Part shown: positions 1 to 64,000 of the stretch, one piece after another
Position numbering within the stretch: the stretch's first letter is position 1
Layout of the letters: every line of letters starts with the position of its first letter
Source: Cohnella herbarum
Lineage (GTDB): Bacteria; Bacillota; Bacilli; Paenibacillales; Paenibacillaceae
Assembly (NCBI RefSeq): GCF_012849095.1
Contig: NZ_CP051680.1
Location: forward strand, 5,239,501 to 5,303,500
Direction of reading: 5' to 3'
Length of the DNA: 64,000 nt
Translations under genes and position numbers: made by a program
The notes under the pieces: model-generated
What the model was told of the DNA's origin: nothing
What the model saw: the letters and a program-made list of their open reading frames with translations, nothing else
Databases searched by the model: none

Positions 1-1
1 C

Positions 2-454
2 TATGAGCCCCAGCGGATCACGACGATCAGGGAAGAATACAAGAGGGTATTGGAGCTCTTTCAGACGTGTAGGATCGATACGGCAACCGCGAATGGCTCG
101 AACGATCTTGAGCTGATCGCGAATCGAATCGAGTGCACGCTGATTCATCTGAACATGGTCGAAGTAATGACGCAGCTTCAAGCCGTGTGTGGCTCCCTCC
201 CGCCCGGAACGCTTAGCGAAGCGCAGAAACACGACGTCATTAGCGTCTGCACACGAGCGCTTGGCTATTGCGACGAATATATGGAGCACTATTGCCGCAT
301 CCTTCCGGATCGGGGCAGCGAGGGAACGGTCATTAGCTACTATCACACGCTCCCTTCAGTCATTCATAAAATTATGGAACTGTACGTAACCGGCTCTATC
401 GAAGAATCCAAGCCAGATTCTCACGCGGATGCCCCCCCCTCACCGGCCATATAA
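2..454 (+). CDS. Unknown protein, 3' end of a gene cut by the window edge
   Basis: The reading frame is open from base 2 to a TAA at 452-454, so this is probably the C-terminal part (about 150 residues) of a gene starting outside the window. A TTG at 50 could serve as an internal start but has no clear ribosome binding site. The protein looks mostly helical, with several Cys residues (motifs such as QTCRID and EHYCRIL) and an acidic, proline-rich tail. I recognise no family. A strong hairpin follows the stop directly, which supports a true gene end. Function unknown. Confidence 0.55.
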   Translation, partial: YEPQRITTIREEYKRVLELFQTCRIDTATANGSNDLELIANRIECTLIHLNMVEVMTQLQAVCGSLPPGTLSEAQKHDVISVCTRALGYCDEYMEHYCRILPDRGSEGTVISYYHTLPSVIHKIMELYVTGSIEESKPDSHADAPPSPAI

Positions 455-458
455 TGGA

Positions 459-501
459 AGAGACCTCCGTTCCCATGACGCACAAGGGAACGGAGGTCTC
501 T
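459..501 (+). terminator. Perfect 16-bp hairpin after the first gene
   Basis: Bases 459-474 and 486-501 are exact reverse complements with an 11-base loop, starting 4 bases after the stop codon at 454. There is no T-tract on either side, so it may act as an mRNA-stabilising 3' hairpin or a weak terminator. Confidence 0.6.
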
Positions 502-610
502 ATGATACGAGCTCAGGCTTTTGAGCCATTCCGTATGTATTATCACTGAAGGGTATTACCACCAAAAAACCTTTTTCTGATTATTTATCTTATGACGTGC
601 AGGGGTTCAT

Positions 611-805
611 GTGAACACCGTTTTTGCCATTCGAAAAGCCTATACCGAACAAGGCGAAGCGGCCGTCGGACGTAAGAAACGCCTCACCCCGCCTGTTCTC
701 CGTGCTGGATGTGTACCAGCAGCCCTACGATAAAGATTGTCCCGTCATTTGCATGGATGAGAAGCCGTACCAACTTTGGGATGAAGCGCGGCAGCCGCAG
801 TCCGG
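611..805 (+). pseudogene. IS630-family transposase remnant
   Basis: Two frames carry adjoining pieces of an IS630-type transposase. The frame beginning at 611 reads VFAIRKAYTEQGEAAVGRKK, like the end of the helix-turn-helix region. The frame through 700-800 reads VLDVYQQPYD, then VICMDEKPYQLWDEAR, which is the conserved stretch around the first Asp of the DDE catalytic triad. A frameshift or deletion joins them and similarity stops near 800. The rest of the transposase and the terminal repeats are absent, so this is a dead fragment. Confidence 0.75.
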
Positions 806-852
806 GTTATCCCTCTCGGCAGCGGGGAATCCGGGTTATCGGTTCTACAAAA

Positions 853-890
853 CAAAGGCTGCTTTGAATTTGACTTCAAAGCAGCCTTTG
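853..890 (-). terminator. Terminator of the SLH gene at 901-5130
   Basis: Bases 853-868 pair perfectly with 875-890 (16-bp stem, 6-base loop). On the minus strand it is followed by TTTTG. It lies just downstream of the stop of the minus-strand SLH gene. Confidence 0.85.
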
Positions 891-900
891 TCTAGATTCT

Positions 901-3900
901 TTACTTGCTTTTTTGTTCCAGCATTTTTAAGAGCACCGTTACCGCCTCTGCTCTTGTCGTTTTATCTCCAGGAGCGAATTGGTTCGCGCCTTTGCCTTCG
1001 ATAATGCCCAGCTTTCTCATGGTCGCCGCTGCGCCTTTCGCCCAGCTCGGAATGGCTTTATCGTCTGCAAAGCCAGCTGCCGTAGCCGTTTCGCTAGTCT
1101 GACCCAATGCCTTTGCGATCATCGCAGCCATTTCCGCACGAGTGATTTCGGCATTCGGGCGGAAGGAGCCGTCCTCATAACCACTAATAATACCCGCGTA
1201 CACTGCCTGTGCGATAGATTTCTGCGCCCAGGAGCCGATCATCGCCTTGTCGGTGAATGTCAGGGCGGCTCCATCTCCTTGCGGTTTGAGCGCATTCATC
1301 AGCATAACCGCGAATTCCGCGCGCGTCACGGTACGACCTGGCTTAAACGTGCCATCCGGATAGCCGCTAACGATGCCGACGCTTACCGCTTGCTTGATAC
1401 TGGCTTCCGCCCAGTGTGCGGCGATATCGCTGAAGCTCCCTTTCGTTGTTGCGGATCCATCCGTTGCCGGCAGGGTAGCATCGGCTACTGCGAATACAGC
1501 GTATTTGGTGAAGTGATTAACCTCTACGGTAATGTTGTTGCCGCTCACTGTACCGCCGACCTTCACCCATTCCTTCTTCGCTTCGTCATAGTAGAAGACG
1601 ACCGGCTTTTCATTGCTCTTCAAGCGAGCTGGGTCAAACTTGAAAGAGAGCGTGACAGGCTTGTCGAAGTTCTCCGCGAAGTTTTTCAGAACTTCGAATA
1701 CCGAGCTGAGAAGAACGTCCTTATTGGTAATCAGCGTCTGTATGTCCGTGAATTTGTCGATCGTTAATTTCAACTCTTTGCCGGTAGCCATTGCAGGAAT
1801 GATAATCTTTATCCCATCGCCTAAGCTAACCTCACCTGACTTGCCTACAAGAAGCGTCAGTTTACCGTCCGACGAGGTGACTTTATCGCTTGGAGGCATT
1901 GCCGGTGCACCAACTCCACCGCCACCGCCGTTCGTTGCGACCGTCACGTTTTCACTGGCATTCGAAATATTACCCAGCCTATCGACAGCCTTAGCGGCAT
2001 AGGTATACGTCTTCGAAGCAGAAAGCCCGGCATCGACATACGTACTTTCCGCCGTTTCCGCAATGAGCGTCCCGTCGCGATAGATCAAATATTTAGCCAC
2101 GCCCGAATCGTCATTTGCGGCAAGATGAAGCGTGATTGAGTTTGCCGTTTTTGCGCCCAAGGTAACGGTTACTTGGTCCGGTGCGGTCGTATCCGCAAGC
2201 ACTCCGTAGGTGGAGAAATGGCTGACTGTCGTCTTCATGCCGCTGTCCGCTACTTGAGAAGGATGATATTCCCACTCGCCTGTAGTTACGTTGTAATAGT
2301 AAATAGCGAGTTTGCTCGGATCCGAATTCCCGTCATACCCGAGCGTAATCTCTACAGGGCGATCGACGGTTATCCCTTCAAATTGGAAATCTATAACTTG
2401 TCCGGCTCTGGAGAGTTTAATCCCCCCGGACGGCGCGGCGCTCGAATCTCGTACCGTCAATGTCGCACCTTCGGGAATCAACAGTTCGTCAGGCAACTTG
2501 ATCGTGAGTCCGCCCGAATACTTAAGCGTACGGACCGAAGGATCTAATTGCACCGGCTCTCCCATGAGATATTTTCGGGTGACCGTGACCACGTATGCCG
2601 TGTTTGCGCCGTCTTGAGCCGTCACTGCGATCTGAATAGGGTTTGGCCCGACAACCAAGTTTGAAGCGTTGTAGGAATACACATCATCGGCTACCGAACC
2701 GTAAGTCGCTCCCGTAACCGTTAGAGATTGATTGGGATCCCCTTTACTAATGAAAAGGTTGAGGCTCGAAACCGTGTTTTCCACATCTACCGTATAATGG
2801 GTCTGCGATGGTGAAAAATCGATCGCCCCCTGATCCACTGACAAGCCGGACAACAAGGTATTCGTTGACAGCCATCGCGCATACAAGGTGACATTCTGCG
2901 TACCTATAGGGAAGTCTATCCCATTGCCGTAGCTCATGCCGCTTCCATCCGCCGCCGTATTCCACCCTGCGAACGTGTAGCCCGTCTTCACCAGATTTCC
3001 GTTGTTTCCGTAAACCGGCACCGTATCGCCTTGATCATAGGAGTTGCTATCGGTCGGAACGCTCCCTCCTGTACTGCCGTTGCCGTTATACGTCACCGTG
3101 TATTTCGGGTTCGATTCCCACTTCGCATACAGGATCACATCGGACGAGCCCATGCGGAATGAAAGGCCTGAAGCATAATCTGTCCCGGTTCCATCCGCTT
3201 GCGTATTCCAACCTGCAAACGTATAGCGCGTCTTGACTAAAGCGTCCGTGTTGCCATAGACGTTGACTGTTTCGCCTTGGGAATACGACTTGCCGTCAGT
3301 CGGCACATTCCCGCCCGTGTTCCCGTTCCCGTCATAGGTCACAAACTTTTGTATGGCCTGCAAATAGGGATATCCGTTATTGCGCGATGGACTTATCCCC
3401 CAAATGGTTGTGAAATCCCAGTTTGAATCCGCATAAGTGCTTTGCGTCTTCATCTCCGCGGTCGATCGGCCAACGCCTTTGTCTGTATCCGATTGACCGG
3501 TTGTACCCGAGTCGTAGAAGCTGTAGCTGATCGTTCCGCCGTTGGTGCCGATCAAACCGCCTACATTGGTGCCGGTTCCCGTTACGCTTCCTGCTGCATA
3601 GCCGTAGCTGATCGTTCCGCCGTTGGTGCCGATCAAACCACCTACATTGGTGCCGGTTCCCGTTACGTTTCCTGCTGCATAGCCGTAGCTGATCTCTCCG
3701 AAATTGGATCCAACCAAACCGCCTACATTGTTGCTGCTTCCTGTTACGTTTGCTTTTGCGAAGCTGTTACTAACCGTTCCATAGTAATTGTAGCCAATCA
3801 AACCGCCTACCATGGTGCTTGTTCCTGTTACGCTTCCCGATACATAGCTGTTGCTTATCTCGCCGCCATCGATACGGCCTACCAAGCCGCCAACATATTG

Positions 3901-5130
3901 TTTGCCTGTAACATTCACATTTTCCAGAATCATATTGGAAACACTTGCATCATAGTCTATATGCCCAAACAACCCTGAATAATTATCATTAGGTCGATTA
4001 ATCGTCAAGCCTGTGATCTTGTGTCCATTGCCGTCCATATGCCCCTGAAATCGACCGCTAGAACCCCCGCCCCCGATCGGCAACCATCCTTGGCCATAGC
4101 TGTTCAGATCAATATCCGCCGTCAGCTTGAAATACAGGTCAGAACCCAAATAATTCCTGACCGTATCCAGTTCCTCGCCGGTTGCAATCCGATAAGGATC
4201 GCTTGCAGTACCCGTTCCAATGTCTAAAGTCTTATTCCATTTCGCGTACAGCGTCACATCGGACGTGATCACGCCTTCAGCGTCTGCTTTATAATTCACT
4301 CCACGTCCATCCGCCTGCGTGTTCCAGCCCGCGAAAGTGTAGCCTGTCTTCACCAGATTTCCGTTGTTGCCGGAAACCAACACCTTAATGCCATTATGTG
4401 AACCGCTGTTAGCGGGCACCTCTCCTCCAGTGCTGCCGTTGCCGTTATACGCCACGGTATACCTAGGGTGCACGGTAATCGTAGTGGTCGCTTCGCTTGC
4501 GGCATGAGCGTCGTCCCCTGGAAAGGCAGCGGTAATGGCGTGCATGCCGATCGCCAGAGCGGATGTCTTAAAGCTGGCGCTGGACGAGGCGCTTAGGAGC
4601 TCTCCCCATCCCACCGTAATCGTCATGTTATCTTGACCCCAGAAGGTGAAAGTCCGAGCAGCGGCATCCATCGTAATGTTCGATAAATAACGTGCTCCTG
4701 CCTTTTCCAGTTGGGTAACCATATTGCCGGAAGCGTCGTAAGTCACAATGTTCATCGCAAGGCGATTATCCCCAAAACTGTAAGCCCGGTAGGTGTATGC
4801 CCCCCATTGAATAACGGGACATGATGAACCGCAGTTCGTTCTCGTAATCACTGGTTCAGCGGTAGTTAATCCAACGGTCATAAGGTCCTGATTACCATCC
4901 CTGAAGGTGACTGTCCCGCTAGGGGTCATTCCACCGATTACCGGATCTAGTGCAGTGACGTTAAAGGTTACATCCTCCCCATAAGTCGAATCCATGGAAT
5001 TTGCCGAAATCTTCAATGCGGCCGTACCCTGAGCTTTAGCGACCCCCGAATAAACGTTGATGAATACTGCCAAAGCGAGGACGACCGTGAATATCTTTTT
5101 CTGTTTTACCATACCCAAAATATTATGCAC
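901..5130 (-). CDS. Secreted multidomain SLH-anchored surface protein (1409 aa)
   Basis: GTG start at 5130 with AAGGAG eight bases upstream. Rough domain order: signal peptide (1-33, hydrophobic core then AKA); a bacterial Ig-like domain that appears interrupted by about 85 residues containing a CGSSC pair (40-225); an InlB-type beta repeat ending in GYTFAGWNTQADG (227-300); a lead-in segment and GLUG-like repeats (300-545) with the tandem unit VGGLIGTNGGTISYGYAAG; two more InlB-type repeats (590-745); a cadherin-like beta-sandwich domain (745-850); two ZU5-like domains separated by a fibronectin III domain (850-1200); and three SLH domains (1215-1405). SLH domains bind pyruvylated secondary cell wall polymer, so the protein should sit on the cell surface. 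No catalytic domain is seen; an adhesin or structural role is inferred. Confidence 0.9.
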   Translation of the reverse strand: MHNILGMVKQKKIFTVVLALAVFINVYSGVAKAQGTAALKISANSMDSTYGEDVTFNVTALDPVIGGMTPSGTVTFRDGNQDLMTVGLTTAEPVITRTNCGSSCPVIQWGAYTYRAYSFGDNRLAMNIVTYDASGNMVTQLEKAGARYLSNITMDAAARTFTFWGQDNMTITVGWGELLSASSSASFKTSALAIGMHAITAAFPGDDAHAASEATTTITVHPRYTVAYNGNGSTGGEVPANSGSHNGIKVLVSGNNGNLVKTGYTFAGWNTQADGRGVNYKADAEGVITSDVTLYAKWNKTLDIGTGTASDPYRIATGEELDTVRNYLGSDLYFKLTADIDLNSYGQGWLPIGGGGSSGRFQGHMDGNGHKITGLTINRPNDNYSGLFGHIDYDASVSNMILENVNVTGKQYVGGLVGRIDGGEISNSYVSGSVTGTSTMVGGLIGYNYYGTVSNSFAKANVTGSSNNVGGLVGSNFGEISYGYAAGNVTGTGTNVGGLIGTNGGTISYGYAAGSVTGTGTNVGGLIGTNGGTISYSFYDSGTTGQSDTDKGVGRSTAEMKTQSTYADSNWDFTTIWGISPSRNNGYPYLQAIQKFVTYDGNGNTGGNVPTDGKSYSQGETVNVYGNTDALVKTRYTFAGWNTQADGTGTDYASGLSFRMGSSDVILYAKWESNPKYTVTYNGNGSTGGSVPTDSNSYDQGDTVPVYGNNGNLVKTGYTFAGWNTAADGSGMSYGNGIDFPIGTQNVTLYARWLSTNTLLSGLSVDQGAIDFSPSQTHYTVDVENTVSSLNLFISKGDPNQSLTVTGATYGSVADDVYSYNASNLVVGPNPIQIAVTAQDGANTAYVVTVTRKYLMGEPVQLDPSVRTLKYSGGLTIKLPDELLIPEGATLTVRDSSAAPSGGIKLSRAGQVIDFQFEGITVDRPVEITLGYDGNSDPSKLAIYYYNVTTGEWEYHPSQVADSGMKTTVSHFSTYGVLADTTAPDQVTVTLGAKTANSITLHLAANDDSGVAKYLIYRDGTLIAETAESTYVDAGLSASKTYTYAAKAVDRLGNISNASENVTVATNGGGGGVGAPAMPPSDKVTSSDGKLTLLVGKSGEVSLGDGIKIIIPAMATGKELKLTIDKFTDIQTLITNKDVLLSSVFEVLKNFAENFDKPVTLSFKFDPARLKSNEKPVVFYYDEAKKEWVKVGGTVSGNNITVEVNHFTKYAVFAVADATLPATDGSATTKGSFSDIAAHWAEASIKQAVSVGIVSGYPDGTFKPGRTVTRAEFAVMLMNALKPQGDGAALTFTDKAMIGSWAQKSIAQAVYAGIISGYEDGSFRPNAEITRAEMAAMIAKALGQTSETATAAGFADDKAIPSWAKGAAATMRKLGIIEGKGANQFAPGDKTTRAEAVTVLLKMLEQKSK

Positions 5131-5267
5131 TTCTATCTCTCCTTAATATAATTCCATTATTTTAATAGATCTGATGCTTTCGTCCTCCGCAATCATACTG
5201 TGCCCGTCAGACATAATAGGGGCAATGCGAATAGTATCAGCTTCAGTTTAAGAGTAGATTAAGAGAT

Positions 5268-5304
5268 GCAAAAAAAAGAGACTGCGTAAAGCTCGCAGTC
5301 TCTT
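5268..5304 (-). terminator. Terminator downstream of the MerR gene
   Basis: Stem 5276-5286 with 5294-5304 (11 bp, 7-base loop). On the minus strand it is followed by a run of eight T. It lies about 70 bases past the stop of the MerR-family gene. Confidence 0.85.
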
Positions 5305-5370
5305 CCGACTATTGAAAAAGAAGTTTTAAAACATTCTATCTGCTCATTATGAAATATTACAATTGAGGGC

Positions 5371-5865
5371 TCACCTTCCGGAGGACGGTGAATTGCGCAC
5401 CCCGGACGATCCAGGAAAAAAAGCCATCTCAACGGGTGAGACGGGCTTTGGGTGCGGTTCTCCCGTCATGGCATCTGAAATATCATCGGAGCAGTCTTTA
5501 CGGATTCTCCCCACCTCCAACTTCATATCGATAAAATCGACGACTTGCTGCAGAGAGGCGATTTGGGCGATGATATTTTCCCGATGGTTTCTTAAGTGTC
5601 CCACCAGTTCGGGATATTCCGCGGGATCCGCATCGGCGGAGACTGCCAAGAAAGGTCGCATTTCTCCCAGCGGCATCCCCGTTTTCTTCAGACAAGATAA
5701 CAGCCGGATCGTATCGATGTCCTCCTGCCGATAGACGCGGTGCCCGTTATCCTTCCGGTCAGCCCGGCGCAGTAGCGCGATCTTCTCATAATACCGGATC
5801 GTATCTTCGGAAATTCCGATCTGCATAGCGATTTGCTTTATTGTAAAAGTCAGCTCTTCCTTCAT
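5371..5865 (-). CDS. MerR-family transcriptional regulator (164 aa)
   Basis: The N-terminus carries a MerR winged helix-turn-helix: FTIKQIAMQIGISEDTIRYY, then the typical HRVYRQEDIDTIRLL segment (about residues 7-60). A long dimerisation helix (about 80-120) and a short C-terminal tail follow. One Cys (KDCSDD) lies near residue 123, but no metal-binding cluster is evident, so the effector is unknown. It is transcribed divergently from a short-chain dehydrogenase. Both genes have promoters with the long 19-bp spacer that MerR proteins untwist, which suggests it controls itself and the dehydrogenase. The start follows a modest purine-rich site (AAAGG). Confidence 0.9.
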   Translation of the reverse strand: MKEELTFTIKQIAMQIGISEDTIRYYEKIALLRRADRKDNGHRVYRQEDIDTIRLLSCLKKTGMPLGEMRPFLAVSADADPAEYPELVGHLRNHRENIIAQIASLQQVVDFIDMKLEVGRIRKDCSDDISDAMTGEPHPKPVSPVEMAFFPGSSGVRNSPSSGR

Positions 5866-5898
5866 CCTGTCCGCACCTTTCAGAGATGATTTTAATGC

Positions 5899-5929
5899 AT
5901 TATACGTCTGGGTGCCGGCTCTAAGTCAA
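5899..5929 (-). promoter_or_regulatory. MerR-type promoter of the regulator gene
   Basis: On the minus strand TTGACT (5924-5929) and TATAAT (5899-5904) are separated by 19 bp, longer than the usual 17 and typical of MerR-controlled promoters. The start of the spacer resembles the matching part of the divergent promoter at 5969-5999. Confidence 0.7.
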
Positions 5930-5968
5930 GTCTCTTAACCCCAGGGCAAAAATCTATGCTCCTCCGCC

Positions 5969-5999
5969 TTGACTTGGAGCCGACTCCAAGTTATAGAAT
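5969..5999 (+). promoter_or_regulatory. MerR-type promoter and operator of the dehydrogenase gene
   Basis: TTGACT (5969-5974) and TAGAAT (5994-5999) are 19 bp apart. The spacer holds a perfect inverted repeat ACTTGGAG-CCGA-CTCCAAGT (8-bp arms). This is the classic arrangement of a MerR-activated promoter. Confidence 0.75.
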
Positions 6000-6042
6000 G
6001 TGCATTATCAAGGGGAATCCCGGTATCTGGAGGAGATGTGCA

Positions 6043-6897
6043 ATGAACAAGAGACAAGATCAAACGATCGCATTGATTACGGGGGCTAGTGCAGGAATCG
6101 GGTTGGAATTAACCCGGAAGTTGCTGTCGGAGGACTGGCAGGTGATTGCTTTGAACCGTTCTGACTTTCCGGCGGATGATGAGATAATCCAAACTGCACT
6201 CAAACTTGGAAAGCTTCGAATATATAAAACGACTGATCTTGCTGATTATTCCAGCTTGATTCGGGCATTGGAAGAAATCAAAGGCAAGGAACAGCGAATC
6301 GACATCCTGTTTAACAACGCTGGCGGATCCTTTCCCGAGCTGAGTTATTCAAAACAAGGGCGTGAACAGCATTATGAGTTGTTAACGGTCGTTCCGTATA
6401 TCATTCTGATGGAATTGATGGAACTACTTAAACGTGGTCAATTAAAAACGGTGATCAACACCTCATCTTCAGCACAAAAATGGACTAAAGAGTTTACTAT
6501 CGAAATACTAGAGCGTCCCAAAACCTTCCGTAAGCTGCTTGGTCCTTACGCTGCCTCCAAGCTGGCTCTTTCACTATGGACTCAGGCCATAGCGCCGCAG
6601 CTTGCCAAGGAAGACATCAGGGTCCGCAGTGTTGACCCAGGCGGCAACAATACGCTGAGAAAAGGAAAACCATCCGGTCTGCCTTTATTGGTTACAATGT
6701 TAATGAAGTTGTTTTTTTCTCCGCCTACCCACGGAGCCAGCAAGTTGTATGAAGGAGCCCTCGGGGGACATCGCGATAAGACTGGTGTGTTCTTGGTGAA
6801 CGGCCGGGTTGCAGAAATAAAATTTCAAGATCAAGCGCGGAACGTACTGCAAAGTGTTAATGCGATTTATGAACACGAATTTTTACTGCATCGTTGA
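6043..6897 (+). CDS. Short-chain dehydrogenase/reductase (284 aa)
   Basis: ATG at 6043 follows GGAGGAGA. Longer in-frame starts upstream would run through the promoter, so they are unlikely. A Rossmann NAD(P)-binding motif TGASAGIG is near residue 15, NNAGG near 95, a catalytic Ser in the NTSSSAQKW segment, and the YAASK catalytic Tyr-Lys pair near residue 178. Length is slightly above the usual 250, resembling retinol-dehydrogenase-like members with longer C-termini. The substrate cannot be read from sequence. Expression is probably controlled by the divergent MerR regulator. Confidence 0.9.
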   Translation: MNKRQDQTIALITGASAGIGLELTRKLLSEDWQVIALNRSDFPADDEIIQTALKLGKLRIYKTTDLADYSSLIRALEEIKGKEQRIDILFNNAGGSFPELSYSKQGREQHYELLTVVPYIILMELMELLKRGQLKTVINTSSSAQKWTKEFTIEILERPKTFRKLLGPYAASKLALSLWTQAIAPQLAKEDIRVRSVDPGGNNTLRKGKPSGLPLLVTMLMKLFFSPPTHGASKLYEGALGGHRDKTGVFLVNGRVAEIKFQDQARNVLQSVNAIYEHEFLLHR

Positions 6898-6935
6898 AAT
6901 CGTACGGCAGTATCCGAGTTTCCCTGCAATTACTT

Positions 6936-6960
6936 TTCGCCGTCACTTATGAAACTATCA
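6936..6960 (+). repeat. Partial rlmH-3'-end-like attachment repeat
   Basis: TTCGCCGTCACTTATGA is identical to the core of the other repeats listed at 11906, 28526 and 62083, but similarity is lost after about 18 bases (AACTATCATAGG follows). It has the same orientation as all other copies. It is probably a decayed or recombined junction. Confidence 0.55.
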
Positions 6961-7230
6961 TAGGCCAACTCAACACCGTTGACTCTTAGAATGTTCATGA
7001 TTGTTTTCTCCTTCAGTTAATTTGGCATCGGAAGCTCAGTTAAAGGCAGGAGGCGTGAATCTTCGATTGCTGCAGTCCGATGTCCGATACCTGTCAGGTA
7101 GTCTTGATGACTTGAAAAAGAAATAAAAACAATATTACCCGGGTAAAATATATTTCTCTGTCTTATATAGACGGCATTGAAGGATATCTATAAATGAATG
7201 CAAGATCAGTCATAGAGATTAAAAGTGTTT
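6961..7230. other. Gene-poor stretch with one coding-like fragment
   Basis: No complete gene is seen. On the plus strand at about 7012-7127 there is a coding-looking tail ending QSDVRYLSGSLDDLKKK and a TAA, without a start. It may be the 3' end of a lost gene. The left copy of the long inverted repeat follows. Confidence 0.3.
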
Positions 7231-7477
7231 TTTGAATTAAGCGACTCAGAAATTTAGTGTAAACCTGGAAATCTTGTACACCTAAGTGTAAAATCTACAA
7301 CTAGTTTGGGGAGTTTTTTCTTTCTCATATGACTAAGTGTAAATCCTACAACTAGATCAGGAGAATATTTCGTTCGCAGACGAAATCAATCAATCTAAGT
7401 GTACTTTTTACATTTAAGAGGTGGAAACGAGGAATTTAGATGACACTAAATGTACATTTTACAATTAGATTCTGAGT
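7231..7477 (+). repeat. Long inverted repeat, left copy (about 245 bp)
   Basis: This block matches the reverse complement of 12936-13175 at roughly 90 percent by eye. It contains four copies of a partly palindromic motif of about 24 bp, CTAAgTGTA-N-TACAaCTAG, near 7281, 7333, 7394 and 7444, so spaced 50-61 bp apart. The pair encloses the exporter, XRE and RidA genes. Such reiterated sites resemble transposase-binding arrays at transposon ends, but no transposase is present between them. Confidence 0.8.
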
Positions 7478-7692
7478 GTTGTGAGAATCGAGTATGTATT
7501 TTAGTTAAGCATAGATAGGTGACAGATAACATTCCGGGAACTCTTTAAGCGCTGCTGTTAAAGGCTTTATTAACGAAATAAGTAATAGACCAATAGAAGT
7601 TATCAACAGGTTTAGGATTAAAATATAACGGATTATTTGGTACCGTCTATATAATTTAACAGCGCATTTTTGGATCATCCGTAGAGCGACAT

Positions 7693-7722
7693 CTAAAGGC
7701 ACCCGATATCGGGTGCCTTTAG
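7693..7722 (-). terminator. Perfect 30-base palindrome, probable terminator of the ABC operon
   Basis: CTAAAGGCACCCGAT pairs exactly with its own complement with no loop bases. It lies about 150 bases past the end of the minus-strand ABC operon. T-rich flanks are weak on both strands, so it could be bidirectional. Confidence 0.6.
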
Positions 7723-7873
7723 TCTAGTCTTCACTTCCGAGAATCGGAGATTTCTTTGGCGTTCAATAGACCCAAGCCTTTTACAACATGATTCGTCATC
7801 TGTTTCCTCATTAGCAGCAATCGTTAAACCAATCGAGAAGGAAAGTGCCGTGAAATGAAGGAAAAAAAAGAAC

Positions 7874-8581
7874 TCAAACATGGACTCCCCTTGATCTTGA
7901 CATTTCAGCCAACGACAATTTCCCATCTTCCATTCGGTATACCTTGTCGCAATATTCAAGCATACGCTCATCATGGGTAACCATAATCGCCGCTTTCCGG
8001 CGTGACTTCACCTCATGCGCAATTAGACCAACCACTTCATGGGCGCGCTTGGTATCCAAACTTGCTGTCGGCTCATCCGCCAAGATGACGTTGGGATTAT
8101 TAATTAAAGCACGAGCAATCGCTGTGCGTTGCTTCTCGCCGCCTGATAACTCTTCCGGAAGGCTTTTTAACTTCGAGCCCAGACCCAGCTCTTCCAGCAA
8201 TTTAGCGGCGAATTCCTTATCCTCCCTTTTAACCTTTCCCGACATCCTTTTTACTATTAACAATTGATCAAGAACATTTAAATAAGGAACCAAATTCGAT
8301 GATTGCATAATAAATCCGATTTCTCGTAACCTTATATTAGAAAGTTCCTTCGCTGTAAGCGTAGAGATATTATACCCATTCAGCTTAACATCTCCTTCGG
8401 AGGCCTTAAGCAGCGCTCCTGCAATGGATAAGAACGTACTTTTACCAGACCCGGACGGTCCAACTACAGCAACGAACTCACCCGGCCCCACTGATATCGA
8501 CACATGATCGAGTGCGGCGATTCGATTGCTTCCTTCGGCATAATACTTTGTGACTTCACTCATTTGTAATCCCTTAGTCAT
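7874..8581 (-). CDS. ABC transporter ATP-binding protein, MacB/LolD type (235 aa)
   Basis: Walker A GPSGSGKS near residue 42, Q-loop (GFIMQSS) near 92, signature LSGGEKQR near 145, Walker B VILADEPTASLD near 166 and the switch His in VTHDE near 203. The length and the LolD/MacB-like layout match ATPases that pair with FtsX-type permeases. The start codon overlaps the stop of the upstream permease gene (TAATG), so the two are translationally coupled. The substrate of the exporter is unknown; drug, peptide or lipoprotein export are the family options. Confidence 0.93.
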   Translation of the reverse strand: MTKGLQMSEVTKYYAEGSNRIAALDHVSISVGPGEFVAVVGPSGSGKSTFLSIAGALLKASEGDVKLNGYNISTLTAKELSNIRLREIGFIMQSSNLVPYLNVLDQLLIVKRMSGKVKREDKEFAAKLLEELGLGSKLKSLPEELSGGEKQRTAIARALINNPNVILADEPTASLDTKRAHEVVGLIAHEVKSRRKAAIMVTHDERMLEYCDKVYRMEDGKLSLAEMSRSRGVHV

Positions 8582-9702
8582 TATTCAACCCTCCCAAGCG
8601 CTTTGAGCGGATCAATCTTTGTAATCTTGCGAACAGATACCATCGAACTTAGCATAGCGATAATTAGCAAGATAACAGAATACGTGACGACAAGACTGGT
8701 TTCCAGCCTGAATGGCATACCCTTCGGCATAATGGCAGCCGTTCCATAAGTCAGTAAAATTCCAACTACAATACTGGTCAGCGAAAGCACAAACACTTGC
8801 GATACAATAGCTTTGCCCAGAAATCCGTTACTAGCACCAATGGCTTTCATAATGCCGAACTGGTTGGTCTTCTGCATCGTAATTACATAAAAGAACACCC
8901 CAAGCACGAATGCGGAGATAGCAAGCAGAAATGCAAGCATCATTAAAATAGTACCGTTCTCTTCTTTGTACCCCGGCATTCCTTGAACGGCTGCCGCTCG
9001 GGTAACCGTATCCGTATTTGATAGCTTACTGTTAATTAAATCCGGATCGATATTCTTGCCTTGTAACATAATCGCATTAACGGGCCCTGCGACTCCTTTA
9101 TCCGAACCCGGAGCCGCGAAGGTAATCTTCCGCCATTCAGCCATCGGAGTAAATACCGATGCAACGTGGTTATAGGTCTGATTCTCGACATATCCGATAA
9201 TCGTCAAGGATTCCGTCGTTCCATCTAACTGAAAAGTGTCGCCAATGTTATAGCCCTCATCCTTCATGGTTGAATTCACCACGACACCCGTAGGGTTCCC
9301 GGAAGATAGGCTTTCCCCTTCTACGATAGCCGGTTCCAAGAAGCTTCCTGGGTTAATTCCAATAATCGCGATGTCCACCTTATCTTCATTCTTGGTGCTT
9401 TGCTCCTTCAGCGCCGTTGCCATCGTTGTTCCCATAGGTGCGGCAGCACTCACATTTGGTAGCAGCTCCACTTCCGCCATCAATTGATCAGACAGTAACG
9501 ACTTGCTCATTGAAGACTGCGCCCCTTCTTCAAAGACGACATAATCAGCCTTCATGGTCTTGAATGTTGATGCAGCTAGCGTAGATAACCCATTCCCCAA
9601 ACCTGATAAGATGAATACCAACCAAGCGATTAGTACAAAAATAATGACGATCATTAGAAATCTCATTTTACTATTCATCAATTCCTTCATAGCTAAAAAC
9701 AT
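8581..9702 (-). CDS. ABC transporter permease, FtsX/MacB family (373 aa)
   Basis: One N-terminal membrane helix (about residues 12-35), a large extracytoplasmic MacB-like domain (about 40-245), then three C-terminal helices (about 250-360) typical of FtsX permeases. The tail KITKIDPLKALGRVE is characteristic of the family. AAGGAG precedes the ATG at 9702. The gene is first in an operon with the ATPase and lies downstream of a tetR gene. Two palindromes in the 120-bp gap probably serve as operators. Confidence 0.92.
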   Translation of the reverse strand: MFLAMKELMNSKMRFLMIVIIFVLIAWLVFILSGLGNGLSTLAASTFKTMKADYVVFEEGAQSSMSKSLLSDQLMAEVELLPNVSAAAPMGTTMATALKEQSTKNEDKVDIAIIGINPGSFLEPAIVEGESLSSGNPTGVVVNSTMKDEGYNIGDTFQLDGTTESLTIIGYVENQTYNHVASVFTPMAEWRKITFAAPGSDKGVAGPVNAIMLQGKNIDPDLINSKLSNTDTVTRAAAVQGMPGYKEENGTILMMLAFLLAISAFVLGVFFYVITMQKTNQFGIMKAIGASNGFLGKAIVSQVFVLSLTSIVVGILLTYGTAAIMPKGMPFRLETSLVVTYSVILLIIAMLSSMVSVRKITKIDPLKALGRVE

Positions 9703-9726
9703 TTTCTTTTCAACTCCTTATCATTT

Positions 9727-9802
9727 TTGACACATGTGTCAATTTAATAATACCGTTACACTTATCCCCGCTAATTAAACACCATAAATGACACTTGTGT
9801 CA
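9727..9802 (-). promoter_or_regulatory. Paired TetR-type operators and promoter of the exporter operon
   Basis: A perfect 16-bp palindrome TTGACACATGTGTCAA lies at 9727-9742, and TGACACTTGTGTCA, palindromic apart from its central TT, lies at 9789-9802. On the minus strand the TTGACA of the upstream palindrome is followed 18 bp later by TTTAAT, a plausible promoter overlapping the operator. Placement between tetR and the permease supports repression of the exporter. Confidence 0.75.
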
Positions 9803-9822
9803 AATTAATTTCAAGACTGCGG

Positions 9823-10389
9823 CTAGCTCTTTGCTCCCCCAATCCACATTTGAAACAACAGCTTTCCCCATTCAGGTGTAGGGATATTCAACATATTAGG
9901 CGTATTAATTAAGTTGAAAAAAACACCAATAAGTACAGGCAGTGGGATATCTTGGCGCAGGCTTTTATCCTGTTGTGCCCGTTCAAACAAGCGTGATAAT
10001 TGAATTTTGAGAGTCATATGTGCTTCCTCAATAAATTCAAGATCTCTCGCTGCCGCAGAAGAATTAGTAGTATTAATTTTACCAGCATCTCCTAGAAGTT
10101 GATGGAGCGTAGATTCTTCTACGTAAATGAGAAGTAACTGCTCGAGAGCGTCCATAGGATCAGTCTCATCAATTGCTGATGAATTTTCTAATACCGTTGC
10201 TATTACGCGTTTCATACAAGCAGCAACTATCTCTTCTTTATTAGAGTAATATTGATAAATAGTGCTCCGGGCTCCGGATAGATGCTGTGAGAGCAGTTTG
10301 AGATGAAATCCGTCGTAGCCATGCTCAAGCACTAATTTTTTTGTCGTATTCAACAGCTCTGTCTCAGTAAAAGATTGTTTTCTTCCCAC
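9823..10389 (-). CDS. TetR-family repressor (188 aa)
   Basis: The N-terminal helix-turn-helix is clear: FTETELLNTTKKLVLEHGYD, then ARSTIYQYYSNKEEIVAACM (about residues 6-60). The C-terminal region is the helical ligand-binding part, typical in length for TetR. It lies directly upstream of the ABC exporter operon on the same strand, with two matching palindromes in between. It is most likely a drug- or metabolite-responsive repressor of that exporter; the ligand is unknown. Confidence 0.9.
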   Translation of the reverse strand: MGRKQSFTETELLNTTKKLVLEHGYDGFHLKLLSQHLSGARSTIYQYYSNKEEIVAACMKRVIATVLENSSAIDETDPMDALEQLLLIYVEESTLHQLLGDAGKINTTNSSAAARDLEFIEEAHMTLKIQLSRLFERAQQDKSLRQDIPLPVLIGVFFNLINTPNMLNIPTPEWGKLLFQMWIGGAKS

Positions 10390-10686
10390 TGAATCTCTTC
10401 CTTTTCATCATATAAGGATCTGTGTTAGAAGTGAGTGCAGGTCATATCGGCTTGATCAAGCAATCGCTGAACTCCAAGCCATGTTCACCACTATGTACTA
10501 ACGCAGTCTTCTACAAGAGATGTTTTTTCATTTATACAAAATGATTGACGCTACGATCGGCGATACAGTACCATTATAACCCGTTATCGCCAATTCGGTC
10601 AGTGAAGTCAAACTATTCACAACCTCAACGGATTTTAAATTCCTTACCAACGTAAGCTAATACAAGTGGCACAATGAATAACATCT

Positions 10687-10818
10687 TTAATTCGTCTTTG
10701 GTAGCGTTGTTGTTTGAACAGGAAATGTCCCATAATAATTATTAATCGTTTGGCCAACAAAATAGACGTTATTCTCCTTCAATCATAATCCCGTTCCACA
10801 ATAAGGACATTTGAATCC
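10687..10818 (-). pseudogene. Degraded small zinc-ribbon gene
   Basis: The minus strand encodes FKCPYCGTGL, an in-frame TGA, then LKENNVYFVGQTINNYYGTF and a tail to a TAA at 10687. The CPYC pair suggests half of a zinc ribbon. There is no start codon or ribosome binding site upstream, where stops occur at once. The remainder of 10390-10964 holds no supported gene. A hairpin GGCGATA/TATCGCC spans 10559-10591. Confidence 0.35.
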
Positions 10819-10964
10819 TTATTTATTAAAGCAAATTCTATCTTAGAAACACGGACTGAACCACGGACTGTGCATCCGGATTGTATGGTTATTGTATGTC
10901 CTTTCATCCCTCCGTTATACCAAGTATGGTTGCTGTGGTTGCTTACAGCTCGGCGTTATTTCAG

Positions 10965-11399
10965 TTACATTTTTTTAGCATAATGATTAAACAGGAAGAT
11001 TCCTAATCCGATTTGAAAGACAAAAACGCCGCTTAGCACAGTGACTACAATCTTATCTATTCCTATTAAACTAAACACGACAGTCAATGCCATTAGGATG
11101 TAAAAAATAATAATATTTGTTTTCCAGCCTGCTTTTTCTTTTATTCTTATCTTCCGTTCGTCTTTAGCCTCAATTTTACTCGTTCTAATTTTTGCATCGT
11201 ACTTCACTTTGTTCTTAGGCTTATTCAGCCATAACAAATGCACCATATTTCCTAATCCGAGCACCACAAGAACTGAACCAACGCCAAAGAGCAAGCCGGC
11301 AATTCCTTTTAGCTTCTCCTCGATTAAAATAAATTCACCCATATAAGCCGCACTAGCACCAACAATTGTTAAGAGCACCCATCTACCTATCGTTTTCAT
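10965..11399 (-). CDS. Small membrane protein paired with an XRE regulator (144 aa)
   Basis: The start is placed at the ATG at 11399, preceded by GAGGAGGAGCGG. Four hydrophobic segments (about residues 7-25, 32-55, 88-108 and 115-138) flank a basic cytoplasmic stretch rich in Lys/Arg (KIRTSKIEAKDERKIRIKEK). It overlaps the end of the upstream regulator gene by 17 bases, so the two are co-translated. Pairs of a short XRE regulator and a small four-helix membrane protein are common in Firmicutes; the role is unknown, perhaps a membrane sensor or anti-regulator. Confidence 0.75.
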   Translation of the reverse strand: MKTIGRWVLLTIVGASAAYMGEFILIEEKLKGIAGLLFGVGSVLVVLGLGNMVHLLWLNKPKNKVKYDAKIRTSKIEAKDERKIRIKEKAGWKTNIIIFYILMALTVVFSLIGIDKIVVTVLSGVFVFQIGLGIFLFNHYAKKM

Positions 11400-11601
11400 T
11401 TTCCCGCTCCTCCTCATAAATGAAAATATCTTCTATGTTCATTTCAAAAAAACGTGCAATCTTAAATGCAAGAATGATGGATGGGTTATACCTACCATTT
11501 TCAAGTGAACCAATCGTTTGCCTGGATACTTCCAACTTATCCGCTAGTTCTTCTTGTTTTATTCCAAGCTTCTTTCTTATTTCTTCTAGTCGGTTCTTCA
11601 A
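11383..11601 (-). CDS. Short XRE-family DNA-binding protein (72 aa)
   Basis: A TTG at 11601 follows GAGGAG by seven bases and gives the usual N-terminus of this family, (M)KNRLEEIRKKLGIKQEELA. A full helix-turn-helix covers about residues 3-58 (LADKLEVSRQTIGSLENGRY, then NPSIILAFKIARFFEMNIED). No other domain is present. Proteins of this size usually repress their own operon, here with the downstream membrane protein. An upstream in-frame ATG exists but lacks a ribosome binding site. Confidence 0.88.
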   Translation of the reverse strand: MKNRLEEIRKKLGIKQEELADKLEVSRQTIGSLENGRYNPSIILAFKIARFFEMNIEDIFIYEEERENENDR

Positions 11602-11905
11602 ACAATCACTCCTCGAAAAGGAAAGCTTACTTTCCTTAAGCATACAAACAATTAACATAAATGTAAAGCTTACTTTCCATTGATTTTCAAAAAAATTATG
11701 GGCTTGTATATAAGGCTGTAAACAAATAATTTTAGGTGTAATTAGACATATAATCGGATTTTCTTGTAGCGGGTTTCCGCGTATTCATACATCCTTTACG
11801 AGTTGGCCTTTTTAATCTCTTTTTCTGGTCACAATAATCGCCCCTCTATAGCCCCTTCCTCCATCACTCCTCCAGTACTCTACACACTTCTTGACAACCG
11901 AATTC

Positions 11906-11952
11906 TTCGCCGTCACTTATGATAAGATTCACCGTATCACTCAAACAGCGAA
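11906..11952 (+). repeat. rlmH-3'-end-like attachment repeat
   Basis: 47 bp beginning TTCGCCGTCACTTATGATAA and ending AGCGAA. The complement of its core reads as the last rlmH codons (Tyr-His-Lys-stop), like the true rlmH end at 62392. The left flank shares GACA..C.GAATT with the copy at 62083. Confidence 0.8.
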
Positions 11953-12062
11953 ATACATAATGCCTTATACTATCAGTCGGGTTCTACTACAGTTTTTCTT
12001 GAGTTCATGTTATTATTTTGTTGCAAGGTTTTTGATTATAAGTATGAAGGGGGGAATACCTA

Positions 12063-12170
12063 ATGAAGAAGAGATCGATTAAATATTTATCTTTTGGTAT
12101 TGGGTATTCAACTGCTGTTTTTTTCTAGAATTAATATCGACGGGATAGGTCTGTCATCTATTAATTGAAA
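12063..12170 (+). CDS. Small ORF with an export-like N-terminus (35 aa)
   Basis: ATG preceded by a strong AGGGGGGAA site. The peptide starts MKKRSIKYLSFGIGYSTAVF, basic then hydrophobic, like a truncated signal peptide, and ends after 35 codons. It could be a small membrane peptide or the 5' remnant of a broken secreted-protein gene. It lies 70 bases upstream of the RidA gene. Confidence 0.35.
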
Positions 12171-12242
12171 TTAAAAAACAGTGAAAATATTTAGCCTATC
12201 TATAGTTAGATATTTTCTACTTATAAGGAGACTTTACAAACG

Positions 12243-12644
12243 ATGAACTTAAATAATAATGTAATTCATAGATATAATCCGGAAAATATAGCGAAACCCG
12301 TTGGAAACTATAGTCATGTGACTAAAATAAGCAGAAACGCTGAAATGTATGTTTTTTCCGGTCAGATTGGTATCGATCAGAACAACAATATCCCCACGGA
12401 TTTTAATCAACAAGTGACAAATACAATGAGTAATATTGTTGAAATCCTTTCCTCTCAAAAGTTAACTCCTGATCATGTCGTTAAAATCAACATTTGGGCC
12501 ACAGAAGAAATTGATTGGGATCATTTCAATGCCATTTGGAATAAAGTATTCGGTCCCACTCCTCCTTCAATGACGGTTGCTTATATTAAAGGATTAGGTT
12601 TACCTGAATTAAAAATTGAATTAGATGTTTGGGCTGCTGGTTAA
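12243..12644 (+). CDS. RidA/YjgF/YER057c-family protein (133 aa)
   Basis: Full-length RidA fold: an N-terminal strand with the FSGQIGID segment (about residues 37-45), and a C-terminal half with HVVKINIWATE and PPSMTVAYIKGLGLPELKIE. Canonical RidA deaminases have a catalytic Arg at the position aligned to the Ala/Tyr of this MTVAYIKG strand, and I do not see it, so this may be a non-archetypal Rid subgroup. A typical AAGGAG site precedes the ATG. A terminator follows at once, so it is monocistronic or the end of a short unit with the small ORF at 12063. Confidence 0.85.
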   Translation: MNLNNNVIHRYNPENIAKPVGNYSHVTKISRNAEMYVFSGQIGIDQNNNIPTDFNQQVTNTMSNIVEILSSQKLTPDHVVKINIWATEEIDWDHFNAIWNKVFGPTPPSMTVAYIKGLGLPELKIELDVWAAG

Positions 12645-12669
12645 AATTCAAATATGATTCCCTTTACGC

Positions 12670-12708
12670 AAAACGTGCCTTAGAAGCGATTCTAGAGGCA
12701 CGTTTTTT
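12670..12708 (+). terminator. Terminator of the RidA gene
   Basis: AAAACGTGCCT pairs with AGGCACGTTTT around a short internal region, followed by T residues on the plus strand, about 25 bases after the stop. Confidence 0.85.
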
Positions 12709-12845
12709 CTCTATCATTCAGTACCGATTACTACTGGTCATAAAGCACCTGACGTTACGTTCCATATGTATCTAATATAAAAGTTAGTTTCATTCATGCC
12801 TCCTTAGACAATATCAAGTGGGACCTTGATTCGAACTTCGTCGGG

Positions 12846-12931
12846 GCTATGATCAAGCCTACATAATAATGCACGGAAGGCCACCGAAGTAATCGGCGGC
12901 CTAAACGAGCGTGTTCAACTATCGTTTCCCG
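12846..12931 (+). repeat. 87-bp dispersed repeat, copy 1 (mobile-element debris)
   Basis: It aligns with 62190-62276 at about 80 percent. Both start GCTATGATCAA, contain a GC-rich hairpin ending CGGCGGCCT, and end TTCAACTATCGTTTCCCG. This looks like the 3' end and terminator of a lost insertion sequence. It abuts the right copy of the long inverted repeat. Confidence 0.65.
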
Positions 12932-12935
12932 GCAC

Positions 12936-13175
12936 ACTCAAAATGTAATTGTAAAATGTACATTTAGTGTCGTCCAAATTCCTCGTTTCCACGTTCTAAA
13001 TGTAAAAAGTACAATTAGATCGATTGATTTCGTCTGCAATCGAAATATTCTCCTGATCTAGTTGCAGGTTTTACACTTAGTCATAGGAGAAAGAAAAACT
13101 CCCCAAACTAGTTGTAGGTTGTACACTTAGGTGTACAAGATTTCCAGGTTTACTCTAAATTGCTGAGTCGCTTAT
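12936..13175 (-). repeat. Long inverted repeat, right copy (about 240 bp)
   Basis: Reverse complement of the block at 7231-7477 with roughly 90 percent identity, including all four CTAA.TGTA...TACA..TAG motifs in the same order and spacing. It lies directly downstream of the stop of the giant SLH gene. The outermost shared bases are TAAGCGACTCAG.AATTTAG in both copies. I see no clear target-site duplication. Confidence 0.8.
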
Positions 13176-13191
13176 TTCAAATGCCACTCGT

Positions 13192-16100
13192 CTACTCGCC
13201 TTTGATCGGCGCGTCTTTCTCCTGCCGATCGATCAAACGCATTAATATGACCACGATCTCCGCGCGCGTCGCGTTAGACGCAGGCAGGAACGTCGAATCC
13301 GGATATCCGTTGATTACGCCATTGGAAGACAGGATATTCACGCTATTCGCGGCCCAAGACGGGATCATGTCCCCGAAAGTCTTGCTGTTGCCGACGTCCG
13401 CCATCAGCCGGTAAGCGTTCTGGAACAATACCGCCACTTCCGCCCGCGTGACGAGCGAAGCTCCATTGACATAAAACTTGCCTTGGCGCTCCTTGCCCGT
13501 GACCAGGCCGTTCGCATAAGCGGCGGCAATGTACGGCCTGCTCCACTGCGCCAGCTCGTTCCAATCGGCGAAGTACGCCGCAGCAGCATCCAGATCGGCT
13601 TGCTTGCCAATCGCCAACTTTCTTGCTCTGACCAGCAACGCGATCGCTTCGTCTCTTCTCGTATGGCTGTTCGGAGCGAATATGTCCACCGTCCGACCGG
13701 ATACGATGCCCAACTTGTAAGCTCGTTCGATTGCATCTTCGGCCCAAGCCGCTTCGTCATGCACGTCCTTGAACGCCTTCTTCGTTGGCGTTCCGTTGTC
13801 CGTCGAACCGTCGGTTCGGCCGCCATTCGTCGAAGGCTTACCGCCCGAGCCCGTATTCGTGCCGCTTTCCGTACCCGTGCCTGTTCCCGGGCTAGCGGGT
13901 TGGCTTCCTTTAATGATCGAGACATCGTCTTGCGCGACGTTCCCCACGGAATCGATAGCCGTGACGGTACTGTAAGCTTGCGTACCGGAACCGAGCGCGC
14001 CGCTTAAGCTAAATTGACCCTCATTGTCCGCCGTTGTGCGATTTCCCTGGTCGTCAATCACGGTCGCGTAAGGAACCGTGCTGCCTAGAATTCGGTACCG
14101 TCCGGCCGAATCGGCGACGATCTTGCCATCCATTCCCGTCTCGACGAACAAAGCAGGCGGGAGACCCTTGTAGTGGACAGCCAATCCGTACTCGGATATG
14201 TCGCCTTGATCGTTCTCGGCGACGATTCGCAGCAAGGTTGATCCCGCGTCTCCGTCGACGGTTATCGGTACGGAAACCCGACTCTCATAATCGTCGCTAG
14301 CGTAGACTTGAACGAACCTCGGCAGATTCGTGTTTTCGTCGATCGTTCCGTCGCTTTGCCATACGATGAACTTAGCGTCCAGCTCTTGCGTCTGTCCGTC
14401 CTCTTCGCTCACATATGTGGTCGCGGCTTCCAGCGTAAAGTCACCGCCTACCGTAAGCACATTGCCCAGCAGCGAATCGTTCGCTATGGTGCCTGCGCTA
14501 GGCTTAACGTGAATGACAGGGTTCTTGACCAGTGGAACGTCGACGATGTCCGTCACCGTTGTCGCTCCGTAAATATAGGATGAGTTCATCTCCGCGTCGT
14601 CCGCGTAGGCGAACGGAGTGACGGCAAGCCTGTAGCTGTTGCCCGAATCAATCCCGCCGAAGTCGAGGCTGAACTGTCCGTTCACCTCGTCGCTAGCCGC
14701 GACTTGATACTCGATCGGTCTACCGGCATGCGCGACCTGGTTACCCGTCGGATTGCCGTCACTACCGATCTCGTCCGTGTACATCAAAGGTGACATGACG
14801 GCATTTCCGTCGGCATCGTACATCCGAACGAGATAACCGTCCGCGTCCGAGACGACGCTCCACGCAGCATGTATCGTGCCGCTGCCGCCTGCGGACACGG
14901 TTACGCCGCTTATTGAGCCGGGCGCGAGCGGATTGACGACGCTCATCGCCTCCTTCGCATTCACGCTCGCATACGGAATCGATCTGGAGGCGTCGGACAT
15001 CGGCTTGCCGACCAGCGTCACTCTCGCGTAATACTGCCCGCTTTGCAGATAGTTCAAATCTTGCTCCGTGAACGTATAGCTGCCGGATGCCGCTTTGTCC
15101 GTCACGTCCGCTCCGTCGATATCTACCGTGTGGACCAGTACACCCGCGATTCTGGCGTTCGGATCGTCGCCGTTGTCCGTCGACAGACGGACTTCGACTT
15201 GATAGTCTTCCGTCGCGGTATCCAGACCCGACAAATCCCAGCTTACCTTATGCGTCCCCGCATCGTAGGAAGTACCGGCGATCTTCGGAATCGGCGCAAT
15301 GGCGATGATCGAGCTGCCGAACGGCTGGCCGGACGTAATCGTCCAATCACCCGCTTGTGCGCGCAGGCGAATCATGACCGTGCTCTCGGATACGACCGAT
15401 GCGTTCGCGTTTGGATCGTCGTAATAAGGCGTTCCGTCATCCAACGTTTCCGGATACGTCAAGCCGTAGGGATTGCCGCTCGGGTCCAATATGCGAAGAT
15501 CTTCCGGGTCAGCGGATACGAGCACCGCATAATCTTCCGTCAAGTCTGCCGGGAAAGACACCGTATGCTCCGTTCCATCAGCGTTGGTCGAGATCGCCGG
15601 CTCGACCGCAAGCGTCCTAAGCAGACTTCGCGAGCCGCCGCTCGACGCGACGAGCCGCACGTTGGAGAATGCGTTAATCTGTCCGACCTCCGCGCCATTC
15701 TCGTCGTACACGGTCTGTCCCTCCGGTCCCGTCTGCGCCGAAGCGAAGCTGCGACGCCCCACGCTAACGGAGCCGCTGCCGAACCCATAGTTCACCTTAA
15801 ATCCGAAACCGAGAATGCTGAACGACGCGTAGGCGTTCGTATTGCTCAGCCCGACGTCGCTGTTGAGCAACGTATACGGACCGATGGAAAACAGCCCGAC
15901 TTCGATCTCCGGCACTTGGAGCTTCCCTCGCAATTGACCATTCAGATTGAAGCCGTTGTTTCTGTAATAAGTAAGGTTGGCATTGCCGCCTGCCAGAATG
16001 ACCGAGAAGTTCTTCAAGATATTAGCGGCGATCTGCATTTGATACGATACGGAAGAATTGGTCACGTAGATGCCCGCCTCGAACTTATCGAAGATCTGCA

Positions 16101-19100
16101 TCTTCAGCAGAGTAGGGTTCCCGGACAGGCTAATCTGGGAAGGCCCGATCGCGAGCTCTACATCATTGAATTCGAGCAGGCCAGTGCCTGGAATAAGACT
16201 TCCGACTTCGAAATCGCCATTGAGCAAAATCAAGATCGGTGCGACGCCCTTATAGTTGCCGCTGATCGTGTCCGCTAGGCCCGAGACGCCTCCGCCGACT
16301 CTCGTCAGCTTCGCGATCGGCGTCATCGGCGTTACCGGAATTCCGTTCTCTAATCCGACAATGATCTTGATCGAATCGGGTATGAACTGACCGGTCGCGC
16401 CATTCTTTCTCAGACTCATGCTCGAAGCAAAATTCGCTAGCTTGGCGTCTATGTCAAACGCGACGGCGTACTTGCCGTCGAACGTATCGATCGAGCCTTC
16501 CGCGCTGCCGTTAATTCCGAAGCCGCCGAGTAGCTTTTGCGATATATCCGTGCCCGGTGTAAAGGAGCCGTCCGCCGTAACCCCTTGGAAGCTCAAATTC
16601 CCTTTACCGTCCATGCCGTACTGGAGACGATCGATGTTCAGGTCGATCCCTACCACGTTGCTGCCCGGCAGTGCCATGCCGACATAGATTCTTCCGTCGA
16701 AGATGACGGCGTTACCGAGCAGCGTTGCCCCCGTAATGCCGGCCTGCATACCGCTCCCCACAACGGTCAACTTGTTCTGGTTATGGATGGCGACCTCGAT
16801 GTTCCGCTTAGACGGATCCTCTAATTCCCCGTCCTCGTCCCTCGCATACTCGGAAATATACTCGATACCCTTATCCAGCCTGATCGAGCCGTCAGCCGTC
16901 GACATGATGCTGAACGAGCCCGCGGTCATGTTGACTTTTCCCATCGTCAGCTTGACCGTGCCGTCGGTATCGTCGCGCACATTGAGCAAGCTTTGCGTGT
17001 CCGGCAGGTAGACTGCAAGGCCGCCGTTAACGGTCGTCGTTCCGCTGAACACGTATTCGCCCCTCATGTTCGGATTGGCCGTGAAGCTGCCTTTGATCGT
17101 CATGATCGGTGTGCGATTACCCAACTGCTGCGTCAAGTCCTTCTCGCTTTCCGAGACGATGACGGAATGATTGAATTGGCTATCCGAGACAACAGCCATA
17201 TAACCGAACTTAGTGTGGCTTAAGTTCTCGGTTGCCGGTATCGTAACGGATCGCTGTACGCCATTGCTGGACACGTAATATGTGACGTCCAACGTACGGG
17301 ACATCATATTGAAGGGTACTTGGACGACCAGGGAGGTCGCCGTCGCATCTGTTACGGTAGCTGCCAGCGTCGGATTCGGCGACGTGCCGATGAACACTTG
17401 TCCCTGGCCGTTCATATTCGTTCCGAATACGTTAATCGATTTGAATATGCCTGCCAATCTGGAATTCGGCGAGACGGAGGCGATATTCCTGAGCTTAGTT
17501 GCGCCCGGCGCGCCGCCTGCGGCCGGAGAATGGGTATCGATCGCATCGTACAGCAATTCGACCAAATCGATACTGTTCTTCGTAATGGCCGGACAAGTGT
17601 ATACGCTCTTCGTCTGATCCTGCGGATCGGACCTCACGTACGTGCAGGCATATACGGTCTTGTTGTTAAGCTTATCGCGGAACCGGACGATCGGCTTGTA
17701 GATTTTACTTGAGTCGCTCGGCGGCGCGAAGCTGAACGTAATCGGTTCGTTCAAGCTCGCCCTGTCCGGATAGTTCGAGAATTGCGCGGCGCTTGCCGTC
17801 GTTACGGGTATCGAGACGCTTTCGAACTTGGCGACAACTTTCAGCGTCGCGCCAGCCGTCAGTTGGACGGTAGACGCATAAGGCAGGATGCTGACATCGA
17901 TTCTGGAGTCATAGGGGTTGGCCGGCTGTGTCTGCTTGACCAAGGAACTCGAAGATCCCGACACGCGGTACACTTGGACGTTAGCGACGTATTTCGCCGG
18001 ATCTTTGTTCACGATCTGTACCTTAATCGTGTCTCCTGGATAATATTCCTCGAGATCGACTGTCATTTCCGCGCTCGCGTTCGTCGTAATCTCCGTCTGG
18101 ACCGGGTTCGACACGATCTTCTCGATCACGACCGTGACGTTCGCATCGGTGAACGGCATAACGAACGAATACTTGCCGGTCGTAGAGTCTGGCATAACCG
18201 GTAACGCAACGTTCAGCAGGTCGGAGCGCACTTCGACCGTCTTAACCCTATAGATGCGACGATTGTAGCTACCCGGATCGACGGTGATGGTAGCGCCCGA
18301 ATAATCAGTCGCCGGCTTACTCACGGTCGCCTGCACGAAGTTCGAACCGCCGGACAGCTTCGGAATTACGACGCCAGGAATCGTCGCTTGCACCGCTATG
18401 TTATGCGCGGCTTTGCCGTCCGTCGACGTCACCGAAAGGTAGATCGGCTCGCTCGGCATCGAGAAAGAGTAGCCGAATCGATAGCTCGTCGTATCGAACA
18501 GCGTATTCGTCACGGATGACGTTTTGGACGTGTTTTTGCCTACGATCTGTACGCCCGCCGGAATAAGCCCGCTCGACGTCGTCTGCATCTTCAACGGATC
18601 GCCGGTAAGAAAGTAATAATAATTGCCGTATTCGTAAGGATATTGGCTTCTTGGAGTCGATAGAGCATATTCAATCGTCGGATTCGTGAATCCGATCAGA
18701 TTGCGAATATCGATTCGCTGAGCGGTATCTGCGTTCACCGTTACCGTAATCAGCCTGGCCGCCGCCGACGCATTATGGTCGATCGTGATCTTCAAGCTCC
18801 ACGGACGATTTTGCGCGACGCCATTCGCTACGGTTTGCACGCTTATCGGCACGTTGTTGCCAAGACTATCTTTGACGATAATGCTCTTGACCATCGCGGC
18901 GGTGAGCGGCGCGGACGGATTCGTCGTATCGATGGATTCGTTGACGAGCGTAATGCTGTAGTCGTTCTCCGCAGAGACGATCAACCCCTGCAAGGGGATG
19001 AGCGTGCTGCCCGAATACGCGCGGAAGTCGGTCGTGTTGTTCACGTTGACCCTTACCGTGTCGGTAATCGCCGTCTCCGGCCAAGTGACGATGATCGTGA

Positions 19101-22086
19101 GCGTATCGTTCGTCGCGCTTGTTGACGACACCTGTGCCGTGAACGTGCCCGGTGTGTTTAGGTTGGCGATGTTGATTGATCCGTACGCTCCCGCGTTAAA
19201 TCGATAGTCTGCCGCCGCGGTGAGCACGTACTTAGTCTTATAGCTCTTCCCGATTGCAAATGTCCCGCCCACCGGCTGATACGTGCTGCCGTTATCGGCA
19301 GACCAGAAAATGTTTGAGGTGGCATGGTTGAAAATATTGCTCCCGTTCGACTGGGTCGCCCCCGTAACCGGAGCCGCCGTTCCGATCGAGATGTCCGCGG
19401 GAACAATCGTTGACGCTCCCGTTGCCGGCCATGTCACCACGATAGTTAACGTGTCGTTCGACGAGCTTGCCGTAGATACCGTCGCGGTGAATGGGCTTGC
19501 GCCCAGATTGGCGATTCGTCCCGAAAGATCTCTCGCCCCGTTCTTATCGTAGACGCCTGCCGTCGAATCGAACGCGTAACCAGCCATAGATGTCAGCACG
19601 TATTTCGTCTTATACACCTTAGCCGCGGCGTACGTGCCGCCTGCTGCCGCGTAGGAGACTCCCCCGTCGCTTGACCAGGTAACGGACCCCGTCGCATGCG
19701 CGAACGTATTCGTCCCGTTCGCCTGGGTGGCGCCCGTCGCCGGCGCGATCGTTCCGATCGAGATGTCCGCAGCCGTGAGCGTGGCCGCGCCCGTTGCCGG
19801 CCAAGTGACTTCGATCGTTAACGTATCGTTTGCCGTGGCCGACGTGGATACGTCCGCGCTGAGCGCAACTCCTCCAAGGTTCTCGACGGCGACGGTATTG
19901 TAAGCATGCATCGCCGAATCGAACTTATAGCCCCCAGCCGCGGTTAGCACGTATTTCGTTTTATAAACCGTATTCGGCGCATAGGCCCCGCTTGCTCCCG
20001 CATAAGAGAGGCCCCCGTCGCTTGACCAGGCAATGCTAACGGTAGCATGTGGAAACGTATTGGCGCCGTCCGCCATACTCGCGCCGGATACCGGCACGAT
20101 TGTCCCGATCAAGAGCTCGTTCGCAGCGATCGTTGCCAACGCCGTTGACGGCCAAGTCACCGTAATCGTTAACGTGTCATTGGACGTGCTTGTCGTCGAC
20201 ACTTGCGTAACGACCGTGCCGGAACCTAAGTCCGAGATCGAGATCGAACCGTAAGCACCCGCCGTTGGATCGAATACGTATCCCGCTTCCGCGGTCAGCA
20301 CGTACTTCGTCTTGTACGCCTTGCCGGGGGCGAACTTACCGCTCGCGGAAGCGTAGGACGCACCATTGTCGGCGGACCACGTCACACTCGCCGTTGTATG
20401 CGCTAAAGCGTTCGTGCCGTTCGCGATGTTCGCCCCCGTTACCGGAGCGACCGTACCGATCGACATTCCCGACGCGTCAATGGTTGTGAACGGCGCCGCC
20501 GCAGTCTGCGGCCAAGTGACGACGACCGTCAACGTACCGTTCGACGCGCCCGATACGACCGCGGTATACGTACCCGATCCGAGATTAGCGATGCGGCTCG
20601 TCAACGTCTTCGCCCCGCCCGCTTCGTATACGCCTGCAGCGTTATCAAAGAAATAGCCCGCTTCCGCAGCGATAACATATTTCGTTTTATAAGTCGTTAC
20701 GAAGGCGTAGGTGCCGCCCGCCGGATTGTAGGTCGCTCCGTTGTCTGCAGACCAATTCACCTCGGCCGTTGCATGGTTGAGCGTATTGACTCCGTCCGCC
20801 ACCGCAGCCTCCGCGACCGGCGCCAGCGTGCCGATAGAGATATCGTTCGGCAGGAGGAGCCCTGTCCGGGGCCAGATGACCTTAATCGATATCTCGCCTG
20901 GTGCATTTTCGTACACCTGGAACGTACCCGATCCAAGATTCGCAATGCGGCTCGACAGATCTCTGGCCCCGTCCTTTAAATAAGCCGACCTCGAATCGAA
21001 GGTATAGCCGTTCGCCGCCTTGAGAACATACTCCGTTGCGTAAGTCATTCCGGAAACGAACGGATCTCCCTCATCCAAGTAGGCAAAGGGAGTCTCTTGA
21101 CTCCAATCCACATAAGTGACCGTCGCATGGTTGAATACGTTCGTTCCATTCGCCACGACGCCGGATGGCACAGGGGCAACAGTGCCGATCGAAATATCGG
21201 AAGCCCCGATGACGATCTGCCCCGATCCTGCATCGGTCGACTCCCAACCTACGATGAGGGTCAAGGTGTCATTAGGACGAGTTACCGTCGATACTGTAGC
21301 CCCAGCCAACATACCCGTGCCAAGATTGGCGATGCGTCCCGCCAACGACTTGGCTCCGTTCTTGTAGATTCCGCTCGTGGTATCGAAGGCATACCCTGCG
21401 TTGGCCGTGATGACATATTTCGAGTAATAGTACATGTTAGCCGCGAAAGTTCCACTTGCCGGACCAAAAATAGTGCCATTGTTGGACCAAGTAATAACGG
21501 CCGTGGCTTTGTTGAACGTATTCGCGCCGTCCGCGATCGCCTCGCCTGTTACCGGAGCAATCGTACCGATCGAAATATCGGAGGGCTCGATCGTTGCGTT
21601 CGGCCACGTGATTACGATCGTCAGCGTATCGTTTAAAGAGAACCCTTGGCTTACGGTCGCGGTGAAAGTCGCCGCGAACGGTCCCGAGCCTAAGTTGGCG
21701 ATGCTGCCCGTTATGTCTTTCGCGCCGTTCTTCTCATATGCGCCGGACACCGGATCGAACACATAGCCCGAGTTTGCCGTCAGCACGTATTTGGTCCGGT
21801 AGACCGTGCTATGCGCGAAAGCGCCGCTCGCGGCGGCGTAGCTTGTCCCATCTGACGACCAGGTCACAGCCGCGGTTCCGCCGCCGAACGAGACCATTCC
21901 GTCGGAGATAGCCGCCCCGTTCACCGGAGCCGCCGTTCCAATAGCGATATCGGCTGCGACAACGACCGCGTCCTCATCCGCCGACGCGGTCACGGGCACC
22001 ATCGCACTTAGGAGCACTATCGATAAAATAATAGATACAAGCTTAGAAGCCATCCTTGTCCTCAAGTACGATCGCAAACGATTCAT
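13192..22086 (-). CDS. Giant SLH-anchored repeat protein (2964 aa)
   Basis: ATG at 22086 follows AAGGAGGACAAT, which overlaps the end of the upstream NHL-SLH gene, so they form an operon. Signal peptide at residues 1-37 (ends VTASA). Eight tandem repeats of about 110 residues (about 43-1000) share DISIGTIAPVTGA, then ATxxVTWSADNG, YKTKYVLTAxAGYxFD, RIANLGSG and NDTLTIxVTWP; copies 3 and 4 are the most divergent. The middle holds beta-rich segments, an IPT/TIG-like domain (INVFGTNMNGQGQVFIG, near residue 1550) and fibronectin-like regions. A low-complexity Gly/Ser/Thr linker precedes three SLH domains (about 2780-2950). No enzymatic motif is seen; a long cell-surface fibre or adhesin is inferred. 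Confidence 0.92.
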   Translation of the reverse strand: MNRLRSYLRTRMASKLVSIILSIVLLSAMVPVTASADEDAVVVAADIAIGTAAPVNGAAISDGMVSFGGGTAAVTWSSDGTSYAAASGAFAHSTVYRTKYVLTANSGYVFDPVSGAYEKNGAKDITGSIANLGSGPFAATFTATVSQGFSLNDTLTIVITWPNATIEPSDISIGTIAPVTGEAIADGANTFNKATAVITWSNNGTIFGPASGTFAANMYYYSKYVITANAGYAFDTTSGIYKNGAKSLAGRIANLGTGMLAGATVSTVTRPNDTLTLIVGWESTDAGSGQIVIGASDISIGTVAPVPSGVVANGTNVFNHATVTYVDWSQETPFAYLDEGDPFVSGMTYATEYVLKAANGYTFDSRSAYLKDGARDLSSRIANLGSGTFQVYENAPGEISIKVIWPRTGLLLPNDISIGTLAPVAEAAVADGVNTLNHATAEVNWSADNGATYNPAGGTYAFVTTYKTKYVIAAEAGYFFDNAAGVYEAGGAKTLTSRIANLGSGTYTAVVSGASNGTLTVVVTWPQTAAAPFTTIDASGMSIGTVAPVTGANIANGTNALAHTTASVTWSADNGASYASASGKFAPGKAYKTKYVLTAEAGYVFDPTAGAYGSISISDLGSGTVVTQVSTTSTSNDTLTITVTWPSTALATIAANELLIGTIVPVSGASMADGANTFPHATVSIAWSSDGGLSYAGASGAYAPNTVYKTKYVLTAAGGYKFDSAMHAYNTVAVENLGGVALSADVSTSATANDTLTIEVTWPATGAATLTAADISIGTIAPATGATQANGTNTFAHATGSVTWSSDGGVSYAAAGGTYAAAKVYKTKYVLTSMAGYAFDSTAGVYDKNGARDLSGRIANLGASPFTATVSTASSSNDTLTIVVTWPATGASTIVPADISIGTAAPVTGATQSNGSNIFNHATSNIFWSADNGSTYQPVGGTFAIGKSYKTKYVLTAAADYRFNAGAYGSINIANLNTPGTFTAQVSSTSATNDTLTIIVTWPETAITDTVRVNVNNTTDFRAYSGSTLIPLQGLIVSAENDYSITLVNESIDTTNPSAPLTAAMVKSIIVKDSLGNNVPISVQTVANGVAQNRPWSLKITIDHNASAAARLITVTVNADTAQRIDIRNLIGFTNPTIEYALSTPRSQYPYEYGNYYYFLTGDPLKMQTTSSGLIPAGVQIVGKNTSKTSSVTNTLFDTTSYRFGYSFSMPSEPIYLSVTSTDGKAAHNIAVQATIPGVVIPKLSGGSNFVQATVSKPATDYSGATITVDPGSYNRRIYRVKTVEVRSDLLNVALPVMPDSTTGKYSFVMPFTDANVTVVIEKIVSNPVQTEITTNASAEMTVDLEEYYPGDTIKVQIVNKDPAKYVANVQVYRVSGSSSSLVKQTQPANPYDSRIDVSILPYASTVQLTAGATLKVVAKFESVSIPVTTASAAQFSNYPDRASLNEPITFSFAPPSDSSKIYKPIVRFRDKLNNKTVYACTYVRSDPQDQTKSVYTCPAITKNSIDLVELLYDAIDTHSPAAGGAPGATKLRNIASVSPNSRLAGIFKSINVFGTNMNGQGQVFIGTSPNPTLAATVTDATATSLVVQVPFNMMSRTLDVTYYVSSNGVQRSVTIPATENLSHTKFGYMAVVSDSQFNHSVIVSESEKDLTQQLGNRTPIMTIKGSFTANPNMRGEYVFSGTTTVNGGLAVYLPDTQSLLNVRDDTDGTVKLTMGKVNMTAGSFSIMSTADGSIRLDKGIEYISEYARDEDGELEDPSKRNIEVAIHNQNKLTVVGSGMQAGITGATLLGNAVIFDGRIYVGMALPGSNVVGIDLNIDRLQYGMDGKGNLSFQGVTADGSFTPGTDISQKLLGGFGINGSAEGSIDTFDGKYAVAFDIDAKLANFASSMSLRKNGATGQFIPDSIKIIVGLENGIPVTPMTPIAKLTRVGGGVSGLADTISGNYKGVAPILILLNGDFEVGSLIPGTGLLEFNDVELAIGPSQISLSGNPTLLKMQIFDKFEAGIYVTNSSVSYQMQIAANILKNFSVILAGGNANLTYYRNNGFNLNGQLRGKLQVPEIEVGLFSIGPYTLLNSDVGLSNTNAYASFSILGFGFKVNYGFGSGSVSVGRRSFASAQTGPEGQTVYDENGAEVGQINAFSNVRLVASSGGSRSLLRTLAVEPAISTNADGTEHTVSFPADLTEDYAVLVSADPEDLRILDPSGNPYGLTYPETLDDGTPYYDDPNANASVVSESTVMIRLRAQAGDWTITSGQPFGSSIIAIAPIPKIAGTSYDAGTHKVSWDLSGLDTATEDYQVEVRLSTDNGDDPNARIAGVLVHTVDIDGADVTDKAASGSYTFTEQDLNYLQSGQYYARVTLVGKPMSDASRSIPYASVNAKEAMSVVNPLAPGSISGVTVSAGGSGTIHAAWSVVSDADGYLVRMYDADGNAVMSPLMYTDEIGSDGNPTGNQVAHAGRPIEYQVAASDEVNGQFSLDFGGIDSGNSYRLAVTPFAYADDAEMNSSYIYGATTVTDIVDVPLVKNPVIHVKPSAGTIANDSLLGNVLTVGGDFTLEAATTYVSEEDGQTQELDAKFIVWQSDGTIDENTNLPRFVQVYASDDYESRVSVPITVDGDAGSTLLRIVAENDQGDISEYGLAVHYKGLPPALFVETGMDGKIVADSAGRYRILGSTVPYATVIDDQGNRTTADNEGQFSLSGALGSGTQAYSTVTAIDSVGNVAQDDVSIIKGSQPASPGTGTGTESGTNTGSGGKPSTNGGRTDGSTDNGTPTKKAFKDVHDEAAWAEDAIERAYKLGIVSGRTVDIFAPNSHTRRDEAIALLVRARKLAIGKQADLDAAAAYFADWNELAQWSRPYIAAAYANGLVTGKERQGKFYVNGASLVTRAEVAVLFQNAYRLMADVGNSKTFGDMIPSWAANSVNILSSNGVINGYPDSTFLPASNATRAEIVVILMRLIDRQEKDAPIKGE

Positions 22087-22096
22087 ATTGTCCTCC

Positions 22097-25000
22097 TTAA
22101 TCTATCCATTGAAGATCGACGTTGCGACAGACGGCCAGCATACGCAGAATTAAGGCGACTGCCTGCTCGCGCGTCGCGTAGGCGCTCGGATTAAACTTGT
22201 TGTCGCCTTGACCCTTCACCACGTCCGCGCCAGCCAGCAGTTCAATCCATTGACGTGCCCAGTTGCCGGTCGTATCCGCGAATGAGGCATTGCCAATAGA
22301 CTCATCGAAAATCATGAGCCGTGCTAGAATTGCTGAAATCTCGGCCCGGGAAATCTGCTGATTCGGCTTGAAAGTCCCGTCGCCCATACCTTCAATGACG
22401 CCCGCGGCAGTCAAAGCGCCAATAGACGGTTCCGCCCAGTGACCCTTGGTATCGGATAAGGCTGTGCTCGCACCGCTCGCCGTATCGAGATACAGCGCGT
22501 TCGCTACCATTGCGGTGAATTCGGCGCGCGTTATGGAATCTGCGCCATGGAAGTTCCCGTCGGGTTTCCCTTGAACGATGCCCAAGCGCTGGGCGACTTG
22601 AATCGCTTCGAAGCTCCATCTACTCTCCTTCACATCGGCAAAGGGCTTGTATTCGTTCGCTTGAAGCGCGGTTAACGAGGATTCTCTCACCTTCGGCGCA
22701 TTCGCGATCTTCTCGTTCAGCAATGGCCCGCGAGATACAGGCGATGCGATATTGTCGCTCGCTCTCGTTACGGTGAGCATGTAAGATTTCGTCGTGCCGT
22801 CCTCCGCCGTTACCGTGACCAAGATCGAATTGTCTCCGGTCTTGAGACTAATGGCGCCCGAGGCCGAACCGCTCGACACAGCCGCACCGTTCACCTTCAC
22901 CGTTGCCACGCGGTCTGTAACCGACGGCGCGACAGTCAAGCTGCTTACGCTATTTGCCACGCTGACCGAATAACTCGTCGTGCCCGATGCGAACGCCGGG
23001 CTCAGGCTGCCGCTCGACAGCGTTAACCCACTTAGGCGCGCGTCATTGCTCCTGCTGACGCTGATGCCGCCCCCGCTCGTTGCCGCTGGAGCCCTCGTCA
23101 CCGTTACGGTGTACGTGCTCGTGGTCGTTCCGTCTTGCGCCGTTACCACGACCGGGATTGCGTTCGCACCTACGATTAAACTAATCGCACCTGAGGCCGC
23201 TCCGCTTGCCACTCCAACGCCATCTACCGTCACCGTTGCGTTGCTATGACTCACCGTCGGCATCATCGTAATGCTGCCAACGGCGTTCGCCACACTTGCC
23301 GCATAACCTGTCGTGCCGGATGCGAACGTCGGGCTTAGAGTGCCGCTCGATAGCGCTAACCCGCTCAAGCTCGCATCGTTGCTCGGCGCCCTAGTTACCG
23401 TCACGGTGTACGTGCTAATTGTCGTTCCATTTTGCGCCGTCACCACGACCGGGATCGCGTTCGCGCCTACGTTCAAGCTAATCGCACCCGAGGCCGCTCC
23501 GCTTGCCACCTCAACGCCATCTACCGTCACCGTTGCGTTGCTATCACTCACCGTCGGCGTCACCGTAATGCTGCCAACGGCGTTCGCCACACTTGCCGCA
23601 TAACCTGTCGTGCCCCATGCAAACGTCGGGCTTAGAGTACCGCTCGACAGCGCCAAACCGCTCAAGCTCGCATCGTTGCTCGGCGCCCTAGTTACCGTCA
23701 CGGTGTACGTGCTAATTGTCGTTCCATCTTGCGCCGTCACCACGACCGGGATCGCGTTCGCGCCTACGTTCAAGCTAATCGCACCCGAGGCCGCTCCGCT
23801 TGCTACTCCAACGCCATCAACCGTCACCGTTGCGTTGCTATCACTCACCGTTGGCGTCACCGTAATGCTATTTACGTTGTTTGCCACGCTTGCCGAATAA
23901 CCTGTCGTGCCCCATGCGAACGTCGGGCTTAGAGTGCCGCTCGATAGCGCCAAACCGCTCAAGCTCGCGTCATCCGACGCGCGCGTTACCGTCACGGTAT
24001 ACGTCTTCGCCGTTCCATCATGCGCCGTAACTTCGATTGGAATCAGATTAGCTCCTACGCTCAGGTTGATCGCGCCCGATGCCGTTCCGCTTGTCACCGG
24101 CGCGCTATCGACGGTTACCGTCGCGTCGACGTCGCTTACCGTAGGCGTGACAGTGACGCTATATACGCTGAGCGATACGCTAGCCGTATAACTCGTCGTG
24201 CCCGATACGAAACCAGGGCTTAGACTGCCGCTGGATAACGTCAACCCGCTCAAGTTCGAATTGTTGGAGGGAGCAAGACGCCGAATTCGATTATTGCTCG
24301 AGTCCGCGATGTACAGCGTCCCGCTACTATGCAATGCGACCGCCGCCGGTAAATTCATCGGGGAAGCAGTCGCCACTATCCCGTCTCCAGAATAAGCAAA
24401 GCTTCCGTTGCCCGCAATCGTGGAGACGGTATTCGATGCCTTATTCAATATCCGAATCCGACTGTTGCCCGCATCGGCGATATACAAATTATCGTTACTG
24501 TCCATCGCCAATCCGATAGGTATGCTAATATACGCATGTTCGGCATCCGTTCTATCCGGCGAATAGCCAGGGTAGCCAACGCCGGTCACGGTGGAGATGT
24601 TCCCCGTTGAAGCTGCCACCATCCGAATTCTATGATTATTGGAGTCTGAAATATATAGATTGTCGACGCTGTCGACCGCCAGTCCGTAGGGAAAATTCAA
24701 TTGATTCGCACTAGCAGGTCCGCCATCTCCGGAATAAGCCCCTTCGCTCGGTTGCCCTGTTCCAGTGCCTGCAACCGTGATAATTGTCCCTGACGTGCTT
24801 ACTTTTCGAACCCGGTTATTGCCCGTATCCGCGATATAGAGATTCCCCGCCCTATCGAACGCCAGGGCAGTAGGACCGTTTAAATCGGCAAACGTCGCCG
24901 GGCCATTGTCTCCCAAATACCCCTTGTTCCCCGTACCTGCAACCGTGGTGATAATGCCATCGTCGGCATCCACTCTCCGTACCCTGTTATTGCCGGTATC

Positions 25001-25402
25001 CGAGATATACAGATTGCCGGCGGCATCGAACGCGATGCCGCTCGGATACGCCAACTGGGCATCCTCCGCCTGCCCTCCGTCTCCCGAGAACCCTTGAGCC
25101 CCGGTGCCCGCCACCGTCGTAATGATCCCGGTCGATTTATCGACTTTACGAACGCGATTGCCGCCGCTATCCGCAATATACAGATTGCCGTTGCTATCGA
25201 AAACAATGCCTCTCGGATCTTTGATTTCCGCATCCGTCGCCAAGCCCCCATCTCCCGAAGAGCCGTAGCTTCCCGTGCCCGCTACCGTGACAATAATATC
25301 GCCGTTCGCCGCATAAGCTTGTCCCCTGAACAACAGAGACAAGGATGTCGTCACTAACATAAAAGCCAATATAGAGGCCATAAACCGTCTCCATTTACGC
25401 AT
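22097..25402 (-). CDS. NHL-repeat and cadherin-like SLH surface protein (1101 aa)
   Basis: The start is placed at ATG 25402 (MRKWRRFMAS), preceded by a GGGGGGAA site; the in-frame ATG six codons earlier overlaps that site. A signal peptide ends near residue 29 (QAYA). Then come six NHL-type beta-propeller repeats (about 35-380) with the signature FDxxGNLYIADTGNNRVR and GDGG spacers. Five cadherin-like beta-sandwich repeats follow (about 385-860), each starting LSGLxLSSGTLSPxFxxGTT. Three SLH domains end the protein (about 930-1095). An NHL propeller on the surface suggests a binding platform; no catalytic residues are evident. It is the first gene of an operon with the giant SLH gene 11 bases downstream. 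Confidence 0.92.
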   Translation of the reverse strand: MRKWRRFMASILAFMLVTTSLSLLFRGQAYAANGDIIVTVAGTGSYGSSGDGGLATDAEIKDPRGIVFDSNGNLYIADSGGNRVRKVDKSTGIITTVAGTGAQGFSGDGGQAEDAQLAYPSGIAFDAAGNLYISDTGNNRVRRVDADDGIITTVAGTGNKGYLGDNGPATFADLNGPTALAFDRAGNLYIADTGNNRVRKVSTSGTIITVAGTGTGQPSEGAYSGDGGPASANQLNFPYGLAVDSVDNLYISDSNNHRIRMVAASTGNISTVTGVGYPGYSPDRTDAEHAYISIPIGLAMDSNDNLYIADAGNSRIRILNKASNTVSTIAGNGSFAYSGDGIVATASPMNLPAAVALHSSGTLYIADSSNNRIRRLAPSNNSNLSGLTLSSGSLSPGFVSGTTSYTASVSLSVYSVTVTPTVSDVDATVTVDSAPVTSGTASGAINLSVGANLIPIEVTAHDGTAKTYTVTVTRASDDASLSGLALSSGTLSPTFAWGTTGYSASVANNVNSITVTPTVSDSNATVTVDGVGVASGAASGAISLNVGANAIPVVVTAQDGTTISTYTVTVTRAPSNDASLSGLALSSGTLSPTFAWGTTGYAASVANAVGSITVTPTVSDSNATVTVDGVEVASGAASGAISLNVGANAIPVVVTAQNGTTISTYTVTVTRAPSNDASLSGLALSSGTLSPTFASGTTGYAASVANAVGSITMMPTVSHSNATVTVDGVGVASGAASGAISLIVGANAIPVVVTAQDGTTTSTYTVTVTRAPAATSGGGISVSRSNDARLSGLTLSSGSLSPAFASGTTSYSVSVANSVSSLTVAPSVTDRVATVKVNGAAVSSGSASGAISLKTGDNSILVTVTAEDGTTKSYMLTVTRASDNIASPVSRGPLLNEKIANAPKVRESSLTALQANEYKPFADVKESRWSFEAIQVAQRLGIVQGKPDGNFHGADSITRAEFTAMVANALYLDTASGASTALSDTKGHWAEPSIGALTAAGVIEGMGDGTFKPNQQISRAEISAILARLMIFDESIGNASFADTTGNWARQWIELLAGADVVKGQGDNKFNPSAYATREQAVALILRMLAVCRNVDLQWID
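23313..24197 (-). repeat. Three near-identical 297-bp tandem repeats inside the NHL-SLH gene
   Basis: The second to fourth cadherin-like units repeat with a period of 297 bp (99 codons), visible as recurring landmarks near 23315, 23612 and 23909. They are nearly identical at DNA level, while the outer units are diverged. This indicates recent amplification and a potential for length variation by slippage or recombination. Confidence 0.75.
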
Positions 25403-25531
25403 GCCCGTTCCCCCTATCAAACTATGCCACCGCCAATTTTATAGAAAAAGCGACACTAGCACATCTATAGAAAGTTATAAAAAGCGTAAAAAACGCGTAT
25501 ATTGTCGAACAGAGTCTGCTGCTTGCCCATC

Positions 25532-25570
25532 AAAAAAAAGCACGGCTCTCCAACGGGAGAAACCGTGCCT
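25532..25570 (-). terminator. Terminator of the LuxR-family gene
   Basis: GCACGGCTCTCC pairs with GGGAGAAACCGTGC with minor bulging. On the minus strand it is followed by eight T. It lies 13 bases after the stop at 25583. Confidence 0.85.
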
Positions 25571-25582
25571 TGTTCGCATGAT

Positions 25583-28186
25583 TTAGTCTATCCATTTATG
25601 CTCTCTTGCTTTCTTAATCGCCTGCACTCGCGTACGGACGTCCAGTTTCTCATAGATATGGCTGGCGTGACTTTTTACTGTTCCCTCCGTAATATCCATA
25701 TCCAGTGCGATCTGCTTATTGGACATCCCTTCGGCCATGAGACGGACAATCTCCACCTCGCGATTGGTCAGCCGTTCGATCTGCGGCTTTTTTTTGCGGC
25801 TCACCTCTACCCGAATCGGTACTGCCATTTCCTGCTGAGAAAGATGGAGTACCCGAAGCAGACTAACGGCATAGTCAGGCGGAAAAGAGGTCTCGGGCTT
25901 TGAACGGTTGTCTTGCCGTTCTTTCACATAAGCGGATAGAATCTCCGCCATGACGGCGCCTTCGTCCACGAAACTGCGAACGAACCTTTGCGGCCACGCC
26001 AAGCGCAGTGCGGTCTCCAGCAAGTCGAGCGCTTTTCTCGTTTGCCCGCTGCGATATTGCATCACGCTTTGCAAGATGACTATTTTGATTCGTTCTCGAA
26101 GACGATCCTCTTTCCAGAACAGCTGCTGCAACCGTTCCGACAACAACATCGCTTCGTCCGTCCGCCCGCAAGCGGCGAGCACCCTCGCTAAAGCCGCATA
26201 TTCGGCTGCGCCGTTCAACGATATCTCATCCGTCGAGGCCATGCCGTATCGTTCGAGCCATCTCATCGCCGCTTGCAGGGAGCCCTGTCGGACGGCCAAG
26301 CAAGCTTGCTCCGCTTCTATTTTCCGAAGAAAGAGTTCATAATCCGGAGATTCGATTTGTATCGTCAACCTCTCCAGCAGCTCCGCGGCCCGGACCGGAT
26401 GGCCAAGCGCTTGCTGAATTCGCGAAGCGCTAATGTAAATTTGCATCATGCTCCGAGTGTTGGGCGGCGCGTCCTCGGGACGAAGGACCTGACCAATGCA
26501 GCGCTCAGCTTCCTCGAGCCGATTCCATTCATAGAGCAGCTTGCTATAAGAAGCTTGGAGCCGTCCGGCAAACGGATGCGTTTTTTTGCCCCCCCACCGG
26601 GTGATCCATTTCGACAGAAACGCAGCGGCGCCATGATAGTCGTTAATAAACGTCAAATGATCCTCGAATTCATCGTAACCGTTATACCGATTGTCCCCGA
26701 TCATTTGCAAGAAACTGCCTTCCGGCGCATATTGGTCAACCCGCTCGAAGTAGTCCGAGACCTTGGGCAGATCTTTCCTGAAATACCAGGAGGTCGCGCA
26801 CAGGTAGTAAATATTGCCCATGACGTTCTTCCATTCCTTCTCGTCCATCGTCCCTTGCAGCGCTTCATAGCGGATTTTGGCCTGCTCTATTTTTACCGAG
26901 GCTTTATCCCATTGCCGAATTCCAATAAGAAGGAGCAGATAGAACATTTCGACCATAGGACGCCTGGAAATGTAACTCTCCGGCAGCTGCAGGATCCATC
27001 TGCTTAGCGCGGCGAATTTCTTTTGCATGAAGGCTTGAAGATTGTTTTCGATTACCCGGACGACATCCTCGTACTGTCTACCCTCCAGGTAATGTTCCGC
27101 CGCTTCTTCAACGAATCCATGGCTTTCCAGCCAACGAGCCGCATGGACATGCTTTTGCGCCCATTGCCCGGGATGGGTTCGAACATACATTCGCCGCAAG
27201 AAGTCGGACATTAAATGATGATAACGATACCAGCGCCTTCGATCGTCCAGAGGGGTAATGAATAAATTCCACTGCTCCAATCGCTCCAACTGCTCCTGGC
27301 CGTTCAACTGACCCGTTACGGCTTCGCACAAGGAATGATTCATGCGGGTTAGCACGGAGGTTTGGAGCATAAAAGCGCGGGTGGCCTCCGGTAGATGAAG
27401 GTACACCTCCTCCAGCAAATAATCGGAAATACGAGTTTGGTGGCTGCTGAATTGCCGGATGGATTCCGCGATATTATCGCTTCGCCTCAGAGAGATCGCC
27501 GCGAGGTGCAGACCGCTGATCCAGCCTTCCGTCTGCTCGTACAACTGCGCGAACTGCTCCCTGGACAGCGATAAACCCGCGGTTTCCCGGAAGAAAGCCT
27601 GTCCTTCGTCGGGTTGAAACCGCAGATCGCGAACCATAATCTGCCGCATCTCCCCTTTGGCCGTGAGCCTGGCGGTCGGGATGGGCAGATCGGCACGGCT
27701 GGCGATATATAGATGGATATGAGGAGGTAAATGGTCCACCAAATAACTTAGCGACCTCTGGATCGCGGAAAGCTCAATGCAATGATAGTCGTCCAGCACG
27801 ATCGCAAGTTCGTCGCGCAACTGATTCAATTCGTTCAGCATAGCCGCGACCGCAGGCTCCGAGGACACGAAAGACGCCGACGGTCCTTTCTCCAGCAGCG
27901 GCAAAACCGTCTGCCCGAAGCCGGGAGCTTGCTCCTGAATGGAAGAGGTCACATAGGTCCAGAACGATACCCATTCGTCGTCCTGCTTATCCAGCGACAA
28001 CCAGGCCACGGGAATTCCGCTCTGCCTGGCCCATTCAGTTAACACTGTCGTCTTCCCATAGCCGGCCGACGCGGAGATCAATGTCAGCTTCGCTTTGAGT
28101 CCCTCGTCTAGCTTGCGCATCAACCTCGGCCGTGGCACCGAATCATGGCGTTTATGCGGGATGTATAGTTTCGTCTTCACGACCAA
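25583..28186 (-). CDS. MalT-like LuxR-family transcriptional regulator (867 aa)
   Basis: TTG start at 28186 with GGAGG eight bases upstream. An STAND-type ATPase module occupies the N-terminal half: Walker A ISASAGYGKTTVL near residue 40 and Walker B LAIVLDDYH near 133. A long helical repeat region (about 350-770) follows, then a LuxR helix-turn-helix at the C-terminus (LTNREVEIVRLMAEGMSNKQ, then ITEGTVKSHASHIYEKL; about 800-860). MalT relatives are activators triggered by a ligand that binds the central region. It stands upstream of the NHL-SLH/giant-SLH operon on the same strand, with a terminator between, so it may control that operon; this is inference from position only. Confidence 0.9.
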   Translation of the reverse strand: MVVKTKLYIPHKRHDSVPRPRLMRKLDEGLKAKLTLISASAGYGKTTVLTEWARQSGIPVAWLSLDKQDDEWVSFWTYVTSSIQEQAPGFGQTVLPLLEKGPSASFVSSEPAVAAMLNELNQLRDELAIVLDDYHCIELSAIQRSLSYLVDHLPPHIHLYIASRADLPIPTARLTAKGEMRQIMVRDLRFQPDEGQAFFRETAGLSLSREQFAQLYEQTEGWISGLHLAAISLRRSDNIAESIRQFSSHQTRISDYLLEEVYLHLPEATRAFMLQTSVLTRMNHSLCEAVTGQLNGQEQLERLEQWNLFITPLDDRRRWYRYHHLMSDFLRRMYVRTHPGQWAQKHVHAARWLESHGFVEEAAEHYLEGRQYEDVVRVIENNLQAFMQKKFAALSRWILQLPESYISRRPMVEMFYLLLLIGIRQWDKASVKIEQAKIRYEALQGTMDEKEWKNVMGNIYYLCATSWYFRKDLPKVSDYFERVDQYAPEGSFLQMIGDNRYNGYDEFEDHLTFINDYHGAAAFLSKWITRWGGKKTHPFAGRLQASYSKLLYEWNRLEEAERCIGQVLRPEDAPPNTRSMMQIYISASRIQQALGHPVRAAELLERLTIQIESPDYELFLRKIEAEQACLAVRQGSLQAAMRWLERYGMASTDEISLNGAAEYAALARVLAACGRTDEAMLLSERLQQLFWKEDRLRERIKIVILQSVMQYRSGQTRKALDLLETALRLAWPQRFVRSFVDEGAVMAEILSAYVKERQDNRSKPETSFPPDYAVSLLRVLHLSQQEMAVPIRVEVSRKKKPQIERLTNREVEIVRLMAEGMSNKQIALDMDITEGTVKSHASHIYEKLDVRTRVQAIKKAREHKWID

Positions 28187-28525
28187 GTGAAACCCCTCCA
28201 GGATCGATTTCTCTTCCCTTCGACCAAGTTGAACACGACAAAACCAACCCGGTTCTATACGTTCTGACCCTGCATTGTTGTTGGGAAAATGAACGTTGAT
28301 AATGATCCTGTAGTAATAAGAAAGAAATCTCTATACTCATGGGGAAAATAATTGACTGGGGTAACGTTCTATGACAATTAAATAATAGGTAGACCGTGCA
28401 TAATTGAAGAGATGGTTGGCTGAATGTCGCCGAGATTAAAATCAAAGCCCCATAAACATAATTCGCCTAAATTATCTAAAACCCTTCACTTTTTCTGCTC
28501 CCAGCAAGCGGTTACTGCCAATTTT
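28187..28525. other. Intergenic region upstream of the LuxR-family gene
   Basis: No supported gene. It should contain the promoter of the minus-strand regulator, but I cannot fix its -35 and -10. The region ends at the attachment-like repeat at 28526. Confidence 0.4.
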
Positions 28526-28573
28526 TTCGCCGTCGCTTATGATAAGGTTCAGCTTAACGGGTTTATCGGCGAA
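28526..28573 (+). repeat. rlmH-3'-end-like attachment repeat
   Basis: 48 bp starting TTCGCCGTCGCTTATGATAA and ending ATCGGCGAA. The first half complements to Glu-Pro-Tyr-His-Lys codons, as at the end of rlmH. The second half (CTTAACGGGTTTATCGGCGAA region) is shared with the copies at 57541 and 62083. TTCGCCG and CGGCGAA form the outer inverted ends. Confidence 0.85.
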
Positions 28574-28667
28574 AATTAAGGCAAGACCACATGATCGCAA
28601 TCGATCACAACTCCTTTAAATCGCTCTGGCTAGACAGTTTGTTAGACGAATTACGCTCTCCGCCTAA

Positions 28668-28718
28668 GAAAAGCACCCCCTCACTTGAGCACTACGCTCA
28701 AATACAGAGAGGGTGCTA
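28668..28718 (-). terminator. Branched terminator hairpin
   Basis: AGCACCCTCTC pairs with GAGGGGGTGCT on the minus strand and encloses an inner TTGAGC/GCTCAA hairpin. TTTTC follows. It ends transcription coming from the hydrolase gene or the RNA block at 28722-28935. Confidence 0.75.
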
Positions 28719-28721
28719 TTT

Positions 28722-28935
28722 AAATGCTCGAAGCAGTTCCTTGTTGATCTTCCTTAAGTGATCAGCCCTGTTGCTCCGCCCGCACGGCTCACGACCGCCG
28801 CGCCTTTAGGAGACATGTCCTAGCCCTACCGGGGTAGCGGTGCCCAATCAAGTCACCCCAAAGATGGTGACCGCGTCTCATTCCACCCTCCGGTCAACCC
28901 GGAGGGCAGGCTTAACCTTAAAGCTCTTGAGACTA
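28722..28935 (-). ncRNA. Candidate structured RNA (unidentified)
   Basis: This GC-rich block is noncoding and dense in pairings on the minus strand: GTCTCA with TGAGAC closing a stem around CCCTCCGG-GTTGA-CCGGAGGG, then GTCACC/GGTGAC, a TACCCCGGTA palindrome, and TGATC/GATCA near the 3' side. It starts at the stop codon of the hydrolase gene and ends in a terminator. The size and hairpin layout remind me of HEARO/IscB-type omega RNAs or another mobile-element RNA, but no IscB, IsrB or TnpB gene is adjacent and I cannot confirm a family. Confidence 0.35.
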
Positions 28936-29877
28936 GGTGGCATCCTGCTGTTCCAGCCATCTCAAAATCGCTTGGTTTGTTTCTTCCGGCTTTTCTTGCT
29001 GGATCCAATGACTGCAATCCAGATTGACCACTTCCACATTGGGCACGAATTTTTCCAGATTTCCGGATTTCGGGATCGCATCCCGGTCGCCATAGATCAT
29101 GAGCGCGGGTTGTTGGATGACAGGATCCACGTCCGCCAATAAGCGCCAGTTGCGGTCAAGGTTCCTGTACCAATTTATGCTGCCCCTGAACCCTGATGTT
29201 TCAAAGGCGGATACGAAAACGGCCAGTTCGCTTTCGCTCATCAAGGGCTCGCCGAGCGGTGTTTCCGCGTTGGCAAGATTGATCATCACCATGCCTGGCT
29301 CAGGTGCTCTGAGAGGCTCGTTCTTGCGGTACAGATTGCGAAGAAACCGAAACGTATTCTTATCCAATACGGCGTCCGCGACACCTGGCTGTCGATTGAA
29401 GTGGACAAAATAGTAGTCGCCGCCGAGGATTTCCTCCAAGAACTCGATCCAGGGTTTTTCTCCGCGTTCCTGATAGGGCAAGCTCAGATTGATCACCTTG
29501 TTCACGCGGTTTGGATGCAACAAGGTCAGTCCCCAAACGACCATCGCACCCCAATCATGACCGACAAAGGTGGCGTCCTCGTATCCATAGTGATCGAGAA
29601 GGGCGACGAGATCGCCCGACAAGTGTTCAATGTCGTAATCCGTCACCTCGGCCGGGCGGGAAGAGTTGCCGTAACCCCGCTGGTTCGGGACGATGACGTG
29701 GTATCCCGCTGCGACAAGCGCGGGCACCTGATAGCGCCAGGAAAAAGCATGTTCAGGCCAGCCGTGGCAGAGAACAATGGGTTTTCCTGCGTTTTCTCGG
29801 CCTGCTTCAAAGACTTCGAGTTCTACAGCGTTGACTGAAATGAGGGTGGGCTTGGGGAAATCGATTGGATTAAACAT
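28933..29877 (-). CDS. Alpha/beta hydrolase, epoxide-hydrolase-like (314 aa)
   Basis: ATG at 29877 follows AAGGAGG; upstream in-frame codons have no such site and would cross the operator. HGWPE near residue 39 forms the oxyanion-hole motif of epoxide hydrolases. GHDWGA near residue 106 holds the nucleophilic Asp, as in epoxide hydrolases and dehalogenases rather than the Ser of esterases. GDRDAIP supplies a candidate acid and CSHWIQQEKPEE the catalytic His. A cytoplasmic detoxifying or catabolic enzyme is likely; the substrate is unknown. It is divergent from a WYL regulator. Confidence 0.88.
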   Translation of the reverse strand: MFNPIDFPKPTLISVNAVELEVFEAGRENAGKPIVLCHGWPEHAFSWRYQVPALVAAGYHVIVPNQRGYGNSSRPAEVTDYDIEHLSGDLVALLDHYGYEDATFVGHDWGAMVVWGLTLLHPNRVNKVINLSLPYQERGEKPWIEFLEEILGGDYYFVHFNRQPGVADAVLDKNTFRFLRNLYRKNEPLRAPEPGMVMINLANAETPLGEPLMSESELAVFVSAFETSGFRGSINWYRNLDRNWRLLADVDPVIQQPALMIYGDRDAIPKSGNLEKFVPNVEVVNLDCSHWIQQEKPEETNQAILRWLEQQDAT

Positions 29878-29924
29878 GGAATCAAAACCTCCTTCTTGTG
29901 ATACATGTAGTATAATGGTTAAAT

Positions 29925-29944
29925 GGTGACACCTTATTGTCACC
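29925..29944. promoter_or_regulatory. Operator between the hydrolase and WYL-regulator genes
   Basis: Inverted repeat GGTGACA-CCTTAT-TGTCACC with 7-bp arms lies in the roughly 100-bp divergent gap, beside a TATAAT at 29911-29916. It is a likely binding site for the adjacent regulator. Confidence 0.6.
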
Positions 29945-29979
29945 GTTCTGAAATCATGTAGAAAAAAAAGAGGGCAATT

Positions 29980-30891
29980 ATGGACAAAGTGGAGCGACTC
30001 ATTTCGATTATCATGATCTTGCTGAAAAAAGAGCTTGTTTCTGCAAAGGAATTCTCGCAACTATTCAATGTTTCCAAAAGAACGATCCTTCGCGATATGG
30101 AAACATTGAGCTTATCGAACATCCCGATCTATTCTGTCAATGGGGTCAAAGGCGGCTACGGCATAATGGATGAATACAAGGTTGATAAACGCCTTTTAAA
30201 CAGCTCCGATTTACAGAATATATTAACCGCGCTCGGCGGATTGGAACAACTCCTCCTTACCGAAGAAGTTGAAAGAACGATAAAAAAAATAGAGGCAATG
30301 GTTAGTCCATTGTCTCTGAATCGTTCTATTCAACTGTCGTTTTATGATTGGGTAGGTCGGTCCGAGATTCTTGAAACCTTAAAGACATGTCAAGAATCCA
30401 TTTTAAAGAAAAGGCTGGTTTCGTTTGATTATATAGATAAAGACGGGGCTGTAACGCATAGAACGGTCGAGCCCTATGAGCTGCATTTTAGCGAATCGAG
30501 TTGGTATTTGAAAGGATTCTGTTTACAACGCCAGGGATATCGAACATTCAAGTTATCCCGGATCGATCCTATTACTATGGATGAACGCGCGTTTCATCCT
30601 AGAGAAGATTGGTCAGAGCAAGAACACGAAGCAAGTTATCAGCCGCAATTCGTCACGATTAAGGCATGGATATCGCCTAGCATAAAAGATCAAATCATCG
30701 AAAGGTATGGTCGAAGAAGTATTGAAGACCATGGTTCCGGACTTTTATTAGCAACCCTTTATGTCCCTCAAAATCGTATGGGATTTCAATTTATAGCAAG
30801 CTTCGGCATTCATCTGAGAGTTGTAGAGCCCAAAACCTATGTGGAAGACTTTCGAAATTATTTATCTCAAATGATGGAGAACTATTCCTGA
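29980..30891 (+). CDS. YafY-type HTH and WYL-domain transcriptional regulator (303 aa)
   Basis: The N-terminus has a DeoR/HTH_11-like winged helix (VERLISIIMILLKKELVSAK, then FNVSKRTILRDMETL; about residues 3-55) followed by the GGYG wing. A WYL domain (about 140-220) includes VEPYELHFSESSWYLKGFCL and the Arg-rich strand FKLSRIDPI. The C-terminal WCX-like extension completes the family layout. WYL proteins sense small ligands or nucleic acid. Divergence from the hydrolase gene and the shared palindrome suggest it controls that gene. Confidence 0.9.
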   Translation: MDKVERLISIIMILLKKELVSAKEFSQLFNVSKRTILRDMETLSLSNIPIYSVNGVKGGYGIMDEYKVDKRLLNSSDLQNILTALGGLEQLLLTEEVERTIKKIEAMVSPLSLNRSIQLSFYDWVGRSEILETLKTCQESILKKRLVSFDYIDKDGAVTHRTVEPYELHFSESSWYLKGFCLQRQGYRTFKLSRIDPITMDERAFHPREDWSEQEHEASYQPQFVTIKAWISPSIKDQIIERYGRRSIEDHGSGLLLATLYVPQNRMGFQFIASFGIHLRVVEPKTYVEDFRNYLSQMMENYS

Positions 30892-30918
30892 TAAATTACT
30901 AGTCTCGGCGTCAATGTC

Positions 30919-32490
30919 TCAGTCGTAATCGCCCGGATTGACGCCGACGTGCTTCTTAAACTGAATATAGAAGTGGTTAATATTTTTGTATCCTACCCGC
31001 TCCGAGATTTGTTGAATCGACCTGCCGTTCTCTTTAAGCATCCGCTTGGCTTGCTCGATCCGCAGCGCGTGTACGTAGTCGTTAAAGTACTCGCCCGTTT
31101 CTTTCTTGAAGAGCTGACCGAGATAACTGGCATTAAAATAGAACAGGTTCGACAATTGCTTGAGATTGATCGCTTCCGTATAATGGCCGCGGACATAGCT
31201 TAAAATCTCGTCGATCGGGTCGCCGCGCCGATCCTCCGATTGCCGGAGATACGAACAAACGGCTTCGCAGATTTCCGTCAGCATCCGTCCGATCTCGGCC
31301 TGATCGCGCAGCCGAAGCAAGTCTTCAGCATAGCCGCGCTTCCCCGCGAACAACTGCTCCCAATCGCCGTTCTCCTCCAGTACGAGGCGGGAGATTCCGA
31401 CGATCACGAGCTTAAGCACGTCGGCGATCGTGGAGTAAGGAACGGCTTGCCGGCTAAACCGGGCAAGCAGCTCCGCGATTTCCCTGCGCGCGGCGTCCAT
31501 ATCCTTATTCTTGACCGCCCGGAGCAGATCTTGATCGTGCCATCCGAACGACCACACGTCGACCGACATATTAATGTCATCGTGAAAATATACCCCGTGC
31601 TCGGACGAGAAGAAGCTACCGTGCAGCGCATTCTCCGCGGACCGATAGGACTCCGGCAATTCCGTCCACGAATGCACCGTCTTGCCGACGCCCGCGACAG
31701 CTTGAATCCTGGCATACGAGAGCAGACATTCAACCATGCGATCGGCCATACCCGCCAGGCGTTGGCGCTCGAAACCGGATTGTGCGCTTTTCAAGAGAAT
31801 GCCGATTCGAGCGTCCGAAATTTCGAACAGATCTCCTCGACCTTCCTCCTGAAGCAATTCTTCTACAATATTGCGCGCGGCGAATTTCAGCAGCCGAATG
31901 TCGCTTCCGGAACGTTGCAGCAGCATGTCTCCGCATCGATCGATGTCGACGATCAAGAACCCGTAAGACCGGGCTTGCCGGATCTCTCCGAGGGAGAGCA
32001 CGCCATCGCGAAGAAGCAGCTCGTCCGACACCTGCTCTCCCTTCGCCAGCTTCAAGATCAAGTACTCCCGCAGCGCTTCCGCCCGGTGGCGTTCCGCAAG
32101 CTTCTCCGTCAGCTCCGCCGCAAGCTGCTCCTTAATTGAAGCAAGCTCGCGGTTCAGTTCGCCCGGGTCGACGGGCTTCAGTAAAAAGCAAGCAACGCCG
32201 AACTTCATCGCTTCCTGCGCGTACGAGAAATCGTTGTATCCGCTCAGGATGACGAGTTTTGTCTCCGGAGATATCGCGCGAATTCTCTCGCATAGCCGCA
32301 AACCGTCCGTCTCTGGCATGCGGATATCCGTAATGACGATATCCGGACGGGTACGCTCGAACAGCTCGACCGCCTCTGTTCCGTCCCGCGCCTCGGCGAC
32401 GATCCGAAATCCTTGATCGCCCCGGTCGATGATAATTTTTAAGCCTTGCCGAATATCGTATTCGTCATCGACGATCATGACCTTCAACAT
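30919..32490 (-). CDS. YesN-type response regulator with AraC output (523 aa)
   Basis: A receiver domain at about residues 1-120 shows the acidic pair DDE (9-11), phosphoacceptor Asp in IVITDIRMPETDG near 54, and the conserved Lys in LLKPVDPGE near 104. A central helical region follows, then two AraC helix-turn-helix motifs at the C-terminus (about 420-523, with NLKQLSNLFYFNASYLGQLF and IQQISERVGYKNINHFYIQF). ATG at 32490 has a GGGGG site; its first 26 bases overlap the end of the sensor kinase gene. It should activate the sugar operon upstream when phosphorylated. Confidence 0.93.
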   Translation of the reverse strand: MLKVMIVDDEYDIRQGLKIIIDRGDQGFRIVAEARDGTEAVELFERTRPDIVITDIRMPETDGLRLCERIRAISPETKLVILSGYNDFSYAQEAMKFGVACFLLKPVDPGELNRELASIKEQLAAELTEKLAERHRAEALREYLILKLAKGEQVSDELLLRDGVLSLGEIRQARSYGFLIVDIDRCGDMLLQRSGSDIRLLKFAARNIVEELLQEEGRGDLFEISDARIGILLKSAQSGFERQRLAGMADRMVECLLSYARIQAVAGVGKTVHSWTELPESYRSAENALHGSFFSSEHGVYFHDDINMSVDVWSFGWHDQDLLRAVKNKDMDAARREIAELLARFSRQAVPYSTIADVLKLVIVGISRLVLEENGDWEQLFAGKRGYAEDLLRLRDQAEIGRMLTEICEAVCSYLRQSEDRRGDPIDEILSYVRGHYTEAINLKQLSNLFYFNASYLGQLFKKETGEYFNDYVHALRIEQAKRMLKENGRSIQQISERVGYKNINHFYIQFKKHVGVNPGDYD

Positions 32491-34339
32491 TCGAATCCCC
32501 CGTCTCTAGTCGCTCTTGTTGTTCGAGAGGCATGCTTAGCGTTACAACCGTCCCCTCTCCCGGCCGGCTTTGAATCGTCACCCCGTGCGAATCGCCGAAA
32601 TGCAGCCGAATCCGGTCGTGAACGTTCTTAATCCCGATGCTCTGCTCGTTATCTAAAGATTGTTGCCAATTTAACGCCCCTTGAATTTCGATTAGCTTGT
32701 CCGGCTCCATGCCCAGCCCGTCATCCCGGATCTCGATCGTCAGTTCAGAGCCCGAACCGCTGCCGCTAATCGCGATCATACCCTGTCCGCGTTTCTTCTC
32801 CAGACCGTGCTGGATCGCGTTCTCTACGATCGGCTGAAGGATCAGCTTCGGAATGCGCAGCGCCATCCATTCGGAAGGAATCTCGATTCGATAGCCGATC
32901 TTATCCTTGAACCGGCTTCTCTGGATTTCCAGATAACTCGCTACGAATTCGAGCTCGTCCGCGAGCGTGACGACGCCGGACTGCCAATTTAGGCTTTTAC
33001 GTAAAATTTTCGATAAGTTAAGAACCATGTCCGACGCTTCTTGATGGTCGTCCGTCGGAAGCTGTAGAAGCTTCATTCGGATGGAATCCAGCGTATTGAA
33101 CAGGAAATGGGGATGAATCTGACTCTGCAGGGCGTACAGCTCCGCTTCGCGTTTCTTGATGTTAATGTCCTTGATCTTGACCTGGGCCAGATAGTTTTCT
33201 TGAATCATCCTCTCCAGCCCCTCGACCATCCGATTAAAGCTGCGCGTCATGATTCCGATCTCGTCACGGTAGCCCTTATCCTCGATCGTCGAGAATTCGC
33301 CGTTCCTCAGGCTTTTCATTTTGCCTACCAACGTCTTGATACCGTTCGTGATCCGATCCAGGAAAAATAGGAATAACACGCACGACAGGACGGCCATGAC
33401 GGCCATCGCGGCGATTCCGATCGTCCGTACCCGTTTCTCTTCCCTCAGAAGATGGTCGATCGGAATGAGCGAGTAGACTTTCCAGCCGGTCAGATTAATA
33501 TCCGACTCGATCGTTTCGAAGAGCACCTTGTAGGTTTGGTCGGTTTTGACCTCCGCCGCTCCATGCCGCTGGCCGCTCGTCTGCACATAGAACGGTTCTT
33601 CGGAGATCGAAGTTCCGACCCGATCGCGATCGTTGGAAGACACCACCCGTCCCTGATCGTCCGCGATGAGAATCCGATTGTTCACGGGATCGCTTTCTTT
33701 CATCAGAGCATACAGTAACGTCTCCGGCAATCGGACGACCGCGACTCCGTAGATTTCGCCGCTATACTCGCGGATCGATCTAGACAAGTACAATCTTCCG
33801 TTTTCCAGTCCCCACGCGATTCCCATACCCACTTCTATTGCGCTTGAATACGCCTTTCCGCTTCGGATCCGTTCGTCCGCATAGGCATAGATTCCGAGTC
33901 CCGGCAACAGCGTTTCGTTTAGAAAATAGATGTTAAGCGAGACTAGTCCGTCCGGGATAGTCAGATTATTTGTAATCGGTTTCAAATAGTTGTTGTAAGC
34001 ATCGATGCTATCCCGGTTATCCGCGTAGGAACGCTGCGGGTTCAAATAGCTTCTCAAATAGGAATCGAACGCGAACCTGTCCAGAATTTCCGTTTGGCGA
34101 TCGAGCAGTTCTTTCAGATTCAGTTGAACCTGCTTGACGGATTCTTGGGACAGCTCGGTCGTCTGACGGACGACCAGATTCCCGTAAACTTGCAGGATCA
34201 CCTGCCCGATGACGAGAAAAGGGACGGTAATCGTGAAGCAATAGAGGAGAATTAGTTTCGACTTCATGCTCATTCCGGCAATACTTCGCGGCCACTTCAT
34301 AGATGCGTTCACCAACCCTGAGCGAAACTTGTGTTCCAT
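32465..34339 (-). CDS. YesM-type sensor histidine kinase (624 aa)
   Basis: A transmembrane helix (about residues 28-50), an extracellular Cache-like sensor region (about 55-320), a second helix (about 325-347) and a HAMP linker are followed by the His_kinase segment SQIHPHFLFNTLDSIR (about 415) and an HATPase domain with the N box VENAIQHGLEKKRG and G box DDGLGM. The start is uncertain: ATG codons at 34339, 34300 and 34267 lack strong ribosome binding sites. It is coupled to the overlapping response regulator gene. Location behind a binding lipoprotein suggests it senses an oligosaccharide outside the cell. Confidence 0.9.
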   Translation of the reverse strand: MEHKFRSGLVNASMKWPRSIAGMSMKSKLILLYCFTITVPFLVIGQVILQVYGNLVVRQTTELSQESVKQVQLNLKELLDRQTEILDRFAFDSYLRSYLNPQRSYADNRDSIDAYNNYLKPITNNLTIPDGLVSLNIYFLNETLLPGLGIYAYADERIRSGKAYSSAIEVGMGIAWGLENGRLYLSRSIREYSGEIYGVAVVRLPETLLYALMKESDPVNNRILIADDQGRVVSSNDRDRVGTSISEEPFYVQTSGQRHGAAEVKTDQTYKVLFETIESDINLTGWKVYSLIPIDHLLREEKRVRTIGIAAMAVMAVLSCVLFLFFLDRITNGIKTLVGKMKSLRNGEFSTIEDKGYRDEIGIMTRSFNRMVEGLERMIQENYLAQVKIKDINIKKREAELYALQSQIHPHFLFNTLDSIRMKLLQLPTDDHQEASDMVLNLSKILRKSLNWQSGVVTLADELEFVASYLEIQRSRFKDKIGYRIEIPSEWMALRIPKLILQPIVENAIQHGLEKKRGQGMIAISGSGSGSELTIEIRDDGLGMEPDKLIEIQGALNWQQSLDNEQSIGIKNVHDRIRLHFGDSHGVTIQSRPGEGTVVTLSMPLEQQERLETGDSNVEGHDRR

Positions 34340-34372
34340 AAGTATAGCTTACAATCCCCTGCGCGGGTACGC

Positions 34373-34402
34373 GAAAAGGAGCATCGCAAAATGCTCCTTT
34401 TC
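34373..34402 (-). terminator. Terminator between the transport operon and the sensor kinase gene
   Basis: AAAAGGAGCAT pairs with ATGCTCCTTTT. On the minus strand TTTTC follows. It separates the binding-protein gene from the kinase gene and could allow partial read-through. Confidence 0.8.
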
Positions 34403-34412
34403 CCTTGCGGGA

Positions 34413-36179
34413 TTAGCCTTGTTTAAATGCCTTCAACTGCTGCTTCATCTCTTCGTATTTTTTGTCGTAGAAGTCGACGATCTCTTGAATGCCCATACCG
34501 TCCAAATCCTTCAGGAACTTTTCTTTGGCGGCGGCAAAATCTTCCGGCGTTTTCGAATACACGATTTTCGCAATGTTATTGTCCAGGTACGCGTTAAGGG
34601 ACTGTTCCTTGATCGCCAATTCGCTGTTGGCTTCCGGAGCGATCGAATCGATCAGCGCCGTGTTGGCCGTGCGGTGCTCGCGCGTCTCGTACTGCTGTAC
34701 CGGATACTTCAAACCGTAATCCTTCATGAATTGCTTCTCGCCTTCGGTATAATCCTTCTCCCAACGCTCCGGCGAATTGTCGGTATACCGCGTTTTCCAA
34801 CCTTGCGGGCTGACGTAGCCGCCGTTCAGAATGAAGTTCGGCGCCACGTAGGTCGAGCCTCTCTTCTTCGCCTCGTCCGGGTCGACCGGCTGGTTCGGAT
34901 CCCGCTCCTTCATAACCGGCACTCCGTTTACCTTATCCCAATGCTGTCCCTCGAGGCCGTTCCAGAACAGCTCGGAACCTTCGTAGGAAGCGACGAAATT
35001 AAGCAACTGCAGCACTCTCTCGATATTCTTTCCGTTCTTCGGCACGGACCAATACATGCCGTTGCCTGCCGGGAAGGAGAATTCGTAGAACGTATAGTCC
35101 TTCTTCGAATCGAGCAGCGTCGGAACGAAGCCTTTCTCGGGATCCTTCTTGCTCAGGATTACGCTGTTCGGCCAACCGATCTGCCAACTGGCCAAGCCGA
35201 CGTGGTACCGAAGGGCTTTGCCTTTGTCTTGCACTTGCTGGAACTTCATCGTCGCGGACTCCGGATCGAGCAACCCTTTGATATAAGCTTTATTATAGAA
35301 CTCCATCGACTTCCAGAAGGAATTATCCGGGGCGTTAAGCCTTGGAGCGACCTTATCGTTCTCGATATCCAGGTAGATAAAGCTCTTGCTTCCCCAGTAG
35401 CCGTCATAATGAGACTTGTCCCAGTCCAAGTACGCCCAGCCTTGCGGATCTGCGAACGGTATGCCGAACGTATAGGTCTTCTGGCCGTCCGCGTTCTTCG
35501 GCTCGAGCTTCTGCGCTTCCTCGCCGAATTTCAGCAGATCGTCGAGCGACTCCAGCTTCGGGCTGCCCATCTTTTTGTACAGATCATAACGGTATTGGAA
35601 GACGGCGTCCATTCCGTTCGGGAAAAAGTTAATGTAGTTCACGTTGCCGGGCAAGAAGTACGTGGCGTCGCGCCCGTTGGACATCATCAGCTTGCTGAGC
35701 GCCATGGCGTCCGGGATATTCTTGGCGATCTCCGGCGCGTTCTGGGCCACGAGCTCGTCCAGCGGAATGATCAAGTCGTTTTCCAATAGCATCTTGTTCG
35801 TATCGCTGTCGCTGTTCACGATTAGATCCGGCAAATTGTTGCTGGCGATCAGAGCGCTTAGCTTCTGCTTAGCGTCTCCGGATCCCATGTAAGGCGACCA
35901 GTCGATCTTGATGCCCGTGCGTTTCTCCAGCTCGTTCATGACCGGATTGTCCAAGATTTCGGAAGGCGTCACGATCTGCTGGCTGTGAAATACCTTTAAG
36001 GTAACCGGCGTCAGATCCGGCTCCTTGCCGACCCCCTCCTGCGTGCTCTTCGCGCTCTCGGAAGCCGTCGGCGTCCCGGAATTCGCTGCTTCTTTTTTCT
36101 CTCCGGAACAACCCATCATTAAACTGAAACTTAAAGCGAATACGAGGCCTGACGCAATTCCTTTCGATCCTCTGACCAT
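34413..36179 (-). CDS. Sugar ABC transporter substrate-binding lipoprotein, LplA-like (588 aa)
   Basis: A lipoprotein signal peptide ends with a SLMMGC lipobox (Cys about residue 24), followed by a Ser/Thr/Glu linker. The mature part has the size (over 500 residues) and features of LplA/YtcQ-type binding proteins for oligosaccharides, for example LKVFHSQQIV and MLLENDLIIPLDELV. GGGAGGAC precedes the ATG. It works with the two permeases encoded just upstream. No ATPase gene is nearby, so a shared MsmX-type ATPase is expected, as is known for this transporter class. Confidence 0.92.
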   Translation of the reverse strand: MVRGSKGIASGLVFALSFSLMMGCSGEKKEAANSGTPTASESAKSTQEGVGKEPDLTPVTLKVFHSQQIVTPSEILDNPVMNELEKRTGIKIDWSPYMGSGDAKQKLSALIASNNLPDLIVNSDSDTNKMLLENDLIIPLDELVAQNAPEIAKNIPDAMALSKLMMSNGRDATYFLPGNVNYINFFPNGMDAVFQYRYDLYKKMGSPKLESLDDLLKFGEEAQKLEPKNADGQKTYTFGIPFADPQGWAYLDWDKSHYDGYWGSKSFIYLDIENDKVAPRLNAPDNSFWKSMEFYNKAYIKGLLDPESATMKFQQVQDKGKALRYHVGLASWQIGWPNSVILSKKDPEKGFVPTLLDSKKDYTFYEFSFPAGNGMYWSVPKNGKNIERVLQLLNFVASYEGSELFWNGLEGQHWDKVNGVPVMKERDPNQPVDPDEAKKRGSTYVAPNFILNGGYVSPQGWKTRYTDNSPERWEKDYTEGEKQFMKDYGLKYPVQQYETREHRTANTALIDSIAPEANSELAIKEQSLNAYLDNNIAKIVYSKTPEDFAAAKEKFLKDLDGMGIQEIVDFYDKKYEEMKQQLKAFKQG

Positions 36180-36254
36180 GTGATGTCCTCCCTAGAATGA
36201 TAGTTCTATGCTATTACGGCGAGGCGTTCGCCACAACCCCAATAGTCGCTTTCG

Positions 36255-37136
36255 TCAGCCTTTAACGGCTCCTAACATGATGCCTTTCACGAAATACTTC
36301 TGCAGAAACGGATAAACGAGGAAAATCGGCGCAATGACGAGAACGGTAATGCCCATGCGCAGCGATTGCGGCGTAACCGAGATCGCGCTCTCCATCGTCG
36401 ATAGCGCCGCGGCATCCCTCAGGTTATAAGATTGGCTCTGGATATAATTCAGCAGCAGCAATTGCAGTGTCATCCATTTGGAATTGGTTACATAATAGAG
36501 ATTGTCCACCCAGCTGTTCCATTGCCCGACCGCGCTGAAGATCGCCACCGTAGCTAGAATGGGTTTGGATAGGGGCAGCACGATTTTACGGAAAATCGTA
36601 AAGACGCCCGCCCCCTCGAGCATCGCCGCTTCCTCCAAGGCGATCGGGAGCTGCTCGAAGTACGTTTTGATCAAAACGAGAAAAAACGCGTTAACGATGC
36701 CCGGCAGCACGTATACCCAATACGTATCGAGCAGATGCAGCTCGGACATCAGAATGTAGTTCGGAATCAGACCTACGCTGATGTACATCGTGAAAATGAC
36801 GCCGAAGTACATCGTTCTCCTGAACGGAAGCTGCTTCTTAGTCAATCCGTAGGCCAGCATCGAGGAGCCGGCCAGCGTTAGGAACGTGCCGACGACCGCT
36901 CTGGATAAGGACACGAAGAAAGGTCCGATCAGATCGTTCTTCGTGAAGATCTGCTCGTAATTGACCCAAGTGAAGCCTTTCGGGAGCAAGAACGCGGGCG
37001 CGGACAAAATTCGCGCGGGCACCGACACCGAATTGATCAGAATGTAATAAAAAGGGTAGCTCGTCAACAGCACGAGTACGGAGAGGAACACAATGTTGCC
37101 TACGTCGAATCCCTTCTGCGAAATGGCTCTTAACAA
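36255..37136 (-). CDS. Carbohydrate ABC transporter permease, LplC/YtcP type (293 aa)
   Basis: The start is placed at TTG 37136 (LLRAISQKGFD), nine bases after AAGGAGG; longer in-frame extensions run into the preceding permease gene. There are about six membrane helices. The EAA loop EEAAMLEGAGVFTIFRKIVL (about 185-205) contacts the ATPase. It ends with the family-typical KYFVKGIMLGAVKG. It pairs with the permease at 37165-38118. Confidence 0.92.
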   Translation of the reverse strand: MLRAISQKGFDVGNIVFLSVLVLLTSYPFYYILINSVSVPARILSAPAFLLPKGFTWVNYEQIFTKNDLIGPFFVSLSRAVVGTFLTLAGSSMLAYGLTKKQLPFRRTMYFGVIFTMYISVGLIPNYILMSELHLLDTYWVYVLPGIVNAFFLVLIKTYFEQLPIALEEAAMLEGAGVFTIFRKIVLPLSKPILATVAIFSAVGQWNSWVDNLYYVTNSKWMTLQLLLLNYIQSQSYNLRDAAALSTMESAISVTPQSLRMGITVLVIAPIFLVYPFLQKYFVKGIMLGAVKG

Positions 37137-37164
37137 GTGACCACGCCTCCTTTCCGGTAAGGGG

Positions 37165-38118
37165 TCATAGAATCGATCTGCCCGTCGCCAGCCTGCTGAC
37201 GTAGTTGGCCAACACCAGCAGAGCGATGCTGACAATCGATCTGGCAACCCCGATCGCGGTCGCATAGGAGAAATTGAGCGATTGCAAACCGTTAAAATAA
37301 ACATAGGTATCGATGATTTCGAGATGGTCCTTGACCATCGGGTTCATGAACGTAAAGATCTGTTCGAACCCGGCTCCGGAGAGCAGATTGCCGATGCCCA
37401 GCACGAAGAGCACGACGAACGTCGGCATCATGCCCGGCAGGGAGATATGCCACGCTTCCCGCAACCGTCCCGCCCCGTCGACCCGGGCCGCTTCGTACAG
37501 CTCCTGGTCGATGCCGGACAACGCGGCGAGATAGATAATCGCTCCCCATCCGACGCCCTTCCATAGACCGACCAGCGTCTGGAATACCCATGCGGCACTC
37601 GAATTGGCCAGTATATCCGTCGGGTGCCCGATCCAGCCCAGCTTCAGGAGCATGCTGTTCAACAGCCCGTCGTCCACCGAGAAGAAGCTGAAGAAGACGT
37701 AGTAGACGATGATCCAGGAGATGAAGTTCGGAAAGGAAGACAACGTCTGTACGAACTTCCGGAACGGAAGCGATTTCACTTCGTTTAACAATAAAGCCAA
37801 GATCATCGGAGCCGGTGCGATGACCAGCCCCAGGAAGCTGAGTACGAGCGTATTGCGCAGCGCCCGAAGGAACGTCTCGTCGGTGGCCATGCGGATAAAG
37901 TGTTTCCAACCGACGGGATCGTGAGCCAATAAGCTCTTGCCGGGAAAGTAGTCGAAGAACACGATCGCCCATCCCAGCAAAGGAACGTAGTTGAACAAGA
38001 TGACCAAAGCGAAGAAAGGGATCGTCATCGCTAACAAAGACGCTTTTAAACGTCTGTTCGCGGCTTTGGCGGCTGGTTTTGGTTGGCGGGTCGCCTTCGC
38101 GACCGTCTGAGCGCTCAT
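37165..38118 (-). CDS. Carbohydrate ABC transporter permease, LplB type (317 aa)
   Basis: A basic cytoplasmic N-terminus precedes six membrane helices, starting with LLAMTIPFFALVILFNYVPL. The EAA loop is EAARVDGAGRLREAWHISLP (about 225-245). It lies 3 bases after the isomerase gene and 28 bases before the partner permease, so it belongs to the same operon. Confidence 0.92.
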   Translation of the reverse strand: MSAQTVAKATRQPKPAAKAANRRLKASLLAMTIPFFALVILFNYVPLLGWAIVFFDYFPGKSLLAHDPVGWKHFIRMATDETFLRALRNTLVLSFLGLVIAPAPMILALLLNEVKSLPFRKFVQTLSSFPNFISWIIVYYVFFSFFSVDDGLLNSMLLKLGWIGHPTDILANSSAAWVFQTLVGLWKGVGWGAIIYLAALSGIDQELYEAARVDGAGRLREAWHISLPGMMPTFVVLFVLGIGNLLSGAGFEQIFTFMNPMVKDHLEIIDTYVYFNGLQSLNFSYATAIGVARSIVSIALLVLANYVSRLATGRSIL

Positions 38119-38121
38119 TCG

Positions 38122-39552
38122 TTACTCCGCTCCGTGCCTGTACGTGCGCCAGCCCTTATACTTGCCGAAAGCTTCTTCGACCGACTCGGCAACGGTGGAC
38201 ATCGTGGACGCGACATGATGCTCGAATCCGCTTTCGCACAAATAACGGAGCAGCTTCTGGAACCGCGGCACTTGGATGACGCCGTACCCGCCGAACGTCT
38301 TCAACGGATCTTTCGTGAAGGCCGCTTCGCCGACATAGGAGATGATTTCTCCGTTCACGTCGTCCGTCGCGATTCCGCAGTACGTGAACGCGCTCGGCTT
38401 AATTCGCCCTTGAATCGTGCCAAGCGTTCTTTCCTTGCCGACGGTGCCCGATAGAATCTCGTGATAGTCCATGCGGATCTCCTCGAACATTTCCTTAGGC
38501 AGGTTGCTGCAGTGGAATACGACGCCCTTGTCCGGATTGTCCCCGTAATTGTTGTTCCAGTCCAACAGCGCGCTTGGCTTGCCGGATGCTTGCTGCAAAG
38601 CGTACATCGACACGAGTCCGGTAATGTCGACCTCGCAAGCGCTCGGAATGAGCTGGCTGCTCAGCATGCTCATGATCGTGCAAGGCACGATGCCGAAATA
38701 TTCCTCCATCGAAGTCCAGCATTGGATGGCCGTTCCGGCCAGCTCGTTCTCCGCCATCCACTCTTCGATGACGACTCCGAGCGTCGCCATTCGCACTAGA
38801 TTGTCCTGCGGAAAGCCTTTCGTGTTCACGTAAGCCGCGATTTCCTCCAGCTTGCGCTTGACGGCCGCGTCAGACTCCTTCTTCTTGCCTGCCCGGCCGA
38901 ACACTTCGGACAAGTCGAGCGTCTCGATGCTGATTCCCGAACGCTCCAATAGCTTCTCACTGTAACGAACCGTGTTAAAGGATGCCGGACGCGCGCCGAT
39001 CGATCCCAATCGAGCGTTCTTAAGCGACGACACGACACGGCATGTGCCTGCGAATTTCCTCAAGTCGTTCCGGAAGCTCTCGCTGTCGGGATTGACCGTA
39101 TGTTTCTCGGTCAACGTGAATGGAATGCCGTACTGCCTCAGGTTGTTGCATACCGACATTTTGCCGCAGAAGCTGTCTCGGCGGTGCTGGATGCCCATCG
39201 CTTGAATGTCGTCGTCGAACGCATGGACGAGAACGGGAACGTTCAACTCCGCGAATCTTAACGTGTTGGCTACGCCCTTCTCTTCTCCGAAATTCGGCAA
39301 GGAGACGAGAATGCCGTCTATACGGTCCCGGTTGGCCTTGAATAGCTCGGCACATTTATGCGCTTCGTCTAAGGTCATGACCGCGCCGTATTCCGTCGCC
39401 GACTCTTCCAGTATGACGGCCTCCAGCCCTTCCTCCGCCAGAATGCGGACAATTTCCGCCCGGCCGGATTGGCTGAGATGCCCGGGGAAAAATCCCCTGT
39501 TGCCGATGATGACGCCTAGCGTCGTTTTCCGTCGTGCCCGTTGTTGGATCAT
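38122..39552 (-). CDS. L-fucose/L-arabinose isomerase-family protein (476 aa)
   Basis: ATG at 39552 overlaps the kinase stop by ATGA, indicating coupled translation. The protein shows the isomerase-family signature TAIQCWTSMEEYFGIVPC followed by SACEVDITGLVSMYALQQAS and VFHCSNLP, which carry the likely metal ligands (Glu, Asp, His). Length is below typical FucI (about 590) and close to the shorter sugar-isomerase group in Firmicutes. In this operon it would interconvert an aldose, plausibly arabinose released by the GH51 enzyme, with its ketose. The exact sugar is inferred. Confidence 0.85.
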   Translation of the reverse strand: MIQQRARRKTTLGVIIGNRGFFPGHLSQSGRAEIVRILAEEGLEAVILEESATEYGAVMTLDEAHKCAELFKANRDRIDGILVSLPNFGEEKGVANTLRFAELNVPVLVHAFDDDIQAMGIQHRRDSFCGKMSVCNNLRQYGIPFTLTEKHTVNPDSESFRNDLRKFAGTCRVVSSLKNARLGSIGARPASFNTVRYSEKLLERSGISIETLDLSEVFGRAGKKKESDAAVKRKLEEIAAYVNTKGFPQDNLVRMATLGVVIEEWMAENELAGTAIQCWTSMEEYFGIVPCTIMSMLSSQLIPSACEVDITGLVSMYALQQASGKPSALLDWNNNYGDNPDKGVVFHCSNLPKEMFEEIRMDYHEILSGTVGKERTLGTIQGRIKPSAFTYCGIATDDVNGEIISYVGEAAFTKDPLKTFGGYGVIQVPRFQKLLRYLCESGFEHHVASTMSTVAESVEEAFGKYKGWRTYRHGAE

Positions 39553-40742
39553 GTGTGCAGCCCTCCATATGTTGTCTTGTTCGTTCGGCAATCCGCCGGC
39601 CCGTGCCAGATACCTTCGTCTCCGTTCCATGCCCAGCCTTCAAGATCTTGGGGAACGGAAAGTCTCTCCCATCCGCGTTCGACTCTGCTCCATACGTCGT
39701 CCCAGGCGGCGATGCCCGCCGTCGCTTCCGCCGCTTCCACGCTGAACGCGCCCACGGCGACAGCCGCAGTCATCGTCCGTTCCAGCGACAGGCCTCGGCG
39801 CATGCCGTACAGGTACCCCGCGATCGTGCTGTCTCCCGCTCCGGTCGTGCCTACGAGATTCGCTTTGAAACAAGGCGCCCACAGCTCCCGCTCCCGCGAG
39901 CGGGCGTACAAACCGGAGCTGCCGATTTTCAATACGACCGTGCCGCACCCGAACGCCAGCAGCCGCTCCGCCAAATTGCGGATCGTCGCAATCGGCGTTC
40001 TCTCGCACAGCTCCGCCTTGCCGAACGTTCGTAGCAGATCTTCGTAGGCCGGTTGATCCGTCATGAGAAGCGCTTCTTCCAGACTCGGCATGAACAGATC
40101 CACGTGAGGCAGCGCCTTCTCCAGAATACGGACCCAATCCAGTCCGTAGGCGACGGTACCGGCGCCCGGCAGCGCCATATCCAAAGAGGTGGAAATGCCC
40201 ATGCCCTTAATTCGGCTCAGCATCCGCTCCAGCCGAACGCCTCCATCATCGATCATCCGCTTCATGAGCGGCGGATAACCGAAGTGAAAGTGTTCGATGC
40301 CCTCTAATGCTCCATATGGAACATCCTCATCAGTGAACGTATCGTTCGCGCCCGGACAGTGAAGGAAAATCCGATCCGTCCCGGGCGGACTGATCACAAG
40401 TGTGTACGAGCTGACCTCTTGGTTCGCCCGGATCAGCCCGGAAGCGAGCCCCTGATCGATCCGCTCCAGCGTACTTACCGTCATCTCGCCGAAGACGTCG
40501 TCGCCGACCTTGCCGATCAGCTTGACGTTCGCGCCCAATCGATGCAACGCCACTCCGGTGTTGGATACCGCGCCTCCCGTCGCGATCGCGGCGGCGCCTA
40601 CCTCGACGAGGTTCCCCGGCGTTAAGAGCGAACCGATTGCGGCCGTCGCGGCATGCGGAAATTCCGGGATGATATCTACCGCGATATGCCCGCATATCGC
40701 AATGCTCGGTTCCTGCGTCTCCGCTGCGGCTTTCGTTGCCAT
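39549..40742 (-). CDS. PfkB-family carbohydrate kinase (397 aa)
   Basis: The start is placed at ATG 40742 (MATKAAAE) because AGGAGG lies eight bases upstream. The N-terminal PfkB pattern GHIAVDIIPEFP and GGAVSNTGVALHRLGANVKL are clear (about 20-75). The C-terminal GTTGAGDSTIAGYLYG (about 305) carries the catalytic Asp and anion hole. It probably phosphorylates a ketose or other monosaccharide in the operon's pathway. The last 50 residues are a Trp-rich extension unusual for PfkB proteins. Confidence 0.9.
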   Translation of the reverse strand: MATKAAAETQEPSIAICGHIAVDIIPEFPHAATAAIGSLLTPGNLVEVGAAAIATGGAVSNTGVALHRLGANVKLIGKVGDDVFGEMTVSTLERIDQGLASGLIRANQEVSSYTLVISPPGTDRIFLHCPGANDTFTDEDVPYGALEGIEHFHFGYPPLMKRMIDDGGVRLERMLSRIKGMGISTSLDMALPGAGTVAYGLDWVRILEKALPHVDLFMPSLEEALLMTDQPAYEDLLRTFGKAELCERTPIATIRNLAERLLAFGCGTVVLKIGSSGLYARSRERELWAPCFKANLVGTTGAGDSTIAGYLYGMRRGLSLERTMTAAVAVGAFSVEAAEATAGIAAWDDVWSRVERGWERLSVPQDLEGWAWNGDEGIWHGPADCRTNKTTYGGLHT

Positions 40743-40790
40743 ATTGACCGCCTCCTCCATGCGGATAATGCTAATTGCTCATGTATAAGG

Positions 40791-41693
40791 CTATCCCTTC
40801 ACGTAACGGCGCCAATACTCGACCGATTCCTTGTGATCTTGAACGATAGAGAATTCCGAAGACCACGCCTCGCGGTGATAGATTTCGAACACCAATTCCG
40901 CTTCCTTGGCGCCCGATTGCTCCAAGGCTTCAATGACCTTCTCCGCATGAATGATGCCGATCTCGTTATAAGCTTTCGTGAACGGCCAATGCCTGCTGTG
41001 ACCGGCTTCCGTCTGCTGGATGTGCACGATTGGAGATACGCTGCCGAGCTCTCGAATCCAGCGGTAAGGATCCCTGTCATCCGGATGCGGAGCATGGCCC
41101 GGATCGAGACAGAGCCTAAACGGCAATCCTGCCCCGTCGTTCAGCCTCGCTAGCAATTCCTTCGTCTCCTCGACCGTGTTCGCGTATTCGCGGGGAATCG
41201 ACATCGGCTCGAAAATCATGCAATCCATGCCAAGCTCGCGGCAGTGCCAGCTGAGCTCCTGCCAATGCTTGATCCCCTCCAAGGTAATCTCTTCGCGCCT
41301 TGCCGGGTCATCGTAGTCGTTAAACGTCAGGATGCCGGGATGCCCGCCCGTCATCTTGGCGCCCATGCGCGCGGAGATGTCGGCGAACTTCTTGAACCAA
41401 GCGAGCCACACCTTGCGCTGCTCCGGATCGGGATGCATGAAATGGTTGACCCGGGTGAACGAGCTCAAGAACGTGCTCGTAATGTTTAGACCGTATTTCT
41501 GCGTGTTCTCCAAGATCTCTTCGACTTGTCGCTCAATGATCTCGTCGGGGAGGAAGACGTTTAAGATATCCGCGACGAATTGCACGTATTTCAATCCCAG
41601 CTCTTCCGCCACGATTCTCGTCCATACGTGCGGCTCCGGGTATTTGTTGTTAGCGAATCCCAAGTTGATGCCCAATTTTAGATCCACAGCCAT
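40791..41693 (-). CDS. TIM-barrel sugar (phosphate) isomerase/epimerase (300 aa)
   Basis: The AP-endonuclease-2/xylose-isomerase-like barrel is recognisable: N-terminal KLGINLGFANNKYPEPHVWT, metal-site candidates at MIFEPMSIPRE (Glu), LCLDPGHAP (Asp, His), IVHIQQTEAG (His, Gln) and FEIYHREAW (Glu, His). The start adjoins the stop of the arabinofuranosidase gene. Together with the isomerase and kinase it would complete conversion to a pentose-phosphate intermediate, replacing a classical AraD; this is inference. Confidence 0.88.
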   Translation of the reverse strand: MAVDLKLGINLGFANNKYPEPHVWTRIVAEELGLKYVQFVADILNVFLPDEIIERQVEEILENTQKYGLNITSTFLSSFTRVNHFMHPDPEQRKVWLAWFKKFADISARMGAKMTGGHPGILTFNDYDDPARREEITLEGIKHWQELSWHCRELGMDCMIFEPMSIPREYANTVEETKELLARLNDGAGLPFRLCLDPGHAPHPDDRDPYRWIRELGSVSPIVHIQQTEAGHSRHWPFTKAYNEIGIIHAEKVIEALEQSGAKEAELVFEIYHREAWSSEFSIVQDHKESVEYWRRYVKG

Positions 41694-43658
<1,965 letters not shown>

Positions 43659-43925
43659 AAAATGTGCTTTGGTGGGAGGATGGTTGGCGCGATCGGCGAA
43701 TCAAGGCACAAAATGTACCTTGGCTGGAGGATGGTTGACGCGATCGGCGAATCAAGGCACAAAATGTGCCTTCGCTGGAGGATGGTTGGCGCGATCGGCG
43801 AATCAAGGTACAAAATGTGCCTTCGCTGGAGGATGGTTGACGCGATCGGTGAATCAAGGCATAAAATGTACCTTGGCTGGACTATGTTTGGCGCGATCGG
43901 CGAATGAAGGCATAAAATGTGCCTT
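43659..43925. repeat. 51-bp tandem repeat, five units plus a partial sixth
   Basis: Units begin (AAAATGT) at exactly 43659, 43710, 43761, 43812, 43863 and 43914. Each holds GGAGGATGGTTGGCGCGATC and ends AATCAAGGCAC. The junctions form hairpins AAGGCAC-AAAA-TGTGCCTT. Because 51 is a multiple of three, long open frames run through on both strands with 17-residue repeats, but none has a convincing start site. I do not annotate a protein here. Confidence 0.9.
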
Positions 43926-44033
43926 GGTTCTATTTATAATTATGTGTACATTGCTCAGGAACTTTTTCCAGTAGGATCAAGCAATAAAGTTCAAGTTATC
44001 CACAATTTTTAATCGGTTATAATTTCCTAAACA

Positions 44034-44067
44034 ATAAAAAACTCCGCAAGAGCAAGCTCCTGCGGAG
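44034..44067 (-). terminator. Terminator of the large secreted protein gene
   Basis: CTCCGCA pairs with TGCGGAG around an inner GAGC/GCTC stem. On the minus strand a run of six T follows. It lies just after the stop at 44074. Confidence 0.85.
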
Positions 44068-44073
44068 ACGGGA

Positions 44074-47000
44074 CTAGTGATTCAACTGTTGACGGACGGA
44101 TAGCGGCAGCTGCTCGATCGTATCGATATCCATGCTGCCGAACCGATCCTCAAGCTTGGACAGCGGGTCGGTCTGGGCTACGGATACCCATGGCAGCCAA
44201 TAAGGGTTAAACGCCGCCTCCAGGTAATCCGCCCCTATTCCTTCCCGAACCAAACCTTTTTGCGCCAAGCCGTTCTTGCCTAACCAATCCGAGATTTGAT
44301 TCGCGTTATGCTGGTAGAGCTTCGCCTGCTGGAGATAGTGCGGGTCGTTCGTGAAGAGGTACAGCCGGTAAAACGGTTCGGACAAATATGCGGAATAGAC
44401 ATCCACATAGGACAAACCCGTCTTCACCAAGCTAAGACCGACGAGATCCGAAGTGTAATGATAGGCCGAGTTCGGGTTAAAAGGGTTCGTGCTCCCCGGA
44501 TCTTGAGCGTTCGGATCGGTCGGTACGTACGGTTTGACGCGAAACGGATAAGCGTACGTCCATGTCTCCGTATAATCGGCCGCGGACTTCGCCGCCGTCA
44601 GCCATTTGGGATCTTGCGTGATATCCAGTAGAGCTAAATATCCGTAGAGCGCGATAGCCCCGGCTTCTTTGTCGTAGATGACTTGATGCAGGTAATCCGC
44701 CGTACCTCCGACATAGGTGCCGAACGGGAATAGAACCGTACGGGACATCTCGCCGGCAGCCAGCGCTGCGGTTTTGTATTTCGCATCTCCCGTAACCTCG
44801 TATAACCTCGCCAAGTACCCAATCGGAACGGTCGTATTGAATTTGCTCAGACTGGCTGGATTGCCGTTCTGATCGTAAGCTCTGTAGAAGCTGCCGTCGG
44901 CATTCTGATTGTTCACGAGCCAATCTCCGTAACGCCGCGCGAAAGCCAGCCAATCCGGCTTCGAATAGCCATGAGCTAGCGCGACCTCATAGGCGTCGAT
45001 GACCCCTTCCATTCCGTCCGTCGCAGTGCGCAGGAAGATCGGGGTCGGGAACCATCCGTTCCCGAGCATATCGTAATCCGTTCGAACCAATCCGTACGTG
45101 TTCTTCTGGTTCGGATTAGATGCATTCATAGCGGCGTTCTGCGCCCACCAATCGATCGAAGCCGCGCCTTTCGCATACTGGTTCGGCAAATTGGATTGAA
45201 GTCCATGCCGAAGCAGTTGATACGAAGCGGGCAGTACTTGCCCGACGAACCCGGACTGCATGTGCAGATCGTGTACCCCGTCGCTGCCGTCCGTATCGTA
45301 AAATCCGGTATACACATTCGCTTTGAACGGCATGCCCATCACGTTCTGCGGCCCGAAAGGCTGCATGTGGGAATCGATCGTCTCAAGCGCGTTCTCGTAG
45401 ATCGCGTCAACGTCCAAGGGATTCGTCTGGGGATTGTAGATGCCGTAGAAATAGCGATAGGCGCCGGACATCGCTTCCCCGTAATTAGGAGCTTTCTGGG
45501 CTTTGAGCACGAGCTCGTACAATTGCGAAGCGCCTAGGACGACAGGCTGGCTCTTGCGCGACCAGCGATTGGGATTTCCGCTTTGCTGGACGTACGTTTT
45601 CTCCCCTTCCGATCCGGGATAGACGAAATCGAGCGTCGGCTGCGGCGCTTTGTGCACCCCGAGGGAGCCGAACTTGTACACGTTACCGACCTTCCAATGC
45701 GTCGTGTTGCCGAAGGGATCTGTCACTTTTGCGGCCGCGTCCAGCTCGCCTTCGGGGGAATCTTCCAGCTCCGTCGCGTTCAAATGGAGCATGGAGAGAA
45801 CCGATTGCGTCGTATTATTGCGCATCATAAACATCGGCAGCGGCAGCCTCGTCTCGCGCATCCAATAGTAGTTGTCCGAGAAATCGCTGGCCAACGCTTG
45901 CGATTCCACGAAGTCGGTCTGCCCCGTTGCCGGGTTGTAGCCGTTCTGCTGATACCAATTGGCGGGAGCGAAGTATTCGTAGTTCAAGAAGTTTCTCGCT
46001 TCTCGCGATTCGTTCGGATAGAGCCCGAAGACGGTACCGAAGCCCTCGTCGCCGGCCTGCGCCGCAATAACGCTCACTTGGCGACGAAGACGGAAGGCTC
46101 CCGAACCGTCATACGGGGAATATTCGTCGGTGAAAGAGAACGCAGATCCCCGATCCGTCGATACCGTTCCGCTTCCCACCCATCCGCCTTGGCCATCGCT
46201 AGCGATCTGGCTGTAGTTCGCTTTGTATTCACGCAATTTCCCGCCGGTATCCCGGATCTGTATCATGAGCGGGCGCTGTTGGCCGAATGGTCTCCGCTTT
46301 CCGTCCTGCTCATAGATCGCGAGGCCGTAACGGCCGTCTCCGTCGTTAACGGGCATGAGCTTATAACCTCCGGAAACGGCAGCCAACGCCGCGGCTTGCT
46401 GGTTCTGCACAAGCTCGAACCGCCACCCTTGATGAGGGCCGGGAGTACTCCCGGCCCACTGCTGAACCTTCGTACCGCCTGAGGTGACGCCGTTCTCCAA
46501 CGTGGCGACGAATCCGCTCGCCTTCGACTGCAATTTGTAATATCCGTTCGCGATCGGGACGAACGACCACCGCTGACTATCGGGAGCCGCGATAACCGTC
46601 CCGCAAGAAGTCAACTTCAGGTACGCTCCCAATTGTTGTTGCCCAATCGGCTGATTCGATACGGTGAGGCAGCTTGCTTCGGCGCTCGCGGAACGAACGA
46701 AAAAATAGCCGTTGCCGTCTTGTACGATCCGCCATTGCTGGGAAGTATCCTGCAGATCCTCGTAGATGTCCACCGTCAACCCGTCCGGAGCGACTTCCAG
46801 CAACTTGCCGGCCGCATCTGAACGGATTTTGTACGTATTCCCCGTCACGATAGCCGATCCTCCCAGCACGGACTGCGTGTTTACGGCCTGATGCGGTTCC
46901 ACAACCAGGTTGTCGAACGCGACGGAATTGTTGCTTCCGCCGCGGAATCCGAGCATCCCCGGATTCATGAACATGCTATCGTATATGTGCAAGAAGAGGA

Positions 47001-47523
47001 CATTATCTACATACGCCTTCATGTCGCCATCTTGCAGTTCGATTCTAATCCTGTAAGCCGTATTGGGGTTAAGCGCGGCTTTGGCCGAGGCCAGCTTCGT
47101 CATCGCGGCTTTGTCGTTAAACCGTCCGATCCATACTTCATCCGCGGCAGTGTCAATGCCAATCCCGTAACCTAACAGATTGTTCGCTCCGTTCTCGGGG
47201 TATTTCACATTCACCAATAAGGCGGCTTCTCCCGCGGTTAATACGGTCACGTCGGCTTCCACCGCATATGCGCCAGATGTAAGCGTTGTCAAATTTCTTA
47301 ACGATTTCGGCCGGTTAGACCCGTTCCCATTCACGACATAAGCCCCGTTCGCGACGGACCAATTGCCCTGAAAGGTCATCCATCCGGCAACACTCCCGTT
47401 GAAATCCTCGGTTAAGTAAGGCGATGCCTTGGCCTCCGGCGGCATCGCTCCCATTGCGCCAGCTATGCATGCCATGATGGTCAAACCCATTATCAGACGC
47501 TTTATCCTTTTCCACTTTCCCAC
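44074..47523 (-). CDS. Secreted carbohydrate-active protein with lectin domains and an alpha-helical toroid (1149 aa)
   Basis: Signal peptide at residues 1-33 (ends AKA). A concanavalin/LamG-like beta-sandwich (about 35-208) starts YLTEDFNGSVAGWMTFQGNW. A ricin-type beta-trefoil (about 218-370) has QQWRIVQDGNGYFFVR-type repeats. The rest (about 380-1140) resembles polysaccharide-active enzymes: a beta-rich part, then helices with DYDMLGNGWFPTPIFLRT and WLVNNQNADGSFYRAYDQNG, as in (alpha/alpha)6 toroid hydrolases, lyases and epimerases. I cannot assign a CAZy family or catalytic residues. The position next to the arabinoside operon suggests extracellular attack on an arabinose-containing polymer. 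Confidence 0.8.
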   Translation of the reverse strand: MGKWKRIKRLIMGLTIMACIAGAMGAMPPEAKASPYLTEDFNGSVAGWMTFQGNWSVANGAYVVNGNGSNRPKSLRNLTTLTSGAYAVEADVTVLTAGEAALLVNVKYPENGANNLLGYGIGIDTAADEVWIGRFNDKAAMTKLASAKAALNPNTAYRIRIELQDGDMKAYVDNVLFLHIYDSMFMNPGMLGFRGGSNNSVAFDNLVVEPHQAVNTQSVLGGSAIVTGNTYKIRSDAAGKLLEVAPDGLTVDIYEDLQDTSQQWRIVQDGNGYFFVRSASAEASCLTVSNQPIGQQQLGAYLKLTSCGTVIAAPDSQRWSFVPIANGYYKLQSKASGFVATLENGVTSGGTKVQQWAGSTPGPHQGWRFELVQNQQAAALAAVSGGYKLMPVNDGDGRYGLAIYEQDGKRRPFGQQRPLMIQIRDTGGKLREYKANYSQIASDGQGGWVGSGTVSTDRGSAFSFTDEYSPYDGSGAFRLRRQVSVIAAQAGDEGFGTVFGLYPNESREARNFLNYEYFAPANWYQQNGYNPATGQTDFVESQALASDFSDNYYWMRETRLPLPMFMMRNNTTQSVLSMLHLNATELEDSPEGELDAAAKVTDPFGNTTHWKVGNVYKFGSLGVHKAPQPTLDFVYPGSEGEKTYVQQSGNPNRWSRKSQPVVLGASQLYELVLKAQKAPNYGEAMSGAYRYFYGIYNPQTNPLDVDAIYENALETIDSHMQPFGPQNVMGMPFKANVYTGFYDTDGSDGVHDLHMQSGFVGQVLPASYQLLRHGLQSNLPNQYAKGAASIDWWAQNAAMNASNPNQKNTYGLVRTDYDMLGNGWFPTPIFLRTATDGMEGVIDAYEVALAHGYSKPDWLAFARRYGDWLVNNQNADGSFYRAYDQNGNPASLSKFNTTVPIGYLARLYEVTGDAKYKTAALAAGEMSRTVLFPFGTYVGGTADYLHQVIYDKEAGAIALYGYLALLDITQDPKWLTAAKSAADYTETWTYAYPFRVKPYVPTDPNAQDPGSTNPFNPNSAYHYTSDLVGLSLVKTGLSYVDVYSAYLSEPFYRLYLFTNDPHYLQQAKLYQHNANQISDWLGKNGLAQKGLVREGIGADYLEAAFNPYWLPWVSVAQTDPLSKLEDRFGSMDIDTIEQLPLSVRQQLNH

Positions 47524-47658
47524 TACGCAGCCCTCCTTGAAGTTTAGGCGGATCGATTTCGTGTCTAGCGTAGCATGAACCGGATTTCATAGATTATAGG
47601 ACTTCTTATTCGAAATTCTATAGATTGCATCCAAAAGTTTTGGAAAGTAAGATTAAGG

Positions 47659-47706
47659 TGGCCATCACTTATGATACGGTTCACGATATCATCTATCGAG
47701 CGAAAA
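47659..47706 (+). repeat. rlmH-3'-end-like attachment repeat (diverged)
   Basis: The block contains ATCACTTATGATACGGTTCA, then diverges, and ends ATCGAGCGAA. The left TTCGCCG arm is replaced by GGTGGCC. Orientation is the same as the other copies. The following 350 bases to 48053 hold no supported gene. Confidence 0.65.
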
Positions 47707-48053
47707 AACCCAGTCACTCAAAATGGTGCCCTGGCTTAGTTGAAAGGGATCAAGCTGTGCGAACCGTGGTTTGATAAATCACAATTCGACGTCATATGAT
47801 GCTATCACTATATCTACAATCAATAATTAATACTTGTTTAGAGGGGCAAACATCAATATAGTCGCGGCAAGGGTTTTGTACAAATGACTACGAATCAGAA
47901 AAATAGTAAATGGCTTCTCCTTTACTTGCCTTTTCCTCAATGGAACTGTCATAAGTATTAATTCATAGAAAATCACTCAACTCATTTTTTTTGCTGTTCC
48001 TTAATAAGCTCCTTTGAAAAATTACTTTAAACTTTATAAACCCTAGTGAAGTT

Positions 48054-48605
48054 TTAATCCTCTTCATATCGTGCAAGACTTACAGCGTCTACTGGCGCCT
48101 GTACTTTACAAACTTCTACTACATGACCAGTGTTAGTTATTTGCATAGGTTCATATCCATGCATCAGCGCCCACTTACCATCAAGGAATCGCTTCAAATA
48201 AACTATCTTAAATCCCTCGTCGGTATCAGTCACAAAAAATATTTGTGAATATCCTATTTCTTTTCTGGTTTTCATATTGTAGCTACAATAAAAACCATAC
48301 AATTTATTTCCAATAATAACTCTACTTAAAGCTTCACCATATGTTGCATTCTGATATTCTTTTACCAGAAAAATATGCCGCTTTATAACGTTGTTTTTAT
48401 TTATTTCCGAAAACTCTACCATGTCTTCATCAAACTCGGCACCGCTTCTTTCGTGTTGATATTTCACTATTGAATGTAAAAAAGACTTGGTTTTATCAGT
48501 AAGTTCCTTGCTTTCTTCATCAGACATTTCCTTTGTAAATATGGACACTGTTGAATGATATTCAGCTTCCAGAAACTCATTAAAAAAATCTACCACTGTT
48601 TTCAT
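48054..48605 (-). CDS. Unknown protein (183 aa)
   Basis: ATG at 48605 follows GAGGGTGGG at somewhat long spacing. The protein is soluble with mixed alpha/beta character; the C-terminal half has a strand-rich pattern (HIFLVKEYQNATYGEALSRV, then IGYSQIFFVTDTDEGFKIVY) reminiscent of NTF2-like or immunity-type folds. I recognise no family. Its AT-rich composition differs from the GC-richer neighbours, suggesting separate origin. It lies in the short cassette that also holds recombinase debris. Confidence 0.6.
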   Translation of the reverse strand: MKTVVDFFNEFLEAEYHSTVSIFTKEMSDEESKELTDKTKSFLHSIVKYQHERSGAEFDEDMVEFSEINKNNVIKRHIFLVKEYQNATYGEALSRVIIGNKLYGFYCSYNMKTRKEIGYSQIFFVTDTDEGFKIVYLKRFLDGKWALMHGYEPMQITNTGHVVEVCKVQAPVDAVSLARYEED

Positions 48606-49150
48606 ATGAAATTATTTCCCACCCTCATTAATAAAGTAAATTTAAAATCATTGAGCGTTATACTCCGCAAGTCTAGTAAGCTCTTCACTTTATGAGGCTC
48701 CAGATAAGTCACTTGAACATCTAAAGTGAAATAATCGGTGGAAGTGTAATATAAATTACGAGAATAAATAATTATTTCTCCAAAAATACAAAATTTGATT
48801 ATTATCAATAAAAACAACACAAGGATTTTGCTTCAGTTAATGTAATTAACGTATTTAGTATTTCAATCCACCGAATATTGTTAATCAAGATTTGTGAATT
48901 TCAATCATTATGCCTAATACAAGCCAATAGAGGTAGACTTTATTAATATTCTTCAAGAATGCTTAAGTTCCTATATGGCTCGAAAATAACATCATAAAAA
49001 AGGCACAGCCCTTCATCCTCGGGTGCAGTGCTATACTTGGGTTTGAGTAACAACGTAGTTTAAAGATTGTATGTTACCTTAATCAGAAAAAACTTCATTA
49101 ATTTCCCTATTGTTTCTGAATCTTTTTGAAATTCTGGAGAATCAAGATTA
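48606..49150. other. AT-rich gene-poor stretch
   Basis: No gene is supported. A frame at 48602-48820 on the minus strand overlaps the next gene and has no ribosome binding site. A small imperfect hairpin near 48998-49040 (GGCACAGCCC with GGGTGCAGTGC) may be a decayed terminator. Confidence 0.4.
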
Positions 49151-49202
49151 GTGTCATCTTTCACGATCATGTTGAAGTGTTTCAAGCTGGATGCAAGATG
49201 TG

Positions 49203-49440
49203 ATCCACGTAGAGGGTGGCATGCCAGCGATCGTGAGCACCGAGTTGTTTCAGCAAATCAAGCAAAAATGGATGCCAATAAACAAAAGGCCGGACGGCAG
49301 AAAGCGAAAAAGATCGTGTCGTTGATCGCAACATCCTTGAGATCAAAAAATTCATTAGTAGTTTTGTAGAAATGGTCATCGTTTACAAAGAGTATGTGGA
49401 GCCAATTCTGAAGGTTCCTGTTACGGCTTTTGAGGAAAAG
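49203..49440 (+). pseudogene. Large serine recombinase remnant
   Basis: Three successive frames carry pieces of the C-terminal half of a large serine recombinase: GGMPAIVSTELFQQIKQK (from 49203, the recombinase-domain 'PAIV..E.F' motif), then MDANKQKAGRQKAKK one frame later (from 49268), then IKKFISSFVEMVIVYKEYVE (from about 49339), which is the typical end of these proteins. The zinc-ribbon part between them is deleted. The catalytic Ser domain is missing. It is inactive, and it faces the tmRNA 3' end fragment. Confidence 0.75.
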
Positions 49441-49443
49441 AAA

Positions 49444-49470
49444 AAACCACAACCTCGTGCGGTTGTGGTT
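49444..49470 (-). terminator. Terminator downstream of the tmRNA 3' fragment
   Basis: AACCACAACC pairs with GGTTGTGGTT (10 bp, 6-base loop). On the minus strand a run of six T follows. It lies 6 bases beyond the CCA end of the tmRNA fragment and fits a native ssrA terminator. Confidence 0.8.
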
Positions 49471-49475
49471 TCACA

Positions 49476-49520
49476 TGGTGGAGGCGAGGGGAGTTGAACC
49501 CCTGTCCGAAGCTCACTCCT
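49476..49520 (-). ncRNA. ssrA: 3' end of tmRNA (ssrA fragment)
   Basis: The minus strand reads TTCGGACAGGGGTTCAACTC followed by CCCTCGCCTCCACCA. This is the T-arm, acceptor stem and encoded CCA of a tmRNA. The remaining roughly 300 bases of ssrA (tag-peptide frame, pseudoknots, 5' acceptor half) are absent; within 20 bases the sequence turns into the attachment-like repeat at 49537. It is a fragment, probably left by an element that used the ssrA 3' end as its integration site. Confidence 0.75.
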
Positions 49521-49536
49521 CAAAACTTAAAATCAC

Positions 49537-49583
49537 TTCGTCCTATTTATGATACGGTTCAGCGTAACTCACCTAACGGCGAA
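49537..49583 (+). repeat. rlmH-3'-end-like attachment repeat
   Basis: 47 bp beginning TTCGTCCTATTTATGATACG and ending CTAACGGCGAA. The central TTATGATACGGTTCAGC matches the copies at 57541 and 62083. It truncates the tmRNA fragment. Confidence 0.75.
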
Positions 49584-49604
49584 ATTACTTTATAACTAAA
49601 ATGA

Positions 49605-49643
49605 AACGACCGTTCCCCGGTAAAATACCGGGAAGCGGTCGTT
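49605..49643 (-). terminator. Hairpin at the end of the ABC-F gene
   Basis: AACGACCG pairs with CGGTCGTT and an inner CCCGGTA/TACCGGG stem adds stability. The minus-strand T-run is short. It lies 14 bases after the stop at 49657. Confidence 0.7.
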
Positions 49644-49656
49644 GCGTTAATATTAT

Positions 49657-51396
49657 CTAAAGTAACTTAATCAGCTCTTCCAGCTCATCGACGAATTTTT
49701 TTGCAAGTTCGAAATCCGTATCTTTTAAAGCCGATTCTATTTTCATTTCGACCGATTTTTTCTTTTGTTCCGTTTCTAAATAGTCTTTATCAAAATGGCT
49801 AGCATAAATCATCTGCCTGAATTTTCGCATACTCATTTTTCTAACCGTCTTATCCTCGATGATTAACACATAATCCATACCGTTTACGACGGAATAGAAA
49901 TCATGAGAGATCATGAGAATCGCGCCTTTGAATTCTTTAATGGCGTTCTCCAGTGCTATTTGCGTATAGGAATCTAAATGGCTTGTCGGTTCATCCAGAA
50001 GCAATACGTTTGCTTTACCGGCAGCGACTTTAGCCAATTGAACAATATTTTTTTCTCCGCCGGATAAGGATTCTATCTTTTGATTCAGGATTTCTCCTTC
50101 AAAACCATAGTTTGAAAGATAAGATTCGATCTCGTCATAAGTTTTAAACCCCGCATCGATGAATTCTCCTAGTAGGGTATTAGAGTCTTTTAGCATTTCA
50201 CCTTGAAGCTGTGATAAATAAGCCACTTTGGCATCCGCATTTATTTCGATTGAATCATGATTATTGTTAAAGATTTCTCGAAGTATAGTCGTTTTTCCGG
50301 TACCGTTCGGACCGATAATGGCCACTTTATCCGTAGATTTAATCTCAAAGCTAACATTGTCTAGCAGCAACTCATCAAAGGCAACGCTATAATTATCGAC
50401 CTTGACGACAAGGGCGTCGTCCAACTCGTTTTCAATATCAAAACGGATATTCGGTTGCTTAATCTCCACGAACGGCGCTTTAATTCTACGCGCTTCCAAT
50501 CTCTCTTGATAACTAACCCTAGCTTTTAACGCTCTGCCTCTAGAGGCTTCTGCGTTATAAGTCGCAATAACTCTTAGATGATTGACGATTTTCTCGTTTC
50601 TCTCGATCTCTTCCTGTTCGGCGACCGCGAGTTCCTGCAACTCGATTTTCGTCTGAAGTAATGAGAAGTTATACTCCAAATATCGCCCGTCGAACTCTTG
50701 GATCTCCCTATTTTCAAGGTGAATGATCTTGTTGAAACAGTGATTCAATAAATAACGGTTGTGCGTAACGACCAGCAGCATTCCTTTGTACGAATTAATG
50801 AGCTTTTTCAGTGCATTTAGGTTTTCGAAGTCTAAAAAAACATCCGGTTCGTCCATAATCATCAAGTCGGGACGATTAAGCATTTCCTTCATCACTTGAA
50901 TAAGCTTGAATTCGCCGCCGCTTAGGTCGGATACCTTTAGATCTTTTCGATTCAAGAGGTTTGCTAGATTTAGCTGCTTATGAATGTTACTTTCAAAATC
51001 TTCCCCGCCCATTGTATCAAATGCGTCCAAGGCTAATTGATACTTTTCCAGCAACGGTTCTATGTCTTCCGAAGTTTCCATTTCCGTGCAAATCGATTGA
51101 ATTTCATTTTGAATCTTTATAAATCGTTCTCCGATATACTCAAAAACAGTTGTTTCTCTAGCGTTGTCTAGTTCCGAGAACTGACTTACGTATCCGATCG
51201 CGCAATCGGGGTCCATCTCTAATTTGCCATCGAAAAGATATCTTTCCGGGTCCATCAGTATCTCTATCAATGTACTTTTCCCACTGCCGCTTGTTCCTAT
51301 AAAAGCGCAATGTTGATCATTTTCCAGCGTAAATGAAACGTTGTTATATAGTTCTTTTTGCGGAAAGGAGAAGGATAGGCGTTCGACTTTTATCAT
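49657..51396 (-). CDS. ABC-F ATPase, ribosome-protection type (579 aa)
   Basis: Two ABC domains lie in one chain with no membrane segment. Domain 1: Walker A GTSGSGKST near residue 34, signature LSGGEFKLIQV near 158, Walker B LMIMDEPDVF near 178. Domain 2: GPNGTGKTT near 345, LSGGEKNIVQL near 432, VLLLDEPTSHLD near 452, switch His in ISHDFYS. A charged interdomain linker of about 80 residues (about 225-305) would contact the ribosomal P site. A C-terminal extension of about 50 residues ends the protein. ABC-F proteins either confer antibiotic resistance or act as translation factors; the linker length fits a resistance-type protein, but this is not proven. Confidence 0.85.
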   Translation of the reverse strand: MIKVERLSFSFPQKELYNNVSFTLENDQHCAFIGTSGSGKSTLIEILMDPERYLFDGKLEMDPDCAIGYVSQFSELDNARETTVFEYIGERFIKIQNEIQSICTEMETSEDIEPLLEKYQLALDAFDTMGGEDFESNIHKQLNLANLLNRKDLKVSDLSGGEFKLIQVMKEMLNRPDLMIMDEPDVFLDFENLNALKKLINSYKGMLLVVTHNRYLLNHCFNKIIHLENREIQEFDGRYLEYNFSLLQTKIELQELAVAEQEEIERNEKIVNHLRVIATYNAEASRGRALKARVSYQERLEARRIKAPFVEIKQPNIRFDIENELDDALVVKVDNYSVAFDELLLDNVSFEIKSTDKVAIIGPNGTGKTTILREIFNNNHDSIEINADAKVAYLSQLQGEMLKDSNTLLGEFIDAGFKTYDEIESYLSNYGFEGEILNQKIESLSGGEKNIVQLAKVAAGKANVLLLDEPTSHLDSYTQIALENAIKEFKGAILMISHDFYSVVNGMDYVLIIEDKTVRKMSMRKFRQMIYASHFDKDYLETEQKKKSVEMKIESALKDTDFELAKKFVDELEELIKLL

Positions 51397-51511
51397 AGTG
51401 TTACCTTTCTATATCACTAAAATAGTGATTATCGTTAGATGTTTGGCTACATAAGATTTAATTTTACAGTAGTTAGAGTAACGGCGTATACAACCAACTT
51501 CTGTGCTCATT

Positions 51512-51544
51512 AAAAAGCCACCGCCCGGAATCGCAGCAGTGGCT
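51512..51544 (-). terminator. Terminator of the aquaporin gene
   Basis: AGCCAC pairs with GTGGCT around a GC-rich loop. On the minus strand TTTTT follows. It lies 25 bases after the aquaporin stop. Confidence 0.75.
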
Positions 51545-51568
51545 CGTGCCTAGAGAAATATAGATTGG

Positions 51569-52249
51569 CTAGGCTTTGCGAACGTTCAGTAGCCGGTAAG
51601 CGGCTAACGCCAGCAGCGCTCCAATGAACGGAGCCGTGACGAAAACCCACAGCTGGGACCATGCTTCTCCCCCGAGCAGAATCGCCGGTCCGAAGCTTCT
51701 CGCCGGATTGACCGAAGTTCCCGTCAAGCCGATGCCGAGAATATGTACGAACGCAAGCGTCAAGCCGATGACCAGCCCGGCGACTCTGCCGTTACTGGCC
51801 TCCGAAGTCACGCCGAGAATGGCGTAGACGAATACGAACGTCAAGACAACCTCCACCACAAAAGCCATCAGCGTGGTAATGCCGATGCCGTAGCCTTCGC
51901 CGAAACCGTTCTGCCCAAGGCTTGTCACCGCCTTGCCCGTCGAGTCGATGATCGCGTACAGCAGCGCCGAACCGGCGACGGCACCGGCAACCTGGGCGAC
52001 GACGTAGCCATAGAAATCTTTGGCGGAAAGCTTCCGGCTGACAAGCATGACGAGAGATACGGCCGGATTAACGTGGCAGCCGGAAATCGGGCCGATCACG
52101 TAGGCGAGCGCCACGATCGACAAGCCGAAAGCCATTGCGATGCCCAGATACCCCAGCTCGCCTCCCGCCGTGGCAGCGCTTCCGCAGCCGAACAGAACGA
52201 GTACGAACGTGCCGATGAATTCAGCCGCATACTTTTTAAATGATTGCAA
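51569..52249 (-). CDS. MIP-family aquaporin, AqpZ-like (226 aa)
   Basis: The start is placed at TTG 52249 (LQSFKKYAAEFIGTF) because GGGAGGG lies just upstream; an in-frame TTG five codons earlier overlaps that site. There are six membrane helices and two NPA half-helices: CHVNPAVSL (about 64) and TSVNPARSFGP (about 185). The Arg after the second NPA is the selectivity-filter residue. Compact length and a short loop E favour a water channel over a glycerol facilitator. Confidence 0.92.
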   Translation of the reverse strand: MQSFKKYAAEFIGTFVLVLFGCGSAATAGGELGYLGIAMAFGLSIVALAYVIGPISGCHVNPAVSLVMLVSRKLSAKDFYGYVVAQVAGAVAGSALLYAIIDSTGKAVTSLGQNGFGEGYGIGITTLMAFVVEVVLTFVFVYAILGVTSEASNGRVAGLVIGLTLAFVHILGIGLTGTSVNPARSFGPAILLGGEAWSQLWVFVTAPFIGALLALAAYRLLNVRKA

Positions 52250-52338
52250 TTCTATCCCTCCCAAGTAGAGTTTGCTGTCAGTATATGCTAGTAATATGAC
52301 AAAATTCTAAACATGGGGTTGAAAACGGCTGAAGAAAA

Positions 52339-52366
52339 AATAAAAGGCACCCAAACGGGTGCCTTA
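52339..52366 (-). terminator. Terminator downstream of the 52388-53360 gene pair
   Basis: AAGGCACCC-AAAC-GGGTGCCTT is a perfect 9-bp hairpin. T-rich sequence follows on the minus strand. Confidence 0.85.
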
Positions 52367-52387
52367 CTGCAAGCGGTGCGGATAGCT

Positions 52388-52855
52388 TCAATACTCTCCT
52401 TTAATGACGAAGAACGAGCCTCGAATGGTCCCTGCCAGTTTGGACTTCTGTCTTGCGAATTTGAACTTCTTCTCTTCCAGCTCCTTAGGCACTTCCATCC
52501 CCTCGGATAACTTAAACCCTACGGCCCGCTTCTTAGGGTCATCCACCGTATACAGGACGTTGACCGCTAGACCGTCCTCATAAAAGACGAAGGCCCATCT
52601 AATATTTTCTACTTGGAAAAGCGATGTTTCCAGCGGTTTGGCCGCAAACGCGATACCGCGTTCTTCTTTCAAAACCCGGTTCACGTAATCAAGCGTCTCC
52701 TGGCTTTCGCTGGCCGGTAAGACAGTAAATTCGTGCTTGTATTTGTTCATGAAGTATCGGGCTTCATTCGCACGCAAACCAGCTAATGCTTCTGCTACCG
52801 GCGAAGATTCCAGACCGACCGTAGATACATCCTTAAAATTAACGATAGTGGACAT
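52388..52855 (-). CDS. Unknown soluble protein (155 aa)
   Basis: A GGAGGAA site precedes the ATG. The protein has no signal peptide or membrane segment and is rich in charged residues, with an alternating pattern FQVENIRWAFVFYEDGLAVN suggesting a beta-sheet core and a basic C-terminus (EEKKFKFARQKSKLAGT). I recognise no domain. It is 25 bases downstream of a GyrI-like gene and probably co-transcribed with it. Confidence 0.75.
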   Translation of the reverse strand: MSTIVNFKDVSTVGLESSPVAEALAGLRANEARYFMNKYKHEFTVLPASESQETLDYVNRVLKEERGIAFAAKPLETSLFQVENIRWAFVFYEDGLAVNVLYTVDDPKKRAVGFKLSEGMEVPKELEEKKFKFARQKSKLAGTIRGSFFVIKGEY

Positions 52856-52880
52856 TGCTCATTCCTCCTATTGATCTTGT

Positions 52881-53360
52881 TTACCTCTCCACGACCGGAA
52901 TCCACATTTCCCCATATACAAGGCTGTCTCGCCGCCCCATCTCGACCGTTGCATTGGGCCCGCCGACATAGGCGTAACGATCGACCGTTGGCAAGACTTG
53001 ACCGAAGGCAATGCCGGTAAGCCTGCTGCTCAACTCATCAGCCGACTCCCCCTCGCCTTTAACGACGAGGCATTGTCCCTTAGGGAACTGGATCACTCTA
53101 TGTTCTTCCGGCACCGATGAATCGGTCATCACGCCGGCATAATACATCATCTTGTGATTTACCGCTTCGTTTACGGCAAAAATATAGTCGTTCGCGGCGA
53201 TTGCCTTTAACGTGTCCAGCCTTCCATCCTGCTCCACCGACCGCCAGAAATTTTCCTTCTCTTTGTTCATGCCGGCATAATCCGTGTAATCGCTTTTCAG
53301 TTCCGTTCCGATACCAAGAACGATAAAGCTGTCTTTTTCCTCAAAGGCATACGTCGCCAT
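52881..53360 (-). CDS. GyrI-like/AraC effector-binding domain protein (159 aa)
   Basis: The single-domain protein matches the GyrI-like small-molecule binding fold: an N-terminal strand (SFIVLGIGTELKSDY), a helix with ENFWRSVEQDGRLD, the strand YYAGVMTDSSVPEE, and RVIQFPKGQCLVVKGEG. No DNA-binding part is present, so it is a stand-alone binding protein. Relatives bind toxic small molecules or act as gyrase inhibitors. First gene of a two-gene unit with the unknown protein at 52388. Confidence 0.85.
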   Translation of the reverse strand: MATYAFEEKDSFIVLGIGTELKSDYTDYAGMNKEKENFWRSVEQDGRLDTLKAIAANDYIFAVNEAVNHKMMYYAGVMTDSSVPEEHRVIQFPKGQCLVVKGEGESADELSSRLTGIAFGQVLPTVDRYAYVGGPNATVEMGRRDSLVYGEMWIPVVER

Positions 53361-53474
53361 TATATTTCAACTCCCTTTTTTAATGGATGAATCGACACCT
53401 TACCTAATATTAGTTCCCTAGGTAGTAAAAGTCTCGGTCCCAAGGCGATTGCCCAGTTCAAGAAATACCATCCA

Positions 53475-53672
53475 TTGAACATTACTATTTCATACACGAA
53501 TCCTTATCAAACCACGGCTATCTTAAAGACTTTCATTAAGGTTCATCATCCGGATGAATTGACCGAAATAACGAATTGGCTGCTTTTCTTAAGCGGGGAT
53601 ATCAAGTTCAGGGAAATACCGAAGGAAGTCGTAGAAGGATTACAGAATCCGGGGAAACCACTTCACACATGA
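53475..53672 (+). CDS. Doubtful small ORF (65 aa)
   Basis: TTG start with no good ribosome binding site. The translation (middle part HHPDELTEITNWLLFLSGDI) looks protein-like, but I recognise no family. It could be the tail of a lost gene. Confidence 0.3.
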   Translation: MNITISYTNPYQTTAILKTFIKVHHPDELTEITNWLLFLSGDIKFREIPKEVVEGLQNPGKPLHT

Positions 53673-53712
53673 CAAAATGATGTACGGTTACCCGTATCAT
53701 TCTAATCGAATG

Positions 53713-53758
53713 CAAAAAAAACTGGCGACTGTTGAATACAGGCGCCAGCAACTTTTTT
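53713..53758 (-). terminator. Terminator of the MBG-SLH gene
   Basis: CTGGCG pairs with CGCCAG around a partly paired loop. On the minus strand eight T follow, and an A-run precedes the stem (bidirectional look). Confidence 0.8.
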
Positions 53759-56700
53759 TACAGATATCCAAGCTTGCCGAGCAAACGGCTCAGCATAAGT
53801 GCCATTTCTGCGCGGGTTGCGGTTTGATGCGGCTTAAAATTGCCTGCATGGTCGCCTTTAACGATGCCGTAAGCAAGCATTTGCCGCACTGCCTCGGCAG
53901 CCCATTTCGACACCTCGCTCGAATCGTTCAGCAGCGCCGAACCATTTTCCGGGGCATTGGAGGCGGAGCCGCTATCGTATTCGATCGCTCTCGCAAGGAT
54001 GACCGCTAGTTCTTCCCTTGTAACAAAATCATTCGGGCGGAAGCTTCCGTCCTCGTATCCGGTCACCAACCCGGCCGCTGCTGCGGAGGAAACCGCCGTT
54101 CCGTACCATTGCCCCGCAATATCGGATAAAGCTGCGGGCTGAGCCGCCGCGGGGATACCTAGCGCCCTGACCAGCAGCGCTGCTGTCTCCGCTCGCGTTA
54201 AGCGGGCATTCGGATCGAAGATGCCCTCTCCTTTTCCTTCAAAAATGAGCATAGAAGCCAGCTTCTCCGCTTCGTATCTCGCCCAGTGTCCTTGCATATC
54301 GGCAAAAGCTTTCCGGTTAACCATATTCACGTACAAGCCGTCGCTGCTGACGGGAAGCAACGCATAGGCCTTCCCCCCAACATTTTCATATCGGACCGGA
54401 ACATATTGCAGCTGCCGAAGCTGCTCGTTCCATACCGTTACAATTGTATCTGCGTCGGTATTTGGAACCGCAATGCGTCTTTCTACTTTGCTGCCTAATT
54501 GGATAATGGCAATTTCAGCCCCGTCGCCATTGCTCATAACAATCTTAAACTGAACAGGACCAGACAATAATTGTGCACCCCGGGATTTCAGCTCTGTCAA
54601 TAAAGAAGCATCAACCTCAATCTCTCCAGCATATATCGCAAAGTTGAGTTTATCGCCGTCCTTGCCTGCATTTTGCTTATCTGCGGCAGCAGCCAGCTCG
54701 GAGACAGGCAGCCTCATTGTGCCGCCGGCCGTTGACACTTGAAACGCAAACGAAGGATTCAACCGGAGCAGTTTGGTTGCCGTTTCTGCGCTCAGCTCGA
54801 AATATCCCTTTGCTGTATTCTTAACAAATTCAATCCATCCGGATTTCACTTGAGACTGCGTAAGTTTAATTCGTTCCTTCTTATTATTCTCGGCGATGAA
54901 ATCGATATAAAAGTCCGATTGCGGCTGCTCAGGCTGCTTAGGTTGCTCGGGCTCTTTAGGCTGTTCAGGCCCCACAACAATTGGATTATTCCTTAAAACA
55001 ATCAATTGAAACTGGCGGCTGTCCGATTCCAGCCCTTTCGTAACTGTAGCCGTTAGCGTAACCGTTTGGTCTCCGGCCCCATACGATGGCCGTGATACCG
55101 AACCATTAGCGGGATTAATCAGCTCCGTTCGGCTTGAAGCCCATGTAATGGCAGAGCCGTTCAAGCCTGCAGCCGGGAGCGTCAGTCCATTGCGCACTTG
55201 CGTCTCGTCATCTCCGGCTGCGTAACCGATCGCAAGCAGCGCCATATCTCTTGTTACCGCCTCTTTGTCCGTCATATCGGCAGCGATGATCGTTACATTG
55301 TATTGGACGTTATAGGTTGTCTGATTCGCATCAACCGCTGCTTCCAGCGTTACGGCTGAATCGCCCGCCGAGTAAGCCGGCCGATGCACGGCTCCTGTTG
55401 TTGCATCAAGCAAGCCGTTGTCTGAGGACGTCCAGCGGATCGGACGGCTTGCAGCATCTGTGCCCGGCAGCCCAACATTCGATTTCACCGCACCGGCCGT
55501 CTCTCCTGCGGCAAACACCGGCTTTGGAGCGGCATAGACAGTTAACTTGCCTGTGTCGGTTATGAGCTCATAATTGGACAAAAGGTTCAACGGATCGAGA
55601 AGCTGTGCAGTAATATCATAAACACCCTCAGCGCTAACTATCGTCGCCGCCGATTCATACTGTGCAGTGATGGAGTCGCCGGCGACTACGCCTGTAAGCG
55701 TGCCGTCGAATTGCGGATTCACATTGCCGACCCATCGAGACGCCGAATTCGGCGCAACGCGAAGCTCGGCCTTCGTAACTGTAAGCCCGCCTTGCTCAAT
55801 GACAACATGATAGTTGCTCAGCTTGCCTCCCGGATCAGATAAGGCCGGAACGATCGGATACAATCCCACCGGGCTTGACACGACTGCTGCTGTCGAATAG
55901 GACGCCAGAATAGCATCTCCATTAACAAGACCGGTGATCGAACCCGATAGAGATGGATTGCTTTGCCCATATGCCCGAGCTTGATCCGCAGCAGTGACGG
56001 TTAAGAGTGCCGGCGTCACGGTTAAAGTGCCCGGCGAATAAGTGATTGCATACTTCGTTGATGTCAAACCGCTGGCTGTTAGGTCATAATTGCCGATTGT
56101 GCTGGATGCGTCGGCGTGAGTCGAATACACTGGCTGCCCAAGCGAGGAGGCCGTGTCCCATGCCATCAGTCCGCCAAAGCTCATTGTGAAATTGCCATTA
56201 GACGTTCCATAGGGTCTAGTCGCATTGTTAGGCGTTACAGTGAGCGGGGCTTTGTTGACCGTAAGCGTCGTTGTCTGCTCCGCCGCAGGGTAAGGATACG
56301 AAGCTGCTGTCGCTACTTTCAGTTCATAGCTGCCCGCAGCTTGTCTAATTGAATAGCTACCTGAACCATAACCCGCTGCATTCGTCGTTAAGTAACCTAC
56401 CGAGCTTCCATCAAGGTAGACATTAACCCTCTTTCCTGCAAGCGGCCCTTCCGGAGTTGTCAGCGTCGCCGATATCATTACCGCTTGACCGTATGTACCG
56501 GTTATGGGAGAAACGGCGAGCGTAGTCGTATAATCCCTTGGAGAATCACCGACATAAGTGGTAAAGCCCATATCATAATCGGACCAATTGGAAGCCGTAT
56601 AAGCTCTTCCTCCTGCATATACGTCGGTCGCATAGTGCTTCCATGTCGTTACCGGCGTATCACCGATGGAAGACGTTAAGTGCATCGTATACTGCTGTCC

Positions 56701-57123
56701 TGCCTGCACCTGTGCCGGCTGATCGAACAAAGCGGACAGCCAGCCTCCTGGATTGTACGGAATATTGCTACTGCCAAAAGTCGCTGAAGCAAGCACCGTT
56801 CCGGACACGCTTTGTCCTGCATAGATACTGAGCGTAAACACAATTCCCGAGCTCCCGTAATCCGCCATATACAAGTCAATTTGATTCAAATAGCCGGACT
56901 TGCCTGCCGTAAAGCTTTGAGCAAGTCCGTTCGCCCGATACGTGCTCCCCGGATCGCCTGCTCCGGATGTTTGGTCAGGCGCATCAGCAGCGGCTGCCGC
57001 CAATGCGGGCAGCGCGGCAAGTATCGGCACAAGCGTAAGTATCAATGCCAGCAAAAGGCGGACCATCCAAGATGTCGTCCGACCGCAAATGGCTTCCTTC
57101 TTTTCCGTATGTCCCCAAGCCAT
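53758..57123 (-). CDS. Secreted SLH protein with MBG-like Ig domains (1121 aa)
   Basis: The start is placed at ATG 57123 (MAWGHTEKKE); a GTG at 57135 or 57147 is possible, since the GGAG site lies 14 bases before the ATG. A long basic N-region and hydrophobic helix (about 20-42) form the signal peptide. An N-terminal jelly-roll-like domain (about 45-205) is followed by an Ig-like domain (about 210-290), three MBG-type repeats (about 290-540, with AYGQSNPSLSGSITGLVNGD) and two Ig-like domains of the 'DxxLLAIGYAAGDDETQV' kind (about 550-715). A PEQPKEPEQPKQPEQPQ linker, a beta-rich domain (about 730-920) and three SLH domains (about 925-1118) follow. Cell-surface structural or adhesive role inferred. 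Confidence 0.9.
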   Translation of the reverse strand: MAWGHTEKKEAICGRTTSWMVRLLLALILTLVPILAALPALAAAAADAPDQTSGAGDPGSTYRANGLAQSFTAGKSGYLNQIDLYMADYGSSGIVFTLSIYAGQSVSGTVLASATFGSSNIPYNPGGWLSALFDQPAQVQAGQQYTMHLTSSIGDTPVTTWKHYATDVYAGGRAYTASNWSDYDMGFTTYVGDSPRDYTTTLAVSPITGTYGQAVMISATLTTPEGPLAGKRVNVYLDGSSVGYLTTNAAGYGSGSYSIRQAAGSYELKVATAASYPYPAAEQTTTLTVNKAPLTVTPNNATRPYGTSNGNFTMSFGGLMAWDTASSLGQPVYSTHADASSTIGNYDLTASGLTSTKYAITYSPGTLTVTPALLTVTAADQARAYGQSNPSLSGSITGLVNGDAILASYSTAAVVSSPVGLYPIVPALSDPGGKLSNYHVVIEQGGLTVTKAELRVAPNSASRWVGNVNPQFDGTLTGVVAGDSITAQYESAATIVSAEGVYDITAQLLDPLNLLSNYELITDTGKLTVYAAPKPVFAAGETAGAVKSNVGLPGTDAASRPIRWTSSDNGLLDATTGAVHRPAYSAGDSAVTLEAAVDANQTTYNVQYNVTIIAADMTDKEAVTRDMALLAIGYAAGDDETQVRNGLTLPAAGLNGSAITWASSRTELINPANGSVSRPSYGAGDQTVTLTATVTKGLESDSRQFQLIVLRNNPIVVGPEQPKEPEQPKQPEQPQSDFYIDFIAENNKKERIKLTQSQVKSGWIEFVKNTAKGYFELSAETATKLLRLNPSFAFQVSTAGGTMRLPVSELAAAADKQNAGKDGDKLNFAIYAGEIEVDASLLTELKSRGAQLLSGPVQFKIVMSNGDGAEIAIIQLGSKVERRIAVPNTDADTIVTVWNEQLRQLQYVPVRYENVGGKAYALLPVSSDGLYVNMVNRKAFADMQGHWARYEAEKLASMLIFEGKGEGIFDPNARLTRAETAALLVRALGIPAAAQPAALSDIAGQWYGTAVSSAAAAGLVTGYEDGSFRPNDFVTREELAVILARAIEYDSGSASNAPENGSALLNDSSEVSKWAAEAVRQMLAYGIVKGDHAGNFKPHQTATRAEMALMLSRLLGKLGYL

Positions 57124-57287
57124 TGTTCTTCTCACTTCTCCTCTCACAATCGTTTCCAGATTATTCTATCATCACGGCGTCTAGCAAATTATTAAAGAGT
57201 AATAATATGGAACGTAATCAATATAAAAGAACTCTATACCCTAAGGGTGTTAAATTTCTTCTCCATAGATCCGCATTACTTTTAATT

Positions 57288-57405
57288 ATAAAGAACTTTT
57301 CCCGAACTTACTGTGACTGCGATTACAAATTGTAATTTATATCAGGATCAATTCAGCGAAGAAGATCAGTTGGAAGTAGGCAGAACAATTGGCGAGATTG
57401 TATAA
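57288..57405 (+). pseudogene. Orphan coding fragment near an attachment-like repeat
   Basis: The plus strand encodes about 35 residues ending QFSEEDQLEVGRTIGEIV and TAA, without a start. It looks like the 3' end of a lost gene. A weak repeat-like sequence (GTGATAAGGTTC) follows at about 57465-57477. Confidence 0.35.
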
Positions 57406-57540
57406 TTCTGCTACATATCAGGCTGAACGCGATCGTCACCTCGATCTCTCCGTTTCGCTCCATGCGTGATAAGGTTCGTTCTCTCATCGGGGATTCCCTC
57501 ATAGAAGTTTAAGTTCGATGTCCGAGAAATACTCAAAAAT

Positions 57541-57587
57541 TTCCTCTCACTTATGATACGGTTCAGCTTAACGGGTCTATCGGCGAA
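57541..57587 (+). repeat. rlmH-3'-end-like attachment repeat
   Basis: 47 bp; from CACTTATGATACGGTTCAGC through to ATCGGCGAA it matches the copies at 28526 and 62083 closely. The left arm reads TTCCTCT in place of TTCGCCG. Confidence 0.8.
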
Positions 57588-57651
57588 AAATCCGCCACGT
57601 CGTGTGCGCGTCAATCTCCTTGTTCACTTCAATCCGAACTCAAGAGGAATA

Positions 57652-57870
57652 CTACATATGATGTCGATCATAAACGGTTGCCAATATTGTTATAAACCAA
57701 GTACCGTTTTCCTTCACAGTAAGAAATTCTGTCTTTCATTTCCGCAGGTGCTATATTTCGCTTTACATTCCTCATTAAACGGGCCAAAGCCCTCAACTCC
57801 CGTAATATCGGAAGAATGAATTTCAAAGATCTTGTCGAAAAACAATTCGTGGCAATCCGTACGCTAGCAT
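57652..57870 (-). pseudogene. Frameshifted gene remnant
   Basis: The minus strand encodes ELFFDKIFEIHSSDITGVEG, then FGPFNEECKAKYSTCGNERQ in one frame. After a one-base shift the next frame reads EFLTVKENGTWFITILATVY and ends at 57652. No start codon with a ribosome binding site is visible. It resembles a small unknown protein truncated at its 5' end. It lies between an attachment-like repeat and the TelA operon. Confidence 0.45.
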
Positions 57871-57981
57871 AATATGATAGTATTTAGTGATAGGAACGGA
57901 TTTCCAGATCGGCCATATATTCATCGTGAGCGGCTTGCGTGGCCGGACAATCCTACACCGGAGTGAAAGGGGCTGCAAGAC

Positions 57982-58719
57982 GTGGCTGCAAACAATTACA
58001 TAAAAATGCTGGGACTAACGGCCGCTGTGGCTGTCGTCGATATCCTTACGCTCTCTCCCGCCTTCGCCGGCGTGATGATAGGCGGAGGCTCGCTGGAGAC
58101 CGCGCTGGGCGTTACGCTGCTGGTCGCCAGCGCGATCGCGCTCATATACGGAAGCTACAACTGGCTGTACAAGGCGAAAATCGTATTGACCCCGGCCCGG
58201 ATCGAGACGCGCGAAGACTTCTTGGCCGCGCTGGCGCCTTACAGCCGAATCCGGGCGCTTGCGGAGGACGTCTCACTGACGCTGGAGCAGATGGAGCGCA
58301 TGGACAAGAAGAAGGCGACCCTGCTCAAGGTGCTGCAACAGCGGTTCGACCCCGTAGAGATGAGCTTCGCCAAGTTTGCGTCCGTCGCGGACGAGGTGGA
58401 GAATCTGTTCTACTTGAATATCAAGAGCGTGCTCAATAGGCTGGTCGTGTTCGACGAATCCGAGTACGAACGAGTGATGACTCACAAGTCGGCGCGGTAC
58501 TCGCCCAAGCTACTGCAGGAGAAGACCGCATTTTACACCGAATACATGGCTTATATCAAGAACGCGATCGGTACGAACGAAGAGATGCTGCTGAAGCTCG
58601 ACAAGCTGCTGCTGGAGATTTCCCGATTGGACAGCATCGAGCCGGGCGACATCGAGCAGATGCCCGCCATGCTGGAGATCGATTCGTTAATCAAGCAAAC
58701 CAAATACTATAAACAATAA
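57982..58719 (+). CDS. Membrane protein of the TelA operon (245 aa)
   Basis: GTG start with an AAAGGGG site. Two hydrophobic segments near the N-terminus (about residues 10-32 and 38-60) are followed by a cytoplasmic helical region of about 180 residues with coiled-coil-like stretches. The gene position beside telA and the layout (short membrane anchor plus helical domain) resemble XpaC-type partners of TelA, but sequence identity to XpaC is not something I can confirm. It lies 13 bases before the VWA gene; three genes form one operon. Confidence 0.75.
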   Translation: MAANNYIKMLGLTAAVAVVDILTLSPAFAGVMIGGGSLETALGVTLLVASAIALIYGSYNWLYKAKIVLTPARIETREDFLAALAPYSRIRALAEDVSLTLEQMERMDKKKATLLKVLQQRFDPVEMSFAKFASVADEVENLFYLNIKSVLNRLVVFDESEYERVMTHKSARYSPKLLQEKTAFYTEYMAYIKNAIGTNEEMLLKLDKLLLEISRLDSIEPGDIEQMPAMLEIDSLIKQTKYYKQ

Positions 58720-58732
58720 GGGGTGCGATACA

Positions 58733-60421
58733 TTGAGCAGCGGCAAGAGATTTCTGTTGGTTACTGGCATTATTCTAGTCATCGTGTTCGTCATCGTCTA
58801 CTTGGGCGTTAATCTGTCCACGAACTGGGGCAAGTCCGACAAGCAGATGGCGTCGGAGGATGCGGTTAAGCGGCTGAGCAAGCTGTATGGCAATATCGAT
58901 GTGACGACGGAGGCGCCTGTCAAAGGACAGATCAATCTCGATCCGGTCGATGTAGCCGCCTCTTTGCCCGATATCTCCAAGTTCCCGATCACGGCGGACA
59001 GCACGACAACCGATTATGCCGAGATTTTTTCCTCGACGGAGAAGTCGGGGACAGGCGATGACGGCTGGCTGACGGATGTCGCGAAGGATTTCAACAAGGC
59101 CAAAATCACCATAAACGGAAAGCCTGTCTCGGTCAAGCTGCGCAATATTGCTTCGGGCACGGCTGCGGATTATATCCGGTCGGGCAAGTACGTGCCTGAC
59201 GCCTTCACGCCCTCCAACGAGCTGTGGGGCGAGATGGTGAAGGCATCCGGCGTCAAGACGCAGCTCATAACGAAGCGGCTCGCCGGCAACGTCCCCGGTA
59301 TCGTCATCTCGAAGGCGAAGCACGACTCGTTCGTACAGAAATACGGCGAGGTGACCGTCAAGTCGGTGATCGACGCGATCGCGGCGGGAGAGTTCTCTAT
59401 GGGTTACACGGACCCTTTCGCCAGCTCGACCGGCCTGAACTTCCTCGTGACGACGCTGCAGACGTTCGACAGCGCGAACCTGCTCAGCGACAAGGCCGTT
59501 CAGGGGTTCGAGAACTTCCAGGCCAACGTGCCGTTCATTGCATCCACGACGCTGCAGATGCGGGAAGCGGCCAAGTCGGGCGCGCTCGACGGCTTCGTGC
59601 TGGAGTATCAAACCTATGTCAACACGGCGGAGCTGAAGGGAGCCTACGTATTCACCCCGTTCGGCGCGCGGCATGACAGCCCGCTCTATGTGCTTGGCAA
59701 CGTCTCCGCAACCAAGCTCGAGATCATTAAGAAATTCTCCGAGTTCACGGCCCAGGCCAAATACCAGGAGACCGCCAAGGATAAGGGCTTCAACGGACTT
59801 GAAGATTATCAGCCCAAGCTTGACAAGGTCGAAGGCAGCGTCCTGATCGCGACCCAGAAGGTGTGGAAGGAAAAGAAAAACGGCAGCAAGCCAATCGCAG
59901 CGGTATTCGTAGCTGACGTCTCGGGCAGCATGGACGGCGAACCGCTGAACCGTCTCAAGGAATCGCTGAGCAAGGGGCAGAAGTATCTAGGCCGGGATAA
60001 TAGCATCGGCCTCGTGTCTTACTCGAGCAATGTTACGGTCAACCTGCCGATCGGCAAGTACGATACGAACCAGCAGTCGATGTTCGTCGGCGCGGTGGAC
60101 AGCTTGCAAGCTGGAGGCAACACCGCGACCTTCGACGGCGTCGTCGTGGCACTCAAGCTGCTGCAGGACTACGCGGCGGCCAACCCGAACGTAAAGCCGC
60201 TGATCTTCGTCCTCAGCGACGGAGAGACCAACGGCGGCCTCAAGCTCAAAGAGATTCGGGATCTCATCGAGTATTACAAGATTCCGATCTACACGGTCGG
60301 CTACAACGCAGACATCGCAGCGCTTCAGGATATCTCAAGCATCAACGAAGCGGCCAGCATCAACGCGGATACGGACGATGTCGTCTACAAGCTCGGCAAT
60401 TTGTTCAACGTTCAAATGTAA
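58733..60421 (+). CDS. Membrane-anchored protein with substrate-binding-like and VWA domains (562 aa)
   Basis: TTG start after AAGGGG. An N-terminal helix (about 6-28) anchors the protein with the bulk outside. Residues about 75-370 resemble a type 2 periplasmic binding protein (AADYIRSGKYVPDAFTPSNE, MGYTDPFASSTGLNFLVTTL). A von Willebrand A domain (about 390-555) has a complete MIDAS: DVSGSMDGE, a Thr in GGNTATFDG and the Asp of FVLSDGETNGG. VWA proteins of this type are linked to TelA in Ter-like stress systems; the ligand of the binding domain is unknown. Confidence 0.88.
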   Translation: MSSGKRFLLVTGIILVIVFVIVYLGVNLSTNWGKSDKQMASEDAVKRLSKLYGNIDVTTEAPVKGQINLDPVDVAASLPDISKFPITADSTTTDYAEIFSSTEKSGTGDDGWLTDVAKDFNKAKITINGKPVSVKLRNIASGTAADYIRSGKYVPDAFTPSNELWGEMVKASGVKTQLITKRLAGNVPGIVISKAKHDSFVQKYGEVTVKSVIDAIAAGEFSMGYTDPFASSTGLNFLVTTLQTFDSANLLSDKAVQGFENFQANVPFIASTTLQMREAAKSGALDGFVLEYQTYVNTAELKGAYVFTPFGARHDSPLYVLGNVSATKLEIIKKFSEFTAQAKYQETAKDKGFNGLEDYQPKLDKVEGSVLIATQKVWKEKKNGSKPIAAVFVADVSGSMDGEPLNRLKESLSKGQKYLGRDNSIGLVSYSSNVTVNLPIGKYDTNQQSMFVGAVDSLQAGGNTATFDGVVVALKLLQDYAAANPNVKPLIFVLSDGETNGGLKLKEIRDLIEYYKIPIYTVGYNADIAALQDISSINEAASINADTDDVVYKLGNLFNVQM

Positions 60422-60451
60422 GTCATAGAACCTTGGGAGGGTGAGCGCGAG

Positions 60452-61591
60452 ATGTCATTTACGATGGAAGTACCGAGCCAGGAAGAGATCAAATTTGCGA
60501 TTGAGGAAGAGGTCAAACCGGTACCCGAGGAGGTCGCCAAGCTTCGGCAGATGGCGGATGCCAATGTCCAGGCGATTATGTCGCTCGATATCGAGTCGCT
60601 CGACAAGCGCAAGGACATCCTCCAGTCGATCGACACGTTCGGCATGGGCACGATGCGTTCCTCTTCGGAGAAAAATCAGCTGTTGCAAATTACCGTAGGC
60701 AATCTGTCCAAGACGGGCGACGAAGGCGGGCAGGTCGCCAAGGGATTGGCGGAGCTGAACATTCAGCTTAAGGATCTCGACCCGAGCGCGGTCGACTTCG
60801 CCAAGCGCGGGCTGCTCGGCAAGCTGTTCAATCCGTTGCGGGCGTACTTCGCGAGATACGAGAAGGCCGATAACGTCATCTCCGACATTATCGTCTCGCT
60901 GGACAAAGGCAAGACGACGCTCAAGAACGACAATACGACGCTCGAGATCGAGCAGCAGGCGCTGCGCGACCTGACGAAGAAGCTGCAGAAGGAAATCGAG
61001 CTCGGCACGCTCATGGACGCTTCGATCGAGCAGCAGGTGGAAGCGGCGAAGGTGCGGAGCGAAGATCCCGACAAGATCCGTTTTATTACGGAGGAGGTCA
61101 TGTTCCCGCTGCGTCAGCGGCTGATGGATTTGCAGCAGATGCAAGTCGTCAATCAACAGGGCATTATGGCGATCGAGGTTGTCGTCCGTAATAACAAGGA
61201 GCTGATTCGGGGGGTCGACCGCGCCAAGAACGTGACCGTATCGGCGCTCAAGATCGCCGTCATCGTCGCGAGCGCGCTCTATAATCAGAAGATCGTGCTC
61301 AAGAAGATCGAGCTGCTCAACCAGACGACGAACGAGCTGATCGCCGGCACGTCCCGGATGCTCAAGGATCAGGGTGCAGCGATTCACAGGCAATCGCTGG
61401 AGGCCAATATCTCGGTCGATACGATGAAGCAGGCGTTCACCGATGTGCTGTCGGCGCTCGATTCGATCAGCGCCTACAAACAGGAGGCGCTCCCTAAGAT
61501 GCGCGAGACGATCAATCAGTTCCGCGAGCTGGCCGATTCCGGCGAGAAGCAGATCCAGCGTCTCGAGCGGGGCAACAAGCTGGGGCTGTAG
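60452..61591 (+). CDS. telA: TelA-family toxic anion resistance protein (379 aa)
   Basis: ATG with GGGAGGG upstream. The whole chain is helical and matches TelA: LDIESLDKRKDILQSIDTFG near the N-terminus, GLLGKLFNPLRAYFARYEKA near 120, and RLMDLQQMQVVNQQGIMAIE with VVRNNKELIRGVDRAKNVTV around 225-265. TelA proteins are associated with tellurite and other stress resistance and act at the membrane by a mechanism that is not settled. Third gene of the operon, 30 bases after the VWA gene. Confidence 0.92.
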   Translation: MSFTMEVPSQEEIKFAIEEEVKPVPEEVAKLRQMADANVQAIMSLDIESLDKRKDILQSIDTFGMGTMRSSSEKNQLLQITVGNLSKTGDEGGQVAKGLAELNIQLKDLDPSAVDFAKRGLLGKLFNPLRAYFARYEKADNVISDIIVSLDKGKTTLKNDNTTLEIEQQALRDLTKKLQKEIELGTLMDASIEQQVEAAKVRSEDPDKIRFITEEVMFPLRQRLMDLQQMQVVNQQGIMAIEVVVRNNKELIRGVDRAKNVTVSALKIAVIVASALYNQKIVLKKIELLNQTTNELIAGTSRMLKDQGAAIHRQSLEANISVDTMKQAFTDVLSALDSISAYKQEALPKMRETINQFRELADSGEKQIQRLERGNKLGL

Positions 61592-61858
61592 ATGCTGTAG
61601 ACGACTCGGCGCTCCTTTGCTCTGGAGTTCGTCCCGGAGGATCAGAATGATGCTGTGATTAAGCGCAAGGAGCAGACCACACGGGATATTATGAGTCGAT
61701 TGGCTTGGGTGAAGTTTATGCGCAGTTGGAAGCTCGGGAGGACACAAAGAATTGATACGGGAAAGGGCAAAGGAAAACGCTGTGATGGCGTTCTCCTTTA
61801 ATTGGCTTGGTGAAGCAGCGTGGGTGACTGTTTGGAGCGGATATTAATTATATTGCCC
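61592..61858 (+). other. Spacer after telA with an open fragment
   Basis: The frame at about 61620-61800 (SALEFVPEDQNDAVIKRKEQ and on) is open for about 60 codons but has no start signal and overlaps the terminator, so it is probably debris. Confidence 0.3.
61769..61799 (+). terminator. Probable terminator of the TelA operon
   Basis: AAAGGAAAACGC pairs with GCGTTCTCCTTT with one mismatch, about 180 bases after the telA stop. Confidence 0.6.
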
Positions 61859-62046
61859 TTATACTTCAATCATATATTCTTTAATAATATCCATCATAAA
61901 ATCAGCTTTTCTTGGTGTGTAGCCGGGCGATTGGCAAAATACCATATAATCATAATTTTCTTCACTCACATACGTCTTCCATGGTATTAAGTTAAATGGA
62001 ATTTCTTTGTCTACACTGATGGGCGGTATTTTCCCACTCCACCACT
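61859..62046 (-). pseudogene. Truncated gene fragment ending next to an attachment-like repeat
   Basis: The minus strand is open for about 62 codons up to TAA at 61859 and reads VDKEIPFNLIPWKTYVSEEN, then YDYMVFCQSPGYTPRKADFM. It has good protein character but no start; an in-frame stop (62047-62049) precedes it. The 5' part is missing exactly where the repeat at 62083 begins, consistent with truncation by recombination. Confidence 0.5.
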
Positions 62047-62082
62047 CCTACAGGCCTCTAGACCCTACTCGACACCAGAATT

Positions 62083-62130
62083 TTTCGCCGTCACTTGTGA
62101 TACGGTTAAGCTTAACGGGTCTATCGGCGA
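62083..62130 (+). repeat. rlmH-3'-end-like attachment repeat
   Basis: 48 bp starting TTCGCCGTCACTTGTGATAC and ending CTATCGGCGAA. It contains a perfect palindrome GTTAAGCTTAAC in the centre. It lies 302 bp from the true rlmH end and in the same orientation. Confidence 0.85.
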
Positions 62131-62189
62131 ATGATGGGAAAGCAACTGCCACGGCGCATAATTGCCAAACTTTTATATCCGATCCAAGA

Positions 62190-62276
62190 GCTATGATCAA
62201 ACCTTCATACATATGCACTGAAAGCCGTCGAGATACTCGGCGGCCTACTTGTCGGTGATTCAACTATCGTTTCCCG
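62190..62276 (+). repeat. 87-bp dispersed repeat, copy 2 (mobile-element debris)
   Basis: Counterpart of 12846-12931, with the same CGGCGGCCT hairpin arm and the ending TTCAACTATCGTTTCCCG. It lies between the attachment-like repeat and rlmH. Confidence 0.65.
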
Positions 62277-62383
62277 TTAGTTCGATGCCTTCCAAACAGA
62301 CGATTTCTCTAGAGTGCCTCAGGCTTTTCGTATCAGTAGAAACCCTAGAGACGGGTACATTTATTTTCTCGAAGGGGGAATTT

Positions 62384-62409
62384 TTTCGCCGTCACTTATG
62401 GTAAGGTTC
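62384..62409 (-). repeat. rlmH 3'-end attachment-like core
   Basis: The minus strand reads GAACCTTACCATAAGTGACG followed by GCGAA. It spans the last five codons and stop of rlmH and matches the left half of all the dispersed repeats. In staphylococci SCC elements integrate at this position of rlmH; here the match is by sequence and location. Confidence 0.8.
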
Positions 62410-62871
62410 CCCCCGATTAATCCTAAAAGCCCGATAGATCTGCTCAACCAATACGAGTCGCATTAGCTGATGAGGGTAGGTGAGCCGGCCGAAGCTCAGC
62501 TTCTTATCCGCGCGTTTGAGTACGGCTTCGGACAGACCGAGCGAGCCGCCGATGACGAAGGCGACGTGGCTCTTGCCGTAGGTGCCGAGTTTATCGAGAT
62601 GCGACGCGAGATCTTCGGACGACCATAGTTCTCCGCCGATGGCAAGAGCGACAACGTGAGCATCTTCCTTGATCTGGGCAAGTATACGATCACCTTCGCG
62701 GCCGACCACTTGTCGCTCTTCCGCCGGGCTGAGAACTTCCGGCGCTTTCTCGTCGGCTACTTCGGTTAATGTTATGCGCGCATAAGGGCCAAGTCGTTTG
62801 ACGTATTCCGCGATCCCTTGAACAAGATAGGACTCCTTTAATTTACCGACGCTGACAATCTGAATATGCAT
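62392..62871 (-). CDS. rlmH: 23S rRNA pseudouridine-1915 N3-methyltransferase RlmH (159 aa)
   Basis: The start is placed at ATG 62871 ([16 protein letters not shown]), preceded by GGGAGG; the frame extends upstream without a start signal. A SPOUT methyltransferase: [20 protein letters not shown] and [18 protein letters not shown] form the trefoil-knot SAM site, and the C-terminus [20 protein letters not shown] continues to GEPYHK. RlmH methylates position 1915 of 23S rRNA on assembled ribosomes. The last codons double as an attachment-like site. Confidence 0.96.
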
Positions 62872-62973
62872 AAAATAAAGCCTCCCGATCCGAACGAGAT
62901 ATATGTGTATTTCACTCAGGTAAGCCCAATCCGCATAGCTCTGCAAAAAAGGGACGCTTCGAGAGTCAAACTC

Positions 62974-63186
62974 CTAAATGCCTTCGCCGCTAACGATATT
63001 CTGAACCCGTCCGACTTGGCCATCCTGCAGCCTGACCTTGATCCCATGTGGATGCTGGGGCGAATTCGTCAATAAATCCTTCACGACACCCCGCGTTAAT
63101 TTTCCCGTCCGTTGGTCCTGCTTCAATACGATATCGACTTCCAGTCCCGGCTTAACGTCGTTGCGAATTTTTCCGTTCCCTGCCAT
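62974..63186 (-). CDS. ywbE: YwbE-family small protein (70 aa)
   Basis: ATG preceded by GAGAGGGACGGG. The sequence is typical of YwbE (DUF2196): VKPGLEVDIVLKQDQRTGKL, then LTRGVVKDLLTNSPQHPHGI, which is KOW-like and basic. Function is not established. It lies about 100 bases upstream of rlmH on the same strand. Confidence 0.9.
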   Translation of the reverse strand: MAGNGKIRNDVKPGLEVDIVLKQDQRTGKLTRGVVKDLLTNSPQHPHGIKVRLQDGQVGRVQNIVSGEGI

Positions 63187-63230
63187 ATATCCCGTCCCTC
63201 TCCTGAACCCCTGTATGTGTTGTGCCTTAT

Positions 63231-63318
63231 CGTGCGCATTCGTGCCATCGTGATATTATGCTATCGTGCCTCTTTCGTGCCATTTTCGTACCTTTTTTCG
63301 TGCCCCTATCGTACCATA
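63231..63318. repeat. Cluster of short TCGTGCC-like repeats
   Basis: CGTGC or CGTAC recurs at 63231, 63241, 63265, 63276, 63287, 63299 and 63310, with the last five copies 11-12 bp apart, upstream of the ywbE-like gene. The role is unknown. Confidence 0.5.
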
Positions 63319-63334
63319 GGCCAAGCCGCAATGA

Positions 63335-63370
63335 AAAACCCGGCCAACCCTCCGAAGAGAGTGGCCGGGA
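63335..63370 (-). terminator. Terminator of the YhgE-like gene
   Basis: CCCGGCCA pairs with TGGCCGGG. On the minus strand TTTTT follows. It lies about 45 bases past the stop at 63416. Confidence 0.85.
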
Positions 63371-63415
63371 CTATAATTGAAGCACGATACGGTTTGCAAC
63401 GCATCATTCCATCCT

Positions 63416-64000
63416 TTATGCCGCCGCGTTCGACTTCGTACTCGCCCTTTTCACGCTTGATGCCAGCAGGAGAACGAGGAACGCTCCCCCGATAATCCAT
63501 AACACGGATGCGTTCGTACTGACCGAGTCCAGTCCGCCGTAATACATGACTTCGCGCAATCCCCCGGAAACGAAACGAAGCGGAGTCCAGGAATAAATCC
63601 AGTCGTGCGTCGTCTGCGATAAGAACTCGGGAGCCATATTGAGAACCGGCATCGAGAAAAACATGAGCAGCACCAAGATCGCCATCGCCGGAAGCCCGAT
63701 CCAATTCAGCAGCATCGACTGCAAGAGGAAGAACACCGCGCCCCCTAGCCACAGATACAGCCATGTATCCATCGTTTGCGCTAGCTCCATGCCGTACCAG
63801 GATGAAGCCATCCAGACCAGGAATCCCGATGCCACGCCTACGATCGCGACTCCGGCTACCGTCTGAGACAGGATCACCGTCCATCTGCGAGCCCCTGCCG
63901 CTACCGTCTTCTGGATGGACAGGAACAGGATCATCCCCGTCACCAAGCTTCCCATCCACATGATCTGGGTAAGCAATCCCGGCGCATTGCCGCTCGCGTT
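63416..64000 (-). CDS. YhgE/Pip-like ABC-2 type membrane protein, C-terminal part
   Basis: The frame is open to the window edge, so only the last 194 residues are seen. They contain five to six membrane helices (for example LVTGMILFLSIQKTVAAG, LYLWLGGAVFFLLQSMLL, LWIIGGAFLVLLLASSVKRA) and the segment PEFLSQTTHDWIYSWTPLRF, followed by VSGGLREVMYYGG, typical of the C-terminus of YhgE/Pip and ABC-2 permease-like proteins. An internal TTG at 63976 is not a likely start. Confidence 0.8.
   Translation of the reverse strand, partial: NASGNAPGLLTQIMWMGSLVTGMILFLSIQKTVAAGARRWTVILSQTVAGVAIVGVASGFLVWMASSWYGMELAQTMDTWLYLWLGGAVFFLLQSMLLNWIGLPAMAILVLLMFFSMPVLNMAPEFLSQTTHDWIYSWTPLRFVSGGLREVMYYGGLDSVSTNASVLWIIGGAFLVLLLASSVKRASTKSNAAA

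Follow-up and report, generated by a model that had tools for sequence, protein, structure and literature searches.

The repeat array at the end of rlmH

The window, a stretch of 64,000 nucleotides of the Cohnella herbarum chromosome, carries rlmH on the minus strand (62392..62895). The gene, identified by protein search, encodes the 23S rRNA methyltransferase and is the predicted integration target; its product terminates in EPYHK and its stop codon lies at 62392, in the sense that the initial annotation had described. An 18-bp core marks seven sites of about 50 bp in the window, all in one orientation and including the rlmH end. These seven matches (up to three mismatches) compare with a mean of 0.04 in 100 dinucleotide shuffles, and every repeat copy annotated at the outset was present in the same orientation. 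The rlmH-end site (62384..62433, minus strand) comprises the rlmH arm, the dinucleotide GA (62408-62409) and the right half, with the cassette arm CGGCGAAA past the stop codon. The internal sites, likewise on the minus strand, carry a class I arm (62083..62132), a perfect class I arm (57539..57588), class III arms (47657..47706 and 11905..11954) or a class I arm with one mismatch (28525..28574), and a further one lies at 49535..49584. GA together with a core of at most three mismatches was retained in five of the six. At 62083..62132, the site nearest rlmH, TA (62107-62108) replaces GA, so this site is possibly inactive. The copy at 6936, correctly annotated as partial, is a half site of 17 bp (6936..6952, minus strand) in which the rlmH-like right half alone is kept.

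Searching the 8.52-Mb host genome with up to two mismatches gave six forward and no reverse sites among the matches listed, all located in the rlmH array and one of them being the rlmH end. At up to three mismatches there were 12 matches, seven in the array and five scattered, each scattered one having three mismatches; a reversed-pattern control gave one and three matches. The row had been thought to begin at 6936, but it continues to the left, where a worn site that keeps a perfect class II arm was found approximately 12.8 kb outside the window (G000:C1, about 5226720). The left edge of the island was sought through homology to relatives, which was patchy, and no edge was found. Neither RNA families nor tRNAs were detected in the window.

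Intervals and cargo of the window

Each interval between repeats had initially been read as one cassette. That does not apply to all of them as intact units: matching inverted ends (7-8 of 8) were observed for two of the six closed intervals; the other four were unmatched, and in two of these four homology to relatives breaks inside the interval. Adjoining rlmH is a 301-bp unit without a recognised gene (62083..62384), whose class I ends match at 7/8 and of which approximately 130 bp recur in relatives, at the distal ends of their class I cassettes. A structured RNA was considered for this unit and rejected, as it has no special fold (z 0.35). Next to it lies a cassette encoding VWA-domain and TelA proteins (57541..62083; genes 57982-61591; PF00092 and PF05816), with class I ends matching at 8/8.

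The interval at 49537..57541 encodes, according to Pfam, an ABC-F protein (49657-51396), an aquaporin (51569-52264), a Cass2-like protein (52881-53360) and an SLH surface protein (53758-57147). Its ends match at 3/8 and homology to the islands of relatives stops at about 51410-51501; it probably represents two or more fused cassettes. The adjacent 1.9-kb interval (47659..49537; ends 4/8) has a low GC content (35.5%), a single ORF (48054-48605) without a Pfam match and a copy of the 3′ end of ssrA (tmRNA), with 29 bp matched at 49476-49504; the recombinase debris once proposed here was not confirmed, the best piece having E = 0.27. Pfam searches of 28526..47659 (ends 4/8) revealed an L-arabinose-type operon (two-component system, ABC transporter, isomerase, kinase and arabinofuranosidase), a lectin/glycosidase-like protein and a hydrolase module (28933-30909). 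Over 1977 bp the module shares 91% identity with the rlmH island of a genome of the same genus (G020), and from this similarity it looks like a separate former cassette. By the same searches, 11906..28526 (ends 3/8) encodes a giant SLH protein (2964 aa), an NHL/SLH protein, a MalT/LuxR-type regulator and a small L-PSP-family protein, and the low-GC interval at 6936..11906 (40.1%) an ABC exporter with TetR and HTH regulators. Across the intervals GC content ranges from 35.5% to 54.2%. When seven proteins were searched for defence functions with PADLOC, six gave no match and the seventh gave two weak CARF-model matches, in a part that Pfam calls a LuxR-type HTH.

Sites, exchange and recombinases in related genomes

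An rlmH protein match was obtained in at least 144 of 148 genomes, host included. Of the 143 others, two (G024 and G140) were unused owing to weak or partial matches and nine were dropped for having <5 kb downstream, leaving 132 relatives. Downstream of rlmH in these (2.37 Mb), 163 sites were found in the array orientation and none in the opposite one, while mononucleotide shuffles produced four and two sites. The core was present at rlmH (up to three mismatches) in 100/132 genomes, and in 87/132 the downstream sequence retrieved contained one or more further sites. Genomes of the same genus differ in gene content 3′ of rlmH (20 loci, up to 20 kb). Thus a repeat scattered in both orientations, or a synteny conserved throughout the genus, either of which would have spoken against cassettes, was not what the genomes contained.

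Comparison of 124 rlmH sites (up to four mismatches, window included) with 169 internal sites showed that the shared sequence runs from GA to about +29, past the rlmH stop, and that the sites diverge to the left of GA. Internal sites thus have cassette arms left of GA and a match to the rlmH end from GA rightward. Judged by sequence, the window repeats are SCC-type recombination sites, and GA would be the crossover dinucleotide. For the 181 closed intervals (the six window intervals counted in, together with additional stretches of G126 and G009 and another contig of G143), none of 5000 random re-pairings matched ends as well as the real pairs. Against pairs from the same junction the matching was also better (p 0.005; split by relatedness, p 0.049, 0.16 and 0.065), but it was not significantly so against the next cassette in the same array (p 0.22). 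Neither the exact class I nor the exact class II pattern was matched in viral contigs.

Exchange was visible between two close Paenibacillus genomes whose rlmH is 99% identical over 470 nt: one has a single 2.0-kb cassette in the place that three (5.5 kb) occupy in the other, and homology restarts at the site, with 99% identity for 8.5 kb. The start of one cassette is shared, at 97% identity over 1.9 kb, by genomes from two different families whose rlmH identity is 67%. Left of the window, the host island itself has genes with 94% and 93% identity to members of short cassettes (1.95 and 1.5 kb) in two Paenibacillus genomes; rlmH of these genomes shares 66% and 65% identity with the host gene. 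The ABC-F gene is weak proof of transfer, because its identity climbs with rlmH identity (Spearman 0.50, n=26, p 0.009). Strict register, as required for a comparison of gain and loss across species, was kept by only 11 site pairs, three of them rlmH versus internal.

The absence of ccr from the window, claimed from the first, was borne out by the search for large serine recombinases (LSRs): among 134 sequences a full-length LSR was present in 11 and any piece in 27, and the window had neither ccr nor even a fragment of an LSR. Among the closed intervals, 7/181 contained an intact LSR and ten contained pieces alone. CcrB-like recombinases adjoin rlmH in some relatives. All six rlmH-adjacent LSRs tested (four genomes) had NCBIfam CcrB as best match (E 1e-72 to 1e-124), each scoring under that model's curated cut-off of 900 bits. 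A search for ccr-like recombinases to the left of the window had been suggested; the sole PF07508 protein (large serine recombinase) of the host genome lies 3 Mb from the array and is weakly Ccr-like. It was rejected as the missing Ccr on account of its long tree branch and its low CcrB score (88.9 bits, against 244-417 bits for the six rlmH-adjacent LSRs of relatives). In a tree of 16 full-length proteins from 11 loci plus L013, the class I arm accompanied one LSR clade (support 100/99) at 3/3 loci, from two genera or more. Arm sequence correlated with recombinase distance over 13 LSR cassettes (Mantel r 0.65, 0/20000 permutations). If mobile, the stack would be moved in trans.

Origin of the array and known elements

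Very probably, the array is a composite, recombinase-less SCC-like island at rlmH, built by Ccr-type recombination. It has the insertion at the rlmH 3′ end and the rlmH-end direct repeats of SCC and lacks a ccr complex of its own; it also shows the tandem ccr-less units with SCC-type att sites at rlmH that characterise composite and pseudo-SCC elements. The site of a circular cassette would consist of a left arm, GA and a right half imitating the last rlmH codons. A Ccr-type large serine recombinase would join the cassette at GA to the rlmH end or to an existing site, whereupon the incoming cassette would complete rlmH with its last codons and stop, and the old end would pass to the far side; repeated rounds would give a row of cassettes in the same orientation. 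We infer that the host cassettes arrived, and could leave, through Ccr acting in trans, which for class I would be of the type that Cohnella caldifontis and Paenibacillus elgii carry. The intervals with mismatched ends would be fused or worn cassettes.

A REP/MITE-like repeat that resembles the rlmH end by chance and is spread by a transposase would explain why the repeat is short and partly inverted, why a 301-bp unit without a recognised gene exists and why ends are unmatched in four of the six window intervals. This explanation was rejected as highly improbable on the linkage to rlmH (all six listed genome matches at up to two mismatches sit in the array) and the single orientation (6/0 among those matches; 163/0 in relatives); moreover, homology begins at one dinucleotide and arm sequence tracks Ccr clades. 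The SCC-like reading, favoured initially, was therefore upheld over it, on the rlmH-linked single orientation, the variable gene content, the exchange of cassettes in relatives and the Ccr-like recombinases of their islands. Swapping of cassettes by homologous recombination between the repeats or in flanking genes, rather than site-specifically, has a precedent in the enterococcal element, which was also mobilised in this manner through shared IS elements (PMC6222049). It is very unlikely here, given repeats of only ~50 bp, exchange breakpoints that fall at the att core and arms that covary with recombinase clade.

A more serious contender, if still the less probable one, is a dead relic, in which old SCC-like insertions left a stack that is now immobile and vertically inherited. 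The genome without ccr, the worn sites at 6936 and -12.8 kb, the TA at 62107-62108, the fused-looking intervals and the rise of ABC-F identity with rlmH identity are all consistent with decay. However, five of six internal sites are still well preserved in core and GA, and some segments share 91-94% identity with islands of genomes in which rlmH itself is only 65-67% identical, which points to acquisition after the hosts split.

Staphylococcal composite and pseudo-SCC islands sit at the 3′ end of rlmH as tandem units split by rlmH-end repeats, some of them ccr-less. The array shares the insertion point, the tandem units, the rlmH-end repeats and the ccr-less units. It differs in that searches of the window for ccr, and of the rest of the genome for Ccr-like proteins, gave nothing beyond the weakly Ccr-like PF07508 protein, in its cargo (surface proteins, sugar use, TelA, ABC-F) and in having several arm classes within one stack. 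The Enterococcus cassette chromosome (ECC) also occupies the rlmH 3′ end, with att sites of about 50 bp containing a conserved TATCATAA, inverted repeats in attR and multiple attR sites in 16/32 elements; complete elements were called by the presence of ccrAB (PMC6222049). The array resembles these in insertion point, ~50-bp sites and multiplicity of sites, with matched inverted ends in two of its six closed intervals, whereas the window lacks ccrAB and the ECC host described there belongs to another order, with unlike cargo (PMC6222049). The SCC-like island of Paenibacillus pinistramenti is tabulated in PMC10061031 with a Pol-SSB pair, a helicase and two large serine recombinases, and the same paper mentions composite and pseudo-SCC elements. 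Both are tandem islands at the rlmH site with more than one rlmH-end repeat, in hosts of the same order, but the window is without a recombinase and that island has two (PMC10061031).

A multi-cassette SCC-like locus in this group had been flagged as notable. The stack is indeed SCC-like, but such loci are frequent in the order (87/132 genomes) and one at rlmH in Paenibacillus, a composite, is already in print (2023; PMC10061031). What is apparently new is how widespread the stacks are, the scarcity of recombinases (7/181 intervals) and the tie between arm classes and recombinase clades. Tentatively, the rlmH end of Paenibacillales may be an open dock for a shared pool of mostly recombinase-less, often short cassettes. 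Each arm class would answer to one Ccr clade, stacking and exchange would take place in trans across genera and families, and staphylococcal SCC would be one branch of the whole.

SCC is known chiefly for carrying methicillin resistance in staphylococci; to our knowledge its wider origin is not settled. Paenibacillales share this docking site, and their long stacks come with several classes of ends, matching recombinase clades and mostly recombinase-less cassettes; therefore, which Ccr moves which cassettes, and how recombinase-less ones spread, become testable there. A cassette without ccr may still be mobile. Chromosomal integrons likewise hold rows of same-orientation passenger cassettes with few recombinases. 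The parallel, by analogy only, is the same-orientation row served by few recombinases, whereas the array involves large serine recombinases and cassettes of operon size.

The repeat array downstream of rlmH

The Cohnella herbarum genome (G000; 8.52 Mb, two contigs) carries rlmH on the minus strand of the window (C1:5239501-5303500), with its stop at 62392. Downstream and in the same sense lie six more 50-bp copies of the site, with a further half copy at position 6936, in agreement with the same-orientation repeats described in the initial annotation. Seven site matches were observed in the window against a mean of 0.04 in 100 dinucleotide shuffles (≤3 mismatches), and a chance origin of the repeats is ruled out. 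A genome-wide search at ≤2 mismatches recovered zero copies off the array. The array extends past the window, where a class II arm is followed by a truncated core at about -12.8 kb. The gene directly after this site shares 94% identity over 896 bp with a P. elgii cassette gene, while the region from -18.7 to -17.5 kb holds a gene sharing 93% identity over 1224 bp with a Paenibacillus sp. HGH0039 gene located between two sites. Four large SLH-domain surface proteins are encoded within 60 kb (901-5130, 13192-22086, 22097-25420 and 53758-57147), spread over three intervals.

Among named sequences, 36 stretches contain the exact class I site; they come from Paenibacillus, Cohnella, Gordonibacillus and, in one case, Ectobacillus. 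Sites in both orientations occurred in 0 of the 32 class I stretches where the core was found at ≤3 mismatches, and rlmH lay within 4 of the 36 stretches (each up to 8 kb), in matching orientation all four times. Ectobacillus panaciterrae (L078) carries a class I site though it falls outside the Paenibacillus/Cohnella group; no rlmH was found in the 8-kb stretch that holds it.

Site anatomy and recombinases

When 124 rlmH ends and 169 internal sites were aligned, the two kinds agreed from the GA dinucleotide across the last rlmH codons and stop and, more weakly, for about 12 bp past the stop, and differed left of GA. Coding constraint does not explain the post-stop agreement, which fits a cassette arm behind many rlmH genes. 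The homology breakpoint at GA, together with the ACGGT-GA-ACCGT symmetry of many sites, points to GA as the probable crossover point. The central C of TATCATAA, reportedly essential for CcrAB (PMC6222049), is kept throughout this alignment by 100% of the rlmH ends and by 98% of the internal sites. Left arms form classes I (TTTCGCCGATAGACCCGTTAAGCT), II (ACTTGCCGTTACAGACAGCGCGGT), III (ATTTCGCTCTATAGATGATACGGT) and IV (GTTTACCC...), assigned at ≥15/24 match and present in 53, 37, 41 and 8 of 187 internal sites, respectively, with 48/187 in no class. Within a class, the outer arm bases repeat the right arm in inverted form (TTTCGCCG/CGGCGAAA, ACTTGCCG/CGGCAAGT).

Large serine recombinases (LSRs) were sought in 134 sequences downstream of rlmH, comprising 132 loci (some extended), the window and one further contig. 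Eleven contained a full-length LSR and 27 any LSR piece; in the window neither was found, bearing out the claimed absence of ccr. Most intervals are without a recombinase, since only 7 of 181 closed intervals held an intact LSR and 10 held pieces only. The sole PF07508 protein of G000 is encoded 3 Mb from rlmH and scores weakly against CcrB (88.9 bits). At least 112 of 148 genomes have one or more PF07508 proteins, located within a few kb of rlmH in several. All six rlmH-adjacent LSRs tested had CcrB as best match (244-417 bits), under the curated cut-off of 900 bits.

In a tree of 16 LSRs, those of related genomes G013, G133 and G147 clustered (support 100/99) and all had class I arms; G121, G122 and G145 clustered (95/94), all with TTACC-type arms, as did G019 and G033 (96/93), both with TTCGCC-type arms. 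Recombinase identity covaried with arm identity (Mantel r 0.65, 0/20000 permutations, n=13). Because arms go with recombinase clade, the class I sites of the window would be expected substrates of a G013/G147-type recombinase.

Intervals as units

The outer 8 bases of both interval ends were compared as inverted repeats. The mean match was 4.76, compared with 3.87 for random re-pairing (0/5000 re-pairings as high) and 4.14 for two arms at one junction (p 0.005). When ends were instead paired with the adjacent cassette in their array, the interval ends showed no significant excess (4.76 versus 4.53, p 0.22), and the same-junction test split by relatedness gave p 0.049 for the same genus, 0.16 for family and 0.065 for order. 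Arrays therefore tend toward like-class cassettes, and the per-interval evidence that intervals are units is moderate.

The proposal that every window interval is a cassette is upheld by matched ends for the 301-bp unit (62083..62384; 7/8) and the TelA cassette (57541..62083; 8/8), but not for the remaining four, whose ends match at 3 to 4 of 8 and are thus unmatched. Two of these contain internal homology breaks: at 51410-51501, behind the ABC-F gene, homology to most ABC-F relatives ends, and at 30909, beside the arabinose operon, homology to relatives ends. We read the intervals with such breaks as probable fused cassettes with one site lost.

The 301-bp unit adjoins rlmH and contains no recognised gene. 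About 130 bp of it, non-coding, recur directly before the distal cassette site in relatives, where class I-type arms followed in 7/7 inspected (G021, G123, G032, G143, G131, G016, G026); the segment is present also where no site was detected nearby. It is perhaps an accessory region for recombination. A structured RNA in the 301-bp unit was rejected by folding energy.

Gain, loss and transfer of cassettes

Paenibacillus sp. HGH0039 and P. chitinolyticus share rlmH at 99% identity over 470 nt (96% over a 611-bp alignment with flanks), and 8.5 kb behind site 2592/6103 are common to both at 99%. Between rlmH and that site lies a single 2.0-kb cassette in one genome versus three, totalling 5.5 kb, in the other. 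HGH0039 (L201, L221-L223) has 14 sites at rlmH across about 64 kb; P. chitinolyticus (L216, L225-L228) has 13 on two contigs, their adjacency shown by the HGH0039 comparison.

From the site onward, a Cohnella and one Paenibacillus of this pair share 1.9 kb of a cassette start at 97% identity, against 67% between their rlmH genes. Window positions 28933-30909 match, at 91% identity, an island in a different genome of the same genus, with rlmH identity of 67%. The window ABC-F gene has full-length relatives in 25 of 132 islands (76-88% amino-acid identity), nearly alone between two sites in G061 and G138. Their identity increases with rlmH identity (Spearman 0.50), so the ABC-F distribution alone is no proof of transfer.

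The suggested SCC-like integration stack is supported, and we conclude that the window locus is an SCC-like island of composite type that lacks a recombinase; many such islands occur in its order. Elements of this type are already known: PMC10061031 reports a composite SCC-like element at the rlmH gene of a Paenibacillus, and the enterococcal element (PMC6222049) is a related rlmH system. A literature search in which subscription journals were thinly covered found no published survey of such stacks in Paenibacillales; their extent, the rarity of recombinase genes within them and the tie of arm classes to recombinase clades appear to be new.

The 1.9-kb interval of the window at 47659..49537 also contains, at 49476-49504 on the minus strand, an exact 29-bp copy of the ssrA (tmRNA) 3'-end sequence. 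The tmRNA gene of G000, as located by ARAGORN and Rfam, has its end at about C1:6066371 on the same contig, with its 3'-end match at C1:6066343, and a second copy lies at C1:6067577, 1.2 kb downstream of the gene. The positions of these copies suggest that the genome may also harbour ssrA-targeted elements.
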